From Terricaulis silvestris (GTDB lineage Bacteria; Pseudomonadota; Alphaproteobacteria; Caulobacterales; Aquidulcibacteraceae), in NCBI RefSeq assembly GCF_009792355.1, contig NZ_CP047045.1, forward strand, positions 124,001-188,000: a stretch of 64,000 nucleotides of DNA, in the 5' to 3' direction. Each line of letters begins with the position of its first letter. The first letter of the stretch is position 1. Below the pieces are notes generated by a model, which was not told the origin of the DNA, did no database searches, and was given only the letters and a program-made list of their open reading frames with translations. The translations under genes and the position numbers were made by a program. Below are positions 1 to 64,000 of the stretch, piece after piece.

Positions 1-462
1 CGCAAGATTGGTGTCGAGCCGCGCCATCGGTTGGCCTTCGCGCACGTACTCGCCTTCATCGACCAGGAGTTGAAGGATGCGCACGCCGGTCGCCGGCGCC
101 GAAACCTGAATGTCGCGCACAGGGCGAGCCTCGCCATTGAGAGAGATCGTTGCGTGGAATGGGCGCTCGGCGGTCGTGATCACGCTGACGGCTTGCGCGG
201 TGGAAACAGGCGTATGCACAGCGCCGTCACCGCCCAAGCGGCTCAGCACGAACATGACGGCGATTACCGCGACGATGCCGATGCCCAGCATTGTCAGAAC
301 ACGGCGGCGATGACTCGGATCGTCGGGATCGCCCGCCGCTCGGCGCCAAGCGTTCTCGCCGGCGCCCTTAGCTGTTTGCAAAGCACGACCGCCAGCATCG
401 GCGGCGCGTTTGAACAAACCCTCCGCGCGGGTGAACTCTTCGGGATTCTCGGGCTTATTCAT
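1..462 (-). CDS. Efflux periplasmic adaptor (membrane fusion protein), partial
   Basis: The reading frame is open to the left edge, so only the first 154 residues are visible. A cytoplasmic N-terminus of about 54 residues precedes one membrane anchor (about residues 57-76). After it come a beta-strand segment and the start of a lipoyl/barrel-sandwich domain (SAPATGVRILQLLVDEGEYV, then REGQPMARLD), typical of HlyD/AcrA-type adaptors, which join an inner-membrane pump to an outer-membrane channel. It begins inside the end of the TetR gene (8-base overlap), so the two are probably cotranscribed. The outer-membrane factor is encoded divergently at 1236. The transporter itself should lie beyond the left edge. 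The long N-terminal cytoplasmic extension is slightly unusual. Family assignment is firm; the pump class (RND, MFS or ABC) cannot be told. Confidence 0.85.
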   Translation of the reverse strand, partial: MNKPENPEEFTRAEGLFKRAADAGGRALQTAKGAGENAWRRAAGDPDDPSHRRRVLTMLGIGIVAVIAVMFVLSRLGGDGAVHTPVSTAQAVSVITTAERPFHATISLNGEARPVRDIQVSAPATGVRILQLLVDEGEYVREGQPMARLDTNLA

Positions 463-1057
463 GACGTGGGCTCAGATAGCGCTCCGCGAGCGCGCGGAAT
501 TGGAGGAGGGCGGCGTCTGGGTCCGTGTCGCGCAGAAATGCGCGCCTCAGACCTATGCCTTCGAGGGCGGCGAACAAGGTGTTCACCGTCATTTCTGCGT
601 CGAGTGACGGATCAACTTCACCGCGCTCTTGCGCGGCCTTCATCGCCTTCGTGAAAACTTTGACACTTTGCGCATCGGTCGCGCGCAATGGCGTCGACAC
701 AGAATCGTCACGAATGGCTTCGGCGAAAATGTCCGCGATCAAAGATCCGTCACCGTCGGCGAACTTCTGCATGAAGCCGCGGCAGGCCAAGCACATCGCT
801 TCGATGATGCCGTGCTCTTCGGCGGCGCGCAGAAACGCTTCGTCGCTTTCGCCGCGCGAGTCTTCGGCGATAGCGCCGATGATTTCCGCCTTGGAGGCGA
901 AATAGCGATAGAGCGCGCCGGCGCTGATGCCGGCCTCGGCGCAGATCTCGGCCATCGTGGCTTGGTGGAAGCCGCGCTTACGGAAGCAGGCGATCGCCGC
1001 GTCCATGATCTGCCGGCGCCGGCGATCAGCCAGTTCGGGATCGGCAAGGCGGGCCAA
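455..1057 (-). CDS. TetR/AcrR family transcriptional regulator
   Basis: A 200-residue protein with an N-terminal TetR helix-turn-helix at about residues 10-60 (IMDAAIACFRKRGFHQATM, then AGISAGALYRYFASK) and a C-terminal all-helical ligand domain. The start is a TTG at 1057; an in-frame stop lies just upstream, and a GGGGAT stretch serves as a plausible ribosome site. The gene overlaps the downstream efflux adaptor and faces the NodT-type gene. A perfect dyad in the shared intergenic region is the likely operator. Such TetR proteins usually repress their own operon and the pump and release DNA on binding a pump substrate. Ligand unknown. Confidence 0.9.
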   Translation of the reverse strand: MARLADPELADRRRRQIMDAAIACFRKRGFHQATMAEICAEAGISAGALYRYFASKAEIIGAIAEDSRGESDEAFLRAAEEHGIIEAMCLACRGFMQKFADGDGSLIADIFAEAIRDDSVSTPLRATDAQSVKVFTKAMKAAQERGEVDPSLDAEMTVNTLFAALEGIGLRRAFLRDTDPDAALLQFRALAERYLSPRHE

Positions 1058-1112
1058 GGATCATCCCCAAAACAAAATCAGCCCTTGCGGGGCTTCGCTG
1101 CAACGCATATAA

Positions 1113-1126
1113 AACGAATGTTCGTT
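1113..1126. promoter_or_regulatory. Probable TetR operator dyad
   Basis: AACGAA-TG-TTCGTT is a perfect inverted repeat with 6-base arms, embedded in an AT-rich stretch between the divergent TetR/adaptor operon and the NodT-type gene. GAACnnnGTTC-like cores of this kind are common TetR-family operators. Its position would let one dimer control both directions. Confidence 0.65.
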
Positions 1127-1235
1127 CTATAAATGTTAAGGGTGGACGACGTCAAGTCGAAATCCCAAGTCCTGGACCAACAAACTCTTCGGCCGATCCG
1201 CTGAAGGAAGAACTAAGCTACTGAGGAGTAAGGGA

Positions 1236-2681
1236 ATGGTCGCCTTCCGGCCCTGGATCGGCGGATCGGCGCGTGCCGTGGCTTTGGCCGCGCTGCTCGC
1301 GACGTCCGCCTGCGTGACCATGCCCAGCGAGCGCGCCGAAGCGCCGCTGCTGCCGTCGCAATGGCGCGACGCGCCCGCGGGCGCGGCGCTGCCGGTGACC
1401 GATTGGTGGCAGGGCTTCAACGATCCGGCGCTGACACAGCTGGTGGGCGAAGCGCTAGCCGATGGCCCAACGGTGCAGCTCGCTGTGTCGCGCGTCCGCG
1501 AAGCGCGCGCGCTTTCTTATTCAACGCTGACTCAATTCTTGCCGGAGTTGTTGGCGACCGGCAGCGGCCAATACACGCGCGTCGTCGAAGGCGCGGTCGC
1601 GCCTGGCGCCGAGCGCGAGCAGATGACTGGCGCATACGGCGCCCAAGTGTCGTGGGAATTGCCGTTGTTCGGTATCGGACCGGCGGCGGCCGGCGCTGGC
1701 GCCAACACGCGCGCCGCGGTCGCCGATCTTCGTGGCGCACAAGTCGCGCTCGCCGCGGACGTAGCGCAAGCTTATGTCGATCTGCGCACCGCACAGGCCA
1801 GCTACGCGGCGCTGTCGCAATCAGTGCAAACGTCGGACGAACTTGCGCGCATCCTGCAAACCAGTTTCGAAGCGGGCTTCGCGTCGGAAGCGGACGCCGC
1901 CGATGCGCGACGCTTGGCCGAAAGCACACGTACGCGCTTGCCCGGCTTGGTGATTGAAACGCGCCGCGCTGAGAACGTACTCGCGGTGTTGCGCGGCAAG
2001 GCGCCGGGTACGGAGGAGGCGGGCGTGCAGGCGGTCATAGCCGCTCAAAACGCGCCAATTCCGCATCTTGAGTTGACGTCAGCGCCAGCTGCGCCGGCTG
2101 ATCTTCTCCGCTTGCGCCCTGATGTTGCGCGCGCGGAAGCGCAGACACTTGTCGCCGCTGCGTCGCTGGGTGCGGCGCGCGCTGACTTGTTTCCGCGCTT
2201 GAACCTCACCGGCTCGATCAATGTCACCGACGCGCTGATCGGCAATCCGGCTACAGCCGGGACGACACTCGCGAGCGCGACGCCTTTCATCTCAATCCCG
2301 CTCTTTGATTGGGGCCGCCGCTTTGCTGTGCAACGCCAGCGTGACGCGCAGTTCGACCAATCCTTGATTCAGTATCAGCAGACGGTGACGCAAGCCGTGG
2401 CCGAGGCGTCGAACGCATTGGTCTCGCTGGATCAGGGCCGTTTGCGCCTCGACTCTGCACGTCGCGCCGAACAAGCGGCGGAAACCACGGCGCGCGGTTC
2501 GCGCGCGGCGTACGGCGCTGGCATCCAAAGCTTGGCCGATCGGTTGCGCGCCGAGCAGCAGCTGATCGATGCGAACCTCACGCGCATCGACGCTGAAGCG
2601 CAATCTGCCCGCGCGGCCATCGCCACCTATCGCGCTTTCGGCGGCGGCCCGGCGATCGAAACCACTACCGCGTCGCGCTAG
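1236..2681 (+). CDS. NodT-family outer-membrane efflux lipoprotein
   Basis: A 481-residue lipoprotein with a signal peptide and lipobox ending at Cys26 (LATSAC). It carries the duplicated outer-membrane efflux-protein (TolC/OprM) domain. Recognisable family stretches are WWQGFNDPALTQLVGEAL near residue 58, the LRLRPDVARAEAQ motif near residue 290, and PLFDWGRR near residue 350. It forms the outer-membrane exit duct for a tripartite pump, here with the adaptor encoded divergently. The start is supported by AGGAGTAAGGGA before the ATG. A dyad upstream suggests TetR control. Length is normal for the family. Confidence 0.92.
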   Translation: MVAFRPWIGGSARAVALAALLATSACVTMPSERAEAPLLPSQWRDAPAGAALPVTDWWQGFNDPALTQLVGEALADGPTVQLAVSRVREARALSYSTLTQFLPELLATGSGQYTRVVEGAVAPGAEREQMTGAYGAQVSWELPLFGIGPAAAGAGANTRAAVADLRGAQVALAADVAQAYVDLRTAQASYAALSQSVQTSDELARILQTSFEAGFASEADAADARRLAESTRTRLPGLVIETRRAENVLAVLRGKAPGTEEAGVQAVIAAQNAPIPHLELTSAPAAPADLLRLRPDVARAEAQTLVAAASLGAARADLFPRLNLTGSINVTDALIGNPATAGTTLASATPFISIPLFDWGRRFAVQRQRDAQFDQSLIQYQQTVTQAVAEASNALVSLDQGRLRLDSARRAEQAAETTARGSRAAYGAGIQSLADRLRAEQQLIDANLTRIDAEAQSARAAIATYRAFGGGPAIETTTASR

Positions 2682-2714
2682 GACGAAAGCGCTGCAATCC
2701 GCGACGAAGCGCGA

Positions 2715-2762
2715 TTGACTTTATCGATTACACCTGTAATTGTACGAAGATTACAGGTGTAA
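2715..2762 (+). promoter_or_regulatory. BlaI-type promoter and tandem operator
   Basis: Two 13-base arms, TTACACCTGTAAT (2728-2740) and ATTACAGGTGTAA (2750-2762), form a perfect inverted repeat around a 9-base spacer. Each arm is itself a TACAnnTGTA dyad, the core recognised by BlaI/MecI repressors. TTGACT at 2715-2720 could be the -35 box, with the -10 inside the left arm. The right arm contains AGGTG and ends two bases before the repressor's ATG, so repressor bound here would cover both the promoter and the ribosome site. Confidence 0.75.
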
Positions 2763-2764
2763 AC

Positions 2765-3133
2765 ATGCGCGTCAGTGGTGCGGAAAGTGTGATCATGGAG
2801 GCGCTTTGGAAGCGTCACCCTTTGAGCGCGGACGATATCGTCTCCGATGTCGCGAAAGAGCAGGGCTGGACCGAAGCCACGGTCAAAACGCTGATCAATC
2901 GGCTGCTCACCAAGGATGCCATCACCGCCGAACGCGATGGCCGGCGCTATCTCTACAGCCCGAAGATCGTGCGCGCCGACTACGTCAGCGAAGAAAGCCG
3001 CAACCTGATCGACCGTCTGTTCGATGGCCGGCTCTCATCGCTGGTCACGCATTTCTCAGAGCGCGAACAATTGAGCGCCGACGATATCGCAGAACTGAAA
3101 CGACTGATCGGGGAGCTCGACAATGAGCGCTGA
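2765..3133 (+). CDS. BlaI/MecI/CopY family repressor
   Basis: A 122-residue winged-helix protein of the penicillinase-repressor family. The N-terminal domain has the usual ESVIMEALWKRHPLSADDI and WTEATVKTLINRLLTKDAI segments. The C-terminal part (about residues 75-122) is the dimerisation region. It lies directly behind a tandem operator and overlaps the M56 protease gene by 11 bases, the normal blaI-blaR1 arrangement. Proteolysis triggered by the partner usually inactivates the repressor. No beta-lactamase gene is nearby, so the controlled genes may be only this operon. Confidence 0.92.
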   Translation: MRVSGAESVIMEALWKRHPLSADDIVSDVAKEQGWTEATVKTLINRLLTKDAITAERDGRRYLYSPKIVRADYVSEESRNLIDRLFDGRLSSLVTHFSEREQLSADDIAELKRLIGELDNER

Positions 3134-4601
3134 TCTTCTTGGCCTCCTAATGCGCCTGGTCCTCGTCGTCAGCGCCGCCATCGCATTGGTGCTCGCGCTG
3201 CGCATTCCAATGCGAGCTGCCTTCGGCGCACGCGTTGCGTATGCGTTGTGGCTGCTCGTTCCGATTGCGGCGATTGCGGCGGTGATGCCAGCGCGCCTGG
3301 TTCTGATCGACGCCGCACCTTTGGTTTCAAGCGCCATAGTCGAACAGGGCGCGCCCACCGCAACCGTTGCGACGCCCCCAGCCGATGCGATGTCATCGGC
3401 CGCCACGTTCGCCATATCGCGCCTCGATGCCTACATCATTGCACTGTGGGCCCTTGGCTTTGCGTTCAGCCTTGCGGTGCTCGCGCTTGGTCAACACCGG
3501 TTCCTCCGCCGTCTTGGCGCGCGTCGCGCGGCGAACGGCGTACGCATCGCTGCAACAGACAGCGCCGGGCCCGCTGTGGTCGGCGTCTTTGTCCCCCGTA
3601 TCGTCGTGCCAGTGGATTTCGAAGCGCGCTACACGCCCGCCGAGCGCGAACTGGTGCTGGAGCATGAACGCGCGCACATCAGAGCCGGCGATGTCCAAGT
3701 CAACGCACTCGCGGCGCTGCTGCAATGCGTGTTCTGGTTTAATCCGCTCGCTTACGTGGCCCGCGCCGCACTGCGCATCGACCAGGAGCTCGCCTGCGAC
3801 GAGCGCGTGATGCAGCGCCATGGCTCGGCGCGCCGCGCTTACGCTGAAGCGATGCTCAAAACTCAACTCGCTGCTAGCGCCGTGCCGCTTGGTTGCGCTT
3901 GGCCGCCGGTGGGCGCCCAGCCGCTGAAGCAGCGCATTACCGCGCTCGGGCGCCCGCGCGTCGCCGCAACGCGCCGCGCGTTCGGTGGCGCATTGTGCCT
4001 CGCCGCCACGCTCGTGGTCGCGCTCACGGCGTGGGTCGCGCAACCGCCGCGCCGCGCCTACGCTGACGAAGTGCAAGACGGCGGCTGGTTGCAGCGCTCG
4101 TCCAGCGCACGCCTAGTGCACGCGCTGCAAAACGGCGACGTCGCTGAAGCGCGTGACCTCATCGCGGCTGGCGCCGACGTCAATCACTGGATCCCCGGTG
4201 ACGGCACGCCGCTCATCATGGCCGCGCGGCTTAACGATCTCGATATGGCGCGCGATCTGCTCGAAGCCGGCGCCGATGTAGATCAAGTCGCGCGCGGCGA
4301 AGGCAACGCGCTGATCGTCGCCAGTCAGTTAGGCAATGTCGAGATGGCGCGCCTGTTCGTGCAAGCCGGCGCCGATGTGAACGCTATCGTGCCGTCCGAC
4401 GAAACGCCGCTTATCAATGCTGCGCGCAGGAACCGCCTAGTAGTCGCGCGCTACCTCATCAATCACGGCGCCGATGTGAATCTCGCCGTGCGCGCGCCGA
4501 TTGTTGACGGCAACGAACTTCGATCGCCATTGCAAATGGCGCGCAGGGGAGGTCACGTCGAAATGATCGATCTGCTCCGCCAAGCCGGCGCCCGCGGCTA
4601 G
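3123..4601 (+). CDS. M56 (BlaR1-like) membrane metallopeptidase with C-terminal ankyrin repeats
   Basis: A 492-residue protein. Two N-terminal membrane segments (about residues 5-28 and 38-62) and another near 105-123 precede an M56 zinc-protease domain with HERAH (181-185) and the downstream glutamate in QELACDERV. A further membrane segment lies at about 284-303. In BlaR1 an extracellular penicillin-binding domain follows. Here residues about 325-490 are instead four to five ankyrin repeats (GADVNHWIPGDGTPLIMAAR, GADVDQVARGEGNALIVAS, GADVNAIVPSDETPLINAAR). It overlaps the BlaI gene, so it probably senses an envelope signal and cleaves that repressor. What the ankyrin domain senses is unknown. 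Confidence 0.88.
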   Translation: MSADLLGLLMRLVLVVSAAIALVLALRIPMRAAFGARVAYALWLLVPIAAIAAVMPARLVLIDAAPLVSSAIVEQGAPTATVATPPADAMSSAATFAISRLDAYIIALWALGFAFSLAVLALGQHRFLRRLGARRAANGVRIAATDSAGPAVVGVFVPRIVVPVDFEARYTPAERELVLEHERAHIRAGDVQVNALAALLQCVFWFNPLAYVARAALRIDQELACDERVMQRHGSARRAYAEAMLKTQLAASAVPLGCAWPPVGAQPLKQRITALGRPRVAATRRAFGGALCLAATLVVALTAWVAQPPRRAYADEVQDGGWLQRSSSARLVHALQNGDVAEARDLIAAGADVNHWIPGDGTPLIMAARLNDLDMARDLLEAGADVDQVARGEGNALIVASQLGNVEMARLFVQAGADVNAIVPSDETPLINAARRNRLVVARYLINHGADVNLAVRAPIVDGNELRSPLQMARRGGHVEMIDLLRQAGARG

Positions 4602-4636
4602 CGAAACACCCCGTAAATTCAAGAAGGAGTTGCGCG

Positions 4637-6166
4637 ATGGCAATCATCGACGCCCGAGATTTGCCCGAAGCGACCGAGATCGAAGCCGATCTCGTCATCA
4701 TCGGCGGCGGCATGGCGGGCATCGCCATCGCCACCGAATGGGCCGGCGCCAACAAGAGCGTTGCGATCCTCGAAAGCGGCGGCCTGGAGTTCGACCAGAC
4801 CATCCAGGATCTCTACCGCGGCAGCGGCGTGATGCGCGCGCCCGACAATCCGGAAGCGTCGCTCGATGATTACACGTGGCAGTCGCGCATGCGCATCCTC
4901 GGCGGCTCGGCCGCGATCTGGGGCGGCAAGTGCGTGCCGCTCGACGAAGCGGACTTCACACGCCGCGATTGGCTCTCGCGCACCGGTTGGCCGATGACGC
5001 GCGCGCAGTTGCAGCCGTACTACGATCGCGCTTGCCGCTTGCTCGAGATTCCGCTGTTCGATCGCGACTTCGATTCCAGCTCGGAAGAGGGAAGGCCCGC
5101 GCTCACCGTGAACGGCGCGCGCGATTTCTTTTCCGCGCCGCGCTACTTTTCGCCGGTGGGCGGCGGCGCTGACCGCGACAAGTTCGATCGCTTCCGCACC
5201 GCGCCCTCGGAAGCCGCGAACGTCAACGTCTACCTCCACGCCAACGTCACTGAGATTCGCAAGCGCCGCCGTGGCCGCCGCATCAGCGATCTCGCCGTCG
5301 CGTGCCTGAACGGCAAACGCCACACCGCGCGCGGGCGCGCTTATGTATTGGCGACCGGCGGCATCGAGAACGTGCGTTTGTTGCTGGCGTCCGATCTCGG
5401 CAACGACAGCGATCAGCTCGGCCGCAACTTCATGGGCCACGTCACCTACGGCCAGTTCGAGGACGAAAAGCCGATCTCGATGTTCGCACTCAGCGACGCG
5501 CAGCGTGCGATGACGCTCTACACCGACAACGGCCGTGACAAAGTCCATTGCGTGCTGGCGGCGACGCTTGAAGCGCAGCGCCGCTTCAACATGGGCAATT
5601 TCACCGCCACCATGGTCAACGCCACGTTCCCGCCGAACGCTAACGTCGAAGCGGCGCGCATGCTCGCGTCAATGCTGGATCAGAACGGTCTCCGCGCCGA
5701 ACCTGCGCAGCGCGTTGCAATCTATTTTATGGCCGAGCACATGCCTAACCCCGAAAGCCGCATCACGCTCGATATTGCGAACGTCGATGCGTTGGGCATT
5801 CCGAAAGTGCGGTTGGATTGGGTCTACACCCGGCGCGACCTCGACAATCTCGAGGCTGGCGTGAACGCGCTCGCGCAGGTGCTGGGCGAGACCAACACCG
5901 GACGTGTCTGTTGGCCGGTGCCGCGCAATGAATGGCTCGCGGGCTTCAGTCCGTCACGCCACCACATGGGCGCAACACGCATGAGCATTGATGCTGACGA
6001 AGGCGTGGTGAACGAACACTGCCGCGTGCACGGCCTCGATAATCTCTACGTCGCCAGCGTCTCGGTGTTTCCAACATCCGGTATCGCCAACCCCACGCTC
6101 ACCCTCATCGCGCTCGCCATGCGCATGTCGGATCATTTGAAGCGCGACCTCGGAGTGCGGTCATGA
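4637..6166 (+). CDS. GMC-family FAD-dependent oxidoreductase
   Basis: A 509-residue flavoprotein. The N-terminal FAD-binding fold shows DLVIIGGGMAGIAIA (about residues 18-32) and a glutamate ending the second strand (ILESGG). GGSAAIWGGKC near residue 95 is the flavin-contact loop. The C-terminal GMC domain has a histidine-rich catalytic stretch (SRHHMGATRMS near residue 441) and ends in FPTSGIANPTLTLIALAMR. Members oxidise alcohols or sugars. A four-base overlap (ATGA) with the next small exported protein suggests a membrane-linked sugar or alcohol dehydrogenase pair. AAGGAG precedes the start. Substrate unknown. Confidence 0.88.
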   Translation: MAIIDARDLPEATEIEADLVIIGGGMAGIAIATEWAGANKSVAILESGGLEFDQTIQDLYRGSGVMRAPDNPEASLDDYTWQSRMRILGGSAAIWGGKCVPLDEADFTRRDWLSRTGWPMTRAQLQPYYDRACRLLEIPLFDRDFDSSSEEGRPALTVNGARDFFSAPRYFSPVGGGADRDKFDRFRTAPSEAANVNVYLHANVTEIRKRRRGRRISDLAVACLNGKRHTARGRAYVLATGGIENVRLLLASDLGNDSDQLGRNFMGHVTYGQFEDEKPISMFALSDAQRAMTLYTDNGRDKVHCVLAATLEAQRRFNMGNFTATMVNATFPPNANVEAARMLASMLDQNGLRAEPAQRVAIYFMAEHMPNPESRITLDIANVDALGIPKVRLDWVYTRRDLDNLEAGVNALAQVLGETNTGRVCWPVPRNEWLAGFSPSRHHMGATRMSIDADEGVVNEHCRVHGLDNLYVASVSVFPTSGIANPTLTLIALAMRMSDHLKRDLGVRS

Positions 6167-6486
6167 GCCTGAACAAAAGAGAGCTGTTGTTGGCGCTGGC
6201 CGCGCTTGGCGCCGGCGCGATGTTGCCGGCCGCTGCGCAGCAAGCGGGGGCGCCCGATCTCTCCGCCGGCCGCGCGATCGGCGACGCGTACCGCGCCGCG
6301 AACGCCGGCGAGGATTGGGGGGCGATCCGCGCTGAACTGGCGCCGAGCGGGCTCGACGCTGCGGCCATCGCTCGCTTGCGCAGCTTGGCCGCCGCCGATT
6401 TCAGCGCGGGCAGGGTGTTCGTGCACGAGGGCTGGCGGCTTTCACGCACCGAGGGGCGGTTATTTGCGCTGCTCGCTGCCGCTTGA
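6163..6486 (+). CDS. Small exported protein, probable subunit partner of the GMC oxidoreductase
   Basis: A 107-residue protein starting inside the GMC gene's stop codon. The N-terminus (KRELLLALAALGAGAMLPAAAQ) is a signal peptide of about 25 residues with an AxA-like cleavage site. The mature part is helical and Ala-rich. GMC sugar dehydrogenases often travel with a small exported gamma subunit (gluconate 2-dehydrogenase subunit 3 type), and the size and coupling fit this. Sequence similarity is too weak for a firm assignment. Confidence 0.65.
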   Translation: MSLNKRELLLALAALGAGAMLPAAAQQAGAPDLSAGRAIGDAYRAANAGEDWGAIRAELAPSGLDAAAIARLRSLAAADFSAGRVFVHEGWRLSRTEGRLFALLAAA

Positions 6487-6548
6487 CCGAGGAAATCCGG
6501 GGCCCGGACTTGCAACCGGACGCAACCGCCGCCATTAAGCGGGCCTCC

Positions 6549-6638
6549 GGAGAGGTGGCCGAGTGGCTGAAGGCGTCAGTCTCGAAAACTGGAGTACTCG
6601 CAAGGGTATCGAGGGTTCGAATCCCTCCCTCTCCGCCA
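6549..6638 (+). tRNA. tRNA-Ser (CGA anticodon)
   Basis: A 90-base type II tRNA. The acceptor stem pairs GGAGAGG with CCTCTCC, followed by discriminator G and an encoded CCA. The anticodon stem TCAGT/ACTGG encloses the loop CTCGAAA, giving anticodon CGA (reads UCG). A long variable arm follows, and the T-arm has GGTTCGAATCC. A tyrosine recombinase begins 93 bases downstream, so the 3' end is a likely integration site. Confidence 0.95.
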
Positions 6639-6731
6639 CCCGCGCCAAATGGCGTTGGAGGCAAAGAAAATCCCGCCGATAAAGGGTTTTTTCCTCTTCA
6701 CGCACTACAAACTACCACTATAAATTGCCCC

Positions 6732-8501
6732 ATGGCTCGGGGACAAAATCGAAAAAAGAAGGTGCCGGGTACGCGGGTTCTTCTTGATGGGACCTATGAG
6801 GCCATCCTCGTGGTTCCAGCGGATTGCCAGGACCGGGTGGGCAAGAAAAACCTCACCCGTCGGCTGGGCACCACACTCTACTCAGACGCCAAGAGACTGG
6901 CGCCGCCGATCTTGCGCGAATTCGAGCTTGTCGTTGAACGGGCGCGTGCTGGCGCATCGGCGCCGGCTGAGCCCGTCGATCCGAGAAAGGCCGTTCGGGC
7001 CATCGAACAATGGCGCGCTGCTGAGCTTTCGCGGGCAGAACTGCGAGCATTCAACCAACCTGACGAAGAGATTCCGGACCCCCAGACCTACTGGAGTGAG
7101 CATTCGGCGTATCGGCTGCGCTACTACGAGCTTCGGGACGGGCTATCTCGTCAAGGACGCTGGGCAGACATCGCAGGCTTCGACGAAAAGCTACTTGGCG
7201 TGCTCGATGATCAGGGGATTCGGCTGAGCGGCACCCACCCGGCAATGACACGGTTGCGTCCGATTTTTCAGGCCGCTTGGTGCGATGTCGTGAAATATGA
7301 GGATGATCTTAGAAGCGGTGCGGTCACACCTGGAGAAACGTCGAATGCGGCAGTGGCGCAGTCAGTCTCGACCGCCTCACAATTCTCAGACCACAACCTT
7401 GAAGGCACGGTGTGGGACGCATTTGTCGCGTGGCGAACTAAGCGTGAGCGGGACGGAGGCGATGCAGGCAAGACGGCGCGAGAGTTTGAAACTCAGGTTA
7501 AGCGTTTCATTGATGTGCATGGTGATCTTCGGCTCGGTCAGATCACGCGGCGACACTGCATCGAATTTCGTAATCTGATGGCTCAGTATCCGGCGAGCGT
7601 ACCCACCGCCATGCGGTCCGAGTCCGTGCGCACTGTCGTCGCTCGATACACGGCGAAAGGTCAAGCGCCTTACAAGCGGCTGGCGGCAAAGACGCTCAAC
7701 GAGAAGGTCTTCGCTGCGCTCCGAGCCGTATTCGCTGATGCGGCTATTGAAAGCGAAAACTTCGTCAATCCCATGCTGAACATCTCCGTGGAGACCACCA
7801 AAAGCGCACCAACTAAGCTCCCTTATAACGATCGCGAGGTGGGAGCATTGTTTGCGAGCGACGTATTTCGCGGAAAGCTTGTTCGCGACAAGAGGGCTGG
7901 TGGCGACGCCCAGAAATGGATTCCACTGCTGGCCGCTTATTCCGGCGCCCGATTGGAAGAACTGGGGCAACTCGCCGTCACCGACATCAAGGAAGAAGAC
8001 GGCGTCCATTACATGCATATTCAGGAGCGATACGACGGCCCCGACCCGGGCTATCTTCGGAGCCTCAAGAATGAAGCTTCCCAACGGAAGGTGCCAATTC
8101 ATTCCGCCTTGCTTGAGCTTGGCTTCCTGCAATTCGTCGACGCCCAGCGTTCCGCTGGAAATATCCACGTGTTTTCTTCGCTCAAGTGGGACGATAAAAA
8201 GAAGCGCGACAAAAGTTACAAGGTGACCGCATCATTGTCGAAGTGGTGGTCCGCGTACTCCAGACTTGTTGTTCCGGATACGCGGAAGTCGTTTCACTCG
8301 TTCCGCCACACCTTCAAAAACCGATTGCGAAACGCCGGTGTGGCTAAGGCGCTGGACGACGCTTTGACTGGCCACATTTCGTCAGACGAAGGCGACCGCT
8401 ACGGGCGAGACCAAGAGGGACTGGGCTTTCGACTTCCGATTTTGGCCGATGCGATTGAACAGCTTTCACATCCGAATATCGACGTTCGGGCCATTCGGTA
8501 G
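6732..8501 (+). CDS. Tyrosine recombinase (phage/island integrase)
   Basis: About 589 residues from the ATG at 6732; the frame is open further upstream through the tRNA, but that part cannot be coding. The C-terminal catalytic domain has the Arg box (YSGARLEELGQL, about residue 407), HSFRHTF (His/Arg about 522-525), GHIS about 545 and the nucleophile in DRYGR about 556. The long N-terminal half should contain the arm-binding and core-binding domains. Immediately behind a tRNA-Ser, it fits an integrase that inserts an element into the tRNA 3' end. No obvious second copy of the tRNA end was seen in the window. Confidence 0.93.
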   Translation: MARGQNRKKKVPGTRVLLDGTYEAILVVPADCQDRVGKKNLTRRLGTTLYSDAKRLAPPILREFELVVERARAGASAPAEPVDPRKAVRAIEQWRAAELSRAELRAFNQPDEEIPDPQTYWSEHSAYRLRYYELRDGLSRQGRWADIAGFDEKLLGVLDDQGIRLSGTHPAMTRLRPIFQAAWCDVVKYEDDLRSGAVTPGETSNAAVAQSVSTASQFSDHNLEGTVWDAFVAWRTKRERDGGDAGKTAREFETQVKRFIDVHGDLRLGQITRRHCIEFRNLMAQYPASVPTAMRSESVRTVVARYTAKGQAPYKRLAAKTLNEKVFAALRAVFADAAIESENFVNPMLNISVETTKSAPTKLPYNDREVGALFASDVFRGKLVRDKRAGGDAQKWIPLLAAYSGARLEELGQLAVTDIKEEDGVHYMHIQERYDGPDPGYLRSLKNEASQRKVPIHSALLELGFLQFVDAQRSAGNIHVFSSLKWDDKKKRDKSYKVTASLSKWWSAYSRLVVPDTRKSFHSFRHTFKNRLRNAGVAKALDDALTGHISSDEGDRYGRDQEGLGFRLPILADAIEQLSHPNIDVRAIR

Positions 8502-8514
8502 GCGTAAATAGCAA

Positions 8515-8970
8515 ATGCCAACTGCCGACGACGTCGCCACTTCTCTTGAACTTCGCTTCTTCCTCGATCGCTGTTTCGTCGCACACCAGACCAGACGACC
8601 AGACTTGGCTGACATTTATGCGCGTGCCGCCGAAGCCGTGCTGCGAGCAGCCTTTCCCCAACTCGCCGCCGACATCGGTCGCACCGCGAGCCGCAAAGGA
8701 AATGGCGACGTGATCGGCGCCCGGCTCGCACAACATCTCTCAGCACGATCGGCTGCGGTTGTGGCGACGGTACTGACCTTGCGTGGTGCCAGAAAACCGG
8801 TTGTGCAAGCGTTGTCGGCGGAGTTCGGAAGTCATCCGGAGTTCGTGGCGACGACCAAAATGTTGTGCCGGCGGGTGTTCGACCCGCTGCTGGCGACGAC
8901 CTCGACGATGGCGCCAAGCTGTGCGCCGGTCTTGGCGTCGATCGAGGTTGCGGCGCCGGTTGGGCGGTAG
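8515..8970 (+). CDS. Hypothetical protein behind the integrase
   Basis: A 151-residue protein starting 13 bases after the integrase stop, so probably cotranscribed with it. Third codon positions are GC-rich as in the neighbours. The sequence is Ala-rich and helical with no motif I recognise and no signal peptide. No strong ribosome site is visible. It is probably an island gene, but a chance open frame is possible. Confidence 0.5.
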   Translation: MPTADDVATSLELRFFLDRCFVAHQTRRPDLADIYARAAEAVLRAAFPQLAADIGRTASRKGNGDVIGARLAQHLSARSAAVVATVLTLRGARKPVVQALSAEFGSHPEFVATTKMLCRRVFDPLLATTSTMAPSCAPVLASIEVAAPVGR

Positions 8971-9208
8971 ATAACCAGCTTCGCGAATTCCAGCCGGTGC
9001 AACGGGCTTCAGGTGGTGCCTGGGGCTGAACCAACACCACAAGTTGCGGACCAGGAATGAGCAGTAATTCGGTGCCGGACTTAAAGTCAAATGCAGGTGT
9101 CTGCCGGCGCTGAAGCCAACTCCCTCTATCTGCATTTGCCGAATCGCGGTATAAACGCCGTTATTACTTTGCCGCACTCGTCCGGATAGATATTTGAGAG
9201 TATTGAGA

Positions 9209-9715
9209 ATGTATAAGTGTAGTCCCGGCGCCAATGCGCCGGCACGGGCTGATTTGTGCCCGATTTCCAAGGTTGTGGCTGGCTCTACGCCGAGCGAGGA
9301 CGTCCTGCCCCCCGGCGGCGACGACGATTTTCATCCCTGCCGGTGTCCGACCTGCCTTGCGGGGCTGACCAAGATCGAATGGCTGCGTCCGCCGCACTTC
9401 CTCTATGAGATCGTCGTTGAACCAATGGAAGACGATGCGAACGCCTCCGGAGGCGAAGCTTTTAGTCTGGTCCAGGATTTGAGGTACACGCTTCCGGCTG
9501 ATCGCCCGGACTTGGTCCGCTTCATTCAAGGGCGTGAGCGCGGCGACGGCCATACCACGACAATGGTCACGCTGCCTTCATGCGTGGATGAGTTCGAATC
9601 GTTCTTGGAAGAGCAATTGATACCGGCGTTGACTGCGCTGGGATGGCGAAGCGACGTCATGGCCACGCGACGCAATGGTTCGAGCGATCCGATCCGCAAT
9701 TTGGTTGGGATGTAG
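9209..9715 (+). CDS. Hypothetical protein
   Basis: 168 residues from the ATG at 9209; an in-frame TTG at 9194 is an alternative start. The first half has a Cys-containing segment (CRCPTCLAGL, about residues 45-55) that could bind metal. The second half is mixed alpha/beta. The stop codon touches the ATG of the next gene (TAGATG), so the two are translationally coupled. Function not recognised. Confidence 0.5.
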   Translation: MYKCSPGANAPARADLCPISKVVAGSTPSEDVLPPGGDDDFHPCRCPTCLAGLTKIEWLRPPHFLYEIVVEPMEDDANASGGEAFSLVQDLRYTLPADRPDLVRFIQGRERGDGHTTTMVTLPSCVDEFESFLEEQLIPALTALGWRSDVMATRRNGSSDPIRNLVGM

Positions 9716-10327
9716 ATGGCGAATTCGCCGCCCGCTCACGGTACGGACGTCGTCGGTACCGATGTCGATCGACCGCATTCGATTGTTGATCAGCATTGTG
9801 ACGGAACTCTTGCTCGTGGCCACATCCGACGCAACCACATCGGTCGCGCGATATGCATGCTCATGTGTGACCGGTTGGAGTGGCAAGGAACCGCCGCGCA
9901 GCTTCTTGATGAGTTGAAGCGCCTTCACCCGAACGATCGTCGTCTTGCCGGCCAGACGCCGGGAGGGCTCGGCCAGCACTTAAGCAAGCTCCATCCTAAG
10001 CTCATGCAAGCGGGGTGTGTGGAAGTCGAGATGGCTAGGGTGGGGCACAACCGTACTCGAATGATCTTTCTAACGAGGCTCGATCAGAAGGCGTGTGCCG
10101 ACGCGGCGATCGCGCTGAGGAATGCTGGCAGCGCGGACGAGGCGGACAGTGTTTGCGCCGAATCCACCGACGTTAAGCGCGCTCTTGGCTTCGGCCTCAG
10201 GCCTGCCCACGGGCTCCGCAATCGTTTTGGTAGGCATTTCAATTCGACGGCCTGGGCCAATGTCGAAATCGACGAGTGCTTCGGTGAGAGAAAGCATGGC
10301 ACGGCCCTCTCGTCTGTGGGGCGCTGA
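9716..10327 (+). CDS. Hypothetical protein with a winged-helix-like segment
   Basis: A 203-residue protein that begins one base after the previous stop. Residues about 53-118 (LEWQGTAAQLLDELKRL, LGQHLSKLHPKLMQAG, then RTRMIFL) resemble the small winged-helix domain often attached to phage and plasmid replication or primase-type proteins. The N- and C-terminal parts are not recognisable. Its position in an operon behind an integrase fits an island maintenance gene. Assignment is by pattern only. Confidence 0.5.
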   Translation: MANSPPAHGTDVVGTDVDRPHSIVDQHCDGTLARGHIRRNHIGRAICMLMCDRLEWQGTAAQLLDELKRLHPNDRRLAGQTPGGLGQHLSKLHPKLMQAGCVEVEMARVGHNRTRMIFLTRLDQKACADAAIALRNAGSADEADSVCAESTDVKRALGFGLRPAHGLRNRFGRHFNSTAWANVEIDECFGERKHGTALSSVGR

Positions 10328-10491
10328 CCCCGCCGTCTGCGTTGTGAAAACTAAGGGCGCTTGGACCGTACGAACTGTTCGGCTGTGAGACGTTCGCCTG
10401 CAATGGCGTAAACAATTTCTAGGAGCCGAGGAAAAGCGGTTGCTGGCGAGCCTAACTACTTCGAGGCGCACAGGTCCTCGGAGTGCAACGC

Positions 10492-11037
10492 ATGAGCCAA
10501 GTAAAATCGTATAGAATGCCGTCTGATCGACGGAGAACCGTTGCTGTGCTGGAGCCGATGCTTCGCGAGTTGCTGGCCGGTGTCCAGAACCAGGAAAACA
10601 AATGTACTTCTGTTGGGAAATGCCACGTCGAGTTCTGGCGGGGAAAACTGGGCATGCACTGTGCGATAACGCTTGAGTATCGACGCGTCTTCGAAGCCCT
10701 AATCGAGCCGGAGTTCAAGGGGCGCTATTGCGACGGGCGAGTAGAGGTTCGGCGCTGGACCCGTGGCCCGTGGGAGGCGGACTTCGGAGTCAAAGTGGAG
10801 GGCTTTGATCCACTCACCAACGATGTTCTGCCCGAAGAATTATTGAAGGCCCTGCGCAGTGGTTTGCGCTCTTACGCGATCATTGCTGACGGTTTGATCG
10901 AGGACATGTTTGCTCACACTTGGGTTGCCCCAATAAGCCGTGGGAATTTGATCGATCGCCTTGCGCTAGGTTTGCAGCGGATCGGTGTCGAGGTGGACGA
11001 GGACTTGGCTGACATCGGGGTCCTTCCACTGCTTTGA
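10492..11037 (+). CDS. Hypothetical protein
   Basis: 181 residues from the ATG at 10492, chosen because GGAG lies 8-9 bases upstream; a GTG at 10483 is also possible. It is a mixed alpha/beta soluble protein with charged surfaces and no signal peptide or membrane segment. I recognise no family. The dispersed intergenic repeat begins about 11 bases after the stop. Confidence 0.55.
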   Translation: MSQVKSYRMPSDRRRTVAVLEPMLRELLAGVQNQENKCTSVGKCHVEFWRGKLGMHCAITLEYRRVFEALIEPEFKGRYCDGRVEVRRWTRGPWEADFGVKVEGFDPLTNDVLPEELLKALRSGLRSYAIIADGLIEDMFAHTWVAPISRGNLIDRLALGLQRIGVEVDEDLADIGVLPLL

Positions 11038-11047
11038 TCGGATCGTG

Positions 11048-11158
11048 CCCTTCCGCTTTGGGGCAAAAGGCGTAATTGGGAGCGGCGTCGAACCGCGCCG
11101 AAGCGGACGCTCGTGTCAGCTCATGCCTGCGGCTAGCACTGGCCCGAAGCGGACTCTG
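11048..11158 (+). repeat. Dispersed intergenic repeat, copy 1 (degenerate)
   Basis: The left end TTCCGCTTTGGGGC and right end CTGGCCCGAAGCGGACTC match the family ends. A second right-end-like stretch (CGAAGCGGACGCTCG) sits inside at about 11098-11112, suggesting nested or rearranged copies. It fills the gap between a stop (11037) and the next start (11192). Confidence 0.6.
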
Positions 11159-11191
11159 GGCTCCGCAGCCTTCGCATGGCAAATCAGAGCA

Positions 11192-11650
11192 ATGGCCGAG
11201 CTATTTACAGTTGAGATGTCGCCGCCGGTTCATAACGGCATGACGTTGGATTTCAGGTCTAGCGATCAGCATTTCCGACAGAACTTTGCGACTCATATCC
11301 ACCCGTTCCTGGAGAGACTTGTCAGTGCTCTCCGGGTACTCCGAGACGGATTTGTCGATGAGAAGATCAGGCTCTTTATCGGCGCGCCCGAATGCGAAAT
11401 TTGCCTTCAAGCAGAGGCAAATTCTCAAGTCGCCAGACTTCGTCTAGACATCTGGCCGGATTTCAAGCGCAGCACGATGAAGCCGCCCAAGACGGTCTTT
11501 TCCATTGAGGGAAGCCGCCAGGAGATAATCGAGCCCTTTGTCACCGCCCTGAAAAAGTTGCGCGCAGAAGTGGGCAACGCCGACTTTGAGCGAGGGTATG
11601 GTTCTGCCTTTCCGGATGCTGAGTATGAGAGGCTTACCAGCAACCGCTGA
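11192..11650 (+). CDS. Hypothetical protein
   Basis: 152 residues from the ATG at 11192; upstream in-frame sequence is the intergenic repeat, so longer versions are unlikely. It is a soluble alpha/beta protein with no signal peptide and no recognised domain. It stands between two copies of the dispersed repeat, 34 bases after one and one base before the next, like a cassette. Confidence 0.6.
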   Translation: MAELFTVEMSPPVHNGMTLDFRSSDQHFRQNFATHIHPFLERLVSALRVLRDGFVDEKIRLFIGAPECEICLQAEANSQVARLRLDIWPDFKRSTMKPPKTVFSIEGSRQEIIEPFVTALKKLRAEVGNADFERGYGSAFPDAEYERLTSNR

Positions 11651-11772
11651 ACGACCGTTCCCGGCGACCTCACGCCGTTCGACGGAGTAGGGCACCAGCG
11701 GCAGGATTGAAGCGCGCCCGCCACTCAAGAAAAATGTCGGAGGGCGCACGTCTGGCCCGAAGCGGACATTGG
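11651..11772 (+). repeat. Dispersed intergenic repeat, copy 2 (full length)
   Basis: It begins right after a stop codon: ACGACCGTTCCCGGCGA, inner block GATTGAAGCGCGCCCGCCA, CTCAAGAAAAATGTCGGA, and right end TGGCCCGAAGCGGACATTGG. The two ends (roughly TGTCCGCTT and AAGCGGACA in the best copies) are inverted relative to each other. Confidence 0.8.
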
Positions 11773-11936
11773 CGCAGGCGCCGTCACACACGGCCTTGAT
11801 GGAGTAGCGCCGGAGCTTCCTGGTCTGTCGCCTCATCACCGGACTCATTGATCTGACGTGGTCCCTGAGCCCTTCTGACAATTCTCCCTTGACGCCAGCA
11901 ATCAGGATGATAATCATCATCTATCTACATGACGAG

Positions 11937-11942
11937 TATAAT
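11937..11942 (+). promoter_or_regulatory. Possible -10 box upstream of the crotonase gene
   Basis: TATAAT in an AT-rich stretch 56 bases before the ATG at 11998. A short palindrome, ATGATAATCAT (11907-11917), lies 20 bases upstream in place of a clear -35 and might bind a regulator such as the TetR protein encoded downstream. No consensus -35 is present. Confidence 0.35.
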
Positions 11943-11997
11943 CCACAATGTAGAACCACACAGCGCCTAGATCGATGCATCAACGGAGTTTGGAAAC

Positions 11998-12780
11998 ATG
12001 ACGGAGCACGTCAAAGCCACCACGGCGAACGACATCCTCACTCTGGTGATCGACAGACCTGACAAGAAGAACGCCCTGACCAACGCCATGTACGGTGCGT
12101 TGGCGGACGCCCTGGAACGCGCCGAGAAGGATTCCGAAGTCGCCGCTATCCTGATCCGCGGCGAAGGCGACATGTTCACCGCAGGCAACGACGTCAGCGA
12201 GTTCGCGGCCGGCGCCTCGGACAACGAACCGCCACACGTCGGCCGTTTCCTGCGTGCGTTGATCGCGTCGTCACGTCCCGTCGTCGCCGCGGTGCAGGGC
12301 CGCGCCGTGGGCGTCGGCACGACCATGCTCCTGCACTGCGACTATGTGATCCTGGCAGAGGGCGCGCAGCTCACTACGCCGTTTGTCAATCTGGCTCTCG
12401 TCCCGGAAGCCGCATCGAGCCTGTTGCTGCCTTCGCGTATCGGCCACGCCCGCGCGTTTGCGATGTTTGCGCTTGGCGAACCCCTGAGCGCTCAGGATGC
12501 GCTCGCCTGGGGCATCGCCAACAAGGTGGCGCCGGCGTCCGAATTCATCGCCGTCGCCGAGCAAGTCGCGGCGCGTTTGGCCAAGCAACCGCTCGGCGCA
12601 GTCATGGCGACCAAGCGGCTCATGCGAGACGCCGCGGCGATGACCCGGCAGATGGAGGCGGAGAGCGAGCAGTTTCAAGCGCGCCTGGCGTCTCCAGAAG
12701 CGCAGGAGGCGTTCGCCGCGTTCGCGCAGCGGCGCGCACCGGACTTCAGCCGTTTCCGTCGGCAACAAGCGATGGCCTGA
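11998..12780 (+). CDS. Enoyl-CoA hydratase/isomerase family protein (Delta3,Delta2-isomerase-like)
   Basis: A 260-residue crotonase-fold protein. The IDRPDKKNALTNAMY segment near residue 18 and the oxyanion-hole motifs GNDVSEF (about 63) and VQGRAVGVGTTM (about 98) are clear. In VPEAASSLLLP (about 139) a Glu stands where PECI-type isomerases have their single catalytic acid, which favours a double-bond isomerase over a two-Glu hydratase. It would act on CoA esters in fatty-acid breakdown. A TetR gene and a second crotonase follow on the same strand, suggesting a small catabolic unit. Confidence 0.88.
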   Translation: MTEHVKATTANDILTLVIDRPDKKNALTNAMYGALADALERAEKDSEVAAILIRGEGDMFTAGNDVSEFAAGASDNEPPHVGRFLRALIASSRPVVAAVQGRAVGVGTTMLLHCDYVILAEGAQLTTPFVNLALVPEAASSLLLPSRIGHARAFAMFALGEPLSAQDALAWGIANKVAPASEFIAVAEQVAARLAKQPLGAVMATKRLMRDAAAMTRQMEAESEQFQARLASPEAQEAFAAFAQRRAPDFSRFRRQQAMA

Positions 12781-12822
12781 CGCATCCTGCAGATGGGCAA
12801 TCTAGCGAAGGAGGCGTGAGTC

Positions 12823-13398
12823 GTGGGTCACTCGCAGGCTGCGAAAGCGAAGAGTCGAGAGCGGATACTCGCGGAAGCCGCCGATCAGATTCGAGACGAA
12901 GGATTGGAATCCGTGAGCGTGGGCAAGCTCATGAAGAGCGTGAAGCTGACGCACGGGGGCTTCTACGGCCACTTCGCATCGCGCTCGGACCTACTCGCGC
13001 AAGCACTGGAGCGGGCGCTCGTCGAAGGCGCAAAGCGTTCCGCAGCGGAGGAATCCGTCCGCAGTCGCGGGTTCGCAGGCTTCGTCCGCAGCTATCTGAA
13101 CCGGGCGCATCGTGACTCACGGAGTTCCGGATGCGCGATTGCAGCGCTCGTCTCTGACGTCGGTCGCGCCGACGAACAGTCCCGTGCCGTCATGGAAGAG
13201 CATGTTGAAGAGTACATCGCCGCTATCGAGCGACGCCTTGGCGACGCGGACGATGAACGGGCGATAGTCGCGGTCAGCGCCATGGTGGGCGCGCTCGCCT
13301 TGTCGCGCGTCATGACCAACGCCTCGCGCTCGGATGCACTGCTCCGCGTGGTGCGAGAACATCTGATGGCGAACAACATAGAGTCAAACGGCGAATAG
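12823..13398 (+). CDS. TetR family transcriptional regulator
   Basis: 191 residues from a GTG start, supported by GAAGGAGG eight bases upstream. The N-terminal helix-turn-helix is clear (RERILAEAADQIRDEGLESV, then LTHGGFYGHFASRSDLL). The C-terminal helical domain contains SGCAIAALVSDVGRA (about residue 100), typical of the subgroup that resembles NemR/AcuR-type repressors. It sits between two crotonase genes and probably controls them in response to a metabolite or reactive compound. Ligand unknown. Confidence 0.9.
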   Translation: MGHSQAAKAKSRERILAEAADQIRDEGLESVSVGKLMKSVKLTHGGFYGHFASRSDLLAQALERALVEGAKRSAAEESVRSRGFAGFVRSYLNRAHRDSRSSGCAIAALVSDVGRADEQSRAVMEEHVEEYIAAIERRLGDADDERAIVAVSAMVGALALSRVMTNASRSDALLRVVREHLMANNIESNGE

Positions 13399-13421
13399 GC
13401 CGCAGATCGTTAGGATGAGAC

Positions 13422-14210
13422 ATGTCGGAAAGTAGCGCTGAAGGCCGCGTTCGCCACGAACGCCAAGGCCGCATTCTGAAGATTGTCATCGACAACCCGG
13501 CGCGGAAGAACTCCTTCCAACCCGAGATGATGGCGCAGCTCTCCGATGCGCTGACGCTGCTGGATGGAGACGACGACCTTTGGGTTGGCGTGCTCTGCGC
13601 CGAAGGCGACCACTTCACATCCGGCCTCGACATGCCGAAGTTCTTCGGTCCTGGCGCCACGCCAGTCGAGCGTCCGCCGACGCACATCGATCCCTTCGGC
13701 CTACGTAACCGCTGCCGCAAACCGATAGTGACTGCTGTGCAAGGCATCTGCTTCACGGTTGGCATCGAGATGATGCTGGCGGGCGACATTGTCGTGGCCG
13801 CTGACGACTGCCGGTTCTGTCAGATGGAGTCGAAGCGCGGTATCGCGCCCTTGGGTGGCGCCCACTTCCGCTACATCGCCAACGCCGGCTGGGGCAACGC
13901 GATGTACCACCTCATGCTGTGCGATGAATTCAGCGCCGCAGAGGCTCACCGAATCGGCCTCGTGCAGGAAGTGGTTCCTGCTGGCCGGCAGATCGAGCGC
14001 GCCATGGAGATCGCTGCGATCATCGCCGCCAACGCCCCGCTTGGCATCCAGGTCACAAAGCAGGCCGGCCGCGCGTTTATACAAGCGGGCGAACAAGCCG
14101 CCATCGCCGCCATCCCCGGCATCCATGCGCGTGTGATGCAGAGCGCCGACGCGATGGAGGGCATCAAGTCATTCATCGAACGGCGTCCTGCTCAATTTCA
14201 AGGGCGCTGA
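13422..14210 (+). CDS. Enoyl-CoA hydratase/isomerase family protein
   Basis: A 262-residue crotonase-fold protein with the IDNPARKNSFQPEM segment (about residue 23), oxyanion-hole motifs TSGLDMPKFF and VQGICFTVGIEMM, and a Glu in CQMESKRGIAPLGGAHFRY (about residue 140). It differs clearly from the crotonase at 11998, so it is not a recent duplicate. AGGATGAG precedes the ATG. It is likely in one operon with the TetR gene (23 bases between them). Substrate unknown. Confidence 0.87.
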   Translation: MSESSAEGRVRHERQGRILKIVIDNPARKNSFQPEMMAQLSDALTLLDGDDDLWVGVLCAEGDHFTSGLDMPKFFGPGATPVERPPTHIDPFGLRNRCRKPIVTAVQGICFTVGIEMMLAGDIVVAADDCRFCQMESKRGIAPLGGAHFRYIANAGWGNAMYHLMLCDEFSAAEAHRIGLVQEVVPAGRQIERAMEIAAIIAANAPLGIQVTKQAGRAFIQAGEQAAIAAIPGIHARVMQSADAMEGIKSFIERRPAQFQGR

Positions 14211-14300
14211 CACAGCGGTAGGGCAGGTCTTCCGCAAGCTGAGCTCAATGTCCGAGATCGGCGAAAAACAGACTCTCCACCCATAGGTAGGAGATGTCTC

Positions 14301-14735
14301 ATGTTCGAACCCACACCTCGTTGGCGACGGTGGCTGGTGCCTCCGGAATGGTTTCGCACCATCCTGGCGTTCGGCCCCATCGAATCCATTCGGATCTGGC
14401 GCAATCTCGACCATCCCTTCTGGACCCGCCGGCGCATGCACGACTGCGGAGATGCAAGGGCGATTTACGCGCGGTGGTGGGGCTCATTGAAACTGTCGCA
14501 GCGGTCCCGCTTTATGTTCGGCCTGCCCACAGGGAAATGGCGTCCGACAGCCCGCATCATCCGGCCGCCGCAATTTCACCCCGAGATCGCACGCGTCAAA
14601 CGCGAGCAGGAAGCGATGAGGGAGTGGAGCCGGCTGCACCCCGATCGCGACCCGATCGAATGCCCAATCTATCAGGAGCGCCTTGCGCGGGTTCGAGCGC
14701 GCATCGCCAATCCTCCGCATGACAGTGCGGAATGA
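14301..14735 (+). CDS. Hypothetical protein, Arg/Trp-rich
   Basis: A 144-residue basic protein rich in Arg, Trp and Pro (WRRWLVPPEWFRTI, then IRIWRNLDHPFWTRRRMHD), with a charged helical C-terminus. GGTAGGAG gives a good ribosome site nine bases before the ATG. There is no signal peptide and no recognised family. The TGA stop lies inside the first bases of a dispersed repeat copy. Confidence 0.6.
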   Translation: MFEPTPRWRRWLVPPEWFRTILAFGPIESIRIWRNLDHPFWTRRRMHDCGDARAIYARWWGSLKLSQRSRFMFGLPTGKWRPTARIIRPPQFHPEIARVKREQEAMREWSRLHPDRDPIECPIYQERLARVRARIANPPHDSAE

Positions 14736-14854
14736 CCGTGTTCGGCGAGAGCGCGCCACTCTAGCGTGCATGGCGCCAGCGACCGGATATGAGCGCGCCG
14801 GCCACTCGAGAAAATTGTGCGACGGCCAACGGCTGGCCCAAAGCGGTCGCTGAC
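14731..14854 (+). repeat. Dispersed intergenic repeat, copy 3 (full length)
   Basis: Left end AATGACCGTGTTCGGCGA, inner GAGCGCGCCACTCTAGCG and GAGCGCGCCGGCCACTCGAG, right end CTGGCCCAAAGCGGTCGCTG. The left end overlaps and supplies the TGA stop of the preceding gene, and the next start codon lies 47 bases beyond the right end. Confidence 0.85.
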
Positions 14855-14900
14855 AAATCTCACTGGTTTTCCGCCTAGCAGCCGCCAAGATGGACTTAGG

Positions 14901-15566
14901 ATGCGGGTCAAGAGATCATCTATTTGCGCGGTGTTGGTGCCGCTTCTTGTCGGGTGCTTTGGGCCTGCTGTGCCAAACGACGACCTTGTTCGAGCCTGTC
15001 GCGACGAGCCTGCCCACTGGCGCAATCAGACCGTGATGGCGGATACCGTACTCACCGCGGACTGGGTGAACTTGCTTGCGCCGCCACTCCGGTGGACGAA
15101 TACGGTGGGCGTTCAACCAGGATACAATCCTTGTGCGGCTTGCACCTCGTTGCTGCTCAGAGGGTTTTCGTCGGTGGAGTATCTTCCGACCTCAGCGTCT
15201 AGCTTGGACCGCGTTTGGCGCTACACCTTCGCCAACGATGGTGATCCGCGTTGTCAGTTCAACGAGAATCGCGCGGCGCCCATCAATCATCCTCCCGCCG
15301 GAAGGTGCTTGGCGGTCGAGCGCAATGTGCCGCGCGCCGCTCGATACGCAATCGCCCTTCACAATACCGACCGCAACGATCAGGGGATCGATGTCTGGAC
15401 ATATGAGCTGGTGGATCTGAATGAGCGCTCTGTCGTCGCTCGCGCAACAGAACTCTACCAGACCGGTTGGGAGACCATGATGTATAGGTGCAGCGACGTC
15501 AGCGTCGAAAGAAGCGAAGCTCGGGAGTTCGTCGAGCAATCAATCCGACCAAACGCCGTTCGATAG
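14901..15566 (+). CDS. Hypothetical lipoprotein
   Basis: 221 residues from the ATG at 14901; upstream in-frame sequence belongs to the repeat. The N-terminus is a lipoprotein signal with lipobox LLVGC (Cys19). The mature part has several cysteines (RACRDEP, CAACTSLLL, RCQFNEN, GRCLAVE), which could form disulfides in the periplasm. No family recognised. A repeat copy follows ten bases after the stop. Confidence 0.65.
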   Translation: MRVKRSSICAVLVPLLVGCFGPAVPNDDLVRACRDEPAHWRNQTVMADTVLTADWVNLLAPPLRWTNTVGVQPGYNPCAACTSLLLRGFSSVEYLPTSASSLDRVWRYTFANDGDPRCQFNENRAAPINHPPAGRCLAVERNVPRAARYAIALHNTDRNDQGIDVWTYELVDLNERSVVARATELYQTGWETMMYRCSDVSVERSEAREFVEQSIRPNAVR

Positions 15567-15576
15567 CCGTCGGTCG

Positions 15577-15699
15577 AACGTCCGTTCCCGGCGAAAGTGC
15601 TCCGTTGCTGCAGCCGCTAAGCGATTGGCTGGATTGTATCGACTACGCCGTTGACGGAATTTGTCGATCGGCGCGCTGCTGGCCCAGAGCAGCCATTGG
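15577..15699 (+). repeat. Dispersed intergenic repeat, copy 4 (diverged)
   Basis: Left end AACGTCCGTTCCCGGCGAAA is clear. The middle is diverged, and the right end CTGGCCCAGAGCAGCCATTG has lost the AAGCGG core. It lies between a stop (15566) and the next start (15746). Confidence 0.65.
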
Positions 15700-15745
15700 C
15701 TCTAAAGCCGAGGGAGGCCCAATTCGGCGTAAAGGGCCGCGACCA

Positions 15746-16207
15746 ATGCTCCACTCATTTCACCTGCTATCGACCAAAGAATATCCACCGTCAGATTACT
15801 TGCGGTGGCCACTGGGAGCCGAGGGCGTCCAGCTACATGACGACCTTATGACATACATGTGGGACGCGCTTTCGTGGTCGCCGTGCTTCTACCCTCAAGC
15901 TGGAATGCGAGAAGCAACAGCGCTCGACAGATGCGGCCCCGCCGTTTTTCGCGGAAGCGGCGCGCGCAAGTTCGCGGAGATCATGGAGGCATACGCTCAG
16001 CTTTTCGTCATCGGTCCGAACGTGTTGCGCCTGAACTGCGGTCTGTGGTTTGCCGCCGATGAACCTTCGACCTTTGAAAACGCCCAAATCAACTTCCATA
16101 CGTTTGCGCGTGACGAGACCGTGGGCAAGTTGCGCCAGATCGCAAGTTGGGCGAGGGAGGCCAGCCCCGCTGACGCGACTGACTATCTTGCATTCAAAGG
16201 GCTCTAA
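15746..16207 (+). CDS. Hypothetical protein
   Basis: 153 residues from the ATG at 15746; the longer open frame upstream runs through the intergenic repeat and is unlikely to be translated. A soluble mixed alpha/beta protein with aromatic-rich segments (MTYMWDALSWSPCFY) and no signal peptide. The family is not recognised. Repeat copies lie on both sides. Confidence 0.55.
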   Translation: MLHSFHLLSTKEYPPSDYLRWPLGAEGVQLHDDLMTYMWDALSWSPCFYPQAGMREATALDRCGPAVFRGSGARKFAEIMEAYAQLFVIGPNVLRLNCGLWFAADEPSTFENAQINFHTFARDETVGKLRQIASWAREASPADATDYLAFKGL

Positions 16208-16315
16208 GGGCCGTTATCGGCGAGAGCGCGCCGTTCTGGCGGGCAGGCCGCTAACGACCGGTTCTGCGCTCTCTGGACATTGGGGATGGCGCGGCGCTGG
16301 CCCGACCGCGACATT
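16208..16315 (+). repeat. Dispersed intergenic repeat, copy 5
   Basis: It starts directly behind a TAA stop: GGGCCGTTATCGGCGAGAGC, GCGCCGTTCTGGCGGGCAGG, then GCGCTGGCCCGACCGCGACA at the right. It is somewhat shortened in the middle. Confidence 0.75.
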
Positions 16316-16357
16316 GAAGCCAGAACTACCGACACACTGGTGGCTCGAATGATGCGC

Positions 16358-16477
16358 ATGTCCGACGACAAGAAAAACCCGCTCTGGTGGACTGTGGCCT
16401 TCTGGCTAGCCGTCGTCGTACTGATCGTGTGCGCCGGTGCGGTTGTGTTCGCGTTTCTGATCGGCGGCGTCTGGTGA
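16358..16477 (+). CDS. Small single-pass membrane protein
   Basis: A 39-residue protein: a short charged N-terminus (SDDKKNPLWW) and one membrane helix of about 25 residues (VAFWLAVVVLIVCAGAVVFA). In-frame ATGs at 16349 and 16352 are alternative starts. Its hydrophobic pattern and position between two repeat copies support a real gene. Function unknown. Confidence 0.5.
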   Translation: MSDDKKNPLWWTVAFWLAVVVLIVCAGAVVFAFLIGGVW

Positions 16478-16581
16478 GCGGACCTTCTGTTCTTGGCTGC
16501 AAGCAGGCTCTAGGTCGATTGCGCTGAGCCACCGGCCTTGGGATGGCGTGGTGTTCGCCGCAGAGCCGTGATTGAACATCG

Positions 16582-16703
16582 GAATGTCGCCTTCCGGCGA
16601 GATCGCGCCGAATTTACGAGCAGGCGGGAGTGGCTCGATTGGAGCGCGCCGGCCATTCAAGAAAACAGGCGCCGTGACCTACGCTGGCCCATTGCTGACT
16701 TTC
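16582..16703 (+). repeat. Dispersed intergenic repeat, copy 6 (full length)
   Basis: AATGTCGCCTTCCGGCGAGA at the left, GATTGGAGCGCGCCGGCCAT and TCAAGAAAACAGGCGCCGTG inside, CTACGCTGGCCCATTGCTGA at the right. It fills much of the 343-base gap between the small membrane protein and the opposite-strand gene ending at 16821; nothing else is visible in that gap. Confidence 0.8.
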
Positions 16704-16820
16704 GAGAGGATCGTTCGGCGAAACACCGTCGTGTGTCGGTTCGACGAAGCGGCTGCGACCAAAGTAAATGATCGGCCACAGCCCGAGGCCGCCACGAGCA
16801 TGTGGCGGCCTCGATTTCAG

Positions 16821-17255
16821 TTAGCCGCGGCGGCGATCGCGGTCGTTCAGTGCGATCTGCAGGTCCGCGGTCAGGCGATCAAACCGTCGATCGAGATCAC
16901 GCCGCTCCTGGTACGATAACCCGTTGCGGCGATAGCGCGCCTCGACTTGGGCGATGTCGCGGAACTGCGCCCGGAGATGAAATGCTTCGTTGCGGGAAAG
17001 GCGCCCGTTGCGCATGCCGGCCCGAATGCGGTTCTCGATCATATTCTGCCGCTGATTGATCGGCTGCCAGTTTCGATTGTAGCGGTCGTTGTCGCCGCGA
17101 TCGTAACGATCACCGTCGCGTCGATCGTCGCCGCGGCGATCACGGTCATTGTCATCGCCACGTTCGTAACCTGACCGATCTTGAGCGTAGGCAGTGGTCG
17201 CCAACGGGCCCACGAACATGAGCGCGGCGACGGTCGCCAGAGCAATGCGTTTCAT
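16821..17255 (-). CDS. Exported Asp/Arg-rich protein
   Basis: 144 residues from the ATG at 17255, with AAAGGAACC as ribosome site; a longer frame upstream lacks support. A signal peptide (about residues 1-25, ending ...TTAYAQ) is followed by a low-complexity DR/RD/GD stretch (about 28-60). A helical region then shows the repeated pattern NRIRAGMRNGRLSRNEAFHL and YRRNGLSYQERRDLDRRFDR. This helical motif recurs in small periplasmic proteins of alphaproteobacteria. A periplasmic binding or stress role is a guess. Confidence 0.75.
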   Translation of the reverse strand: MKRIALATVAALMFVGPLATTAYAQDRSGYERGDDNDRDRRGDDRRDGDRYDRGDNDRYNRNWQPINQRQNMIENRIRAGMRNGRLSRNEAFHLRAQFRDIAQVEARYRRNGLSYQERRDLDRRFDRLTADLQIALNDRDRRRG

Positions 17256-17599
17256 CAGATGGTTCCTTTCAGTAAGCGAAACGCGGGTTGTGGGAAAACG
17301 TTTCGTTCGCTGGAAGGTGATGTCCAGCGCATGATCGCCAGCTGAATGCGCGCGCAAGGGAGGCGCCGAACCGTGTCGCGAGATCGCGTGGACATACGTC
17401 GACACAACTATCTCGCATACGTGAAAGCGGATACGAAGACTCGTAGCGGGTAGACGGGGCGTTCTAGATTGACGCGACAGCGAGCAGCGCCTGTAGCACC
17501 GCACTCCGCCGACGTGAGTCCGCGTCAGGAGGACCTGTTTGCGTGACGCATTCTGCGCACACATGCCGCGAATACGGGGATCGGTGACGACGGGCCCGA

Positions 17600-17629
17600 C
17601 ACAATTTGTCTAGGACTCGACAAATTGTG
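17600..17629. promoter_or_regulatory. Perfect inverted repeat upstream of the EF-hand lipoprotein
   Basis: CACAATTTGTC and GACAAATTGTG form perfect 11-base arms around the 8-base spacer TAGGACTC, 47 bases before the ATG at 17677. No T-run follows, so it is more likely an operator or 5'-leader structure than a terminator. The rest of the 17256-17676 gap holds no gene I can support. Confidence 0.6.
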
Positions 17630-17676
17630 GTGTCGCATCGGCGCCATGCATTTCCTGGGGCCTTAAGGAGAATTCG

Positions 17677-18129
17677 ATGAGCGTCCGCATCCTGATGGCG
17701 ACCCTCGCGACGGCCATCGTAGGCGCCGGCGCTTGCTCGCCGCAGCCAGAAGCGCAACCCCAGCAGCAAGCGGAAAACGAGCGGCAGGGCGGCCGTGGCG
17801 GTTTCTTGCGTCGCGCCGACGCCAATGAAGACGGGATCGTTACGCGCGCTGAATTCGACGCTTCGGCCGGCGACCGCTTTGTGCGCCGGGACGACAATTC
17901 TGATGGCGCCATTACAGAGGACGAGCGTCAAGGACGAGGCGGCGGGCCTGATAGCGGCGATCGTTCAGGCCGTGGAGGCGGCCGCATGATGGATGCGGAC
18001 GCCAACGAAGACGGGATCATTACGCGCGCCGAATTCGATGCTTCGCAAAGCGAGATGTTTGCGCGGTTCGACGAAGACCAAAGCGGGGCCATCGAAAGTT
18101 CGGAATTGCCGGCGCGTCGGACGGATTGA
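17677..18129 (+). CDS. EF-hand calcium-binding lipoprotein
   Basis: A 150-residue lipoprotein (signal ending AGAC, Cys20). It carries four EF-hand-like loops: DANEDGIVTRAEF, DDNSDGAITEDE, DANEDGIITRAEF and DEDQSGAIESSE, separated by a Gly/Arg-rich linker. The first and third are near-identical, pointing to internal duplication. It would bind Ca2+ in the periplasm or on the inner face of the outer membrane. AAGGAG supports the start. A perfect inverted repeat upstream may regulate it. Confidence 0.87.
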   Translation: MSVRILMATLATAIVGAGACSPQPEAQPQQQAENERQGGRGGFLRRADANEDGIVTRAEFDASAGDRFVRRDDNSDGAITEDERQGRGGGPDSGDRSGRGGGRMMDADANEDGIITRAEFDASQSEMFARFDEDQSGAIESSELPARRTD

Positions 18130-18183
18130 TAGCGGCGCACCCATCGGCCAGATCGAAGCGCCTGGTCTTGTGGCCGTCACTCA

Positions 18184-18221
18184 GGTCCGCTGAGTCTGCT
18201 TCCGGCGAGATCGGGACGAGT
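18184..18221 (+). repeat. Dispersed intergenic repeat fragment, copy 7
   Basis: GTCCGCTGAGTCTGCTTCCG followed by GCGAGATCGGGACGAG resembles only the left end of the family; the remainder is lost. Confidence 0.4.
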
Positions 18222-18375
18222 AACGAGAAGCAGAGTGAGCGACGCGTAACGGCGGCGCGGGCCAATCGCCCTGACGCCCAGTACGACACTGGCCGTGCGC
18301 GGGAACTGGCGCCGGTCAACCCCGTTGATCTGACGGTGTTCCCGCGAGGCCGGGAGGCCAAGGTAGGTACCAGTT

Positions 18376-19131
18376 ATGGAAACGATCACAGCGACTGTCC
18401 TGGGTGTCGTCGTAGTTCTCGCCTTGTTGGCGGTCGCGATTGTCGTTCTGAGAAGGCGCCGTGCCGACAGACTTCGTTTGCGATTTGGCCCTGAGTATCA
18501 GCGCGCCGTCGTCGAAACTGGTGGGCGACGAAAGGCGGTAGCTGAGCTTCACCAGCGCGAAAAACGTGTTCGGGGGTTTGCGATCAAACCCCTGACGTCC
18601 GGGGAGCGCGAGCGCTATGTGCCCATGTGGACGGCAATCCAAACGCAGTTTGTTGACGATCCCAAAGCGGCTGTGGCCGATGCGGAGCAATTGCTCAGCG
18701 AGGTCATGGGGAGTCGCGGTTACCCCGACGGAGACTTTGAACAACGTTCGGCGGATCTCTCCGTCGACCATCCGGTTTTGGTCCAAGATTACCGCACAGC
18801 CCACGACATCTCTGTGCGAGACGCACAAGGTGAAGCCAGCACAGAAGAGTTGCGACAAGCCATGCTGGGTTACCGCGCGCTGTTTCGAGAACTCACTGGC
18901 GAACCTGTGGACGACAACCTTGCGGATCGCGAGCCTGCGGCCGAGTCTGTAATCGATGAACCCATACTCGCAGATGAATCTACGGTGGATGCGCCGGCGC
19001 CGATTGATGAGCCAGACGCCGTTGAAACTGAGGCAAGCACCGATGCTGCGATAGATGAATCCGAACCAGTCGTTGAGCCGGTCATTGAAGATGAATCTGT
19101 GAGAGTCCCTGCTGAGGCGGTCAGCAGGTAA
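18376..19131 (+). CDS. Conserved membrane-anchored protein with acidic tail
   Basis: A 251-residue protein. One N-terminal membrane helix (about residues 5-26) and a basic stop-transfer (RRRRADRLRLR) precede a conserved helical domain (about 35-175). That domain contains FGPEYQRAV, PLTSGERERYVPMWTAIQTQFVDDP, EVMGSRGYP and LSVDHPVLVQDYRTAH. I recognise the pattern from uncharacterised proteins of actinobacteria and proteobacteria. The last 75 residues are an acidic, Pro/Ala/Glu-rich low-complexity tail. It is probably cytoplasmic-facing. Function unknown. Confidence 0.8.
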   Translation: METITATVLGVVVVLALLAVAIVVLRRRRADRLRLRFGPEYQRAVVETGGRRKAVAELHQREKRVRGFAIKPLTSGERERYVPMWTAIQTQFVDDPKAAVADAEQLLSEVMGSRGYPDGDFEQRSADLSVDHPVLVQDYRTAHDISVRDAQGEASTEELRQAMLGYRALFRELTGEPVDDNLADREPAAESVIDEPILADESTVDAPAPIDEPDAVETEASTDAAIDESEPVVEPVIEDESVRVPAEAVSR

Positions 19132-19143
19132 TCGAAGTCAGCC

Positions 19144-19256
19144 AGCGACCGGTTTCGGCGATTGTGAGCCGATCGAGCGGCCAGCGGCTGATCTGGAGCG
19201 CGACAGCCGTTCGAGAGAATTGATGCCGTGACCTACGCTGGCCCGAAGCGGGAGTT
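19144..19256 (+). repeat. Dispersed intergenic repeat, copy 8
   Basis: GCGACCGGTTTCGGCGATTG at the left, TGATCTGGAGCGCGACAGCC inside, GACCTACGCTGGCCCGAAGC at the right, 13 bases after a TAA stop. The other 550 bases before the next start (19803) hold no gene I can support. Confidence 0.75.
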
Positions 19257-19802
19257 GCGAGTGAGGGAGATGTTCGGCAGTTGCTTCCCGATCAGCCCGT
19301 CAGGACTGGACTAAATGCGCGCCAACTCTTCGCCGCACTATTCGTTGCGGCCTGTGCGAACACCGACGCCAGTCGCATCGCCGTGCGCGATGCGGCTTCT
19401 GCAATTCGTATCGGAATCGCAGCCTGTGTTTCACCAAACGTGCTCAACCGGCTCAGTCCGTGATGCGAGCTAGCCTACGCGGTAATAGTTGGCGCGTGTG
19501 GCAGCAAGGGCGAGCATGCGAAGTGTTCGCCACGGACGCTGACGCCGTCACTGGCGCCGCTGGCCCATGCTCGATCTGCGTCACATGATGTCCGCTATCG
19601 GTGACGATCAGCCCGGTCCCTGTCGTCATCAACACGCGACGAGTGATGCGGGCAAGCCACAGGACTAGCCTCGGGGTAAGTCGCAATGCGTTGGAAACAC
19701 GATAGTTTCCGCGAGGCGCTAAAATTCCGCAGGCCGCGCATAGGGGTGACGACAAGTGAGCGCTCGTGCTATGCAGTCCGCTGGCGTTTTGGGGGAGGTC
19801 TC

Positions 19803-20351
19803 ATGTCCATTCGTGGTCCACTTGCGATCTCCGCGTCGCTCCTTGCGATTGCTGCGGGTTCGCCCGCTGCCGCGCAGAATTTTTATGTGGGCGCCGGCGT
19901 AGAAACGAGCGTCGAGAGCGAATTGAGCGCCCTCGGCACCGACTACTCCAACGATTTGACGATGGGCTCCGTTCTTGGCGGCGTCCGCTTCAATCACAGC
20001 AACTTCTTCTTCGGCGCCGAAGGTGAGACCAGCCTGTTCACCGAATACGACAGTGATTGGTCGACCGCGTCTGAGCTCGACCGGGTTTCGCGTTTGCGCG
20101 CGATCGGCGGCTACGACTTCGGCGCCTTCTCTGCGTTCGGCGCCGTGGGCGGCGTCTGGACCGAAGGCGAACTGGCGGGCCCCGGGCTCGCCGATAGCGC
20201 CGACGGCACGACGTGGGGCGTCGGTGGCGAGTACTCGATCAACGATCGCTGGGACGCTCGGCTTGAGTATATCCACGACGAAGCCGAATTCGACGGCGGG
20301 TACGAGTGGCAGAACAGTTCCGTACGCGCCGCGGCGATCGTCAAGTTCTGA
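19803..20351 (+). CDS. Outer-membrane beta-barrel (opacity/OmpA-like porin fold)
   Basis: 182 residues from the ATG at 19803, with GGGGGAGG just upstream. The signal peptide ends at PAAAQ. The mature protein shows eight alternating-hydrophobic strands separated by acidic turns (FYVGAGVETSVESEL, FFFGAEGETSLFTEY, WGVGGEYSINDRWDARLEYI) and ends in a C-terminal Phe, the usual signal for outer-membrane assembly. It overlaps or nearly abuts the adenylate-forming gene downstream. Role: small porin or surface protein; substrate unknown. Confidence 0.85.
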   Translation: MSIRGPLAISASLLAIAAGSPAAAQNFYVGAGVETSVESELSALGTDYSNDLTMGSVLGGVRFNHSNFFFGAEGETSLFTEYDSDWSTASELDRVSRLRAIGGYDFGAFSAFGAVGGVWTEGELAGPGLADSADGTTWGVGGEYSINDRWDARLEYIHDEAEFDGGYEWQNSSVRAAAIVKF

Positions 20352-20365
20352 TACCGGGGCCTTTC

Positions 20366-21748
20366 GTGGCTCTGAACGAAGCTCTGTCCGACGCTTTTGA
20401 CCGGTACGGCGACGCACCTGCGCTGCTCAGCCAAGACGGCCAAGTTCTCTCGTTCGCTAAACTTGGGCACACCGTCGCGGCGCTTGCGACACGCCTGCGT
20501 GACGAGGGCGTTGGCCCCGGACAATGCGTGGCGATCGTCACCGATAACCGCGCGCTTAAGATAGCGTTGCTTCTCGCACTGGCGCGCCTCGGCTCAGACG
20601 TCGCCCTTGTGTCCTCGATCGGTGCGCTGGCGCGGCGGGGGCAGAAGATCGACTCCGCCATCCGCTTTTCCGACCAGAACGCGGAAGGCGCAGAGCGCTC
20701 TATCGTGTTTTCGCAAGATTGGCTGAACACGCCGCCCGATCTGACCATGGCGTTCACAGCGCCCGGAACGCTTGTCCTCTCCACGTCGGGCTCGACGGGC
20801 GCGCCGCGCTACGTGCGGATTCATCCGCAAGCATACGTGGACATGGTCACTGCGCTGCCCGATGGCGTCGGCGAGAGCATCGGCTCGGTTCTTGTGTCGA
20901 TCCCTGAGACGGCGCCATTTTCGGTCTTCCTCCTGTTGCGCGCCTTGCTCGGCGGCCACGGCTTTGCCGGCATGAGCCCAAGCGGCGGCGAAACCCTCGA
21001 CGAAGCCGCGCGCTTCGGTGTGCGCGAGATGATGGTGACGCCGCTGGCGCTGAACGAACTCGTGGCCGCCACTGAAATGGGAGCACCCAAAGGTGATCTT
21101 GCGCGCCTGTGCGTGTTCGGCTCCGTCGCGGAGCCGCCGCTGCTGGCGCGCGCGGAAAAGGCGTTCGGCTGCGGCGTTTACATCTGCGTGGGCGCGACCG
21201 AAATTGGACAAACCACTTGGGGACGCTTCGATTCGGCGAGCTACGTCACTGGCTGGTCGGGCAAGATGGTGGCTTCGACCGAAGCTCGAATTGGCGAGGG
21301 CGGACGCTTGTTGCTGCGTTCGCCGTTCAGCAGCCAAGTCGAGGCTTATATCGGCGGCCCGCCGGCGTTCGACGCCGAGGGCTGGTTCGACACCGGCGAC
21401 ATCGCGCGACTGACCGAAGACGGCGTGCTGATGATCGATGGCCGCGCCGACAACATGATCAATCTGGGCGGCTCGAAATTCGCCGCCGAGCTGATCGAAA
21501 AACTGGTTGGCCAATGTCCGGGCGTCGAGATTTCGGCGGCGGTGCGCATTCAGTCGCCCGGCGGACTAGCGCCAGAGCTCGGCGTCGCCGTTGTCGCGAG
21601 CGCAAATTTCGACGCGGCCGCGGCACGTCGCTTGTTGGCGGAAAAACTGCATACGTCGGCCCACATTCGCATCATCACGTGTCCGCAGTTGCCGAGTTTG
21701 CCCACGGGAAAAGTGGATCGGACCGCGGTGGCGGGGCTGTTCGCGTAG
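20366..21748 (+). CDS. AMP-binding (class I adenylate-forming) enzyme
   Basis: About 460 residues from a GTG at 20366; a start at 20306 would overlap the preceding gene by 46 bases. The ANL core motifs are present in order: STSGSTGAPRYVRI (A3, about residue 138), GATEIGQTTW (A5), GWFDTGDIA (A7), DGRADNMINLGG (A8) and LPTGKVDR with the catalytic Lys (A10). It would activate a carboxylic acid as acyl-AMP, then transfer it to CoA or a carrier. It is shorter than long-chain acyl-CoA ligases. No carrier protein is nearby. Substrate unknown. Confidence 0.88.
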   Translation: MALNEALSDAFDRYGDAPALLSQDGQVLSFAKLGHTVAALATRLRDEGVGPGQCVAIVTDNRALKIALLLALARLGSDVALVSSIGALARRGQKIDSAIRFSDQNAEGAERSIVFSQDWLNTPPDLTMAFTAPGTLVLSTSGSTGAPRYVRIHPQAYVDMVTALPDGVGESIGSVLVSIPETAPFSVFLLLRALLGGHGFAGMSPSGGETLDEAARFGVREMMVTPLALNELVAATEMGAPKGDLARLCVFGSVAEPPLLARAEKAFGCGVYICVGATEIGQTTWGRFDSASYVTGWSGKMVASTEARIGEGGRLLLRSPFSSQVEAYIGGPPAFDAEGWFDTGDIARLTEDGVLMIDGRADNMINLGGSKFAAELIEKLVGQCPGVEISAAVRIQSPGGLAPELGVAVVASANFDAAAARRLLAEKLHTSAHIRIITCPQLPSLPTGKVDRTAVAGLFA

Positions 21749-21783
21749 GCGCTCCGCGAGCGGTACCACTGAATCGATCTTCG

Positions 21784-21863
21784 ACTGTCCGCTTTCGGCG
21801 AGATCACGCCGGTCGGGCAGAGCTTAAGGCGCTGACCGCATTGGAGCGACTACGCCGCTGACG
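21784..21863 (+). repeat. Dispersed intergenic repeat, copy 9 (right end lost)
   Basis: ACTGTCCGCTTTCGGCGAGA is one of the best-preserved left ends, followed by GCGCTGACCGCATTGGAGCG. The right terminus is missing. It lies 35 bases after the adenylate-forming gene. Confidence 0.75.
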
Positions 21864-22043
21864 TTAAGGGGTCCACTTCGGATGCTCTACGCTAAGATGG
21901 TGGCTCACTTGCGCTGGATCGGTCCTGTCGTACATCTGGCCGCAGGCAGCGCAAGTGAGATGGCGACGGCTGCCTCGTGGGCTCATCACGGCGCTGCGCG
22001 CACCTGCGATGAGTTCAGCGATGGTTTGCAGTTTCTCGGTCAT
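21864..22043 (-). CDS. Small zinc-finger-like protein
   Basis: A 59-residue protein from the ATG at 22043. A helical N-terminus (TEKLQTIAELIAGARSAV) precedes a compact Cys/His motif: C31-x2-C34 (CAACGQMYD), then H48/H49 and H54 (SHHLSVEHP). This matches a C2H2-type zinc-binding knuckle. It lies between two repeat copies. Longer in-frame versions upstream enter the next repeat and are unlikely. It could be a small DNA- or RNA-binding protein; no partner is evident. Confidence 0.55.
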   Translation of the reverse strand: MTEKLQTIAELIAGARSAVMSPRGSRRHLTCAACGQMYDRTDPAQVSHHLSVEHPKWTP

Positions 22044-22094
22044 GCGTCCCGATACGCCTATTTCATGCGCGCGTCTCGGGATTCGGGGCAACGA

Positions 22095-22144
22095 CTGCTG
22101 TCGGCGAAAGCGCGCCGCTCCCGCGGTTGAGGCGGACGCTGTCA
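22095..22144 (+). repeat. Dispersed intergenic repeat, mini copy
   Basis: The left end TGCTGTCGGCGAAAGCGCGC and hairpin CGCTCCCGCGG run straight into the right-end core GAGGCGGACGCTGTC. The whole middle is absent, leaving about 50 bases with both termini. Confidence 0.7.
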
Positions 22145-22235
22145 TTTAGATCAAAGGCGGCCAATCAAACATCTTTGCGACACACCCTGAACATGCGGTG
22201 CGAGCGAAGCTCGCTGTCGAACGAGGCACACCCAG

Positions 22236-22424
22236 ATGACAGAGCAAATTTCTTCCGTGGCGATGACCACCTACCGATTCTTCGCCGTGAACGAACTGGA
22301 CACGGTCATGTCGGTCCAAGAGATTGAATGTACGGATGACGGCGGCGCAAGGGAGATCGCTGAATCTCTGCTCACCGACGGGTGTGGCATCGAGGTGTGG
22401 GACGTTGGCCGTCGGGTCTGCTGA
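22236..22424 (+). CDS. Small conserved hypothetical protein
   Basis: 62 residues; the internal ATG at 22263 (MTTYRFFAV) may be the true start and would give 53. The pattern TTYRFFAVNELD, CTDDGGAREIAESLL and IEVWDVGRRV is familiar from short uncharacterised alphaproteobacterial proteins of 50-70 residues. It is probably cytoplasmic with a small beta/alpha fold. Function unknown. Confidence 0.7.
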   Translation: MTEQISSVAMTTYRFFAVNELDTVMSVQEIECTDDGGAREIAESLLTDGCGIEVWDVGRRVC

Positions 22425-22456
22425 TACGCCGCTTGGCTCTATTCTGGGCAACACTT

Positions 22457-22546
22457 GAGTGCCCGCAATCGGCGATCGTGAGCCGTTGCGACGAGCAGCG
22501 CGCCACCGGCCGGATAAGAACGCGGCGGCCACTCGCGGACCTCAAG
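22457..22546 (+). repeat. Dispersed intergenic repeat, copy 10
   Basis: GAGTGCCCGCAATCGGCGAT at the left and CACCGGCCGGATAAGAACGC, GGCGGCCACTCGCGGACCTC inside. The right end is missing; it stops about 10 bases from the opposite-strand gene end at 22557. Confidence 0.65.
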
Positions 22547-22556
22547 TGACCGAACT

Positions 22557-23234
22557 TCAATCGGACAAACTCGCCCGCAGGGCGTTCATATCGCGCGTAT
22601 CCTGACGTGTGATCAGGACGCCGCTTATGACGGTCAACGCCAGATGAACGGAGACGAACGCGGTGGCGTACGGCCAGTCCGGCGGCATCGCCAGAATCCA
22701 AACGGTGAGGATCAACGTGAGCAATAGCGCCGCGACGCCTTCGAAACATTGCTGGCGGATCGAGGCGTACAGGCCAGTGAAGACGTGGGCTACATCCTCA
22801 GCATACTGGTCCGCCTTCAGCGTGCGCAGACTGAGCCAGTTGGCGCCAAGGCCGAAGGCGAAGACGAGAGTGTCCGCCACGTACCAGTACCGCCACCCGG
22901 CCTCGCCCAGAGCCGTCGACGACAGAACCGCAAAGGGGATGATCTGGAACAGACACATGAGCGGTCCGACGAACAGCACTTCCAAGCCTGCCTTCATCAG
23001 GTACAGCGCGCGGTGACACAGGCGGAAGAACATCAAGAGGCCGATGATGACGCTGGTGAGCCACAATATGAGGCGTATCCATGTTGCGTCTTCCGTTTGG
23101 AAAATCCCGATCACCGAGAATGCCGCCGCCGACAGGACGCCGCCCTGTAACAGAACGGCGATCTGAAGCATGAGATCAGCGGCTTGATTTTTTATGCGTT
23201 GCGACAGCTCGGCTCGGTCCAATCGCGGCGACAT
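22557..23234 (-). CDS. Multi-pass membrane protein
   Basis: 225 residues from the ATG at 23234, chosen because GAAGGGG lies seven bases upstream; an upstream in-frame start at 23276 is weaker. About six hydrophobic segments are visible (about residues 22-42, 52-70, 83-105, 118-140, 170-190 and 195-212), with a short charged N-terminus. No motif of a known transporter or enzyme is recognisable. Its neighbours are unrelated small genes. Confidence 0.65.
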   Translation of the reverse strand: MSPRLDRAELSQRIKNQAADLMLQIAVLLQGGVLSAAAFSVIGIFQTEDATWIRLILWLTSVIIGLLMFFRLCHRALYLMKAGLEVLFVGPLMCLFQIIPFAVLSSTALGEAGWRYWYVADTLVFAFGLGANWLSLRTLKADQYAEDVAHVFTGLYASIRQQCFEGVAALLLTLILTVWILAMPPDWPYATAFVSVHLALTVISGVLITRQDTRDMNALRASLSD

Positions 23235-23307
23235 GGCTGCCCCTTCGTCTGGCTCAAGACGACATAGCGAGGACAAGTCGCAAGTGTCGACCGGCTAGTA
23301 TCGGACC

Positions 23308-23385
23308 AGCGTCGCTTTTCGGCGAAAGCGCGCCGTTGTGACGGGCAGGGCGTCAATGACTGGTGTTGATCGAATGCGCCAGTAG
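23308..23385 (+). repeat. Dispersed intergenic repeat, copy 11
   Basis: AGCGTCGCTTTTCGGCGAAA, GCGCGCCGTTGTGACGGGCA and GGGCGTCAATGACTGGTGTT are close to the consensus; the right third is lost. The remaining 315 bases to the next start (23701) show no gene. Confidence 0.7.
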
Positions 23386-23700
23386 ATCACAATCGCCGGA
23401 TGGCGCCGCGTGGTCCTTTCCGGCCACGCGCCGCAACCCCAAGCCAGTCCGTTGCGATCGATTCCGCGTACGCTTGGATTCGTGATCACACATCGAACCC
23501 GAATGAAATTGGCGCGAGTGGATCGCGGCTGCCGCTCGACGAAACTGGTGCTACAGCGCTGGGTGGCTCTGCGCGGTCGCGAAGGGCGATCCTTCTTGAA
23601 GCACTCGGGCGCGGGCACGGGTGACTACGCTCACTGCGTGTGTCGACGTGGAAGCTTGGCCCGATTGCGCGTACGGTTGTAGGCAATCAGGGGGATCGCC

Positions 23701-24480
23701 ATGCGGATCGTGTTTTTCATCTTGGCGCTGTTGGCGCTGGCGTTCTGGGGTTTCGGCGTCTTCGATATGTGGGCCACATTGACCGGATGGCCCCCCTATG
23801 TGGACCAGTACGGCGCAGACATGGTCGCTTGGATTCAGGGCTTCCCAGTTTGGCGCCAAACCATCTGGGGTGCGAGCCTTGGCTTCGGCTTGATTGGCTC
23901 GCTTTTGCTGTTTACGCGCGATCGTCTGTCTGGGCCTGCGCTGTTGATAGCGTGGCTGCTGTTTGCATGCGGCTTCGGCTATGACCTCGCTTTCCGAGAC
24001 GGCGTCCGAAACTACGGCCAAGACGGTATGATCGCCTCCGGTGCTCTTGTCGCGCTTGCGGCGTTTTTCGCTTGGATTGGCTACGCCAGCTCTGGACCTG
24101 CGAGGGCAAAGCCGCCTGTCATGAGGGTTGCTCCCGCGTCCGTCGCGCCTCAGGCGTTGACGGAACCAAGCGCCAACGCACCTGCGTCAAGCGAAATCAC
24201 GACAACGGCCTCCGCACAACAATCAGAAACGCCATCGTCCGAGCCCGCGCTAACGCAAACGGGTCCCGCCGAACCTGGGCCACCTGTCGCCGAGGCGGCG
24301 CCGCCAACGGATCCTGCGTCACCGGCGGAAGCCGAAGAAGCCAGCTCGCCGGCCGGCGGGTCTGAACCGACGGCTCAGACCGCGAACGAAGCGGCGTCGC
24401 CAACGGAAAGCGAAACCGAGGATGGCCACGAACCGGCCGCGCCAGCACCGCGGCCGGAGGACAAGCCGACCGCCGAATAA
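23701..24480 (+). CDS. Four-helix membrane protein with Pro/Ala/Glu-rich tail
   Basis: A 259-residue protein. Four membrane helices (about residues 3-25, 55-74, 79-97, 108-128) carry the pattern GFGVFDMWATLTGWPPYV and FPVWRQTIWGASLGFGLIGSLLL. The same pattern is recognisable in the shorter protein encoded at 25472. The final 125 residues are low-complexity Ala/Pro/Glu/Ser, probably disordered. Function unknown; the paralogue lacks this tail. Confidence 0.75.
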   Translation: MRIVFFILALLALAFWGFGVFDMWATLTGWPPYVDQYGADMVAWIQGFPVWRQTIWGASLGFGLIGSLLLFTRDRLSGPALLIAWLLFACGFGYDLAFRDGVRNYGQDGMIASGALVALAAFFAWIGYASSGPARAKPPVMRVAPASVAPQALTEPSANAPASSEITTTASAQQSETPSSEPALTQTGPAEPGPPVAEAAPPTDPASPAEAEEASSPAGGSEPTAQTANEAASPTESETEDGHEPAAPAPRPEDKPTAE

Positions 24481-24488
24481 TCACGAGC

Positions 24489-24562
24489 AATGTCTCGCAT
24501 CGGCGATAAGCGCGCCGCTCTAGCGGGTAGGGCGCCAATGACGCCATTGGATCGCTGCCGCC
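24489..24562 (+). repeat. Dispersed intergenic repeat, copy 12
   Basis: AATGTCTCGCATCGGCGATA, AGCGCGCCGCTCTAGCGGGT and AGGGCGCCAATGACGCCATT follow a TAA stop by eight bases. The right end is degenerate. Confidence 0.75.
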
Positions 24563-24613
24563 GTTCGGCGAAATCGACAGTCGGCATACTGAGTGTTACT
24601 CGGACTCGGCGGC

Positions 24614-25291
24614 TCACGGCGCGGTTGACGGCGCGCTTCGCGCTATGTTGCGAACCCGACGCAGTTCAGCGAGCAAGACCGCGCGATCGTAACCTTGATA
24701 GAAGGGCGCCGCCTGCTCCGCGTCGAGATGTTCAAGGTCGACCGCCGCCCCGAATCGACCTTCGGGCGTGACCGAAAAGATGAAGGGAAGACCGCCGCTG
24801 AAATGAGTTGCAGCGCCTGTCGCCTCCAGCACTGCTCGACCGTCCGGCGATTTGTCGCCTTCGATGTGAGCCAGGATGATATTCTCCGACGCGAATTGGT
24901 TCAGGGCTCTCGCGTCTCGCGGCACGTCGCGCCTGGATCGTTCCACCGAAGTCCATGAGGGGGTGTTCGGATAATTGAATCGGCCCGTTGCTCCATTTAC
25001 GTGACTGTCGAATACGTGACACCAGACGCACCACTCAGCGCCGTAACTCACGATGACTGTTTTCCCAGTCGCTTGAGCCTCCTCAAGCGCCCTCTGAAAA
25101 ATATCCATCTGCGAGCCGCACTCATCGTAGATGCGCGCGGCGCGTCCCGCCGGGCGGCCCCCGCATAAGGGATCGAAATTGATCGGAAAGGAGGAAACAG
25201 GCAAAGCTTCAGACGACGACGCTGTCGGCACTTCCGGTGCACATCCGTTCAGAAGCAGAAGTGCAACCAACAGCGGCGCCACATATCGCAT
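24614..25291 (-). CDS. Thioredoxin-fold lipoprotein
   Basis: A 225-residue lipoprotein (lipobox LLNGC, Cys17). The mature part contains a thioredoxin-like active site, YGAEWCVWCHVFD (Cys88-x2-Cys91), preceded by a strand (KTVIVSYG), and a later LPFIFSVTPEGRF, with the cis-proline position after GG. It is a periplasmic thiol-disulfide protein of the DUF255/thioredoxin-7 kind, perhaps a reductase or sensor of oxidised cysteines. Inserts around residues 95-125 make it longer than simple thioredoxins. Isolated, no operon partner. Confidence 0.82.
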   Translation of the reverse strand: MRYVAPLLVALLLLNGCAPEVPTASSSEALPVSSFPINFDPLCGGRPAGRAARIYDECGSQMDIFQRALEEAQATGKTVIVSYGAEWCVWCHVFDSHVNGATGRFNYPNTPSWTSVERSRRDVPRDARALNQFASENIILAHIEGDKSPDGRAVLEATGAATHFSGGLPFIFSVTPEGRFGAAVDLEHLDAEQAAPFYQGYDRAVLLAELRRVRNIARSAPSTAP

Positions 25292-25471
25292 CGAGCCAGT
25301 CCGACTTCTTCGTCTATAGTCAAATTCAGCACTTTTGCCGCCATAACGCCAGTCCGTTCACGCCGGCGTTGAGCACCCGCCAGCGGAAAATCAACCGCTG
25401 CATTGTGAAAGCCCGATTACAGACTGGCGATCTCCTCTCGCGGCTGTAGCATCCCCGAGCGGGAGAAAATC

Positions 25472-25903
25472 ATGTCTGAATCCGCTGTGAAAACGCCCTG
25501 GCACCTGTGGGTGCTCGGCGTCGTCGCGCTCCTATGGAACGCGTATGGCTGCTATGACATCTACATGTTCAAAACAGGCGCATATGACTATCAGATGAGG
25601 GCGAAGCAGGTCGCCTTCTTCCATTCGGTACCGGCGTGGGCATGGGGCGTGTGGGCGACCACTGTGGGAGCCGCGCTTTTGGGCGCGATCCTCCTGTTGC
25701 TACGAAGCAGATGGGCGTTCCACGCCTTCGTCGTCTCGCTCGCTGCAGGCGTGCTCAACACCATCTATCTCTTTGGCCTTAGCGAAGGCGGCGAAGTGAT
25801 GGGGCGCGACATCGGCATGATCTTTTCCGCAGTGGCTGCGGCCGTCGGCATCTTCTACATCTGGTATGCGCATTCCGCCGCGAAACGAGGCATCTTGCGA
25901 TGA
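25472..25903 (+). CDS. Four-helix membrane protein
   Basis: A 143-residue protein with four membrane helices (about residues 9-28, 52-76, 81-101, 112-132). Its PWHLWVLGVVALLWNAYGCYD opening and HSVPAWAWGVWATTVGAALLGAILLLLRSRWA middle mark a family common in proteobacteria and still uncharacterised. CGGGAGAAA precedes the ATG. It is a distant relative of the membrane part of the protein encoded at 23701. Confidence 0.82.
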   Translation: MSESAVKTPWHLWVLGVVALLWNAYGCYDIYMFKTGAYDYQMRAKQVAFFHSVPAWAWGVWATTVGAALLGAILLLLRSRWAFHAFVVSLAAGVLNTIYLFGLSEGGEVMGRDIGMIFSAVAAAVGIFYIWYAHSAAKRGILR

Positions 25904-26139
25904 CCTTGAGACGCCCGGCGGTCCACAAAATGTAGGGTCGCCGCTCGCGCCGTACGCCGGCACGGCGGGGAGTCTTGCGGTTACGCCCCTTCCGCCAGCC
26001 GCGCCGACCGCTACCCTTGCACGACAAAGATGCGGAGTCATTGCCGCGGACAGTGTAGCCTCACAATCTGAGCGATCGGAGTGGGATGGACTGAACTGCG
26101 TGCAGTACACAGCGCGTAACGAGCACGAGCTTCTCTTGT

Positions 26140-26220
26140 TCGTCTGCGTTCGGCGACATCGCGCCGCTCCAGCGGGTAGGGTGCCGGTGACCGGATCGGA
26201 GCGCGTCGGCTAGGCAGGAA
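26140..26220 (+). repeat. Dispersed intergenic repeat, copy 13
   Basis: TCGTCTGCGTTCGGCGACAT, CGCGCCGCTCCAGCGGGTAG, GGTGCCGGTGACCGGATCGG and AGCGCGTCGGCTAGGCAGGA are clear; the right end is lost. Confidence 0.75.
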
Positions 26221-26570
26221 TGACTGCTTCGGGAGCAGAACTTACAAAGAGGCCGTCCCGAAGCTGCCGTTCATGCGTTCAGAGGAAATCAATCAGTGCT
26301 GAACAGGCTTGGCCTGCACAACGACCTTCAGCTTGTCGATGAAGGAGCTTCCCCGCGCGCGCTCAGAAGGGTGCGTTCACAACGCTAGACTCACTTTGCT
26401 TCTTGACGCGCGCAAATATTGTTCGAGCTGGCGCGGCGTACGCCTCGGAGGGGCAACGTTGACCGCCAGATATTTACAAAACCCTCGCTGGGGGACACGA
26501 GACGTGGCGATGCGCTCGGGAGGTGCGGCGAATGTTGGCTGGGTTAGTCCGCCGCGCTCACGCCGACGCC

Positions 26571-26652
26571 GATGTCCGCTCCCGGCGATGGCGGGCCGCT
26601 CCCGCGGGCAGGGCGCCAATGTCTCGTTTGAATCGAGCGCGCCGTTTAGGAA
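26571..26652 (+). repeat. Dispersed intergenic repeat, copy 14
   Basis: GATGTCCGCTCCCGGCGATG, GCGGGCCGCTCCCGCGGGCA, GGGCGCCAATGTCTCG and AATCGAGCGCGCCG. The left terminus is intact, the right lost. No gene directly precedes this copy. Confidence 0.75.
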
Positions 26653-26771
26653 GTATGCTTCGGATCGCTTCCTACTTTGGTTGTAATCGAAGTTACGGCG
26701 CATCGGAAGATATTGACGCGCGGAGTGATCGCCAGTTGTTTAACGACGCTTGAGACCTCGGGAGATTGACG

Positions 26772-27233
26772 ATGAAAACGCTCTTGGTAGGTGCGCTCGC
26801 GTTGTTCGTGACGACATTGGCGTCATGCACGCCGCCCAGCGAAACGTCCGGCGACACGATCATAGCAGCGCGCAATGCCGCTTTCGCGCAAGCATTCGCG
26901 GCTGGCGATGGGACTGCAGTCGCGGCGATGTACGCTGACGGTGCGATTGTCATGCCTGATGGCGCAAGTCCGGTGCAGGGACGAGAAGCGATTATGCAAT
27001 TCTGGCAGGGTTTCATCGACTCCGGCGCCGCGCGCCTCGAATTGATGACGGATGAGACAATCTCGGCAGGTTCAACGACCATCTCAGAACGCGGCAGATT
27101 CAGAATCTTCGATGCCGCCGGTGCATCAATTGCCGAAGGCAAATATGTGGTGGTCTGGACCCTTGAGGGCGGCGAGTGGATGCTGAGATGGGATATCTGG
27201 AACGCAAATGCTGGGCCAGCGCCGGCTGGCTAG
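26772..27233 (+). CDS. NTF2/SnoaL-like lipoprotein
   Basis: 153 residues from the ATG at 26772 with GGGAGATTGAC upstream. A lipoprotein signal (LASC, Cys18) is followed by an NTF2-like domain of the DUF4440/SnoaL type: AARNAAFAQAFAAGDGTAVAAMYADGAIVMPDG, REAIMQFWQGFIDSG, and a final beta-sheet ending in YVVVWTLEGGEWMLRWDIWNA. Such proteins bind small ligands or act as polyketide-cyclase-like enzymes. Nothing nearby suggests a substrate. Confidence 0.85.
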   Translation: MKTLLVGALALFVTTLASCTPPSETSGDTIIAARNAAFAQAFAAGDGTAVAAMYADGAIVMPDGASPVQGREAIMQFWQGFIDSGAARLELMTDETISAGSTTISERGRFRIFDAAGASIAEGKYVVVWTLEGGEWMLRWDIWNANAGPAPAG

Positions 27234-27234
27234 A

Positions 27235-27262
27235 GCTTGGCCCAAGCGGACGCTGAGCTTGA
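27235..27262 (+). repeat. Dispersed intergenic repeat, right-end fragment
   Basis: GCTTGGCCCAAGCGGACGCT followed by GAGCTT matches the family's right terminus only. It begins just after the TAG stop of the NTF2-like lipoprotein. Confidence 0.6.
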
Positions 27263-27393
27263 CTCTGACCCAGTCCGCACTCGACGAGGGATAGTGGCGC
27301 CCGGTTCACCCTCGCGGACGGCCAGCGCGTTGACGCGCGTTTGGCACCGGACAGCACACCGCAAACTTGCCGTTACGAAGGCGGCGGTGCTTT

Positions 27394-29253
27394 CTAACCG
27401 CCCGTCGCCAGCCGCTCTTCAGCTGCGGCGATCATTTCTTTGTATCGGGGATGATCACGGATGGGGTCCATGTCTGGATCGTTCGCGTACCAGTTCAGCC
27501 TTTCTCTGACCGCTGTAGCGACAACAGTCTCGAACAGGTCTAATGCTGCATCGAGTTCGCCTAACGCGACAAGCGTGCAAGTACAATTGTATCGCATGTT
27601 GGCGTTATCTGGATCGAGCAGCATGGCGCGTTCGATCCATTCCTTGGCGCGTTCGCGCTCTCCCATCGCCGCCAACCCGCCAACGATGAAGCTCATAGCC
27701 GACCCATTGTCCGGCTCGACAGCGACGATCCGTTGGGCCCGCTCCAGCGACCGCTGACCGGAACGGCGGGCCCCCTCATTGTCGCCGATCGCGACATAAA
27801 GACTCGTAGCTAAACCAAGTGACCTAAAGTCCGTTTCCAAGAGGTCGGCGGCTTTTTCGAAGTAAGCGATCGCGTCCCTCGTCCGACGCACCTGGTAACA
27901 AAAATTTCCCGCCGCGAAGTTCACGTCGTAAGATTCGGGGTCGAGGCGCAGCGCAAGCTCGATCTCGCGTTGCGCTTCATCGTAACGGGCCGCGTATGCT
28001 AGAACTCTGCCCTTTACCGCGTGGGCCTCGGCGAGCGAATCGTCGAGCGCAAGTGCTCGTTCTGCGGCGGCCAAGCCATCCTCCTCCATTCTGGCATGAT
28101 GAAAGCGCAGCGCTGACTGTGCGCTGGCGATCATGGCCCATGCGCGCGCATAATTCGGGTCGATCTCGGTAGCACGCCGACACAAGCGGATAATCGCTTC
28201 GCTCCGCCGCGCGCTGCCAATATTGCCGGCGACCTCGTATTGACGCGCCATCAAAAGGAGCTTGTAGGCCTCGGCGTTGGTCGTCCCGCGCTGCTCAATG
28301 GCTTTCTTTTCTTCGGGAAGGAGTCTGAGTTTTAGCGCGGCTACGATCGCTGTCGAAATTTCGTCCTGCAGGGCGAAGATGTCGCTCAGGTCGCGGTCGT
28401 AGCGTTCGGCCCAGACGTGACCGCCGGTTGCGTCGACGAGCTGGGCGGTGATGCGCACACGCCCGCCCGCCTTGCGCACGCTGCCCTCGAGTAGGTGGCT
28501 GACCTTCAACTGCCGCGCCACCTGCGGCACGTCCACGTGCTTGCCTTTGAAGGTGAAAGCGGTGTTGCGTGCGGCCACCCACAGGGCCGAGACCTTGGAC
28601 AGGTCGGTGATGATGTCTTCGGTGATGCCATCGGAAAAATATTCTTGCTCCTGATCGCCGCTCATGTTGGCGAAGGGCAGCACGCAGATCGATATTTTGT
28701 GAGGCTTCTCTATCGCCTGAGACGGCGCGACGATCACAGATTGCGGCCGAACGGCGAAGACGTGTACGGGGTTTTCGATATTTTTCACCGCGTGCGGGCC
28801 CATGTCCTCGAATTCCGCGGCGACTTTGCCCGCGACTTGATCGCTAACATTGCGCGACACGGCGACGCCGCCCACGGGCGCAAGCGCTTGCAGGCGCGCG
28901 GCGACGTTGACGCCTTCGCCATACATGTCGTCACCGTCGACGATCACATCGCCCAGATTGATGCCGATGCGATAGCGAAAGCGTTCGGCATCAGGCCTGT
29001 GGGCTTCGGCAGCACCCATCGCCGCTTGAATGTCGAGAGCGCAGGTGACGGCAGCGGAGGCGCTGGGAAATTCAACCAGCACGCCATCGCCCATGAGTTT
29101 AAACACACGCCCGCCCTGTGCGACGACTCGCGGATCGAAAAGAGATTTGCGGTTCTCCTTCAGTCGCGCGAGCGTCCCTGCCTCGTCGCGCTCCATCAGG
29201 CCGCTGTAGCCGACGACGTCGGCCGAAAGGATGACGGTCAATTTTCGCTGCAT
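27394..29253 (-). CDS. Class III adenylate/guanylate cyclase with TolB-like and TPR domains
   Basis: A 619-residue protein. Residues about 4-165 form a class III nucleotidyl-cyclase domain with metal-binding Asp12 (LSADVVGYSGL) and Asp56 (KLMGDGVLVEF), plus GDVIVDGDDMYGEGVNVAARL. Residues about 185-310 are the TolB-N-like segment (SICVLPFANMSGDQEQEYFS, then DGITEDIITDLSKV, LEGSVRKAGGRVRITAQLVD). The rest is TPR repeats (AWAMIASAQSALRFHHARME, AEAHAVKGRVLAYAARYDEA). This architecture is widespread in alphaproteobacteria; the cyclase would make cAMP, with TPRs binding partners. It stands alone. Confidence 0.9.
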   Translation of the reverse strand: MQRKLTVILSADVVGYSGLMERDEAGTLARLKENRKSLFDPRVVAQGGRVFKLMGDGVLVEFPSASAAVTCALDIQAAMGAAEAHRPDAERFRYRIGINLGDVIVDGDDMYGEGVNVAARLQALAPVGGVAVSRNVSDQVAGKVAAEFEDMGPHAVKNIENPVHVFAVRPQSVIVAPSQAIEKPHKISICVLPFANMSGDQEQEYFSDGITEDIITDLSKVSALWVAARNTAFTFKGKHVDVPQVARQLKVSHLLEGSVRKAGGRVRITAQLVDATGGHVWAERYDRDLSDIFALQDEISTAIVAALKLRLLPEEKKAIEQRGTTNAEAYKLLLMARQYEVAGNIGSARRSEAIIRLCRRATEIDPNYARAWAMIASAQSALRFHHARMEEDGLAAAERALALDDSLAEAHAVKGRVLAYAARYDEAQREIELALRLDPESYDVNFAAGNFCYQVRRTRDAIAYFEKAADLLETDFRSLGLATSLYVAIGDNEGARRSGQRSLERAQRIVAVEPDNGSAMSFIVGGLAAMGERERAKEWIERAMLLDPDNANMRYNCTCTLVALGELDAALDLFETVVATAVRERLNWYANDPDMDPIRDHPRYKEMIAAAEERLATGG

Positions 29254-29431
29254 GGGCGTCCGGGGTCTACCAAGCCTACATGAACCCTAGGGACTCTTTG
29301 CGGCGCCGTCAGCGGCCGAAGTCCGATTGGTCGAACGAATTGAGCGACCTTTGGTCTTAGCGAGCGCCGAGGTCGCGCCAAGATCGGGCGACCCGGCGCG
29401 GTGCGACGCGCGGCTCATGTGTTTTCCGGCC

Positions 29432-29466
29432 AATGATCGGAACCGGCGAAAGCGCGCCGTAGCTCA
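29432..29466 (+). repeat. Dispersed intergenic repeat fragment, copy 15
   Basis: AATGATCGGAACCGGCGAAA followed by GCGCGCCGTAGCTC is the left end only. The surrounding 398-base gap (29254-29651) holds nothing else I can support. Confidence 0.6.
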
Positions 29467-29651
29467 CCGATTGTGATCTACGTCTCGCTTTGAGCGGCCC
29501 AGACATTCGCTGATCACAGCGTTGCGAGCACGTGCCGGCCATTCTCCGACGTCGCCGGTGACATTGCCTCGGATTTCGCTGGCGTTTTGGCGATATTGAG
29601 CGCGTCCTGGCCCGCCAATCGCTGTCTTGAGGCGGGTTCGGGAGGTGCGAG

Positions 29652-30227
29652 TTGAAGAACGTTGAACGGCTAGCGGTGATTGCTGCCGCAATGATTTTGA
29701 CGACGCCTTTGGTTCTCCCTCCGGGGTCGGCTCTGGCGCAAGACGGCGTGAACGCCATGCAAGTCGCTAGCGAGCGCATGCAAGCAGAGCAAGCGCTCGC
29801 GCAAGCCAATGCCGCGCGCCCCGGCGATGAATTGCTAACGTGCGAGCAGATCCAAACCGAAATGGGCACGACAATGAACACAGACGCCATGCGGACTCAA
29901 CGGTCGGAGATCGAGGCATCGGCGCAACGCCAGCAAGAACTTCAGCAGGAGGCAAGCGAACGAGCGCGTGGCCAGATGACGACTGGCATCGTCACTGGGG
30001 TGATCAGCTCATTCGTTCCGGGCGCTGGCTATGCGCAAGCCGCCGCGATGCAGGCGCAGGCAGCCCAGCAACAGGCGGACGCGGAGGAGAGTCAGAGCGA
30101 AATGGCGGGAATGATCGGCAACATGTCGAACATGATGCCGGCGATGATGCGCGGTCAGCGCCTCGGTGAATTGGCACAGGCGAACGACTGCGCGTTCGCG
30201 CAAGACATGCCTCGGACAGAACGGTAG
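29652..30227 (+). CDS. Exported Gln/Ala/Met-rich hypothetical protein
   Basis: 191 residues from a TTG start with GGGAGGTG upstream. A signal peptide (about residues 1-29, ending SALA) precedes a Gln/Ala-rich helical region with heptad character (about 35-105). A Gly/Ala hydrophobic stretch (TTGIVTGVISSFVPGAGYAQA) and a Met-rich part follow. Two cysteines (in LLTCEQIQ and NDCAFAQ) could pair. Probably periplasmic; function unknown. Confidence 0.72.
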   Translation: MKNVERLAVIAAAMILTTPLVLPPGSALAQDGVNAMQVASERMQAEQALAQANAARPGDELLTCEQIQTEMGTTMNTDAMRTQRSEIEASAQRQQELQQEASERARGQMTTGIVTGVISSFVPGAGYAQAAAMQAQAAQQQADAEESQSEMAGMIGNMSNMMPAMMRGQRLGELAQANDCAFAQDMPRTER

Positions 30228-30292
30228 CTGGTCGATGACATCAACGCCGCGCTGGTCGGCCCTAATCGCTTTATCAATCGTTACGTGCCGGC

Positions 30293-30370
30293 GAATGACT
30301 ACAACCGGCGAAATCGCGCCGTTGTCGCGGGTAACTCGTGGATGTCGTGACTGGATCGACCGCGCCGCAC
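30293..30370 (+). repeat. Dispersed intergenic repeat, copy 16
   Basis: GAATGACTACAACCGGCGAA, ATCGCGCCGTTGTCGCGGGT, then GACTGGATCGACCGCGCCGC. The right end is lost. It follows a stop by 66 bases. Confidence 0.65.
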
Positions 30371-30870
30371 GCCTTGATCGATCGGTGACCCGCCTCTGCC
30401 CTTCGCCCAATCACTTCCATCGAAGCGTCCGCTTCAGTCTAGAGAGCGGCCCCGCGCGTGGAGCCGCTCTCATGATGAACCGTTTCAGGGGTAATCGCCG
30501 AGGCTCAACAGCCAAGGGCGATTACCGAGACGCGGTTGACGAACAGGGTGATCAGCGCGGTCTGTCTTTGCGATCGAGCGCGTCTAACAGTGTCTGCCAT
30601 GAGGCCGGAAGAGCGACGCTCACCGGGTAGATTTGCTTTAGCGGACGAGAGAGAGCTTCGCGCCATTGCGCGGGTTCGTATGTAGCTTTCGACGAAGCAT
30701 CGCGGACATTCATGTGAGTGCAAAACCGTACAATCGGCTTTGTTCCGGAAAATGCATTGGAATAGTAGGGCGCTACCGTTTTGCTTACACTGCTGCCGCG
30801 CGACCATTCGAGCCAGCGACAACGCGCACAAAAAATACCGCCCGGCCTGCGTTTCGCACCGCAGGCTGCG

Positions 30871-30925
30871 GAGTGACCGGAACCGGCGATTAGCAGACTC
30901 TAGATGTCCGCTTCGCGGACGTAGC
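30871..30925 (+). repeat. Rearranged dispersed-repeat remnant
   Basis: GAGTGACCGGAACCGGCGAT resembles a left end. It is followed by ATGTCCGCTTCGCGGACGT, in which a left terminus is joined to an inverted terminus to form a tight palindrome. Confidence 0.45.
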
Positions 30926-31240
30926 GGCTCGACGTCCGTTGTTGGGATCAATCGGCGGGTCGGTGAATTGGTACTGCCGTCCCTTCACATCGACACGTAG
31001 CCGTACCAGGGCACGAGCAGCACCGGACGCGCCGCGAACGACGAGCGATCGAATGACGCTATCGGCGATCTACTGTCTTCGCGATCGCAGCATTTTGAAT
31101 GGCGGGAGCGAAGGGCGACGTTACAGAAATGCCGCACGGGCAGAGATTCGGTTGCGCTCGTTCGCTTATGAGTGACTCGCGCCGAACACTGCCCCCTTAT
31201 CACGCCGCCTCGATGTGGGGTTATGTAGTGGGGTGATCCA

Positions 31241-31642
31241 ATGCCTACGTCCAAGAAACTGATGAGTTCAGCTCTGGCGATTGCTTTCATGGCGTCACTG
31301 GCGTTAGCGCCGACGACCGCATGGGCGAAGGCCGAAAACGCTGCAAACGTCACACAAGATCCATTTGGCGGTTGTCTGGTTGCAGACGCAAACGGCGTCT
31401 ATGCATTCGACGCCGCTTGCGAAGCTCAGGTCGTGCAAAGAAGTGATAGAAACGGCAACTTGGTCCTGTGGAACTACCAGGATCACGGCCAACTTCAGCC
31501 AGGTCAGCCAGTCCCGACATCCGCACGGACGGCGCCCGTCTCGTCTAATATTGGCGGCGGACTAACCTGCAGTGGCACTGAGACGACCACGCCGAGCGGC
31601 GAGTATAGATCGAACTGTTTCTACAACGCCAACCGCAACTAA
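31241..31642 (+). CDS. Exported hypothetical protein
   Basis: A 133-residue protein with a signal peptide (residues about 1-29, ending TTAWA) and a short mature domain with three or four cysteines (GGCLVAD, DAACEAQ, LTCSGTE, NCFYNAN) that probably form disulfides. Residues 55-85 look like a small beta-sheet. No recognised family. The gene stands alone; its ribosome site is weak. Confidence 0.65.
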   Translation: MPTSKKLMSSALAIAFMASLALAPTTAWAKAENAANVTQDPFGGCLVADANGVYAFDAACEAQVVQRSDRNGNLVLWNYQDHGQLQPGQPVPTSARTAPVSSNIGGGLTCSGTETTTPSGEYRSNCFYNANRN

Positions 31643-31745
31643 TGATCGCGTCGCGGCCGCGTACCACTGAAGTTTGATTGGATGGGACGCGGCCGCTGAC
31701 ATTGGCCCAATCTGCCTCTCCGGTGGCAGCAATGGGTGGGGCATT

Positions 31746-34409
31746 GTGAAGGTTCAATCGCTGCTCTTGGCGTTCGCCGCATGCACGGCGGCCGCCGCCA
31801 ACAAGGGCGCGGAAGCACAGCCTCCAGCGCCGCAGTCGGCGCTTGGGGATGACGGTGAACAAGCGGCGCGAGCCAGCCCGATTTCCACGCTGAGCAATCA
31901 GCACCCTCAGGCGCTCACGCCGCCTGACTCGTCTTCGACCGAGGTCCGCGCAAATAGCGCATCGGCGGACTCACCAGAAGGCGGCAAAACGGATCTTGAA
32001 AACGAGCCATTCGAGATCGTCGTGATCGCCGCGCGTCTGGCGGATTTCACCCCGGAGCAGATCTACGATTTCGATAGCGTCTTATCGTATGGGGTGAACA
32101 CAACTGGCGATGCGCTCGACGCTCTGGCCGCCGAAAACGGCGATATCGACCCTACCTTCTTTGTCAACGGCGAGCCCATAACCAATCGGGGCGACATCGA
32201 CGATTATCCGGTTGAGGCGATAGAACGGATTGAAGCATTGCCCCGCGGGTCTGCCGCGCGGGCTGGCGGGACAGGCAGCGAGCGGGTTTACAACATTGTG
32301 CTGAGGCCCTCGGCGGTGGTGCGCAGCGTGAGCGCCAGCCGCCGGTCGTCCACCCAAAGTGGTTGGAGCTCGGCACAAGGAGAAGCGCAAGGGACCTACA
32401 TCCGCGGGCCCGACCGCGTAAACCTTTCGCTGCGCATTTCTCAGTCGGACCCGCTGTTGGACTCCGACCGTGGTCTGACGCAACCGACTGACAGCTTGAC
32501 TGCGACGCTGCGGGGCAATGTGCTGCCCATTTCATCCGCATTCGAAATCGATCCCCTGCTGAGTGTGTTGGCCGGCGAAACCGTGAGCATCGCCGCTGTA
32601 CCGCTGGACATCGCTTTCCCCACACTCTCCGATTTTGTCGCTGGCGCTAATGCGCCGAGCACAATGGAGGCGGGCCGATACCGTACGCTGCGCTCCGAAT
32701 CCCGTGGCTACGAAGTGGCGCTAGCGGGCAATAAGCAACTGGCGCCGTGGCTGTCGGCAAGTTTCCAGGCGCAGTTGAATGGGCAACGTGATGAGTCCCT
32801 GAGCGGTGCGCCCCGGGCCCATTTCCTCTTGCCGGAAGACGTCGCCGCAAGCCCGTTTTCGAATGACGTGGTCATTACAGTTAGCGATCCCACTCGTCCG
32901 CTCAAGGGTCGCAGCGAATATGATACTGCCAGCTTTTCGACGACCCTGACCGCGACCGCCGGCGATTGGCGCTTTCCGTTTTCGCTGCGCTACGAGGATC
33001 GCAGGAGCGCTTTCGAGTTCCAGCGCGTCGACGCTGTGGGAAATTTGCTTGTCGACCCGGCATCCAACCCCTTCAACGGATCGCTTGCCGCAGCCATCCC
33101 GATTGCATCGGAGATGACCGAGAGCCACGCCATCGCGCGGAGCGTGACGATCGGCGCCGAAGGCCCCTTGGTTGAGCTCCCAGCGGGAGAGATTCGCGTC
33201 CGCTCAAGTGTTGGCTTCGGCGATTTGACGATGACGTCCAAGACCTCGCTCTCAGCCTTCTCCTCCCCATTCGCGCGCGAGGAAAGGTCAGGTCAGGTGG
33301 GTGTCACGATTCCAATCCTGAGCGAGCGACGGATGACGGGATGGGGCGACGCTGAGTTTAGTGGAGAGCTCGGGCGTATTGATTTCGGCGGCTTTGGAGC
33401 AGCGAACCATCAGCAGGCGAGCCTCAGCTGGAGGTGGGGCAATTGGCTCAGATTGGCTGCATCTGTCGTTCAAAATGAGATTCCGCCAGCTCCAGACACG
33501 CTTTCGGCGCCCATCCAAACCAACGAAAATGCTCGCGTGTTTGATCCAATTCGCGCCGAAACATTGGACGTCGTTAGCATCACAGGGGGCAACCCAGACC
33601 TGCTGCCAGAGTCGCAGCGGCAAGACCGGTTCTCCCTGGGGCTTGCTCCACTGGCGCGGATCAATCTCCAGTTCACCGTTGATTACTCTGAAACCGAGCG
33701 GCGGAACCTGACCGGCGGCTTGTTCGATGCCAATACCGCATTGGCGTCGGCATTCTCAGATCGTTTTCAGCGCGATTCCTCCGGACGCCTTATTGCGGTG
33801 GACTACCGGCCGGTGAACTTTGAGAGCTTAAGAACGCGTGACCTGCGCACCAGTGTTGGTTTCACGCTTCCGCTCAACGACGCGTCGCAGCCAACAAACG
33901 TAGACGAAGTGAACGCCTCAGGTTTGCGCTCGCGTCCCAATTTTCAGTTCAATATTTCACATACGCGAGTGCTCGACAGTTTCCTCTTGCCGCGCGCGGG
34001 CGCGCCAGAGATCAACCTCTTGAACGGCGGCGCTTTCAGTATGAGCGGCGGTGTCGCGCCGGAACATGCCGCTGCAAGCGTGGCGTTGACCGATCGGGGC
34101 AGCGGTGGCCGCTTGTCGCTCTTCTGGAGGGGAGCGTCCGCGCTGGATGTTGGAACTGCGTCGGCGCCGGATCGGCTTGACTTCGCGGCTTACGCCAAAG
34201 TTGACCTTGCGCTGTTCGCCGAGACCGGGGCGTTGTTTCCAGACGTGAATTGGCTGGAAAGAACTCGTGTCGCCTTGACGATTGAGAATCTTACTGACGC
34301 CAGCCAGACCGTTACAGATCAAGGCGGCGAAACGCCACTGAGCTACCAGCGTGCGTACCGTGACCCGATTGGACGGAGCATCCGCCTGGAGTTGCGCAGG
34401 TCGTTCTAG
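31746..34409 (+). CDS. TonB-dependent receptor-like outer-membrane protein
   Basis: About 887 residues from a GTG at 31746 with GGGTGGGG upstream. A signal peptide and a Pro/Ser-rich linker lead to a plug-like domain (about residues 90-195: FEIVVIAARLADFTPEQIYD, DPTFFVNGEPITNRGD, VEAIERIEALPRGSAARAG). A long 22-strand-type beta-barrel follows, ending in LELRRSF with a C-terminal Phe. The plug diverges from siderophore receptors, and no clear TonB box is visible. Related proteins may take up polymers or bind surface ligands. No transporter genes are adjacent, so the substrate is unknown. Confidence 0.8.
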   Translation: MKVQSLLLAFAACTAAAANKGAEAQPPAPQSALGDDGEQAARASPISTLSNQHPQALTPPDSSSTEVRANSASADSPEGGKTDLENEPFEIVVIAARLADFTPEQIYDFDSVLSYGVNTTGDALDALAAENGDIDPTFFVNGEPITNRGDIDDYPVEAIERIEALPRGSAARAGGTGSERVYNIVLRPSAVVRSVSASRRSSTQSGWSSAQGEAQGTYIRGPDRVNLSLRISQSDPLLDSDRGLTQPTDSLTATLRGNVLPISSAFEIDPLLSVLAGETVSIAAVPLDIAFPTLSDFVAGANAPSTMEAGRYRTLRSESRGYEVALAGNKQLAPWLSASFQAQLNGQRDESLSGAPRAHFLLPEDVAASPFSNDVVITVSDPTRPLKGRSEYDTASFSTTLTATAGDWRFPFSLRYEDRRSAFEFQRVDAVGNLLVDPASNPFNGSLAAAIPIASEMTESHAIARSVTIGAEGPLVELPAGEIRVRSSVGFGDLTMTSKTSLSAFSSPFAREERSGQVGVTIPILSERRMTGWGDAEFSGELGRIDFGGFGAANHQQASLSWRWGNWLRLAASVVQNEIPPAPDTLSAPIQTNENARVFDPIRAETLDVVSITGGNPDLLPESQRQDRFSLGLAPLARINLQFTVDYSETERRNLTGGLFDANTALASAFSDRFQRDSSGRLIAVDYRPVNFESLRTRDLRTSVGFTLPLNDASQPTNVDEVNASGLRSRPNFQFNISHTRVLDSFLLPRAGAPEINLLNGGAFSMSGGVAPEHAAASVALTDRGSGGRLSLFWRGASALDVGTASAPDRLDFAAYAKVDLALFAETGALFPDVNWLERTRVALTIENLTDASQTVTDQGGETPLSYQRAYRDPIGRSIRLELRRSF

Positions 34410-34675
34410 CAGTCTGTCGATGCGTCACATCCGAAATGGAGATTGTCGATGCGGGCGAGCCGGAATTGAAGGGCAGTGCCCGGAAGCCTTCGGCTCTTCG
34501 GCACGGTGACGCGTCCAGCCGTTCAGGGCTGAGGCGAAGGATTTAATTGCCCGTTCCGCACGTATCATGACTTCGCGCTCCTCCGAACGCGTTTTGTCCT
34601 CGCGCTTTTAGGAGTTGAAGACTTCACTTTTCTAACGTCGTTGGAAACGTGGGCTCAGCTCGCGATATGTCGTTT

Positions 34676-34750
34676 GGATGACCTTTCGGCGAGACCACGC
34701 CGCTGCGCCACTCGGTGAAATGGACGCTACGGCACGTGCTGGCCGTCGGC
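34676..34750 (+). repeat. Dispersed intergenic repeat, copy 18 (shortened)
   Basis: GGATGACCTTTCGGCGAGAC, CACGCCGCTGCGCCA and the right part GCACGTGCTGGCCGTCGGC; the inner block is missing. It ends 59 bases before the ferredoxin-like gene. The rest of the 34410-34809 gap is empty. Confidence 0.6.
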
Positions 34751-34809
34751 TTTGAACTCGAACGGCGATAGCCTCACGCGATGCGCTGCGAATGCTCTAG
34801 GAAGTCGCC

Positions 34810-35025
34810 ATGGCGGCTAAGCAACACACCAACGGAACCATCACGATCACCTATGACGCCGAAGTCTGCACTCACGCCGCGCGTTGCGTGAAAGGACTGC
34901 CAGGCGTGGTTGACGCCAATCGCAAGCCCTGGATCGACCCTGACGGCGCAACGCCATCAGAGATCGAGGCACAGGTTGCGCGTTGCCCTTCAGGTGCGCT
35001 TGGGTTCTTACGCAACGCCGACTGA
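34810..35025 (+). CDS. Divergent 4Fe-4S mono-cluster protein (YjdI/Fer4_19 type)
   Basis: A 71-residue protein matching the short iron-sulfur family: YDAEVCTHAARCVKGLPGVVD with Cys20 and Cys26, RKPWIDPDGA, and ARCPSGALGFL with Cys59. It is a soluble electron carrier or cluster-binding protein, often found beside GNAT acetyltransferases or CDGSH proteins, none of which is here. The TGA stop touches a repeat copy. Confidence 0.88.
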   Translation: MAAKQHTNGTITITYDAEVCTHAARCVKGLPGVVDANRKPWIDPDGATPSEIEAQVARCPSGALGFLRNAD

Positions 35026-35135
35026 GTCCGAGGTCGGCGAAAGCGCGCCGCTCTAGCGGGCAGGGCACCGCCGGCCGGATCGGAGTACGCCGGTCATTCA
35101 AGAAACATGTCGGATGGCGTGTGACTGGCGCTTTC
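35022..35135 (+). repeat. Dispersed intergenic repeat, copy 19 (full length)
   Basis: CTGAGTCCGAGGTCGGCGAA, AGCGCGCCGCTCTAGCGGGC, AGGGCACCGCCGGCCGGATC, TCATTCAAGAAACATGTCGG and GACTGGCGCTTTCAAG. This copy has the best-preserved inner hairpin (CCGCTCTAGCGG). It starts on the stop codon of the ferredoxin-like gene and ends about 30 bases before an opposite-strand gene end. Confidence 0.85.
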
Positions 35136-35164
35136 AAGCCTTTCAGCCGCGAGCGCTAAGAAGG

Positions 35165-36229
35165 TCAGCGCTCGCTTTGTTCGGTCTGCGGCGCACGCAG
35201 TGCGCGCATGCGCGCGCGCACCGGCTGGTGATCGGTGTTCTGAAAACCGAGATCGAAACCGGCCACGCTCTCAACCGCGACGTTCGGTGAAACGATGAAG
35301 CCATCGATCGTGGTCACGTAGTTTTCGCCCGCCACATACGGCTGATGATTTGTGCGCACCGAAGGCACACGCGCGTCGGCGGCGATGCGCCAGCCTCCGG
35401 GTAGCGCGTCTTGAGGAAACGGGAATAGCCAGAACAGGAAGCGGTCTTCCGTCGTGTTCGGGAAGGTGGTCTCGGCCAATTGGAAGTTCCAATCGCCGCC
35501 GATAACGATGTGCTGGCCGCTCTGGTATTCGCGCTCGGCCCACGCCAGCAGCTCGCGCAATTGCCGCGTGCGAACGGCGGCGTCGGGATCGAATGCGGCG
35601 AGGTGCACGCTGGCGACGGTCCAGCCGTGGGCGGCGCCGTCGATGGGAATGCGCGCAACAACGGATGCGTACCGCCGCTTGACGCCAAAAATACTCGCGT
35701 CTTCCGCCGGCAGAGCCACCACATCAGCGCTTTCGATTCTGTAGGTGGAATAAATCGCCTGGCCGTGCGTCATGGCGAGTGGCCACGGCATCAGGCGTGT
35801 CTTGAAATCAGCGAAGAAAACGCTGTCGCGTCCGTGTAGCGCCTGATCGATGCTAGATTTGAGATCCACCCAGTAGTTCACTGGTCCGCCGCGGGCGATC
35901 TCTTGAAACAAGACTACCTGGGCGCCAGCGCCCTCGTCGCTGACGAAGCGCTCGATCGCTTCCACATTGCCGCGCACCGCCGCGCGAGAGGGTGGAAAAT
36001 AGTGCGTGCCGCCGTCGGCGATGAAATCGCTCTCGCGCCCGAGTCCGCCATAGCCCAGGTTCCAGATCATCAGATCGAGCGTCTCGCCGGCTGCGCCATT
36101 GGTGTCCGAGCCGCGCACCACGAGATCGCGCGACGAAGCGACAGCATTGCCGTTCAGCACGGAGAACGCTCCGGCGTAGAGCGCGATCGCCACGGCCAGT
36201 GCGGCGAGCGCGATGAAACGAGCGCCCAT
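35165..36229 (-). CDS. Endonuclease/exonuclease/phosphatase (EEP) family protein
   Basis: 354 residues from the ATG at 36229, one base beyond the stop of the upstream gene. An N-terminal membrane anchor or signal (GARFIALAALAVAIALYAGAF) precedes an EEP fold. Catalytic-type motifs are MIWNLGYGG (about residue 53), VLFQEIARG with the metal-binding Glu (about 106), VIGGDWNFQL (about 245) and the terminal NTDHQPVRA. It probably cleaves a phosphodiester or phospholipid headgroup on the outer side of the membrane. It is cotranscribed with the membrane protein encoded upstream. Confidence 0.85.
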   Translation of the reverse strand: MGARFIALAALAVAIALYAGAFSVLNGNAVASSRDLVVRGSDTNGAAGETLDLMIWNLGYGGLGRESDFIADGGTHYFPPSRAAVRGNVEAIERFVSDEGAGAQVVLFQEIARGGPVNYWVDLKSSIDQALHGRDSVFFADFKTRLMPWPLAMTHGQAIYSTYRIESADVVALPAEDASIFGVKRRYASVVARIPIDGAAHGWTVASVHLAAFDPDAAVRTRQLRELLAWAEREYQSGQHIVIGGDWNFQLAETTFPNTTEDRFLFWLFPFPQDALPGGWRIAADARVPSVRTNHQPYVAGENYVTTIDGFIVSPNVAVESVAGFDLGFQNTDHQPVRARMRALRAPQTEQSER

Positions 36230-36230
36230 T

Positions 36231-37277
36231 TCACGCCTCCGCCTTGCGCTCGCCGCGGCCCGGTATGCGGCCGACCGTGAACTGGATCGCGGCGGCGAAC
36301 AGCGCCAGCCCCGAGCCTTCCCCGCCGATCGCCTGGGCGAAGCCAAGCAGATTCTTCGACCTGTTCAATTGCACGACCATCTCATTGTAGCGCTGCGACA
36401 ACTCCCACGCCCCCAACGTCGCGTTCGGACGCGCCGCCTCCATGCGCGCCAGCGTGTCCTGGATCACGTCGGCGTAGGAAAGGAAATAGCTGACAAAGCC
36501 CGCAATCAGGATGCCGGCGATAGCGATAGCGGTGAGGATGTGGGTCAGGTCGATCGCGCCCTGCATGAAGGCCGAGCGGATCGGCGACAGGACGATCAGG
36601 ATGTTCACCGCGAAGATCACGGCGGCGAAGATGAAAACCGGGTTCATCTGATCCTGAAGGATGTTCTGCGACACTGCGATCTGGCCAATCGCGTCTTCCA
36701 AATAGGTGAGCGCATGACGCGCTGCATCGAGTGGATCGCCGGGCGCCTGCGCTGCCGCGACGGCTCGGCTGACCGATTGTGCGACGATGCGGGCTTGGGT
36801 GTTGAAGGCGTGTTGATCGTGGAGGAACTCCGCGCCGAGCAAGCCCAGCACGCCGATGCCGCCCGCGAACAGGATGGCCGAGTATATCGCATACGGCACG
36901 TAGGCCGCGCCAAGGCGCGCGCGGTAGGCGGCGTCCTTACCATCACGCTTGGCGCCGGCGACCACGCTGAGCGAATAAACGAGAACGATCAGTCCAACGG
37001 CAAGCAGAACGCCGAGCGCTACGCGCCAGTGGGGCACGAGGACGTCATCGACGATGGCGACGTCTGTGAAGGCGCGCACGGTGGCGACGACGCCGGCGCA
37101 AGCGGTGAACAGGGACCATTCGCCCCAAAAGCCCGAGACGCGGCGCGGCCGGCCAGGGCCGGCCAGTTGAATCGAGTGCCGCTCGACCCAGACGGGGCCG
37201 GCAAGCACGTAACCCATCAGCAACAAGGCGACGCCAACAGCGTAGGCCGCTGCAAGTGCAGTGAGATCGAGTGTCAC
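36231..37277 (-). CDS. Multi-pass membrane protein cotranscribed with the EEP hydrolase
   Basis: 348 residues from a GTG at 37277. About six membrane helices are visible (about 3-25, 50-68, 80-105, 125-150, 205-222, 235-260). A long extramembrane helical section follows the fourth, with QHAFNTQARIVAQSVSRAVAAAQ, and a last hydrophobic segment lies near the C-terminus. No transporter or enzyme signature is recognised. The one-base spacing to the EEP gene suggests shared function. Confidence 0.7.
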   Translation of the reverse strand: MTLDLTALAAAYAVGVALLLMGYVLAGPVWVERHSIQLAGPGRPRRVSGFWGEWSLFTACAGVVATVRAFTDVAIVDDVLVPHWRVALGVLLAVGLIVLVYSLSVVAGAKRDGKDAAYRARLGAAYVPYAIYSAILFAGGIGVLGLLGAEFLHDQHAFNTQARIVAQSVSRAVAAAQAPGDPLDAARHALTYLEDAIGQIAVSQNILQDQMNPVFIFAAVIFAVNILIVLSPIRSAFMQGAIDLTHILTAIAIAGILIAGFVSYFLSYADVIQDTLARMEAARPNATLGAWELSQRYNEMVVQLNRSKNLLGFAQAIGGEGSGLALFAAAIQFTVGRIPGRGERKAEA

Positions 37278-37468
37278 AAGGCCTCCCGGGCACGCACTAT
37301 CGGGTCTGATCCCAGGCCGGCGCAAGCGTGGAGCATCTTTGCAGTTGCCTGCAGACCAAGTCCGCCGCCAGGACGAAGCGCTCGCCCGCATGGGCCGCGG
37401 TGGACGGCCTGCCTCAGAAATCGCCGCGCCAGGTTGCGCTCAAAGTGATAGCGAGCGCCGGAGCCGAC

Positions 37469-38462
37469 TCACTCTGAGAGCCAATACTGCATGAAGGTTA
37501 TGGACGTCACATTGTCCGGGAAATATCGAATCGTGCACATCCTGGTGAGATTGTAGTGTCGAATAATGGCCAACGCCTGGTCGGCGAGCGCGCGATCGGT
37601 CCCAAAATTGAGAAGCAGCTCCCCGGCGGGCCCGGGGCCGTTGCCGCTTGCGACGTACCAATTCCCGTTGATGTTCACCACGCCCCTCGCGGTAGGATGA
37701 AGTGCGGCGCACGTCTCCGGGTTCGTTATGTTGCGGTCCAAAACGGGCACGCTATTGCCGCCGCGCCAATACATCATCGTAGGCCTGGGATTGGCGATGA
37801 CTGGACTGATGAGCGGGACCGAACACTGTGACGTGAAGCCGTAGGATCGGATGGTGTTGAACGATAGTTCGGCGGGTGAGCGGTGAGGGCCGAATTGGAG
37901 AACCCGTCGGCTGCCGTCCATGATCTTCCACTGGCCGTTCACATTCACCAGTTGGAGATTGTCGGGATTGATGGCGACGCAGTTTTCACCCTGAAGCGCG
38001 GAGGCCCTGAGCGTCACGCTGGGGCCGGGAAGGCCGCGCAATTTGCAAGCGGCGTAGGCGGCCAGTCTCGAGGTGGCTTGCGCGCCGCTGCGTGGCAGTG
38101 AAGTCGGTGAAAACCTGATCGGTCGCGCCGTCGCTAGTGAGGCGCATGGTGACTGTTCTGCGCGGCGGCGACGCATCGTAGTGCGCCAGTAGCGCGATCG
38201 CGTCACGCTCTGGGTTTCCCAGAGCGCTCGGTGCAAAAGTCATCGCGGGAATCTCGCCCCATCCGCAGGCTTGCTGCGGCTGTTGAGGGCATCTGACGAA
38301 GACTTGAATGCGAACGCCAGATCCGCTCCGCGTCACTTGAATGCTCGTAACTTCGCCGCCGGCATCCTGTGCGGTCCATCGTCCAATCAAGTCGTCCACG
38401 CTTGCCGTGGCAGGTGAGGCCAGAGTGAGGAGCGCGATGGCAGCAGCGCAGCCGGCGATCAA
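37469..38462 (-). pseudogene. Exported protein gene with a frameshift
   Basis: Two overlapping minus-strand frames make one sensible protein only when joined. The first (from 38462) gives a signal peptide (ending SPATA) and a lipocalin-like domain (DLIGRWTAQDAGGEVTSIQV), good through TDFTATQRRAS at about 38076. The second continues from about 38077 (TSRLAAYAACKLRGLPG) to a stop at 37469. It contains two similar repeats (NCVAINPDNLQLVNVNGQWK and TCAALHPTARGVVNINGNWY), each followed by a FG...A...I.. helix. The shift is near 38075-38095. Either the gene is broken or the sequence has an indel error. Function unknown. Confidence 0.7.
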
Positions 38463-38671
38463 TGTGCCAAGCGTGACAACTCTCCACTGTCCCTCGGAGA
38501 GCCCGTTTATGCCATGCTCAACGCTGAGGCGCCACCGAATGGCACTCTGGCGCGGCAGGCGTGGCGAGGGGAGGAGAATGCGGTCAGGCGTGCTTGCCTG
38601 GCGGCGTGTAGTCTCGCGACCGCAGCGCCGCTGCCATCTGTTTATGAGATAAGAGCCGTAGTGATCAATGC

Positions 38672-38890
38672 TTGGATCGCCAAATCTTAGAATTGCTGGC
38701 GCAAATGACCGACGACTTGGACCGATGGGCTTCGGTAACGAGTCGGCATGAGGCGATGTTCTATTGTAGCGTGTTTATGCTGGAGACGAATGAAGGCGCC
38801 GAGATTGCTCCTGCAACTTTGATGGCACTCGGCGCGCGTGGGATCTCACTGGGAGTCGACATCTATGCGCCCGGCGACGACGCTGATTGA
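38672..38890 (+). CDS. Small hypothetical protein (DUF4279-like fragment)
   Basis: 72 residues from a TTG start; no better start is in frame. MFYCSVFMLETNEGAEIAPA and LGARGISLGVDIYAPGD resemble the C-terminal part of DUF4279 proteins, which include small immunity-like proteins. If so, it is either a short member or a remnant. The TGA stop joins directly to a full-length repeat copy. The assignment is tentative. Confidence 0.5.
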   Translation: MDRQILELLAQMTDDLDRWASVTSRHEAMFYCSVFMLETNEGAEIAPATLMALGARGISLGVDIYAPGDDAD

Positions 38891-39014
38891 ATGTCCGCAC
38901 ACGGCGAGCGTGCGCCGAATTGACGGTCGGGGCGCGAGCGCGCGGATTGGAGCGCGCCGGCCACTCAGCAAATTTCGCGCTCGACGCGGTCCTGGCCCGA
39001 AGCGGACGCTGACT
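38888..39014 (+). repeat. Dispersed intergenic repeat, copy 20 (full length, type example)
   Basis: TGAATGTCCGCACACGGCGA at the left, GCGGATTGGAGCGCGCCGGC and CACTCAGCAAATTTCGCGCT inside, CTGGCCCGAAGCGGACGCTG at the right. ATGTCCGC and GCGGACGC show the inverted termini. The first three bases are the stop codon of the preceding gene; the next ATG is 33 bases beyond the right end. Confidence 0.88.
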
Positions 39015-39046
39015 CGACGGCGAGTGACTGCGCGGAATGCCGAGTG

Positions 39047-39406
39047 ATGAGTGAAGACGCGCCCGCAACCAAAGAGTCTTGGAAGAAGTTGCCGCTCCCC
39101 GCCGAGCGAGAGCATTTCAAGTTGTCGCTTTTGTTCACGGACGCGGATGGCGACCAGATGCGTCGCGGTTTCATTCCCGAAAGCATGGACGACAAGTGGT
39201 TCATCTTCTTCGAGAACGGCTGGCTTTATTTTCACCGCAGTTGGACGGGCGCGTGCATCTTTGGCGCAAGGCTCGACGTTTCGCCAGCGGGAGTGAGGGT
39301 TGTCGATGTCTGGGCCAGCCGAGACAAGTCACAGTACAACTCGGCGGGGATCGAATCCGACAAAGGCCTGGTGGAACACCTGATCAGGTCGTTGCTGTCT
39401 GCATAA
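39047..39406 (+). CDS. Conserved hypothetical protein
   Basis: 119 residues from the ATG at 39047; a GTG at 39044 is also in frame. The pattern LPLPAEREHFKLSLLFTDADG, GFIPESMDDKWFIFFENGWL and YFHRSWTGACIFGARLDVSP looks like a well-conserved soluble protein of unknown function that I have seen in diverse bacteria. No signal peptide. It follows repeat copy 20 closely. Confidence 0.75.
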   Translation: MSEDAPATKESWKKLPLPAEREHFKLSLLFTDADGDQMRRGFIPESMDDKWFIFFENGWLYFHRSWTGACIFGARLDVSPAGVRVVDVWASRDKSQYNSAGIESDKGLVEHLIRSLLSA

Positions 39407-39523
39407 GGCGAGGTTCGATCCCGCGGATCGGCGGCAGTTCGCCGTCAAATCACCATTTGGTTTAGCGATCTTGCCGGCATCGATTTCGCTCTGAGTGCCG
39501 GGAGCGTGAACGTTAGCGAAAGC

Positions 39524-39548
39524 GGCGAGGCCCGTTTAGAGCCTCGCC
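39524..39548 (+). terminator. Stem-loop downstream of the conserved hypothetical gene
   Basis: GGCGAGGC (39524-39531) pairs perfectly with GCCTCGCC (39541-39548) around a nine-base loop. Only a weak T-rich tail (TTGCTTTATT) follows, so it is a possible, imperfect terminator, about 120 bases after the stop at 39406. Confidence 0.4.
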
Positions 39549-39684
39549 GAGACTTGCTTTATTGAGTTGTAGCGGTGCCTCAATTGAAAAGCGCCTGCGA
39601 CCTCAGATTTTGTCAGAGGAGAGATACCCCATTTATGGTAGCGACGCGGCGGTGAAACGCGTTTCGGCGGCTAGAGCTGCATTA

Positions 39685-39924
39685 TCAGTGCGCGCGCGTG
39701 AGGTCGCGTTCTAGCGTTCGGATTTCGCGCTCTAGGTCATCTAGCGTGTCTTTGGCTTGTTGCGGCGCGTGACGCCGCAAGCTCTCGCGTGCGAGCCGCG
39801 CGCGTGTCAGGCGGTCGCGAAGCACAGGCGCTGGAACAGCGGCGCGTGGTCTCGAACGCAAGTCCATCTGTGAGAGATGACCTACCAGAAAGCGACGGGC
39901 AACCCCGTTACACATAAGGTTCAC
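39685..39924 (-). CDS. Possible small coiled-coil protein
   Basis: 79 residues; the last 35 (QQAKDTLDDLEREIRTLERD) have a strong heptad pattern with charged flanks, which is unlike a random frame. The N-terminal half is basic and poorly convincing. No good ribosome site. It lies in a 1.1-kb region (39407-40511) with no other clear gene. Confidence 0.4.
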   Translation of the reverse strand: MNLMCNGVARRFLVGHLSQMDLRSRPRAAVPAPVLRDRLTRARLARESLRRHAPQQAKDTLDDLEREIRTLERDLTRAH

Positions 39925-40010
39925 ACACCAGTCGTTGCACCAACGTAGTGCTTGAGTAGATTTGCCGAATTACCCGAATTTCAGCGACCAAAGTCCCCAA
40001 TCAAAACTTG

Positions 40011-40046
40011 AAGCCCTGGTCTTCGTGCCGGGGCTTTTTCTATTTT
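40011..40046 (+). terminator. Rho-independent terminator
   Basis: AAGCCCTGG pairs with CCGGGGCTT (one G-T wobble) around an eight-base loop TCTTCGTG, followed by TTTTCTATTTT. It is strong in the plus direction, yet no convincing plus-strand gene lies immediately upstream, so it may end a small RNA or a long 3' region. Confidence 0.75.
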
Positions 40047-40511
40047 AGCGGCTGCCAACAATCCGACAGTACAGATCGCGCACACAAGCGGCGCCGTCAG
40101 TGCCCGATACACCGTCAGCGCGGTTCGAGGCGCCGATCATGAAGGCGCCGCGATATGCGTTGCTGCCAGCGCGCTCATAGATCGCGAAGAGCGAGGCACC
40201 TTGTACCGACGCACGAGTTGGAGGATTGGGCGCATCGTTTGCTTCGATACGAGCGCCTATGGACATCAGGCCGTTAGCGGGTAGGCGACGGTTTAGTCTT
40301 GAAACAGTTTAGCGAAGGCCGCTTTCGCTTTGAGGAAGCCCCGTCGGAGAATGCGACTGTCTTTGATTTCTTGACTGGGTCCGAGATCAGAGCCTGTTCG
40401 TGCAAGCGCTCCATTGCATCCCAATCGAAAGCCTTCCGGGCGCCCAGGACCCCAGTTCGCGCCAATCTCAAGTTTTGCTCGCTTGACCCATCTCGGCTAG
40501 CCTTTCCCGCA

Positions 40512-40730
40512 ATGGGCAAGCGGTCTGGATACGCACAGAGCAGCGCCGATGTTGAGGCGCTCACGTTGGCTGAACTCAACGCCGAGATTCAACGCTGCCT
40601 TTTCCGCTATGAGCGAGGCGGCACAAGCCAGGGGCGCAAAGCGTTCTTCAAGCGGCTTGTTTGGCTGGAAGCCGAGCGGGAACGTCTGCACAGCGTCACT
40701 GCGAAATCGCGGCGTTTCAGCGATCCCTAG
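40512..40730 (+). CDS. Small conserved hypothetical protein
   Basis: 72 residues from the ATG at 40512; the upstream in-frame part lacks protein-like character. A charged helical protein (LTLAELNAEIQRCLFRYERG, GRKAFFKRLVWLEAERERLH) resembling short helical-hairpin proteins of alphaproteobacteria. No signal peptide. A repeat fragment begins right at its stop. Confidence 0.6.
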   Translation: MGKRSGYAQSSADVEALTLAELNAEIQRCLFRYERGGTSQGRKAFFKRLVWLEAERERLHSVTAKSRRFSDP

Positions 40731-40770
40731 TGTGTCTGCTACCGGACGAAGGCGCGTCGCTCTAGCGAGC
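40731..40770 (+). repeat. Dispersed intergenic repeat fragment, copy 21
   Basis: TGTGTCTGCTACCGGACGAA, GGCGCGTCGCTCTAGCGAGC: the left third only, directly behind a TAG stop. This is the rightmost copy found. The following 470 bases are less GC-rich than their surroundings and hold no clear gene except a nine-codon frame at 41153-41182 with GGAGG in front. Confidence 0.6.
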
Positions 40771-41243
40771 TAAGTTATGCTCCCGTCGACGTGCGCGGCG
40801 GCGAGGCCCCGCCAGGACTGCGCTTGCGCCGTTGACGTGCGCAGGTCGCGCCTACTTGAGCGGTCGAAAACGTGGCCGTTGTCGTTGAGCGCATACCCCT
40901 CATGGAGTACGAACGAACGGGAACTCTGCTCCAATCTGTAATTATGTCTGCAGCGTTCGGTAATTGTCCGCCGGCTGCGAAGCTTCGCAGAAATAGTACG
41001 AAAGCAGAGAGAATACTCCGTAACCTCGACTACATTGTCTTTAGGCGTAAAGTCTAATTGCAATACTGAGTACTGATTGCGGATCATCCGTGGTTTGCGA
41101 TGCGTGGCTCCAAGATTAATCAAGGATGGCGTGTTTTCTACCTGGAGGCGGCATGAGGATACGCAAGGTGAATGGCGGTTAGTGCAAGGGCTTATGCCCA
41201 ACTGTATTGAAGACAATCGTTCGAGTGGTTACACATTACTGCA

Positions 41244-41666
41244 ATGAATGACCCACTGAATGCCTTGCGCGCTCGGCGCGCGGAGATTGAGCGTGCGATA
41301 GAGCGTTTGAGCGCCGAGGATAGCGAGCTTGCGGTAACCGAGCGGGTGCTGGCTCGTTTTTCGATCGATAAGGTCGTGGGGGTCTCCCATCAGGTTCGCC
41401 AGCCACGTCCCCGCAGCCAGCGCGAGTTTGTGTTGGAGGCCCTCGGGCGCTCAGAGACCGCGTGGTTGAGGAGCGCCGAAATTGTCGCGCTCATACAAAC
41501 GACATGGGGCGAAGTTATTCCAGAGCTGAGCGTTCGGCCGCTTTTAACGAGTTTGAAGCGCGCGAGCCAGATCGTGCGGCAAGGTCGGCTGGTCGCGCTC
41601 AAGGCGCGCGCCCATGAACCCATGCGCAGCGGCGGTCGGCAGCGCGTGCGCCTACGCCGCTCGTAA
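41244..41666 (+). CDS. Hypothetical protein with coiled coil and winged-helix-like domain
   Basis: A 140-residue basic protein. Residues about 5-35 form a coiled coil (NALRARRAEIERAIERLSAE). Residues about 60-120 look like a small winged helix (QREFVLEALGRSETAWLRSA, EIVALIQTTWG, VRPLLTSLKRASQIVRQGRL). The C-terminus is Arg-rich. It may bind DNA. No clear ribosome site; stands alone. Confidence 0.6.
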   Translation: MNDPLNALRARRAEIERAIERLSAEDSELAVTERVLARFSIDKVVGVSHQVRQPRPRSQREFVLEALGRSETAWLRSAEIVALIQTTWGEVIPELSVRPLLTSLKRASQIVRQGRLVALKARAHEPMRSGGRQRVRLRRS

Positions 41667-42540
41667 AAGGGCCTCACGTCATAAGTCCAAACGCTGCGTA
41701 CAAACGGGTTATTGCCAAGCTCTAATATTTGGCGTTCAAATTAGAGACCGCGCGGGACCATTGTTCCTCAACCGCACGGGCGGGAAGGCAAGATCACCAA
41801 GCTCGGTTTCCCGCTCCCGCAAGACTTCACCCAAGCGGGTAGGCTAAAGCGGCGCAAACGGGGCCTTGTCCCAGGACCACGTAACAGGGTCCAAGGTCTC
41901 GTTTGCGTTCGCCTGCCAGGTGCTCGGCCGCCCATAGCCGATTGGCGGGTGCTTCTCACGCCATCTTGCTTCGACCAGCGCGCGCCACTTCCTGCAAAAC
42001 GCGGCGCGCTCGACCAAGCAGCATGCACCAGGCGACCAATTATCATGGTAGTTATCCGCAACATGTTTTTGTCTCTCAGCGAGCGCCGATTGGGATCGCT
42101 GATTTTCCGGGGGTGCAATGAGAGTGGGCATGGAAATTGATGATGGCGACGACCGCGGACCGGCGAACGCCGCACTGTCAATCACGAGACCGCGTCACCC
42201 GAGGTTTGACCGCATAGAGGATCTGATGCCGCCAGACACACTGAGCGAGCGTCGTAGCGTCTGTCCGCCTTCACGCGCCAAGCACCGTTCCGCCATACCT
42301 CGCCCTTGAGGACAAGGGCGTCGCCGAGTGATATCGCAACTAGGCAGAACGATCGCGCATGTGGCCGGCGATGCGATGAAGTGAGTGCGCGACGACCATT
42401 CTGTCTGATCGCCGCTCAGGCAGCGTCGAGCGATGCCGCGCGCGCTCAACTGTGGCATGTTGCTACGCTGCCCCGGTGCGCCGCGTCCGTTTTGCTTTAG
42501 TTGTTTGATGCGCGGCAGGACGCCTTTCGACCGCTCAGAG
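41667..42540. other. Gap with at most one weak gene
   Basis: About 870 bases. The only frame with some protein character is on the minus strand, 42185 to 41844 (113 residues, ending with WRALVEARWREKHPPIGYG and DPVTWSWDKAPFAPL), without a ribosome site or known relatives. No repeat copy was found. It separates the accessory region from the polysaccharide locus. Confidence 0.4.
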
Positions 42541-43173
42541 TCATGGCGTTGCACTCGATCGAGACCGCAACATCATTTGGAAGAGATCTTCACGCGGCAC
42601 AAACGCAAGGCAGGCCGCGGCTTGGTCGGCGCCAACGCCGGAGCGAAGATACCAATCGATACGTTCGCTGATCAACGATTCTTGCAAGCCCCCTGCGTGT
42701 GCGATGCGAAGCCGGGCGCAGTCGGATTCCGCATCGAGCATAGGCGCCGCGATCCAACTTCTTTCAAGACAGGTCTGTGCCGCGCAGGGCGCGTGCGCAA
42801 GATCCATGATGGAAAACGTGGCCAGCCTCGCCCACGCATTGGGCTGTGTGGGCCCGATTTGTGTGGCCCGCATCGCCCACAACATGCTTTCAGCATAAAT
42901 CGCTTCGTCGCCGCCGGCGGCGTTCGCGCGCATGGCATAAATCGCTGAGAGCGCTTCTGCGGCGCTGGCGTTCCAGCGCGTCGGTTGGGCCCAGCTTTTT
43001 TGCAAGCGCGCGGCCGCGCCGGCAAGCATCCGTTCTTGGAGTTGGATTGACGAGGTTCGTTGGGCGACGTGGACGACGTCTAGCGCCGCCTGGGTTTGCG
43101 CTGCACCCTCGAAGACGACGCCGCAGGCCATGATGGCGCTTGCCAAAAGTGCAAGGACGATCGCTTTCAGCAT
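42541..43173 (-). CDS. Exported helical protein, copy A of the polysaccharide locus
   Basis: A 210-residue protein with an N-terminal signal or anchor (LKAIVLALLASAIMACGVVF) and a helical, TPR-like body. Shared with the protein encoded at 52894 are QKSWAQPTRWNASAAEALSA, QPNAWARLA, CLERSW and the tail REDLFQMMLR. It is oriented with the Hsp70-like gene 61 bases upstream and probably cotranscribed. Probable periplasmic scaffold in polysaccharide assembly; this is inferred from context only. Confidence 0.75.
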   Translation of the reverse strand: MLKAIVLALLASAIMACGVVFEGAAQTQAALDVVHVAQRTSSIQLQERMLAGAAARLQKSWAQPTRWNASAAEALSAIYAMRANAAGGDEAIYAESMLWAMRATQIGPTQPNAWARLATFSIMDLAHAPCAAQTCLERSWIAAPMLDAESDCARLRIAHAGGLQESLISERIDWYLRSGVGADQAAACLAFVPREDLFQMMLRSRSSATP

Positions 43174-43234
43174 ACCGAACTATAAGCAAGGCGTTGTCAT
43201 TTAAGGCAAGCCGCAACGCCGATCTTCGACACCC

Positions 43235-44608
43235 TTAAAAATGGGCCTCTGATGGACGAAGCGGCGCAATTGCGCCCCCCAGCGAGACCGCGAGCTGGGG
43301 AAATATTGGCCCCAGCCGGTCAGCGTCGTCGCCGTTCTCGATCCATCCGGGAATGTTGGGATGCACTCTTAGTCGCATTTGGCCGCGAAGCGTTGCGCCT
43401 GGGCTGGACAACATGTTTTGAACAAAGGGGAGCATGGCGCCGCCGCCCGCGGGAATGACGTCAACTCTCTGAGCGCCTGCCGCAAGAGCCTCGCGGAGCA
43501 CGCGGCTAAGGCAGTCTTGATACGCGCCGCGCAACGACGCCTTAAAGTCACGAAAGCCCTTGTCTCGGTAGAGGTCGTTCAAGCGGATCGTCATTTTCTT
43601 ACCTTGGGAAGTCGCGTGGCAGACCCCTTCGCGAAAGAGGGTCTCCTTCAATTGGCGCGCCCGCACTTTCAGGCGCTTCCAGAACGCACGCTTGACGCTT
43701 GCCGGACTTGCCTTGGGGGTTTTGTCAATGAACATCGCCACGAGAACATTGTCGATCTCATCGCATCCGAGCGCGAGTGTTCGGCGCGCTACGAGAATCT
43801 CCTCGAGGTGACGCGCTGCGCCATCACCTGCGCGTCTAAACGAAGCAAAATCGGTCGTGCCCGCGCCCATGTCGAAGACCAGCACAAATTCAGGAATCTC
43901 GGTGGCGAAGGCAAAGTGGCATTCCGAGGCGGCCTGAGCTTCAAAGACGCCCGCTTCCACGCGGCCAAAGCCAGGCTTTGAACGCGCGCGGTCAAGTGAG
44001 GCTCTGGCGACTTCGAAGGCTAGACTATCTGCTTCGACGAGATCACCGCCAAGCTCGGTCACGATCGCTTGCGCCTCATCAAAAAGGCGCGCGACCACAG
44101 CGTTCGCTTTCGTGTCGGGTCCCCAGATCGGATAGGCGTATCGACGTTGGCTTATATGCGCATCGTTCGAAAGCCTTGGCTCGCGTTTAATTGCGCGCTC
44201 GGTGAGCGACAAGACGTAAGCCGTGTAGAGCGTGAGTGCGTCGCGTTGCGTAAAAAGATTTGAAGGGTCGGTTGTTCGCTTAAGCTTGAGCGACAAAGAC
44301 TCTTCAACGTCACGGGCCGCTAGGAACATCTTGAAAGATTGAAGTAGCTCAGAGATGCATTCTTCATGGCTCGCAGCCTCGGTCGCGCGAATCCCAAAGT
44401 GGATGCGGTCGCGATCAAAAAGCATCGCCGATTGCACCAAATAGGGGTTGGGCTCGCCTGTGAAGGAGCCGATCTTTAAAGGATGCAAAAAGGGGCCGCG
44501 GCCGTCTTGGGCGCGGGCGCAAACGCTGACCTTGGACGCCGACGTTCCCAGGTCAACGCAAGTCCGCCAAAGAGCACCTGTTTGCACCTGCTCTGCGACA
44601 TCGCTCAT
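43235..44608 (-). CDS. Hsp70-like ATPase, copy A
   Basis: A 457-residue actin-fold ATPase lacking an Hsp70 substrate-binding domain. Motifs: phosphate-1 CVDLGTSASKVSV (about residues 17-29), phosphate-2 VLVFDMGAGTTDF (about 245), adenosine site VIPAGGGAMLPF (about 392). RRYAYPIWG and RLFDEAQAI are shared with the paralogue at 53639. No signal peptide, so cytoplasmic. It is divergent from the BTLCP gene with 139 bases between. Its role in a polysaccharide locus is unknown; it might act as an assembly chaperone or ATP-driven switch. Confidence 0.8.
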   Translation of the reverse strand: MSDVAEQVQTGALWRTCVDLGTSASKVSVCARAQDGRGPFLHPLKIGSFTGEPNPYLVQSAMLFDRDRIHFGIRATEAASHEECISELLQSFKMFLAARDVEESLSLKLKRTTDPSNLFTQRDALTLYTAYVLSLTERAIKREPRLSNDAHISQRRYAYPIWGPDTKANAVVARLFDEAQAIVTELGGDLVEADSLAFEVARASLDRARSKPGFGRVEAGVFEAQAASECHFAFATEIPEFVLVFDMGAGTTDFASFRRAGDGAARHLEEILVARRTLALGCDEIDNVLVAMFIDKTPKASPASVKRAFWKRLKVRARQLKETLFREGVCHATSQGKKMTIRLNDLYRDKGFRDFKASLRGAYQDCLSRVLREALAAGAQRVDVIPAGGGAMLPFVQNMLSSPGATLRGQMRLRVHPNIPGWIENGDDADRLGPIFPQLAVSLGGAIAPLRPSEAHF

Positions 44609-44747
44609 TGCAGCGAATGCTTCATTGGTTCCTCTGCCACCGCGTTAGGGCATGAGTGGAAATTGTTATCCGTGTTATCTTTACGGCGAATAAAGACTGT
44701 TTGGTTACAAGCAAGCCGTTAGCCCCCAGGGGCGGCGGACTTCGAGT

Positions 44748-45521
44748 TTGTCCAAGGTTTTGTTACTGGCGACGGCGTCCTGCCTGTCGATGCTCGGGTC
44801 GGGCTGCGCCATGCTGCGGCCGAGCGCAGATTTGGGTCCACCGCCGTCGGCAACTAATGTGAGGCTGCTTGCCGGGCCCGCCGTTCCGGCGCCATCGGGA
44901 CTAGTCGCTTTCTGTGCGCGCGAACCCGAAGCCTGCTTGCAGTCCGACGACACATCCCGGCAAGCCACTCCGTCTAGGCTCTCGAATGCGAACCACGAAG
45001 CGCGCGAACACGAGATTCTGACACGGCGGCGGTGGCGACAATTGAACGAGGTTAGCCGCGACGTCAATCACACCATCGCCCCGGTGTCGGATCAAGACCA
45101 GTACGGCGTGCCGGATTATTGGACCGTGCCGGTCTCTGTGCGTGCTGGGTTGGCGGCCAGCGGGGACTGCGAGGATTATGCGCTGGAAAAAAGAGCGCGA
45201 CTGATCGCTTTGGGTTGGTTGCCCCAATCGCTCGTGCTCGCCGTGGTGACGGCGCCAACGATTGGACGCCACGCCGTGCTGGTGGTTCAAACAGATCGCG
45301 GCGATCTTGTACTCGACAATTTGCATGATGAGCCGCGAGAGCTTGCCTCGCTGGGCTATCAATGGCTCTCGCGCCAGAGTGGACCGATCCTTCAATCATG
45401 GGCGAGCGCACGCGTTGAAGCGCCTGAGACTCTGATCTTGCACTCTCAATTAAATGCCGACAGCACGATCGCGCCGGCGTTCGTGACGCCGCCGACCCAG
45501 GCTTGGCGACTTCAGAATTAG
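44748..45521 (+). CDS. BTLCP (LapG-like) cysteine peptidase lipoprotein, copy A
   Basis: 257 residues from a TTG start. A lipoprotein-like signal (LGSGC, Cys20) precedes a bacterial transglutaminase-like cysteine-peptidase domain. The catalytic triad reads Cys141 (SGDCEDYALEKR), His175 (GRHAVLVVQT) and Asp190 (LVLDNL). The DCED segment keeps both the Asp and Glu that bind Ca2+ in LapG. LapG releases a large adhesin from the surface; here the substrate is unknown, and no adhesin or LapD gene is adjacent. The following gene starts 74 bases downstream. Confidence 0.85.
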   Translation: MSKVLLLATASCLSMLGSGCAMLRPSADLGPPPSATNVRLLAGPAVPAPSGLVAFCAREPEACLQSDDTSRQATPSRLSNANHEAREHEILTRRRWRQLNEVSRDVNHTIAPVSDQDQYGVPDYWTVPVSVRAGLAASGDCEDYALEKRARLIALGWLPQSLVLAVVTAPTIGRHAVLVVQTDRGDLVLDNLHDEPRELASLGYQWLSRQSGPILQSWASARVEAPETLILHSQLNADSTIAPAFVTPPTQAWRLQN

Positions 45522-45595
45522 AGGGTCGATTTCCCTGGCCAGGTCCGAGTCGCGGTTGTAAACCTGAGCTCGAACAGCCTATCGGGGGAACGGTT

Positions 45596-46207
45596 ATGCG
45601 GCCTCAAATGCCAAAGTCCCGGCTTGCCCCGGTCTTCCTGGCGGCCGCGGTGTCGCTCGGATCCGTGCTTTTGGTGCAACTCGCGTTGGCTGACGGGATT
45701 GAACGGCGCCGGCCGCCTCCAGAGCGGGAGGCCAGTGTGGTTCCGGCATCGCCCGATGTTCCCTCGCTGCTCGGCGCCAACGAATTGCCGCCGAGCTTGG
45801 AGGGGCCTTGCTTGGATCGCGAGCAAGCTTTGTTGGCGATCCAGACCGCTAGTGCGGGGGTCCCCATGGAAACCGTCAACGCCGCCTTGGCGAATGTTTC
45901 GGGCACAGACCAGACGCCCCCGACGGACCCGGCCGCGGCGGATCTGTCAAATCGGCTCCGCGCCGATCTTGGATATGAGGCGGGCGGCGCTAATTGTGCG
46001 ACCGTCCAGTCCGCGTTGAACGACGCGACGCAATTTGCGCAGATAACGTCTGACGAGCCCACGGGCGCTATCGGCCCGACAGGTGACGTTGGACGCCCAG
46101 GGCCTCTATCGCCGTCTTCGTCGCCTTTGGTTCCGGCGGGCTCGCCCGGCGGCGCCAATGGTTCTGGCTATTGCCATCTGAACGGCCACGGCTGCGGTCG
46201 GGGCTAA
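45596..46207 (+). CDS. Small exported protein with Gly-rich tail, copy A
   Basis: 203 residues from the ATG at 45596 with GGGGGAACGG upstream. The signal peptide is about residues 5-31. The mature part has a Pro-rich start, a helical middle with two cysteines (GPCLDREQALLAIQTAS, NCATVQSALNDA) and a Gly/Pro/Ser-rich end. The end contains AGSPGGANGSGYCHLNGHGC, matched by AGSPGGGGGSGYVND in the paralogue at 58615. It ends four bases into the opposite-strand ligase gene. A secreted or envelope-bound role is likely; function unknown. Confidence 0.7.
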   Translation: MRPQMPKSRLAPVFLAAAVSLGSVLLVQLALADGIERRRPPPEREASVVPASPDVPSLLGANELPPSLEGPCLDREQALLAIQTASAGVPMETVNAALANVSGTDQTPPTDPAAADLSNRLRADLGYEAGGANCATVQSALNDATQFAQITSDEPTGAIGPTGDVGRPGPLSPSSSPLVPAGSPGGANGSGYCHLNGHGCGRG

Positions 46208-47577
46208 AACGATCCGTTCTGTTGGCGGTGCTGCCGTACGGCTGGGTTTGAGAACGCCCCAAGGCAGAAGGCGAAAAGCGCTGCGATCGCTGGGATCTGC
46301 AACGTAAAATCCATGACGCCGTGGACCAAGAACAACAACGACGCCCCGTAGAGGGCCGCGCTCCAGTGCGGGGCAGATTTGTCCATCACGGCGCTTTCGA
46401 GCGCACGCCAAAGCGGCGGCGCGACCATAAGCACAAAGAGCGCCAAGCCGATCACGCCTGTCTCCTCCAGCGCTTGAACGTAAATGTTGTGGGCCGCGCC
46501 CACGATCCTCAAGCTATCCCAATTGTCCGGCGTGATCGCCATGGCGTTCAGGTCGTGAAACGTGTTGAGCCCGTGGCCCAAAAGCGGCCTCGATAAAAAC
46601 GCCTGCCAGTGCGGCGCAAGCAATTCCTGTCGCCCCTCCAACGCCGCACCCACATCGCCAAATCGGCCCAGCACCGGATCGGCGCCCATGGCGATAAACC
46701 AAAGCCCGAGCGCCCCCAACGCAAGCGCAGGCGCCAAGATGAGCGTCCGCCTTGCGCCGCTGGCGCGAAGCGCGAGCAGCCCCACAAATGCGCCAAATCC
46801 GATGCCGGTGGCTGCGAGCCCGCCGCGTGAGGCCGTCAACAACGCGCACGCAACGGCGAGGGCAAACGCAGCCGTAGCCAAGGGTGCGCGAAGCGAAGCC
46901 GCAACCCAATTCAAGGCGCGTGGCATGTGTCGTGGCGCTCTCTCAGGCCCATTCCGAGGACCGGCTTTGCCGATCACGCGCGCACAGGCGAATATCGCCA
47001 AAGCGCCGAACAAGGCGGCGGCGGCGTTTGCCGAGCCAATATGTGCGTCGAGCCTCGCGTCGGCTTGCCCCGCGAAGTACTGGCTAAGGGCATAGAGAGC
47101 GTAGACCACGGTCAACGCGCAGAGCCATGCGCTGACCACGGAGCGTGAGTGTCGCAAGCTCGCGAGCGCGCCCAGCACAAACGCTGTCAACGGCCCCAAA
47201 AAGGCGATCAACCCTTCGATTGTATTGGTCGGTGCAAGCGACATCGACGGACGCAACCACTGAAAGGCTGGGGCGAGCGGGTGGGCGAAACGGGCCGCCA
47301 GATCTGGAGATTGAAGCGGCGCCGCCGAGAGCGCCGCCAAGACGACAAAAGCGGTGGCGGCAGCAGCAGGCACGCGATTTGAGGCCAGAATTTGCCCCAT
47401 GACACTTGAGGGGAGGGTCAAGATTGAGACAAACAGCGTGGCCAACAAAGCGCCAGACAAGAGCGCTGCCGCCGCAGGGGTGTTTGCCCCTTCCACCACC
47501 ATCGCCGCCAGGATGATGACCAAAGTCGCCCCGCAAATCGGGTTTGCGTTGGACGCCAGGCGAACGATGCTGGTCAT
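46204..47577 (-). CDS. O-antigen ligase/polymerase (WaaL/Wzy) family protein, copy A
   Basis: A 457-residue protein with 11-12 membrane helices. The large periplasmic loop before the last helices carries the family signature HGLNTFHDLNAMAITPDNWD and AAHNIYVQALEETGVIGLAL. It would join repeat units to a growing polysaccharide or to a lipid acceptor in the periplasm. The paralogue at 56397 is closely similar in the loop. It faces the phosphatase gene divergently, with 102 bases between. Confidence 0.87.
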   Translation of the reverse strand: MTSIVRLASNANPICGATLVIILAAMVVEGANTPAAAALLSGALLATLFVSILTLPSSVMGQILASNRVPAAAATAFVVLAALSAAPLQSPDLAARFAHPLAPAFQWLRPSMSLAPTNTIEGLIAFLGPLTAFVLGALASLRHSRSVVSAWLCALTVVYALYALSQYFAGQADARLDAHIGSANAAAALFGALAIFACARVIGKAGPRNGPERAPRHMPRALNWVAASLRAPLATAAFALAVACALLTASRGGLAATGIGFGAFVGLLALRASGARRTLILAPALALGALGLWFIAMGADPVLGRFGDVGAALEGRQELLAPHWQAFLSRPLLGHGLNTFHDLNAMAITPDNWDSLRIVGAAHNIYVQALEETGVIGLALFVLMVAPPLWRALESAVMDKSAPHWSAALYGASLLFLVHGVMDFTLQIPAIAALFAFCLGAFSNPAVRQHRQQNGSF

Positions 47578-47679
47578 GAAGGCGTGTTTGACCTCAGGTT
47601 GAATTATAGCGACCGAACCGCGACATTAACGGGTCTAAGGTCTCGCGCCACATAGGACGGCGCAAATGTGGAACCAACC

Positions 47680-48477
47680 ATGACGAGCGGCCCTCGCGGC
47701 AAGGCTAAGCGAAAGAAGGGTCTCGCCTCATTCGCGGAAGCACGCCTCGGGTTTGCGATCGGCGATGTGCATGGTCGCGCCGACCTTCTGGATCAGATGC
47801 TGCTCCGGATCGCACACGACGTCGCTGAGGCAAACAGTCAAAACGCCATCGTCATATTCATGGGCGACTATGTTGACCGGGGCCCCGACAGTGCTGAAGT
47901 CATCGCGCACCTTTTGAGCCAGCAGCCCCCGGGCATCGAGTGGCGCTTTTTGAAAGGCAACCACGAACAGTCGATGCTGAATTTTCTCGACGGGCCAACC
48001 ATGAACCGCGGTTGGCTTGCGCATGGGGGGCTCGAAACGCTGGTCTCCTACGGGGTCTCGCCCTTGCCTTCGATAGGTTCAAGCGCGGAAGCCATTGTTC
48101 AGGCCCGCGATCAATTGAAGCAAAACATGCCGGCGTCGCACTTGGCGTTCTTGCAGTCGCTTGAGCGCTTCGTGATTGTTGGCGATTACCTGTTCGTGCA
48201 TGCGGGCGTTGACACAAGCCTGCCGATCGAGCGTCAGCGCGACGACGACTTATTTTGGGTGCGCGGAAAGTTCTTGAACGACACCCGCGCCTTTAGCCAC
48301 GTTGTCGTGCACGGCCATACGCCAGTGACGACGCCCTATCGAGATCATCGCCGCATTTGCGTTGATACCGGCGCCTACGCCACGGGTCGGCTGTGTGCAG
48401 CGCGGTTTTTCGGCGATTCAGTGACGTTTTTGATCGAAGAACGCGTCAAGATGGCGTCTCCAAGCGGCGGCGATTAG
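47680..48477 (+). CDS. PPP-family metallophosphatase
   Basis: 265 residues from the ATG at 47680; a GTG at 47668 is in frame. All PPP-type motifs are present: GDVHGR (about residue 28), GDYVDRG (about 65), KGNHE (about 94), a FVHAGVD segment (about 176) and VVHGHTPV (about 211). It resembles bacterial PrpA/diadenosine-tetraphosphatase-like serine/threonine/tyrosine phosphatases. It lies directly before the export genes and has no counterpart in copy B. It could dephosphorylate the Tyr-rich tail of the Wzc-like protein, but this is inference. Confidence 0.88.
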   Translation: MTSGPRGKAKRKKGLASFAEARLGFAIGDVHGRADLLDQMLLRIAHDVAEANSQNAIVIFMGDYVDRGPDSAEVIAHLLSQQPPGIEWRFLKGNHEQSMLNFLDGPTMNRGWLAHGGLETLVSYGVSPLPSIGSSAEAIVQARDQLKQNMPASHLAFLQSLERFVIVGDYLFVHAGVDTSLPIERQRDDDLFWVRGKFLNDTRAFSHVVVHGHTPVTTPYRDHRRICVDTGAYATGRLCAARFFGDSVTFLIEERVKMASPSGGD

Positions 48478-48545
48478 AACAACGCTGTTGAGTAGTGGCG
48501 CGGGCCACGTGTAATCTCCAAGCTTGACGATGGAGGAGGAAGCCG

Positions 48546-49118
48546 ATGTGGGCCAATTCGGTGCGGCGGTTGTTCGCCTGCGCGTTGGTTCTGCTCTGCG
48601 CCGCTTGCGCTTCAGACGCAGGACCGGTCAGGCAGACAGCGACAGGGGCAACGCCGGTTGCTGAATATCGGCTTGGCCCCGGCGACAAAGTCCGTGTCAA
48701 CGTCTTTGGCGAGGCCGACCTTTCGGGCGAATTCGTCGTCAGTCCGACCGGAAACGTTTCTTATCCGCTTGTTGGCGAGGTGCCGGCGTCGGGTCAAACG
48801 GTTCCCGAGTTTACCTTGACACTGACCGAGGTGCTTCGAAACGGCTATGTTCGCGAACCTCTGATCTCGGTCGAGGTCGTCAATTATCGCCCCTATTATA
48901 TCATGGGCGAGGTGGGTTCGCCGGGAACCTTTCCCTTTACTGGCGCGCTCACGGTGATGAACGCCGTCGCTACGGCGGGAGGCTTTACGTATCGAGCCGA
49001 CACACGGCGGGTGTACATCAAGCACGCGGACGCCGAGAACGAAGAGCTCGTGCCTCTGACCAGCACCACCTTGGTGCAGCCGGGCGACACCATCCGTATT
49101 CCGGAACGCAGGTTCTAA
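48546..49118 (+). CDS. Wza-like polysaccharide export lipoprotein, copy A
   Basis: A 190-residue lipoprotein (LCAAC, Cys21) with a good ribosome site (GGAGGAGG). The Poly_export domain starts at EYRLGPGDKVRVNVFGEADL (about residue 39), and an SLBB-like domain follows (NYRPYYIMGEVGSPGTFPF, VMNAVATAGGFTYRAD). It lacks the C-terminal helix of E. coli Wza, as is usual for this short class, so a separate barrel is needed for the outer membrane; the next gene may supply it. Confidence 0.9.
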   Translation: MWANSVRRLFACALVLLCAACASDAGPVRQTATGATPVAEYRLGPGDKVRVNVFGEADLSGEFVVSPTGNVSYPLVGEVPASGQTVPEFTLTLTEVLRNGYVREPLISVEVVNYRPYYIMGEVGSPGTFPFTGALTVMNAVATAGGFTYRADTRRVYIKHADAENEELVPLTSTTLVQPGDTIRIPERRF

Positions 49119-49283
49119 CCGCCTCAACGCTCTGCTGACCCGGTCTTCCAAGACGACGCGGTCAACCCCAGCGTTAATTCTCGCGATAATAATGGCACAC
49201 GCACGCGGAACTTGGCTGCCTCGGGTTGTTGCTTAAGCGCATCTTTTGGTACCCAATACCAAAGGTTAACGGCGGGGGCCAAA

Positions 49284-50567
49284 ATGCCTAAATGTGGTGT
49301 TGGGGCGGTGGCAAGCGTACTTGCTGCGATCTTCATGATTGGCGACGTGCGAGCGCAACCTCAGGTAGAGGATGGCGGAACGGACTATTTTCGACGTGAT
49401 GGAAATCCGAGCGTTCGCGACCGGCAAGTGGAGCGATCGGCCGAACTCGGATGGCGCCTCGGCGGATTTTGGTTGAAACCGCAAGTGTCGCTGGATCTCG
49501 GCTATAGCGACAACGTCGCCGCCAGCGAAACCGATCCAGAAGCCAGCACGGTCTACCAGGCCGATGTCCGCATTGATCTTGAATCCAATTGGGGTCGACA
49601 CGAACTCCACGGCTCGCTCGACATTCCGACAGTGAACTATACCTCCGACTTTTCGGCAACGGACGTCATTGCCGAACTCGGCGGCCGTCTCGATATCGAT
49701 CGCGGCCTTAGCGTCAATGGCGGCGCGAGCTACGGGCGACGGACAGAACCGTACTCGTTTCTCCCGAGCGGAGTCGAACTTAGCGACCCGCTCGAGTACG
49801 ACACGACCGGCGCATATGTGGGGTTTGCACAGACCTTCAATCGAGTTCGCCTGGCCGGTCGCGCGAGCATGCTTGAAAGAGATTTTCACGACGGCGAATT
49901 GACCAACGGGTTGCCATTTGAGGTCGACGACCGCGATGTGACGCAAGTCAGCTATGGCTTGCGCGCCGATTACGCGATGACGGCGCGTACGTCCCTGTTT
50001 GTGTCGGCCGAGGCAAACACACGCGAGCACGACCTCGTTCCGCCGGCGGTGCTCGTGAACAAAGATAGCGAGGGCTACGAGGTTCTCGTCGGCGCCAATT
50101 TTGACCTGACGCACCTGATGAGCGGGGAACTGGGCGTTGGCTATTACGCACAATCGTTTGACGAACCAGGCGTCGAAGAACAAACAGGTTTCGCTGCGCG
50201 TGGTCAGATCGAGTGGTATCCCGACGAATTAGTGACCGTTACCGTGGGCGTCGAACGCGCCGTAAGCGAGGCGTTTGCAGTGGGCGCGAGAAGCCTTGTC
50301 AACACCGACGCCAACATCGGCATCGATTACGAATACCGCCGCAATATCATTTTGAGCGTCGCATCGGGGTACAGCTTCGAGGAGTACGGCGAGATTGACC
50401 GCCAAGACAGGCGATGGACCGTCTACGCCGGCGGCGAATACGAATTCAATCGCTTCACATCGTTTAACGCGCGCATCGGCCATGGCGAGCAAGAGTCTGA
50501 AGGTGCCGACTTCGGTCGGAGCTACGAAGAGAACGTTGCCTCCATTGGCGTCAGGTTGCGGCGCTAG
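49284..50567 (+). CDS. Outer-membrane beta-barrel (BBP2 type), copy A
   Basis: 427 residues from the ATG at 49284; upstream in-frame residues lack a signal. The signal peptide ends DVRAQ. The mature protein is a series of amphipathic strands with acidic turns (LDLGYSDNVAASETDPEAST, GLRADYAMTARTSLFVSAEA, IDYEYRRNIILSVASGYSFE) and ends GVRLRR. It matches the putative beta-barrel porin 2 family found in exopolysaccharide loci. It lies between Wza- and Wzc-like genes and is likely the outer-membrane part of the exporter. Confidence 0.83.
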   Translation: MPKCGVGAVASVLAAIFMIGDVRAQPQVEDGGTDYFRRDGNPSVRDRQVERSAELGWRLGGFWLKPQVSLDLGYSDNVAASETDPEASTVYQADVRIDLESNWGRHELHGSLDIPTVNYTSDFSATDVIAELGGRLDIDRGLSVNGGASYGRRTEPYSFLPSGVELSDPLEYDTTGAYVGFAQTFNRVRLAGRASMLERDFHDGELTNGLPFEVDDRDVTQVSYGLRADYAMTARTSLFVSAEANTREHDLVPPAVLVNKDSEGYEVLVGANFDLTHLMSGELGVGYYAQSFDEPGVEEQTGFAARGQIEWYPDELVTVTVGVERAVSEAFAVGARSLVNTDANIGIDYEYRRNIILSVASGYSFEEYGEIDRQDRRWTVYAGGEYEFNRFTSFNARIGHGEQESEGADFGRSYEENVASIGVRLRR

Positions 50568-50587
50568 GAACGGTTGATAGAGGCGAC

Positions 50588-52825
50588 ATGGACACATCCT
50601 CACCGAGAGCCGATTACGACGCCGCCGCAGAGCGTACGGAAGTGTCGGGTGATGACCAGCGCAAACAATTGTGGGGGCTGTTTGGCGTATTGCGCCGGCG
50701 CTGGTTCATCATGGCGCCGGCAGCCTTTATCGTCTTTGCGATTTCGTATGCGGGTGAGGCGCTCAGCCCCAGAATCTATACCGCCGCAGCGACTGTGTTG
50801 ATCAATCCGGGACGCGAGCAGGTCATTGCCAATGACGAGCTGGTGACGCAGTCCTCGCCGAGTTGGGTCCAGACCCAATCGGAAATTCAAGTCATGGCCT
50901 CGCCCGCTTTGATGCGCAGGGCGGTGGAAAGCCTGCGGCTTGAGGAAGATCCAGAATGGAACGGGGCGCTGCGCCCGCCAAGCGGCATCGATGCGACGTT
51001 GGCGCCCTTGATGCGGGCGTTGGGACGGCCCACGCGAACCCCCCGACCAGTCGCTGACGACGAAAGGGAAGGCCTCAGAGACAGCATTGCGCGCGCGCTC
51101 ACACGCGCGGTCAGTGTCGAGCGCCTGGAAGAAAGTTACGTCATCGCCATTTCGGTGGAATCGCGGAGCCCGCGTCGGGCCGCCGAAATCGCCAACGCGC
51201 TGGCCCAAGCCTATTTGGATTCCAAGGTCGAGGCCCAGTTCGCCACCACGGAGCGCGCCAACCAATGGCTGATGCAAAGAGTGCAAGACCTTGCACTGGA
51301 GGTTCAGGAAAAGGAGCGAGCCGCTGAGGTCTACAGACGAAGCGAAGGGCTCGCCGGCGGGACGGGCGGAGGCGCTCAGGCCCAATCCCCAGAAGTGCAG
51401 ACGATGCTGGTGGCCGCCCGCGCCGAACTCTCCGAGAAGGAGGCGCGGCTGCGTCAAGTCGAGTCGTTGCTGCGTGAGGGCGGCTCAGCCGACCTGATCG
51501 CTGGCGCCGCGAACTCGCCGCTCATCACTGAACTTCGGTCCCGCGAGGCGGAGCTACTTCGAAGACAGGCCGAACTCGAACAACGCTATGGCCATTTGCA
51601 CCCACAGGTTCGGAATGGCGCCGTCGAAATCGAAAACCTACGGGTGCGGATCGAGGCCGAGATCGCGCGGATTACAACGAGCCTCCGTAATGAAGTGGAA
51701 GTGACGCGGCGCCGGCTCAGCTCGCTGGAGGGCAACTTTGGCGCGATGTCTGGCACTTTGAGCGGCGATGACGAGGCGGTCGTGCATTATCGTCAATTGC
51801 TGAGGGAAGCAGACGCAGCGCGTTCGGTGCATCAATCCTACCTGCTGCGTCTTCAAGAGGTGCAGGGGCAACGGTCACTTGCGGTGACGACGGCGCAAAT
51901 CGTTTCCAACGCAGTGGCGCCGGGCTTTCCTTCAAGCCCCAATTTGAGCGCGGCGTTCAGGCAAGCGTTGCTGCTCGCGTTGGTGTTGGGAGTGGGTCTG
52001 GGTTTGGTCGTTGAATACCTCGACAACACGGTGTCGACGACTGAGGAGGTTGAACGCAAACTTGGCGCTGTCGCGATTGCGTCGGTGCCGCGTTTAGGCT
52101 CGTCCGACTATCGCGGGCTTAGCCCGGAGCAGCGACACCCCGCGGGGTATCTTGTTGCCAAGCCTATGTCTGGCTTTGCGGAGGCGTTTCGCGTCATGCG
52201 CACGTCGGTGCTGCATGGTCGCATCGACCAACGCACCCGGGTGTTGGCGATTACCTCGGCGCTGCCCGATGAGGGCAAGACCACCGTCTCGCTCTGTCTT
52301 GGTCGAATTGCTGCTTTATCAGGTGAGCGGGCGCTTGTGATCGATTGCGACATTCGCCGCCAATCGCTGGCTGAAGTGCTGGGGATTGTTCCAGGGCCCG
52401 GGCTGATGGAAGTGCTTTTGGGCAACCTCAGCTGGCGCGGCGCGATCAAACAAGACAGCGAAACCGGCGCCCATTTCTTGGTTGGAGCCCCGGCTCCGTT
52501 CACGCCGGTAGACGTCTTCTCGTCGCAAGCTATGCACCACCTTATTGCTGACCTGCGCACGCACTACGATTTGATCGTCCTCGATTGCGCGCCGGTGTTA
52601 GCCGTGGCCGATACCCGCATTGCCGCGGCGCATGCCGACGCGGCCATGTTGGTGGTGCGTTCGGAGAAGACGCCAACTTCGGCGGCGCGCACGGCGATCA
52701 ACGAATTGCGCAAATCCGACATCCTCGTCCATGGCGTGGTCGTCAATCAGCTGCGACCCGCGCATCAGTCGAGGGCGGACTCGCTTTATTATGGCTACGC
52801 GCGGAAGAAATATTACACCGCCTGA
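50588..52825 (+). CDS. Wzc-like chain-length protein with tyrosine autokinase domain, copy A
   Basis: A 745-residue protein. A Wzz domain with a membrane helix near residues 38-58 is followed by a long periplasmic coiled coil (about 215-420) and a second membrane helix (about 458-478). The cytoplasmic BY-kinase domain has Walker A SALPDEGKTTVS (about 557), Walker A' VIDCDIRRQS (about 585) and Walker B IVLDCAPVL (about 662). The C-terminal tail SLYYGYARKKYYTA is Tyr-rich, the usual autophosphorylation cluster. It controls polymer length and export. GAGG lies before the ATG; 20 bases separate it from the barrel gene. Confidence 0.9.
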   Translation: MDTSSPRADYDAAAERTEVSGDDQRKQLWGLFGVLRRRWFIMAPAAFIVFAISYAGEALSPRIYTAAATVLINPGREQVIANDELVTQSSPSWVQTQSEIQVMASPALMRRAVESLRLEEDPEWNGALRPPSGIDATLAPLMRALGRPTRTPRPVADDEREGLRDSIARALTRAVSVERLEESYVIAISVESRSPRRAAEIANALAQAYLDSKVEAQFATTERANQWLMQRVQDLALEVQEKERAAEVYRRSEGLAGGTGGGAQAQSPEVQTMLVAARAELSEKEARLRQVESLLREGGSADLIAGAANSPLITELRSREAELLRRQAELEQRYGHLHPQVRNGAVEIENLRVRIEAEIARITTSLRNEVEVTRRRLSSLEGNFGAMSGTLSGDDEAVVHYRQLLREADAARSVHQSYLLRLQEVQGQRSLAVTTAQIVSNAVAPGFPSSPNLSAAFRQALLLALVLGVGLGLVVEYLDNTVSTTEEVERKLGAVAIASVPRLGSSDYRGLSPEQRHPAGYLVAKPMSGFAEAFRVMRTSVLHGRIDQRTRVLAITSALPDEGKTTVSLCLGRIAALSGERALVIDCDIRRQSLAEVLGIVPGPGLMEVLLGNLSWRGAIKQDSETGAHFLVGAPAPFTPVDVFSSQAMHHLIADLRTHYDLIVLDCAPVLAVADTRIAAAHADAAMLVVRSEKTPTSAARTAINELRKSDILVHGVVVNQLRPAHQSRADSLYYGYARKKYYTA

Positions 52826-52893
52826 GCGGCTGTGTTGGCCGATGCGAGAGCCCAGTTCGTATCGGTGATGTCGCGGGTCGGCGGCGGCTGCAA

Positions 52894-53517
52894 TCAGTCA
52901 GAGCTAAGCGTGCGCATCAGTGTCTGGAAGAGTTCGTCTGGCGGCAGGAACGACAGGCAGCGCGCCGCTTCGCTCCGCGATGCGCCGCCGTCCAGATAAG
53001 CCTCGATCCGCGCATCATTTGGCGTCAGCAGATTTCGTCGTTGCGCCAGTTGCAGCCTGGCGCATGCCGGCTCTGGCTCGACCATCAAGGCCACGCTCCA
53101 AGACCGCTCAAGGCATAGGTCGATGTCGCAGACGGAATTGCCGTAACCGCGTTCGGCCAAAGCCGCGAGTCGGATCCAGGCGTTTGGCTGTACCGGGGCC
53201 AGGCGGACGGTGTGGGTCGCCCAGCGTGCGCTTTGCTCAAATAAACTCGCGTCGCCGAGCGTTTCGGCCTTCAGAAAAATAACCGCCGAAAGCGCTTCGG
53301 CGGCGCCGGCGTGCCATCGCGTCGGTAGCGCCCAACTTTGCTTGAGACCGAGCTCGGCGCGTTCCAAGAGGCGCTGACGCACAACGGGAGAGTCGGTCCT
53401 GCTTGCGCTGACCGTAAGCGCAGTGGCGGATTCTGCGGCGAAGCTCGCCTCAAAAACAAAAGCGGCCAGCGCCAAAAGCGGCGCCAGGAGCGCCAAACAA
53501 ATGAGCCTCAATCCCAT
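52894..53517 (-). CDS. Exported helical protein, copy B
   Basis: 207 residues with a signal or anchor (GLRLICLALLAPLLALAAF). Counterpart of the protein encoded at 42541: LKQSWALPTRWHAGAAEALS, QPNAWIRLA, CLERSW and PPDELFQTLMR are shared in the same order. It follows the Hsp70-like gene of copy B on the same strand. Probable periplasmic scaffold; no catalytic motif seen. Confidence 0.75.
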   Translation of the reverse strand: MGLRLICLALLAPLLALAAFVFEASFAAESATALTVSASRTDSPVVRQRLLERAELGLKQSWALPTRWHAGAAEALSAVIFLKAETLGDASLFEQSARWATHTVRLAPVQPNAWIRLAALAERGYGNSVCDIDLCLERSWSVALMVEPEPACARLQLAQRRNLLTPNDARIEAYLDGGASRSEAARCLSFLPPDELFQTLMRTLSSD

Positions 53518-53638
53518 GGCGGGTAAAGCTCGCCGTCCGCGTCAGGTTCGTCAAGCCGTGGCCCGATGGCGTGGGTCGGGTTCAGCACCGCTGGGCGGCG
53601 CGCTTCCGCTCGATCGCGAATACGACGCGAAGGCGTTT

Positions 53639-55009
53639 TCAAGCGAGCGCCGCAGCGTTCGCTGGTTCATCGGCAAGATGCGCCAAGGCGCCGCCCAATG
53701 AAATCGCCACTTGGGGGAAGGCGTCTTGCAAGAAGGGGTCGTATCCTCTGGGCAAATACCAGTTCACGCCAAAGGTCTCGATTTCGATCTTCAGACCCTC
53801 GCCGCCCCGTGCGCCCGCGGCATTGGCGACCTCGGTTAGGAATTTCAAATTCGCGCCGCCGCCGGCCAGAAGAATGGTGAGCTTGCTTTCTCCGGCAAGT
53901 TTGGCTCGCTCAGCGACGGCGCGAACGCTTGCCGCACAAATCTCGGCGAAGGCGCGGCAGAACGCCTTGAAGGCAGGAGCGCGAGTCAGCTCTCCAAGCA
54001 TCAAGGTGCGCACCTTGCCGTCATGCTCGAAAGCGCACTTGCCGTTCAGGAATAGGTCGCGCTTGAGTTTACGTGCGGAGAGCCGAAGCGAGCGCCAGAG
54101 CTGTTCTTCGGAGAGACCTCGGCGCGGTCTGCTCTTGGCCAAGGCGAGATTGACCAAAACCTCATCGATCTCATTGCCGGCGAGCCCACACGACTGGCGT
54201 GCGCGAACCACCTCTGAAAGGGCTTGCCCGTCACCGCCCTCGAGACGCTCGAATCCCGCCAGGTCGGTCGTGCCCGCACCCATATCGACCACCAGGACGA
54301 ACCGTTGCGGCGCGCGCGAAAACGCAGCATAGGCCGCCGCCGCGGCGTGGGCTTCAAAGACGCTGGCTTCCAATTGTCCGATGCCCAGGGTCTGTTCGCC
54401 CTTGTCCAAGGCGTCCTTTGCCTGCGCAATCGAAACCCCGTCTGGAGCGATCAGTCTTTCTCCTAACCGCACTGAGACAATGGCGGCCTCGTCGAAGAGG
54501 CGCGACATGGTTCGATCGGCTTCATCGCGCATGCGCCAGATCGGGCTGGTGTAGCGTCGCGCCGCGTCGGCCGCGGATGGGGGGAGCGTCGCATCTCCCT
54601 TGATGACGGCGCGGACCAATTGGTCGAGGTGGGCTAGGTAGAGAACCAAGGTGTCGCGCTGACGCAAAGTGCTGGTCGGATCAACCGATGGCGGGATTTT
54701 TTGCGCGAGCGCGGGTTCGAGATCGCGCGCGGCTAATATCGTCTTGAAAGACAAAATTGGATCGCGATTGACACTCGCGGCCCGCTGGGCGCGTTCGAGC
54801 GCCACGGGACCGATGAGGATGCGGCCCTCATCGACAAACATCACCGAGGGCGTCAAAAACGGGTGGTCTGCGCGAGAAATTGCCCCGATCGCGAGCGGAA
54901 GGACCGCTTCGCGCGCCGGCAGCGCGCCGCCCAAATAGAGGCTGGCTTTGGAGAACGCGGTGCCAAAATCCAGGCATAGCCTTGGCTGTCCGCTGTGGTC
55001 TGATGACAT
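53639..55009 (-). CDS. Hsp70-like ATPase, copy B
   Basis: A 456-residue actin-fold ATPase, same length and layout as the copy at 43235. Motifs: LCLDFGTAFSKASLYL (about residues 11-26), VLVVDMGAGTTDLAGF (about 245), ILLAGGGANLKFL (about 385). No Hsp70 substrate-binding domain, no signal peptide. The two paralogues keep all nucleotide-contact motifs, so both are probably active, but have diverged widely elsewhere. The gene is divergent from the BTLCP gene across 466 bases. Confidence 0.8.
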   Translation of the reverse strand: MSSDHSGQPRLCLDFGTAFSKASLYLGGALPAREAVLPLAIGAISRADHPFLTPSVMFVDEGRILIGPVALERAQRAASVNRDPILSFKTILAARDLEPALAQKIPPSVDPTSTLRQRDTLVLYLAHLDQLVRAVIKGDATLPPSAADAARRYTSPIWRMRDEADRTMSRLFDEAAIVSVRLGERLIAPDGVSIAQAKDALDKGEQTLGIGQLEASVFEAHAAAAAYAAFSRAPQRFVLVVDMGAGTTDLAGFERLEGGDGQALSEVVRARQSCGLAGNEIDEVLVNLALAKSRPRRGLSEEQLWRSLRLSARKLKRDLFLNGKCAFEHDGKVRTLMLGELTRAPAFKAFCRAFAEICAASVRAVAERAKLAGESKLTILLAGGGANLKFLTEVANAAGARGGEGLKIEIETFGVNWYLPRGYDPFLQDAFPQVAISLGGALAHLADEPANAAALA

Positions 55010-55475
55010 TTAAGCGCGCTTCCTCTCGACTCTTGGCGGCGCGGGGGCAGTTGCCGTTCAACTATGTCAGGAACCTGAGGATTGGAAAGCGAGCTCTCCG
55101 ACCTCATTTGAGCACGCCACTCGTGCGCCGCGATAATGTCCGCCCACCGCAATTGGGGTTTAGTTGAAGGCGCACTCAGGATTTGTTCAAAGGCGCGTTC
55201 AGTTCAGAAACGCTGAGGCGAGCCAAATAATCACGTCCGCGTGCCGCTCCTCCAGTAGCGCCAGACGCAACGCGAGAGCATGGGCTGGCTAGGTCGAATG
55301 CCCGGGCGCAGCCGGTGGCCTGGATTTGATTTCGCGAAAACGTCGCGCGACTGATATTCGTTATCGTCAAGTAATCATCTTATGGTTATCGCATAATTTG
55401 CCATGTGTTTTGCCCAAGAACTAAATGTCTCAGGTTTAAGTTTGACCCTGCGCTGGTGGCGTTGGGATATTTGCT
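55010..55475. other. Divergent intergenic region between Hsp70-like and BTLCP genes
   Basis: 466 bases with no gene I can support. The 120 bases before the BTLCP start are AT-rich for this genome (ATTCGTTATCGTCAAGTAAT, CATCTTATGGTTATCGCATA) and are the likely promoter region. The equivalent gap in copy A is only 139 bases. Confidence 0.5.
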
Positions 55476-56387
55476 TTGCGTATTCTTGCATTGTGCTTGA
55501 TGGCGGCGGCTTGCGCCAGTCCAGGCGTTCAGCCCCTAACCCGGGTTGGGCAGCCCGCGCGCTTGCTTGCGGGCGCACAGATGCCGGCGCCCCTGGGGGC
55601 CTTAGATTATTGCGCGCGGCTGCCCGCTGATTGCGGCCAGATCGATCAGGACGATCTGCTTACGCGCAATGGCGTTGTCGGCGCGCCGTCTCTTCCGCCT
55701 TCCTCGAACCGGCGCGACGCACTCCAAGCGTCAGCGTTCCGCGCCATGATGGCGGCTCGCTTTGCGCCCCCTCAAAGTCATCTGGGTTCGACGCGAATGG
55801 AAATGTCGCTGACGGACGTGCGCTGGGAGGAGCTGCGTCAGGTTAATCGCACGATCAACCGCAGCATTCGCCCCGCCACCGATCTCACCACTTATGGCGT
55901 CGAGGAGTACTGGAATAGACCCCTGGTCGCGAGCGATCGGGGCGCTAGAGGCGATTGCGACGACTACGCTTTAGAGAAGCGAGCGCGCTTGATCGCACTG
56001 GGTTGGACGCCGGACATGGTCGCCTTAGCAATCGCGATGGCGCCGCGCGTGGGCTTGCACGCCGTCTTGATTGTGCAAACCAACCACGGAGACTTTGTGT
56101 TGGATAATCTCGCCGACGAGCCGCGAGCGCTGTCGCAGCTCCGTTATGGCTGGATTTCGCGCCAGTCCGGCTCTGGTTTGATAACATGGGCCGCCGCTTA
56201 TCGGTCTGATGTGACAACCCAGCGGCCACGGGCGGTCCAATTGGTTGACGCAAGTCCAGAGGATGCATTTCACCGAATGATGGGTGAGCGATTGAGCGCG
56301 CGCGGGGCGACGGCGTTTGCACCGGGGCAAACGCCGGTGTCTGAGCCCGCAGCGATCGCTGCTGACATCGCCCGCGGGCGACGCTAG
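55476..56387 (+). CDS. BTLCP (LapG-like) cysteine peptidase lipoprotein, copy B
   Basis: 303 residues from a TTG start with GTTGGGA upstream. Lipobox MAAAC (Cys13). The triad is Cys161 (RGDCDDYALEKRARLIALGW), His195 (GLHAVLIVQT) and Asp210 (FVLDNL), with exactly the same spacing as in copy A (34 and 15 residues). The LapG Ca2+-ligand position that is Glu in copy A is Asp here. A 40-residue C-terminal extension is absent from copy A. Substrate unknown. Confidence 0.85.
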   Translation: MRILALCLMAAACASPGVQPLTRVGQPARLLAGAQMPAPLGALDYCARLPADCGQIDQDDLLTRNGVVGAPSLPPSSNRRDALQASAFRAMMAARFAPPQSHLGSTRMEMSLTDVRWEELRQVNRTINRSIRPATDLTTYGVEEYWNRPLVASDRGARGDCDDYALEKRARLIALGWTPDMVALAIAMAPRVGLHAVLIVQTNHGDFVLDNLADEPRALSQLRYGWISRQSGSGLITWAAAYRSDVTTQRPRAVQLVDASPEDAFHRMMGERLSARGATAFAPGQTPVSEPAAIAADIARGRR

Positions 56388-56396
56388 GGCCCAACC

Positions 56397-57764
56397 TTAA
56401 ACGGAGTGGCCGACGCGCCGCTGCGCGCGACCAACAGCTGCGCCCACCAGAAAAGCAAACAACGCTGCAAGGGCTGGCACCTGTAAGCCAAAGTCGACCA
56501 GACCATGCAAGAGCACCAGCGCCGACGTGGCCAAGGCGATGGCTGCCCATTCCAAGCCAGAACCACCGCCGGCGATACGTGTGAAGGCGCGCGACAATGG
56601 CGTGGCTAACATGAGCGCAAAAAGGGCAAAGCCGATTAGGCCGGTTTCCTCTAACACCTGGACATAAATATTATGCGCGGACCCAGCGATCCGTAGCGAA
56701 GACCAATTCTCTGGCGTGGCCGCGAGCGCGTTGATTTCGTGATACGTGTTGAGCCCGTGGCCGATAAGCGGACGCTCTAGAAATGCCTGCCAATGCGCCT
56801 TGGCCAACATCTCGCGTCCCTCGAAATCCTCCGAGGCCAACGCGAAGCGTTCGACCGTACGCTCACCTCCGCGAACGAACAGCACGACGAACAAGATCAC
56901 CAATGCGAGGAGCGGAGCGACGAGCGCGCTGCTGCGCGCGTAGGTTTGCTTTAGCCTTTGGCTCGCAAACGCAATGACGAAGAGGATAAAGGCCACTCCG
57001 GTCGCGATCAGTCCGCCGCGCGATGCTGTCAGCAGCAGGCAAGTGGTTGCAAGCAAGACAGCGGCCAGTGAGAGCGGCGTGCGCACTAAAAATTCCGCCC
57101 ACGACCACGAGGCGGGCAGGCCATGGCGCTGATCTGCTTGGCCGAGGCGCCCGCGTGCGCCGCGGACGATCAGTCCGGCGCCTACCAGCGTCAACACGCC
57201 AAACAGCGTCGCCGCCGCGTTGGCCGAACTTATGCCGACATCAAGTCGGCCTCCCGAATGTCCATCATTCGAAAAGAATCCGTACAAGGCGATAAGGGCG
57301 TAGAGGATTGTGAGCGCGACGACCCAGCGTCCTACCCAGTCGCGAGCGTTGGGATCGGGCGCCACCAACGCGCCCAACAGGAAAGCCGCGGCGGGCCCCA
57401 ACAATGCCACGGCGCCTTCAAGCGTGCGAAAGGGCGACAACGAAAGCGGCGCGTTGGCGACGGGGGCCCAGTGCGGAGAGCTCTGCAAACCGAGCGGAAG
57501 GCCCGGCGCGGTCATTGCCATCGCCCAGGCCAAAAAGACCAACAGAGCAAGTATCGAAAGCCTATTTGCGCTCAACACACTGGCGAGATCGCGCCGCGGA
57601 GCGCCCGCGACCCCAATCATCAAAGCTACCAAGAGCACAGCCGCCATGAGGCTGGCGCGCACGGCGCTGTTGGCGCCTTCGGCGAGAAGCGCGGTGAAAA
57701 GGATGACGAGCACGCCAAGCGCGCCGACATTGATCTCTTGCAGGCGGCGAATGAGCGCGTCCAT
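56397..57764 (-). CDS. O-antigen ligase/polymerase (WaaL/Wzy) family protein, copy B
   Basis: About 455 residues from the ATG at 57764, chosen because it aligns with the start of copy A; longer frames would run into the divergent Wza-like gene. 11-12 membrane helices. The signature loop HGLNTYHEINALAATPENWS and SAHNIYVQVLEETGLIGFAL is nearly that of copy A. It links or polymerises glycan units in the periplasm. It converges on the BTLCP gene (10 bases). Confidence 0.87.
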   Translation of the reverse strand: MDALIRRLQEINVGALGVLVILFTALLAEGANSAVRASLMAAVLLVALMIGVAGAPRRDLASVLSANRLSILALLVFLAWAMAMTAPGLPLGLQSSPHWAPVANAPLSLSPFRTLEGAVALLGPAAAFLLGALVAPDPNARDWVGRWVVALTILYALIALYGFFSNDGHSGGRLDVGISSANAAATLFGVLTLVGAGLIVRGARGRLGQADQRHGLPASWSWAEFLVRTPLSLAAVLLATTCLLLTASRGGLIATGVAFILFVIAFASQRLKQTYARSSALVAPLLALVILFVVLFVRGGERTVERFALASEDFEGREMLAKAHWQAFLERPLIGHGLNTYHEINALAATPENWSSLRIAGSAHNIYVQVLEETGLIGFALFALMLATPLSRAFTRIAGGGSGLEWAAIALATSALVLLHGLVDFGLQVPALAALFAFLVGAAVGRAQRRVGHSV

Positions 57765-57902
57765 GGAATGGATATCCCCCAGCGCCACACTATCCATCTG
57801 GCGGCGCTTTCGTCGAGACGCGCACCCGAGGCTGTGTGGTTGCATCACTTGGCGAACCGGCGTGCTCACTGCTAAACTCGCCAAGTGAGAGGGGATGGGT
57901 TT

Positions 57903-58487
57903 ATGGGTTGGCTAAAGGATTTGCGCCGATCTTTGATCGGATTGGCGATGGTGGCGTTGTGCGCGGCGTGCGGATCGTCGAGCGGCGGCGTGGACCCGAG
58001 CACCGCTATTTCGCTTCAACAGCCGAGCCTCGCAGAGTATCGGTTGGGGCCAAGCGACCGGTTGCGCATCAGCGTCTTCGGCGAGCCCGATCTCACAGGC
58101 GAGTTTGTGGTCTCGGCTGGTGGGATGGTGTCATACCCACTGATCGGAGACCATCCAGCCACGGGCAAGACGGTCGCGGAATTCAGCGAAAGTCTACGCA
58201 CGGCTCTCACCCGCTATGTGTTGCAGCCAAACATCAGCGTCGAGGTGATGAACTACAGGCCGTTCTTCATCCTGGGCGAAGTCCGAACGCCAGGGACCTA
58301 TCCTTATTCCGCCGGGCTGACGGTCATGAGCGCTGTCGCCACGGCCGGGGGGTTTGGCTACCGAGCCGACACCTCGCGGGTGTTCATCAAGCATCCGGAC
58401 GAGAGCATCGAGCGGACGTATAGGCTCACCAGCACCACGCCGGTCTTACCCGGCGACACCGTCCGTATTCGCCAGCGGCGTTTCTAG
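57903..58487 (+). CDS. Wza-like polysaccharide export lipoprotein, copy B
   Basis: 194 residues from the ATG at 57903; a GTG at 57885 is in frame but would precede the AGAGGGGATGG ribosome site. Lipobox LCAAC (Cys23). Poly_export domain from EYRLGPSDRLRISVFGEPDL and SLBB-like part NYRPFFILGEVRTPGTYPY, VMSAVATAGGFGYRAD. It is closely similar to copy A along its whole length, the best-conserved pair in the locus. Confidence 0.9.
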   Translation: MGWLKDLRRSLIGLAMVALCAACGSSSGGVDPSTAISLQQPSLAEYRLGPSDRLRISVFGEPDLTGEFVVSAGGMVSYPLIGDHPATGKTVAEFSESLRTALTRYVLQPNISVEVMNYRPFFILGEVRTPGTYPYSAGLTVMSAVATAGGFGYRADTSRVFIKHPDESIERTYRLTSTTPVLPGDTVRIRQRRF

Positions 58488-58614
58488 CGGTGTGTAACTT
58501 CGGGTTGGACGGGCGCTTGTCCACGAATGTTAGCGCTCAGGTCGATTAATTACTCGACTGTTTCAACCTGCGCGCTTAATTCTGGGGGCAAGAGCAAATT
58601 CTGGAGGGGCTTCC

Positions 58615-59106
58615 ATGTTAGCGCGCGCCATTTTCGCGGCCTTCGCGGTGTTCAGTTTGGGCGTAGCACCGAACGCTGGCGCTCAGACCGGCGAGGCACA
58701 AGACCAAGCGGCTGCTGTTACAGGCTTGGCCCGGACCGTCTTGGACGAAATTACAACAACGCCGTCGGGCGACAAAGACGCCGTCCTGGAGGCGATCAAT
58801 CGAGCCACGCGCGGCGTGGACTTGGCCGTTATCACGGAAGCGGTTTGCCAGTTACGCGATCGGCGTGAACTGCCGCAGATTGTAGGCGCTGACCCGGGCG
58901 GCCAAGCGCGGGCGCGATTGACGCTGGGCCGGCCAGAAGTGAGCGAAGCGTTGGGCGAGACTTGCGAGATCGCACGCTTGGCGCTTGCGTCTTCCTTTGG
59001 CGCGACTGGAGGCTTGGGAAGCAATGGCCGGGGCCGGGCCTTTGGCCTTGCTACCGCAGCGGGCTCGCCAGGTGGCGGTGGCGGCAGCGGCTACGTCAAC
59101 GATTAA
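58615..59106 (+). CDS. Small exported protein with Gly-rich tail, copy B
   Basis: A 163-residue protein with a strong ribosome site (GGAGGGG) and a signal peptide ending NAGAQ. A helical middle contains two cysteines (AVCQLRD, GETCEIAR). The end is Gly-rich: GATGGLGSNGRGRAFG and AGSPGGGGGSGYVND. Only this tail is clearly shared with the protein encoded at 45596. It sits between Wza-like and barrel genes. Function unknown. Confidence 0.72.
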   Translation: MLARAIFAAFAVFSLGVAPNAGAQTGEAQDQAAAVTGLARTVLDEITTTPSGDKDAVLEAINRATRGVDLAVITEAVCQLRDRRELPQIVGADPGGQARARLTLGRPEVSEALGETCEIARLALASSFGATGGLGSNGRGRAFGLATAAGSPGGGGGSGYVND

Positions 59107-59193
59107 ATTTGTGCGGCGCGCGCCGACGCAAGCGTGCGTCGGCGACGGTGCGGGGTTGCACCGGCGAAGCCTGCGCGGCGGCTAAGGTGGGGC

Positions 59194-60441
59194 ATGAAAA
59201 AAGTCGAGATCAATTTGCCAGTGATGGCGGCGGCGCTTGGTTGGAGCTTCAGCGCTGGCGCTCAAGACGATAACGTCAGCGTGCGCGGGCGCCCAAAGCC
59301 TGAGTATGACGCCTCCGGCATCAGCGTCGGCACCTTCAAGCTTTATCCTGAAATGACGCTGAGCGCAGAGTACGACGACAACATCTTCGCAACGCAGACC
59401 GATCCCCAGGAAGACCTCGTCTTCAATGTCTCGCCGAGCCTCACTTTGGCGTCGCAATGGAGTGTTCACGAGCTCAACCTGGCGCTGACAGCGCACTCGC
59501 GTTCCTATAACGAGTTTAGTCAAAACGACACGACCGACTACGGAATCGCCGCCAACGGCCGACTTGATGTGTTGCGTGACCTCCGCGTGCAGGGCGGGGC
59601 GAGCTACGGCGAGGCGACAGAGCCGCTGTCGCGTTCTCCAACGTCCTTGCCGCTCGCAGAGCCGATCAAATACACAAACACCTCAGCCAATCTTGAGTTG
59701 GTCAAGGAATTCAGCACGGTGCGCGTCTCGACGGGAGCGAGATACTCGGCCGCCGATTACGAAGATGGCGTGCTGTTTGATTTGTCGCCGGTTGACCAGG
59801 ATGACCGCGACCGCACCGTCTTGGGGGCGACGTTGCGTGTCGATGTCGCGGTCAGTCCCGCCACTTCGCTTTTTGCCTCCGTGTCGGGCAACCAACGCGA
59901 ATACGATCGCGAACCGCCGGATGTGCTCGTGAACCGGAATTCTGAGGGTTATGAAGCGCTGGTAGGCGCCAGTTTCGAGGTGACGAGCGCCGTCAGCGGC
60001 GAGATCGGTGTTGGGTATTTGAACCAGACTTATGAGGATCCCGCCGTAGGCGAGACCTCCGGCCTCGCGGTTCGCGCCGACCTGCAATGGAATCCCGATG
60101 ACCTCGTCACGGTGAGCTTGAGCGCCGCGCGCGAAGTCGCCGACGCCGGCGCTGAGGGTGCGGCGAGCTATGTCGCCAACAATATAAATGTGGGCCTGGA
60201 TTACGAGTGGCGGCGCAACGTGGTGCTTAGCGTTAATGCCGGTTACAGCGTCGATGACTATAACGGCGTCGACCGCGAAGACACGCGTTGGGATGGCCGC
60301 GTGAGGGCCGAATATCTGGCGAACAGCGGCGTCGCGTTCTACGTCGAGGCAGGCCATTACGAGCAACGCTCTGAGGGACTGCAGTTGGGAAGAGAATATG
60401 ATGTCGATCGCGCTACGGTCGGGATAAGGCTGCGCCGCTAG
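59194..60441 (+). CDS. Outer-membrane beta-barrel (BBP2 type), copy B
   Basis: 415 residues from the ATG at 59194 with AAGGTGGGG upstream. The signal peptide ends SAGAQ. Strand-rich barrel like copy A, with common landmarks LSAEYDDNIFATQTDPQEDL, LVNRNSEGYEALVGASFEV, SGEIGVGYLNQTYEDP, LDYEWRRNVVLSVNAGYS and the terminal VGIRLRR. Likely the outer-membrane partner of the Wza-like protein. Confidence 0.83.
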   Translation: MKKVEINLPVMAAALGWSFSAGAQDDNVSVRGRPKPEYDASGISVGTFKLYPEMTLSAEYDDNIFATQTDPQEDLVFNVSPSLTLASQWSVHELNLALTAHSRSYNEFSQNDTTDYGIAANGRLDVLRDLRVQGGASYGEATEPLSRSPTSLPLAEPIKYTNTSANLELVKEFSTVRVSTGARYSAADYEDGVLFDLSPVDQDDRDRTVLGATLRVDVAVSPATSLFASVSGNQREYDREPPDVLVNRNSEGYEALVGASFEVTSAVSGEIGVGYLNQTYEDPAVGETSGLAVRADLQWNPDDLVTVSLSAAREVADAGAEGAASYVANNINVGLDYEWRRNVVLSVNAGYSVDDYNGVDREDTRWDGRVRAEYLANSGVAFYVEAGHYEQRSEGLQLGREYDVDRATVGIRLRR

Positions 60442-60470
60442 CGCGGCGAAGTCTCATTGGGCCTGCAATC

Positions 60471-62714
60471 ATGAACATGATCTCGATCACAAGGGGCGCA
60501 GAAGACTTTCGCGAGCAATCGGTCGGACCAGAGGAAGATCAAGGCGCGCAAATCAAGCGTGTCTACGGCGTGTTTATGCGGCGCTGGCGCGTCATGCTGG
60601 CGGTTGCGGTCGTGGTTTATGCAGCCGTCGTCGCAAACACGATGCTCAGCCCCAAAATTTATACAGCCACAGCATTGATCATGGTGAATCCGGCCGGTCA
60701 GCAGGTGCTCTCGCAAGATCAAACCATCAACACAGGGCCCTCCTACGAGGATGCGGCGGTCGAGTCGGAAATCGAAGTGCTGACTTCGATTGCGTTGAGC
60801 GCCCGGCTGGTTGAGGCGATGCAACTGGAACGGGATCCCGAATGGAATGGCGCGCTGCGTCCTCCAGGACCAGTGGCGTCGGCGCTGGCGCCCATCAGGG
60901 CGCTGATTTCAAATGACGGCGCAGACGTTGAGCCGCGGGTTCGCGACATCGAGGCAGAGCGCGAAGGCATAGCAGCAGCGTTCAACGGCGCCCTGTCGGT
61001 AAAACGAAGGGGCTTCAGCTACGCCATCGAGCTTTCGCTCGACTCGCGCAACCCGCGCCGCGCCGCCGAGCTGCTCAACCGATTAACCGAAGTCTATCTG
61101 CAAATGCAGACTGAAGCCCGATTTGAGGCCTCGCAGCGCGCCAACGATTGGTTGTCACACCGGCTCGAAGAGTTGCGCCAAGAGGTGCAAGCCAAGGAGC
61201 AAGCGGCCGAGACCTTCAGGAGCCAAAACGGATTGTCGTTAGCCGCTGGCGGCGGCGCTAACCAAACGCCGCAATCGGCGGAAGTGCAGACCATGATGGT
61301 CTCCGCGCGCGCGGACCTGGCTGAAAAAGATGCGCGTTTGCGGCAAGTACGGCGTTTGCTAGAAACCGGCGGCTCGGCGGAATCGCTTGCGACGACACTA
61401 AATTCGCCGGTCGTGGGAGAACTTAGATCCCGCGAGACGGATTTGGCGCAGCGCGTCGCCGAGTTGCGGCAGCGTTATTCCGCCGAGCACCCCACCATAC
61501 TTGCCGCCGAAAGCGAACTCGAAAATGTGCGCCAGCGGATCCAACTCGAAGTTAGCCGCATCACCGCGAGCCTGCAAAACGAAGTGGAAATTGCGCGCGC
61601 GCGTTTGAATACATTGCAGGGGAGTTTCGGCGGCGTCGCCGGCTCTAACGATGACGACAATGGCGCTGTCATCCACTACCGGGAATTGCTGCGTGACGCT
61701 ACGGCGGCGCGGTCCGTACATGAAAGCTTCCTACAACGCTTCCACGAGGTCGCCGATCAGGGCGATTTGCCAATCGCCACCTCGCGCATCCTGTCCGCTG
61801 CGCGGACACCGGGCGCGCCGAGCAAGCCCAACCTGTCACGTGCCATGCTGGTGGCCTTAGTGTTTGCAGGCATGTGCGGCGCCGGTATTGGCTTTCTGAT
61901 CGAGATGCTCGACGCGTCGATTGCCAGCGCCGAGGACGCAGAACGCAAACTCAATGTCGCAGCGATCGCTTCGGTGCCGGTGTTAAGACCACGCGATCTC
62001 TCCGGAATTGCTCCACATCGCCGCAAGCCTGCCGATTATTTGGTGGACAAACCCGCCTCGGGGTTCGCCGAAGCGTTCCGCGTGCTGAAGACCTCGCTCA
62101 TGCATGCGCGCGTGGATCGTCGGCTGAAAGTGTTGGCCGTCACGTCTGCGGTGCCAGCCGAGGGCAAAACCACGGTTTCGCTTTGCCTTGCGCGGATCGC
62201 CGCGATGTCGGGCCAACGTGTCATCTTGGTCGATTGCGACTTGCGCCGGCACTCCTTGAGCGAAGCGGTCGGCGTCAGTCCAAGCCTTGGTCTGCTCGAC
62301 GTGCTGTCAGGCGGGAGCGATTGGCGGGGCGCCGCGGTGCAAGACCCCGAGAGTGCAGCGCAATTATTGGCGGTGTTGCCCTCCAGGTTTAATCCCCGAG
62401 ACGTGTTCGACTCGGTGGCGATGGAGCAGTTGCTGGACGATTTGCGCGCCCATTTCGATCTTGTCGTTCTCGATTGCCCGCCAGTGTTGGCGGTTGCGGA
62501 GACGCGCACCGTGGCCAAACTCGCGGATCTGACCTTGATGGTGGTGCGCAGCGACAAGACGCCGACAACGGCGGCGCGAATGGCGATCCGGGAAATCTCG
62601 CAGGCAGGGGCCGACATTGGTGGCGTGGCGCTGAATTGGGTGAACCCGCGGCGCCGCGGCGGCTATGGCGATACGCTTTATTACAGTTACGCGAGCAGCT
62701 ATTATCACAGCTGA
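60471..62714 (+). CDS. Wzc-like chain-length protein with tyrosine autokinase domain, copy B
   Basis: A 747-residue protein, same domain order as copy A: N-terminal membrane helix (about 42-62), Wzz domain, periplasmic coiled coil (about 210-420), second membrane helix (about 463-482) and BY-kinase domain. Walker A is SAVPAEGKTTVS (about 559), Walker A' LVDCDLRRHS (about 586), Walker B VVLDCPPVL (about 664). The tail TLYYSYASSYYHS is Tyr-rich. It lies 29 bases after the barrel gene. Controls chain length and export. Confidence 0.9.
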   Translation: MNMISITRGAEDFREQSVGPEEDQGAQIKRVYGVFMRRWRVMLAVAVVVYAAVVANTMLSPKIYTATALIMVNPAGQQVLSQDQTINTGPSYEDAAVESEIEVLTSIALSARLVEAMQLERDPEWNGALRPPGPVASALAPIRALISNDGADVEPRVRDIEAEREGIAAAFNGALSVKRRGFSYAIELSLDSRNPRRAAELLNRLTEVYLQMQTEARFEASQRANDWLSHRLEELRQEVQAKEQAAETFRSQNGLSLAAGGGANQTPQSAEVQTMMVSARADLAEKDARLRQVRRLLETGGSAESLATTLNSPVVGELRSRETDLAQRVAELRQRYSAEHPTILAAESELENVRQRIQLEVSRITASLQNEVEIARARLNTLQGSFGGVAGSNDDDNGAVIHYRELLRDATAARSVHESFLQRFHEVADQGDLPIATSRILSAARTPGAPSKPNLSRAMLVALVFAGMCGAGIGFLIEMLDASIASAEDAERKLNVAAIASVPVLRPRDLSGIAPHRRKPADYLVDKPASGFAEAFRVLKTSLMHARVDRRLKVLAVTSAVPAEGKTTVSLCLARIAAMSGQRVILVDCDLRRHSLSEAVGVSPSLGLLDVLSGGSDWRGAAVQDPESAAQLLAVLPSRFNPRDVFDSVAMEQLLDDLRAHFDLVVLDCPPVLAVAETRTVAKLADLTLMVVRSDKTPTTAARMAIREISQAGADIGGVALNWVNPRRRGGYGDTLYYSYASSYYHS

Positions 62715-62774
62715 CGGGTAACGTTTGGTTTGTGAGGGCGAGGCCGTTTATTGCGGCTCCGTTGGGTCTTCGCG

Positions 62775-64000
62775 TTGACGCCCGAAGCACTGGACGATCT
62801 GATAAGCGCGGTCCTTCGCAAGGAGGACGTCTCGTGGCTGTGCGCGGTTCAACCCGAAATCGACGCGGCATTTGTTCGGCGTGCGAGCGACCATGGCGTT
62901 GTGCCGTTGCTGAACGAGCGCTTGGCTGGACGCTCCGATTGGCCAGCTTCAATCAAAGCGGCGCTTCGTCATGAGACCTTGGCTCAGGCCATGTGGGAAT
63001 TGCGCCATCATCAGGTGTTGACGTTGCTGTTTCAGGCGTTCGCCGGTCGCGGCGTCGAGCCGGTGGTCTTTAAGGGCGCAGCACTGGCCTACGACCTCTA
63101 CGCCAACCCAGTTTTGAGGACACGCGGGGACGCCGACATCATCGTCGCCTCAGAGGACCTCGAGGATTGTCGTGACACGCTCCGGTCGCAAGGGTTTCGC
63201 CTCGATCCGGCGTTACCCGGAGAGTTTGTGAGCCATCAGGAGAGTTGGACGCTGCTCGGCCCCGATGGGGACACGCATTCAATCGACCTCCACCGCAGGA
63301 TCAACAATTCGGAAGTGTTGTCTTCGCTTTTTAGCTACGCCGAACTTCGCGGCGTTGCCTGCCCAATTCCAAAATTTTGTGTTGGCGCCATGAGGGCAAG
63401 TCGCGTGCACGCGCTGCTTATCGCTTGCATGCATCGGCTGACCCATAGGCATGCGCCGTATTATTCCGACGGGGTTGCCCTTTATGGCGGCGACCGGTTG
63501 ATCTGGGTTTATGACTTTCACGTGCTTGCAAGTGCTCTCACGGGCGCTGAGTGGGCTGAACTCGTCTCAATCGCGCGGGAAAAAGGGCTGGCCTCTGTGT
63601 GTTTGGAAGCGCTGCATCTATCGGAAGCACGCTTCAATACCAATTTTCCCGAGCACGTTCGCGCTCAGTTGTCGCGCCCCGGCGCCGATGAACGCGCGTC
63701 GGTCTATTTGAGGAGTTCGTCGGCGCAACAGTTACAGTTGGATTTTTTTGCGCTCAGAGGTGTTGGAGCGAAGCTCCAGTTCGTTCGAGAAGTCACGCTG
63801 CCGCCTCCGGACTACATGCGCTCGAAGTATGCCGGCGCCTCGTTTTCATTGCTGCCCTGGCTTTATGTGCGCCGTGTGATCGAAGGCGCGGGCAAACGGC
63901 TCTTGGGTCCAAGGTCGCTCGATCGCGCCGCGCGCCCAACACATAAAAGGCGCATCGTGCTATGGGGAGAATTGGCCTGGTGGGAGCGCTTGCTGCTTGC
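62775..64000 (+). CDS. Nucleotidyltransferase-fold protein (NTP_transf_5 type), partial
   Basis: An open frame from about 62775 (TTG; another TTG at 62751) to the right edge with no stop, at least 408 residues. The signature VVFKGAALAYDLY, followed by RTRGDADIIV (about residues 95-120), is the nucleotidyltransferase motif of this family. SIDLHRRI near 170 and the His-rich LIACMHRLTHRHAPYYSD near 215 follow. Members often sit in exopolysaccharide or exosortase-type loci. It follows the copy-B Wzc gene by 60 bases. The reaction is unknown. Confidence 0.8.
   Translation, partial: MTPEALDDLISAVLRKEDVSWLCAVQPEIDAAFVRRASDHGVVPLLNERLAGRSDWPASIKAALRHETLAQAMWELRHHQVLTLLFQAFAGRGVEPVVFKGAALAYDLYANPVLRTRGDADIIVASEDLEDCRDTLRSQGFRLDPALPGEFVSHQESWTLLGPDGDTHSIDLHRRINNSEVLSSLFSYAELRGVACPIPKFCVGAMRASRVHALLIACMHRLTHRHAPYYSDGVALYGGDRLIWVYDFHVLASALTGAEWAELVSIAREKGLASVCLEALHLSEARFNTNFPEHVRAQLSRPGADERASVYLRSSSAQQLQLDFFALRGVGAKLQFVREVTLPPPDYMRSKYAGASFSLLPWLYVRRVIEGAGKRLLGPRSLDRAARPTHKRRIVLWGELAWWERLLL

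Follow-up and report, generated by a model that had tools for sequence, protein, structure and literature searches.

Analysis of a 64,000-nt stretch of the Terricaulis silvestris genome (NZ_CP047045.1; referred to as the window) revealed two adjoining gene blocks, A (42.5-52.8 kb) and B (52.9-62.7 kb), which probably represent a single Caulobacterales locus for capsule/exopolysaccharide export in two versions that diverged long ago. The two versions would go back to a single split before the genus radiated, and their core content is that of the Caulobacter hvyA locus. The core export gene set, including a BTLCP periplasmic cysteine peptidase, is known; the unexpected component is an Hsp70-like ATPase encoded in each block.

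Block A begins with two genes on the minus strand. These are hel (42541..43173), encoding an exported or anchored helical protein, and hsp (43235..44608), encoding an ATPase with an Hsp70 nucleotide-binding domain (NBD) only (Pfam HSP70, E 6.7e-5). They are followed by btl (44748..45521, plus strand) for the BTLCP peptidase (Peptidase_C93, E 1e-41), gly (45593..46207, plus strand, start codon uncertain) for a Gly-rich exported protein, and wzy (46204..47577, minus strand) for an O-antigen polymerase/ligase (Wzy_C, E 1.4e-14). The remaining genes lie on the plus strand: phos (47668..48477), encoding a calcineurin-like metallophosphatase (Metallophos, E 4.8e-15) that is Wzb-like by its position in the locus; wza (48546..49118), encoding a short OPX lipoprotein of 190 aa; bar (49212..50567, true start probably downstream), encoding a BBP2_2 outer-membrane beta-barrel (E 7e-86); and wzc (50588..52825), encoding a co-polymerase with a kinase domain and a Tyr-rich tail (5 Tyr within the last 20 residues). 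Block B consists of hel (52894..53517) and hsp (53639..55009; HSP70, E 3.4e-7) on the minus strand, btl (55476..56387, plus strand; Peptidase_C93, E 1.1e-36), wzy (56397..57884, minus strand, true start probably downstream; Wzy_C, E 2.2e-23) and, on the plus strand, wza (57885..58487; 200 aa), gly (58615..59106), bar (59134..60441; BBP2_2, E 1e-100) and wzc (60471..62714; 6 Tyr within the last 20 residues). A gene for a 140-aa protein without a Pfam match, fl1 (41244..41666, plus strand), marks the left edge.

The Pfam domains HSP70, Peptidase_C93, Wzy_C, Poly_export with SLBB, BBP2_2 and Wzz/AAA_31 were common to both blocks; Metallophos was found in block A only, and hel and gly had no Pfam match in either block. 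Both Wzc proteins combine Wzz and AAA_31 domains with the Tyr-rich tail of BY-kinase co-polymerases. The C/H/D motifs of the BTLCP peptidases are intact in both copies. Assignment of the block A peptidase to LapG was rejected, as it scored 37 bits against a cut-off of 320 for the NCBIfam LapG equivalog.

The preliminary description, made from the nucleotide sequence alone, had reported eight kinds of genes in two tandem blocks of nearly identical order and strand pattern. Open frames were found at all of these positions, and pairwise alignment, proposed there as a check, indicated homology for all eight pairs. Seven pairs fell between 36 and 57% identity in BLASTP analysis: helical protein, 40% (E 1e-42); Hsp70-like ATPase, 37% (E 1e-72); BTLCP peptidase, 45% (E 3e-53); Wzy, 43% (E 2e-96); Wza, 57% (E 7e-74); barrel, 43% (E 1e-104); and Wzc, 51% (E 0). 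The Gly-rich pair was recognized by profile only. BLASTP gave E 8.1 with composition correction and E 8e-10 without it, and HHalign of profiles that included relatives gave P 1.7e-8 (probability, 95%).

The hvyA capsular polysaccharide export locus of C. crescentus (CCNA_00162-00168) comprises a Wzc-like kinase, a polymerase/ligase, HvyA, a Wzb-like metallophosphatase and Wza, and the order from CCNA_00168 to CCNA_00163 is Wza, phosphatase, HvyA, polymerase and Wzc (PMC4241560). CCNA_00162 presumably encodes the barrel. Compared by gene content and order only, the core of the window (metallophosphatase, Wza, barrel, Wzc, Wzy and BTLCP peptidase) resembles this locus, and in both blocks the genes for Wzc kinase, Wza, polymerase/ligase and BTLCP peptidase stand together. 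Unlike the hvyA locus, the blocks additionally encode the NBD-only ATPase, a separate helical protein and a Gly-rich protein; block B is without the metallophosphatase, and two versions adjoin each other. Three loci from one genus in another family of the order have the arrangement wza-phos-btl-(1-2 genes)-wzy-wzc-bar, which fits the order of CCNA_00168-00163; their Wzy is longer than that of the blocks. Relatives of the G011 counterpart of the block A phosphatase were found in 63 of 120 genomes of the order (E 1e-50), and the 32 order-wide neighborhoods fetched contained wza (21), wzc (19), wzy (16), bar (15) and btl (10). The peptidase, the helical protein and the ATPase had initially been regarded as nonstandard members. 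Because HvyA belongs to the Caulobacter capsule locus, the peptidase is a known partner, and the helical protein resembles a detached Wzy domain, so that this view holds for the ATPase alone, which is left unexplained.

HHalign of the helical protein against the C terminus of the longer Wzy proteins gave P 4.3e-6 (probability, 87%), and its profile matched all six long Wzy proteins (i-E 8e-7 to 4e-3). By these profiles, the helical protein looks like the detached C-terminal domain of the longer Wzy. For 10 shorter Wzy proteins elsewhere in the order, no hel was found within the fetched stretch. A profile search of the PDB gave a best E of 0.66, and Foldseek, with an AF2 model made of the block B protein, returned nothing at E <=0.001. 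The apparently split pair of Wzy and helical protein is useful for asking about the function of the Wzy C-terminal helical domain.

Composite translocons of an OPX protein and a beta-barrel have been described for EpsY/EpsX, WzaX/S/B with their barrels and VpsN/VpsM (PMC9601211 and PMC9603273). The combination of a short Wza and a barrel in each block fits this type. Both Wza proteins are below the size of 280 aa used for such OPX proteins and contain PF02563 and SLBB, and no Wza_C match was found in either at E 0.1. The BBP2_2 barrel gene, expected no more than five genes away from the OPX gene, is next to wza in block A and next but one in block B. The barrels of the window differ in belonging to a BBP2_2/EpsL-like family. 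In translocons of this type the OPX protein is expected to be bound by a barrel of 18 strands, and such pairing is putative for the two blocks. The block A Wza and barrel also matched the NCBIfam EpsE and EpsL models of XrtB/PEP-CTERM-type exopolysaccharide sets, with scores far under the curated cut-offs (89 versus 263 bits and 39 versus 275 bits).

Gene trees with relatives were calculated, and single-copy loci with the same gene set, also proposed initially, were found: B-type loci alone in four genomes (G003, G006, G008 and G011) and an A-type locus alone in one (G010). For each of the six gene families examined, the AU test rejected a clade uniting the two T. silvestris copies (p from 4e-19 to 0.04). 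The own A copy grouped with G010 (support for wzc, 100/100; bar, 100/99; hsp, 94/93; hel, 95/94; wza, 86/92; wzy, 94/96), and the own B copy grouped with the four B-type genomes (wzc, 100/100; bar, 95/94; wza, 99/95). A and B were sister clades to the exclusion of the order-wide homologs and of the further types C and D, with support of 100/100 for both wzc and bar, which indicates that the split is old. In the Hsp70-like tree A and B were not sisters, and the solitary paralogs S1 and S2 lay between them; the btl tree was without resolution, and the hel tree left the own B copy unplaced. The old block duplication proposed at first thus stands with respect to homology, age and a near-complete export set in each block, but a duplication within this lineage does not. 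A recent tandem duplication in T. silvestris would account for the physical tandem and the near-identical order and strand pattern, but it is highly improbable given the AU tests and the other species that carry homologs of each block alone.

A-type loci were found in 2 and B-type loci in 5 of 30 genomes of the genus, as judged from bar and hel searches and the neighborhoods read, which were part of all neighborhoods and included several incomplete genomes. An old tandem with subsequent loss would require many losses because of this distribution, and exchange between species may be an alternative route to it. The rpoB tree covered 26 of the 30 genomes (G004 and G006 had no match, and the G018 and G026 sequences were too short; second pieces of G008 and G012 were omitted). 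It is also conceivable, although we would sooner expect otherwise, that one block was inherited and the other was gained by horizontal transfer and placed alongside by recombination of homologous flanks. Such a secondary juxtaposition would agree with the patchy spread, as both types occur together only here as far as searched; with the sister species G011, in which B was seen and A was not; with surroundings that vary from species to species; and with the divergence between own A and G010 (Wzc, 53%; Hsp, 45%), which is greater than that of their C-locus genes (63% and 58%). However, wzc and bar of A and B have an exclusive common ancestor, the flanking fl1 and NusG-like genes recur, and the loci read showed no source beyond the genus for wzc or bar of either type. 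An ancient split into two versions remains our preferred explanation.

The single loci also bear on two differences between the blocks. The Gly-rich gene had been described as moved. Its positions do differ, but each is a trait of its lineage, namely, btl-gly-wzy in own A and G010 and wza-gly-bar in own B, G011 and G008 (the latter two with 48-50% identity to the B protein); no gly was called in the G003 and G006 loci. The phosphatase, regarded as present only in copy A, is indeed absent from block B, but it is not an addition to A: it precedes wza in four of four single B-type loci, and the A-type locus of G010 is without it. This indicates that block B probably lost its phosphatase. At the left side, tblastn matches to fl1 were found near hel or hsp in G006, G008 and G010, and no match was found in the G003 stretch read. 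The gene facing fl1 in G010 is hsp, not hel, and in G011, though a sister species, fl1 and a displaced hel lie together about 37 kb past the wzc end of the locus. A NusG-like gene lies to the right of four B-type loci and also 5.7 kb beyond the window (54-61% identity). Comparison of left-flank DNA with eight genomes revealed scattered single genes and no conserved flank.

The Hsp70-like proteins (456-457 aa) contain the invariant columns D.GT..SK, D.G.GT.D and GGG in 16 aligned rows, in keeping with the phosphate and adenosine motifs of the Hsp70 NBD. A PDB profile search gave E 3e-20. The AF2 model of the block B protein (pLDDT 90.8) was confident to about residue 447, with the last residues disordered, and its top Foldseek match was an Hsp70-type chain (E 6e-14). 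The Pfam match was confined to the NBD, and a substrate-binding domain was not found. At family strength the ATPase occurred in one bacterial family only, linked to locus lineages A, B and C, and in 0 of the 32 wider neighborhoods fetched; the class search scored the best four candidates per genome, and four of the five own copies were among the matches listed. In the Hsp tree, linkage to a locus was seen in 22 of 23 C-type rows, 5 of 5 B-type rows and 4 of 6 rows of the A group, to which the block A protein belongs. Two deep branches, L164 and L161 (the latter with a weak Wzc match of 94 bits), were linked as well, and linked and solitary states changed at least six times. Rows below 380 aa were dropped, and loci missed by the gene caller or the BLAST threshold were left out. 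Labels were set by hand for own A, B and C (linked) and for own S1 and S2 and two G010 rows (solitary); L106, L123, L124, L135 and L160 are G010, G003, G011, G008 and G006 and add no further A- or B-type cases.

Hsp70-family proteins are connected with exopolysaccharide output in M. xanthus, where StkA and SglK are regulators; their direct target is termed unidentified in that work (PMC4319316). The stkA gene sits with stkB and stkC rather than with export-machine genes in that account, whereas the proteins of the window are NBD-only and encoded inside an export locus, a distinction drawn from their descriptions. In the literature surveyed, mostly open papers, no Hsp70 relative was found inside an alphaproteobacterial polysaccharide export locus. 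We infer a regulatory or assembly role in coat export. More specifically, and quite tentatively, the ATPase might be a dedicated part of Wzy-type export in this one family and act in the cytoplasm as an ATP-driven clamp for assembly or switching of the Wzc kinase ring; in set C it would be paired with a GrpE-like exchange factor. If so, A and B would be two machines with private Hsp70s and shared phosphatases in one cell, an ATP-driven component would have been added to a well-described export machine, and a simple genetic test would become available for the control of surface polysaccharide by Hsp70 relatives, a link known from Myxococcus genetics. That the gene is instead a passenger retained for other functions, without a part in export, appears unlikely. 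Of the 69 inner-clade rows, 35 are labeled solitary, among them those of S2, a widespread type, and L107 and L108, which are A-like (flanks of <=10 kb, several ended by contig ends), and StkA is assigned to a signaling pathway, not to a machine (PMC4319316). Against this stand the linkage counts with their repeated state changes, and linkage is kept while the surroundings change.

The candidate exchange factor, C_hyp (145 aa), is encoded upstream of the set C hsp gene, and its end resembles a GrpE beta-domain. No Pfam GrpE match was found in five of five members, and no PDB match was found. Without trimming, HHalign against the GrpEs of 10 genomes of the genus gave P 0.005 (probability, 7%), and global mode gave no match. 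With trimmed columns it gave P 6e-4 (probability, 28%) and a score of 29.8; 150 column shuffles reached at most 20.5, and reversal gave 11.4. The likeness to GrpE, a matter of sequence profiles, is suggestive only.

Taken as a machine, each block could work as follows. Wzy would polymerize lipid-linked repeat units in the periplasm, aided by the helical protein, and Wzc, cycling between phosphorylated and unphosphorylated states with the metallophosphatase in the place of Wzb, would control chain length. The polymer would exit through a composite pore of the short OPX lipoprotein and the BBP2_2 barrel, and the BTLCP peptidase would act as a periplasmic brake, like HvyA. The NBD-only ATPase, added in this family, would probably act in the cytoplasm on machine assembly or on/off control. 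The unit from hel to wzc would have been framed by fl1 on its left and, on its right in B-type loci, by a sugar transferase and the NusG-like gene; after its split, other species would have kept A, B or neither, and T. silvestris both. Block B probably relies on the phosphatase of A or C. The two blocks may, as proposed initially, serve two different polymers. Two such diverged machines within one cell offer a natural system for tests of partner specificity between Wza and barrel and between Wzc and phosphatase.

The third set, C (about 934-943 kb of the same genome), consists of barrel, Hsp70-like, Wzc, Wza and phosphatase genes; no wzy, hel or btl was found in it. A D-type wzc lies near 921 kb, with no further block gene recognized in the 20 kb read, and a more distant Wzz/Wza-like locus, under the family cut-off, lies at 1.56 Mb. 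Folding and Rfam gave no explanation for a dispersed repeat of about 80 nt. No flippase, initiating transferase or glycosyltransferase was recognized among the genes of either block, and neither holds a complete Wzx/Wzy-dependent pathway; glycosyltransferase genes are located 14.8-18.5 kb beyond the end of the window.

Comparison of the two adjacent polysaccharide-export blocks, A (42541-52825) and B (52894-62714), revealed homologous gene sets. BLASTP alignment of the A and B products gave identities of 40% for the helical protein (Hel), 37% for the Hsp70-like ATPase, 45% for the BTLCP peptidase, 43% for Wzy, 57% for Wza, 43% for the BBP2_2 barrel, and 51% for Wzc. The Gly-rich pair matched weakly by itself and was recognized as homologous through a profile with relatives (P 1.7e-8). 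Pfam assignments supported the gene kinds in both blocks alike. These results confirmed the eight recurring gene kinds and their positions in the preliminary description, and Pfam also placed a metallophosphatase in block A only, as had been described for the window. At the DNA level, likeness is limited to stretches of 30 to 466 columns with 64 to 87% identity; because only such short stretches are shared, the blocks are old.

The preliminary description had proposed a search for single-copy loci with this gene set. Among 30 genus genomes, T. silvestris included, such loci were found in G003, G006, G008, and G011 (B type) and in G010 (A type). Part of the neighborhoods were read and several genomes are incomplete; as far as neighborhoods were read, A and B occur together in T. 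silvestris only. The wzy gene of G006 was missed by the gene finder. A phosphatase gene precedes wza in all four single B-type loci, so block B of T. silvestris has probably lost its own; the A-type locus of G010 has none.

In trees of wzc, the barrel gene, the Hsp70-like gene, hel, wza, and wzy, the T. silvestris A copy clustered with G010. The B copy grouped with the B-type loci for wzc, the barrel gene, and wza, less surely for wzy (91/93), and in the Hsp70-like tree, where the group also holds the solitary gene S1. The hel tree did not resolve the B copy, and the BTLCP peptidase tree was unresolved. A forced grouping of the two T. silvestris copies was rejected for wzc (p 2e-8), the barrel gene (4e-19), the Hsp70-like gene (6e-7), wzy (0.002), wza (0.013), and hel (0.040). 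The earlier interpretation as a block duplication therefore stands in part: the blocks are homologous and old, but a clade of the two T. silvestris copies is rejected in six gene trees. With order-wide homologues included, A and B were sister clades in the wzc and barrel trees (100/100 each), and the Wzc proteins of A, B, and the further locus types C and D formed one clade of the organism's own bacterial family (100/99). The rpoB tree placed T. silvestris beside G001 and G011 (99/96) and G010 elsewhere.

The 140-aa left-edge gene fl1 (41244-41666) lies on the hel/Hsp70-like side of the loci in G006, G008, and G010; in G011, it accompanies a displaced hel, some 37 kb past the locus on its wzc side. 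None was found in the G003 stretch read. At the other end, wzc is followed by a sugar transferase gene and a NusG-like gene in the four B-type loci and by a sugar transferase gene in G010. In T. silvestris, a group of other genes comes in between, and the NusG-like gene (54 to 61% identical) is located 5.7 kb beyond the window. Frames of one kind that hold A alone, B alone, or both blocks point to an old tandem duplication with later loss. Given the patchy distribution of A/B-type loci and the surroundings that changed between genomes, the pair may also have arisen by transfer. To the right of block B (window 62751-63998 and, beyond the window, L020:196-4877) are genes for an NTP_transf_5 nucleotidyltransferase, a GATase-bearing asparagine synthase, a PRMT-like methyltransferase, and PqqD; this combination is reminiscent of peptide (RiPP-like) clusters.

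Blocks A and B are a variant of an already known kind of locus, and the variant itself is new. Relatives of the G011 phosphatase were found in 63 of 120 order genomes at E 1e-50. Neighborhoods were taken from 32 of these 63 genomes, all outside the genus and 30 in other families; the phosphatase gene was recognized in 29 of them, and contig ends cut three of the stretches short. The 32 contained wza (21), wzc (19), wzy (16), the barrel gene (15), and the BTLCP peptidase gene (10); hel and the Hsp70-like gene were found in none. Three neighborhoods from one genus show the order wza-phosphatase-BTLCP peptidase-(one or two genes)-wzy-wzc-barrel, which fits the Caulobacter hvyA locus, where PMC4241560 numbers Wza, phosphatase, HvyA, polymerase, and Wzc from CCNA_00168 to 00163. 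According to that paper, deletion of wzc, the polymerase/ligase gene, or the phosphatase gene gives a heavy phenotype tied to capsule loss, with sugar analysis shown for the wzc deletion, and HvyA is a BTLCP peptidase that restrains capsulation and requires its catalytic residues. This role is a direct precedent for the BTLCP peptidase of the blocks, which had been regarded as a nonstandard member. The short Wza and the barrel fit the composite OPX/beta-barrel translocon, as presented in PMC9601211 and PMC9603273.

The AF2 model of the block B Hel protein is all-helical (pLDDT 90.8), with weak matches only, to helical-repeat and TPR structures. The Hel profile matched the C-terminal part of all six long Wzys (620 to 657 aa) from two other families (HHalign P 4.3e-6, probability 87%), and on this likeness Hel is read as a putative detached C-terminal domain of a long Wzy. 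The fetched stretches of the other 10 order Wzys (313 to 489 aa, one of them truncated where its stretch stops) contain no hel, which counts against this reading.

The T. silvestris genome (one contig, 3.86 Mb) has five Wzz matches, one under the family cutoff, five Hsp70-like genes, and three strong and one weak BBP2_2 barrel matches. Set C (about 934 to 943 kb) comprises genes for a barrel, the small protein C_hyp, an Hsp70-like protein, a separate kinase, a sugar transferase, Wzc, Wza, and a phosphatase; it lacks wzy, hel, and the BTLCP peptidase gene. A D-type Wzc is encoded near 921 kb, and a more distant Wza-like gene and a Wzz protein were found at 1.56 Mb. The Hsp70-like genes S1 and S2 are solitary. 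C_hyp (L016:3687-4124, in the stretch covering set C), encoded upstream of the C Hsp70-like gene, has a possible GrpE-like motif, with neither Pfam nor PDB support for GrpE.

The Hsp70 part is the feature of the blocks that merits experiment. The Hsp70-like ATPase has the nucleotide-binding domain (NBD) motifs and fold of Hsp70 and no domain after the NBD. At E 1e-15, 39 of the 60 family genomes carry it, spread over 6 of 14 genera; at E 1e-25, with at most four candidates per genome scored, it was detected in 1 of 385 class genomes, that of T. silvestris; distant relatives (27 to 30% identity) occur in other bacterial groups. In a tree of 82 rows, an inner clade of 69 carried 34 locus-linked and 35 solitary labels. 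Linked were 22 of 23 C-type, 5 of 5 B-type, and 4 of 6 A-group rows, two deep branches (one via a weak Wzc match), and one row a few kilobases from the G010 locus; the solitary rows were of S2 type (27), S1 type (4), and others (4). These counts and at least six changes between the linked and solitary states indicate that locus linkage is recurrent and retained, with solitary offshoots. The Myxococcus proteins StkA and SglK are Hsp70 relatives able to govern exopolysaccharide, according to PMC4319316.

S2 (L018:8958-10313, outside the window) shares its clade with 26 other rows, and its neighbor gene is sensor-kinase-like by eye. In some relatives, Hsp70-like or barrel homologues were read as neighboring pieces (G029:C6:421315-422635, G014:C83:4643-7186, and G015:C5:1343330-1344497), which perhaps reflects assembly errors or decay. 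A dispersed repeat of about 80 nt occurs in the window at 26142, 26574, 35026, and 38893 (63 to 75% identity to the first copy). It has no Rfam match, and neither of two copies folded clearly better than shuffles. G023 contains dozens of partial copies (roughly 69 to 85%), many at 3.63 to 3.78 Mb.
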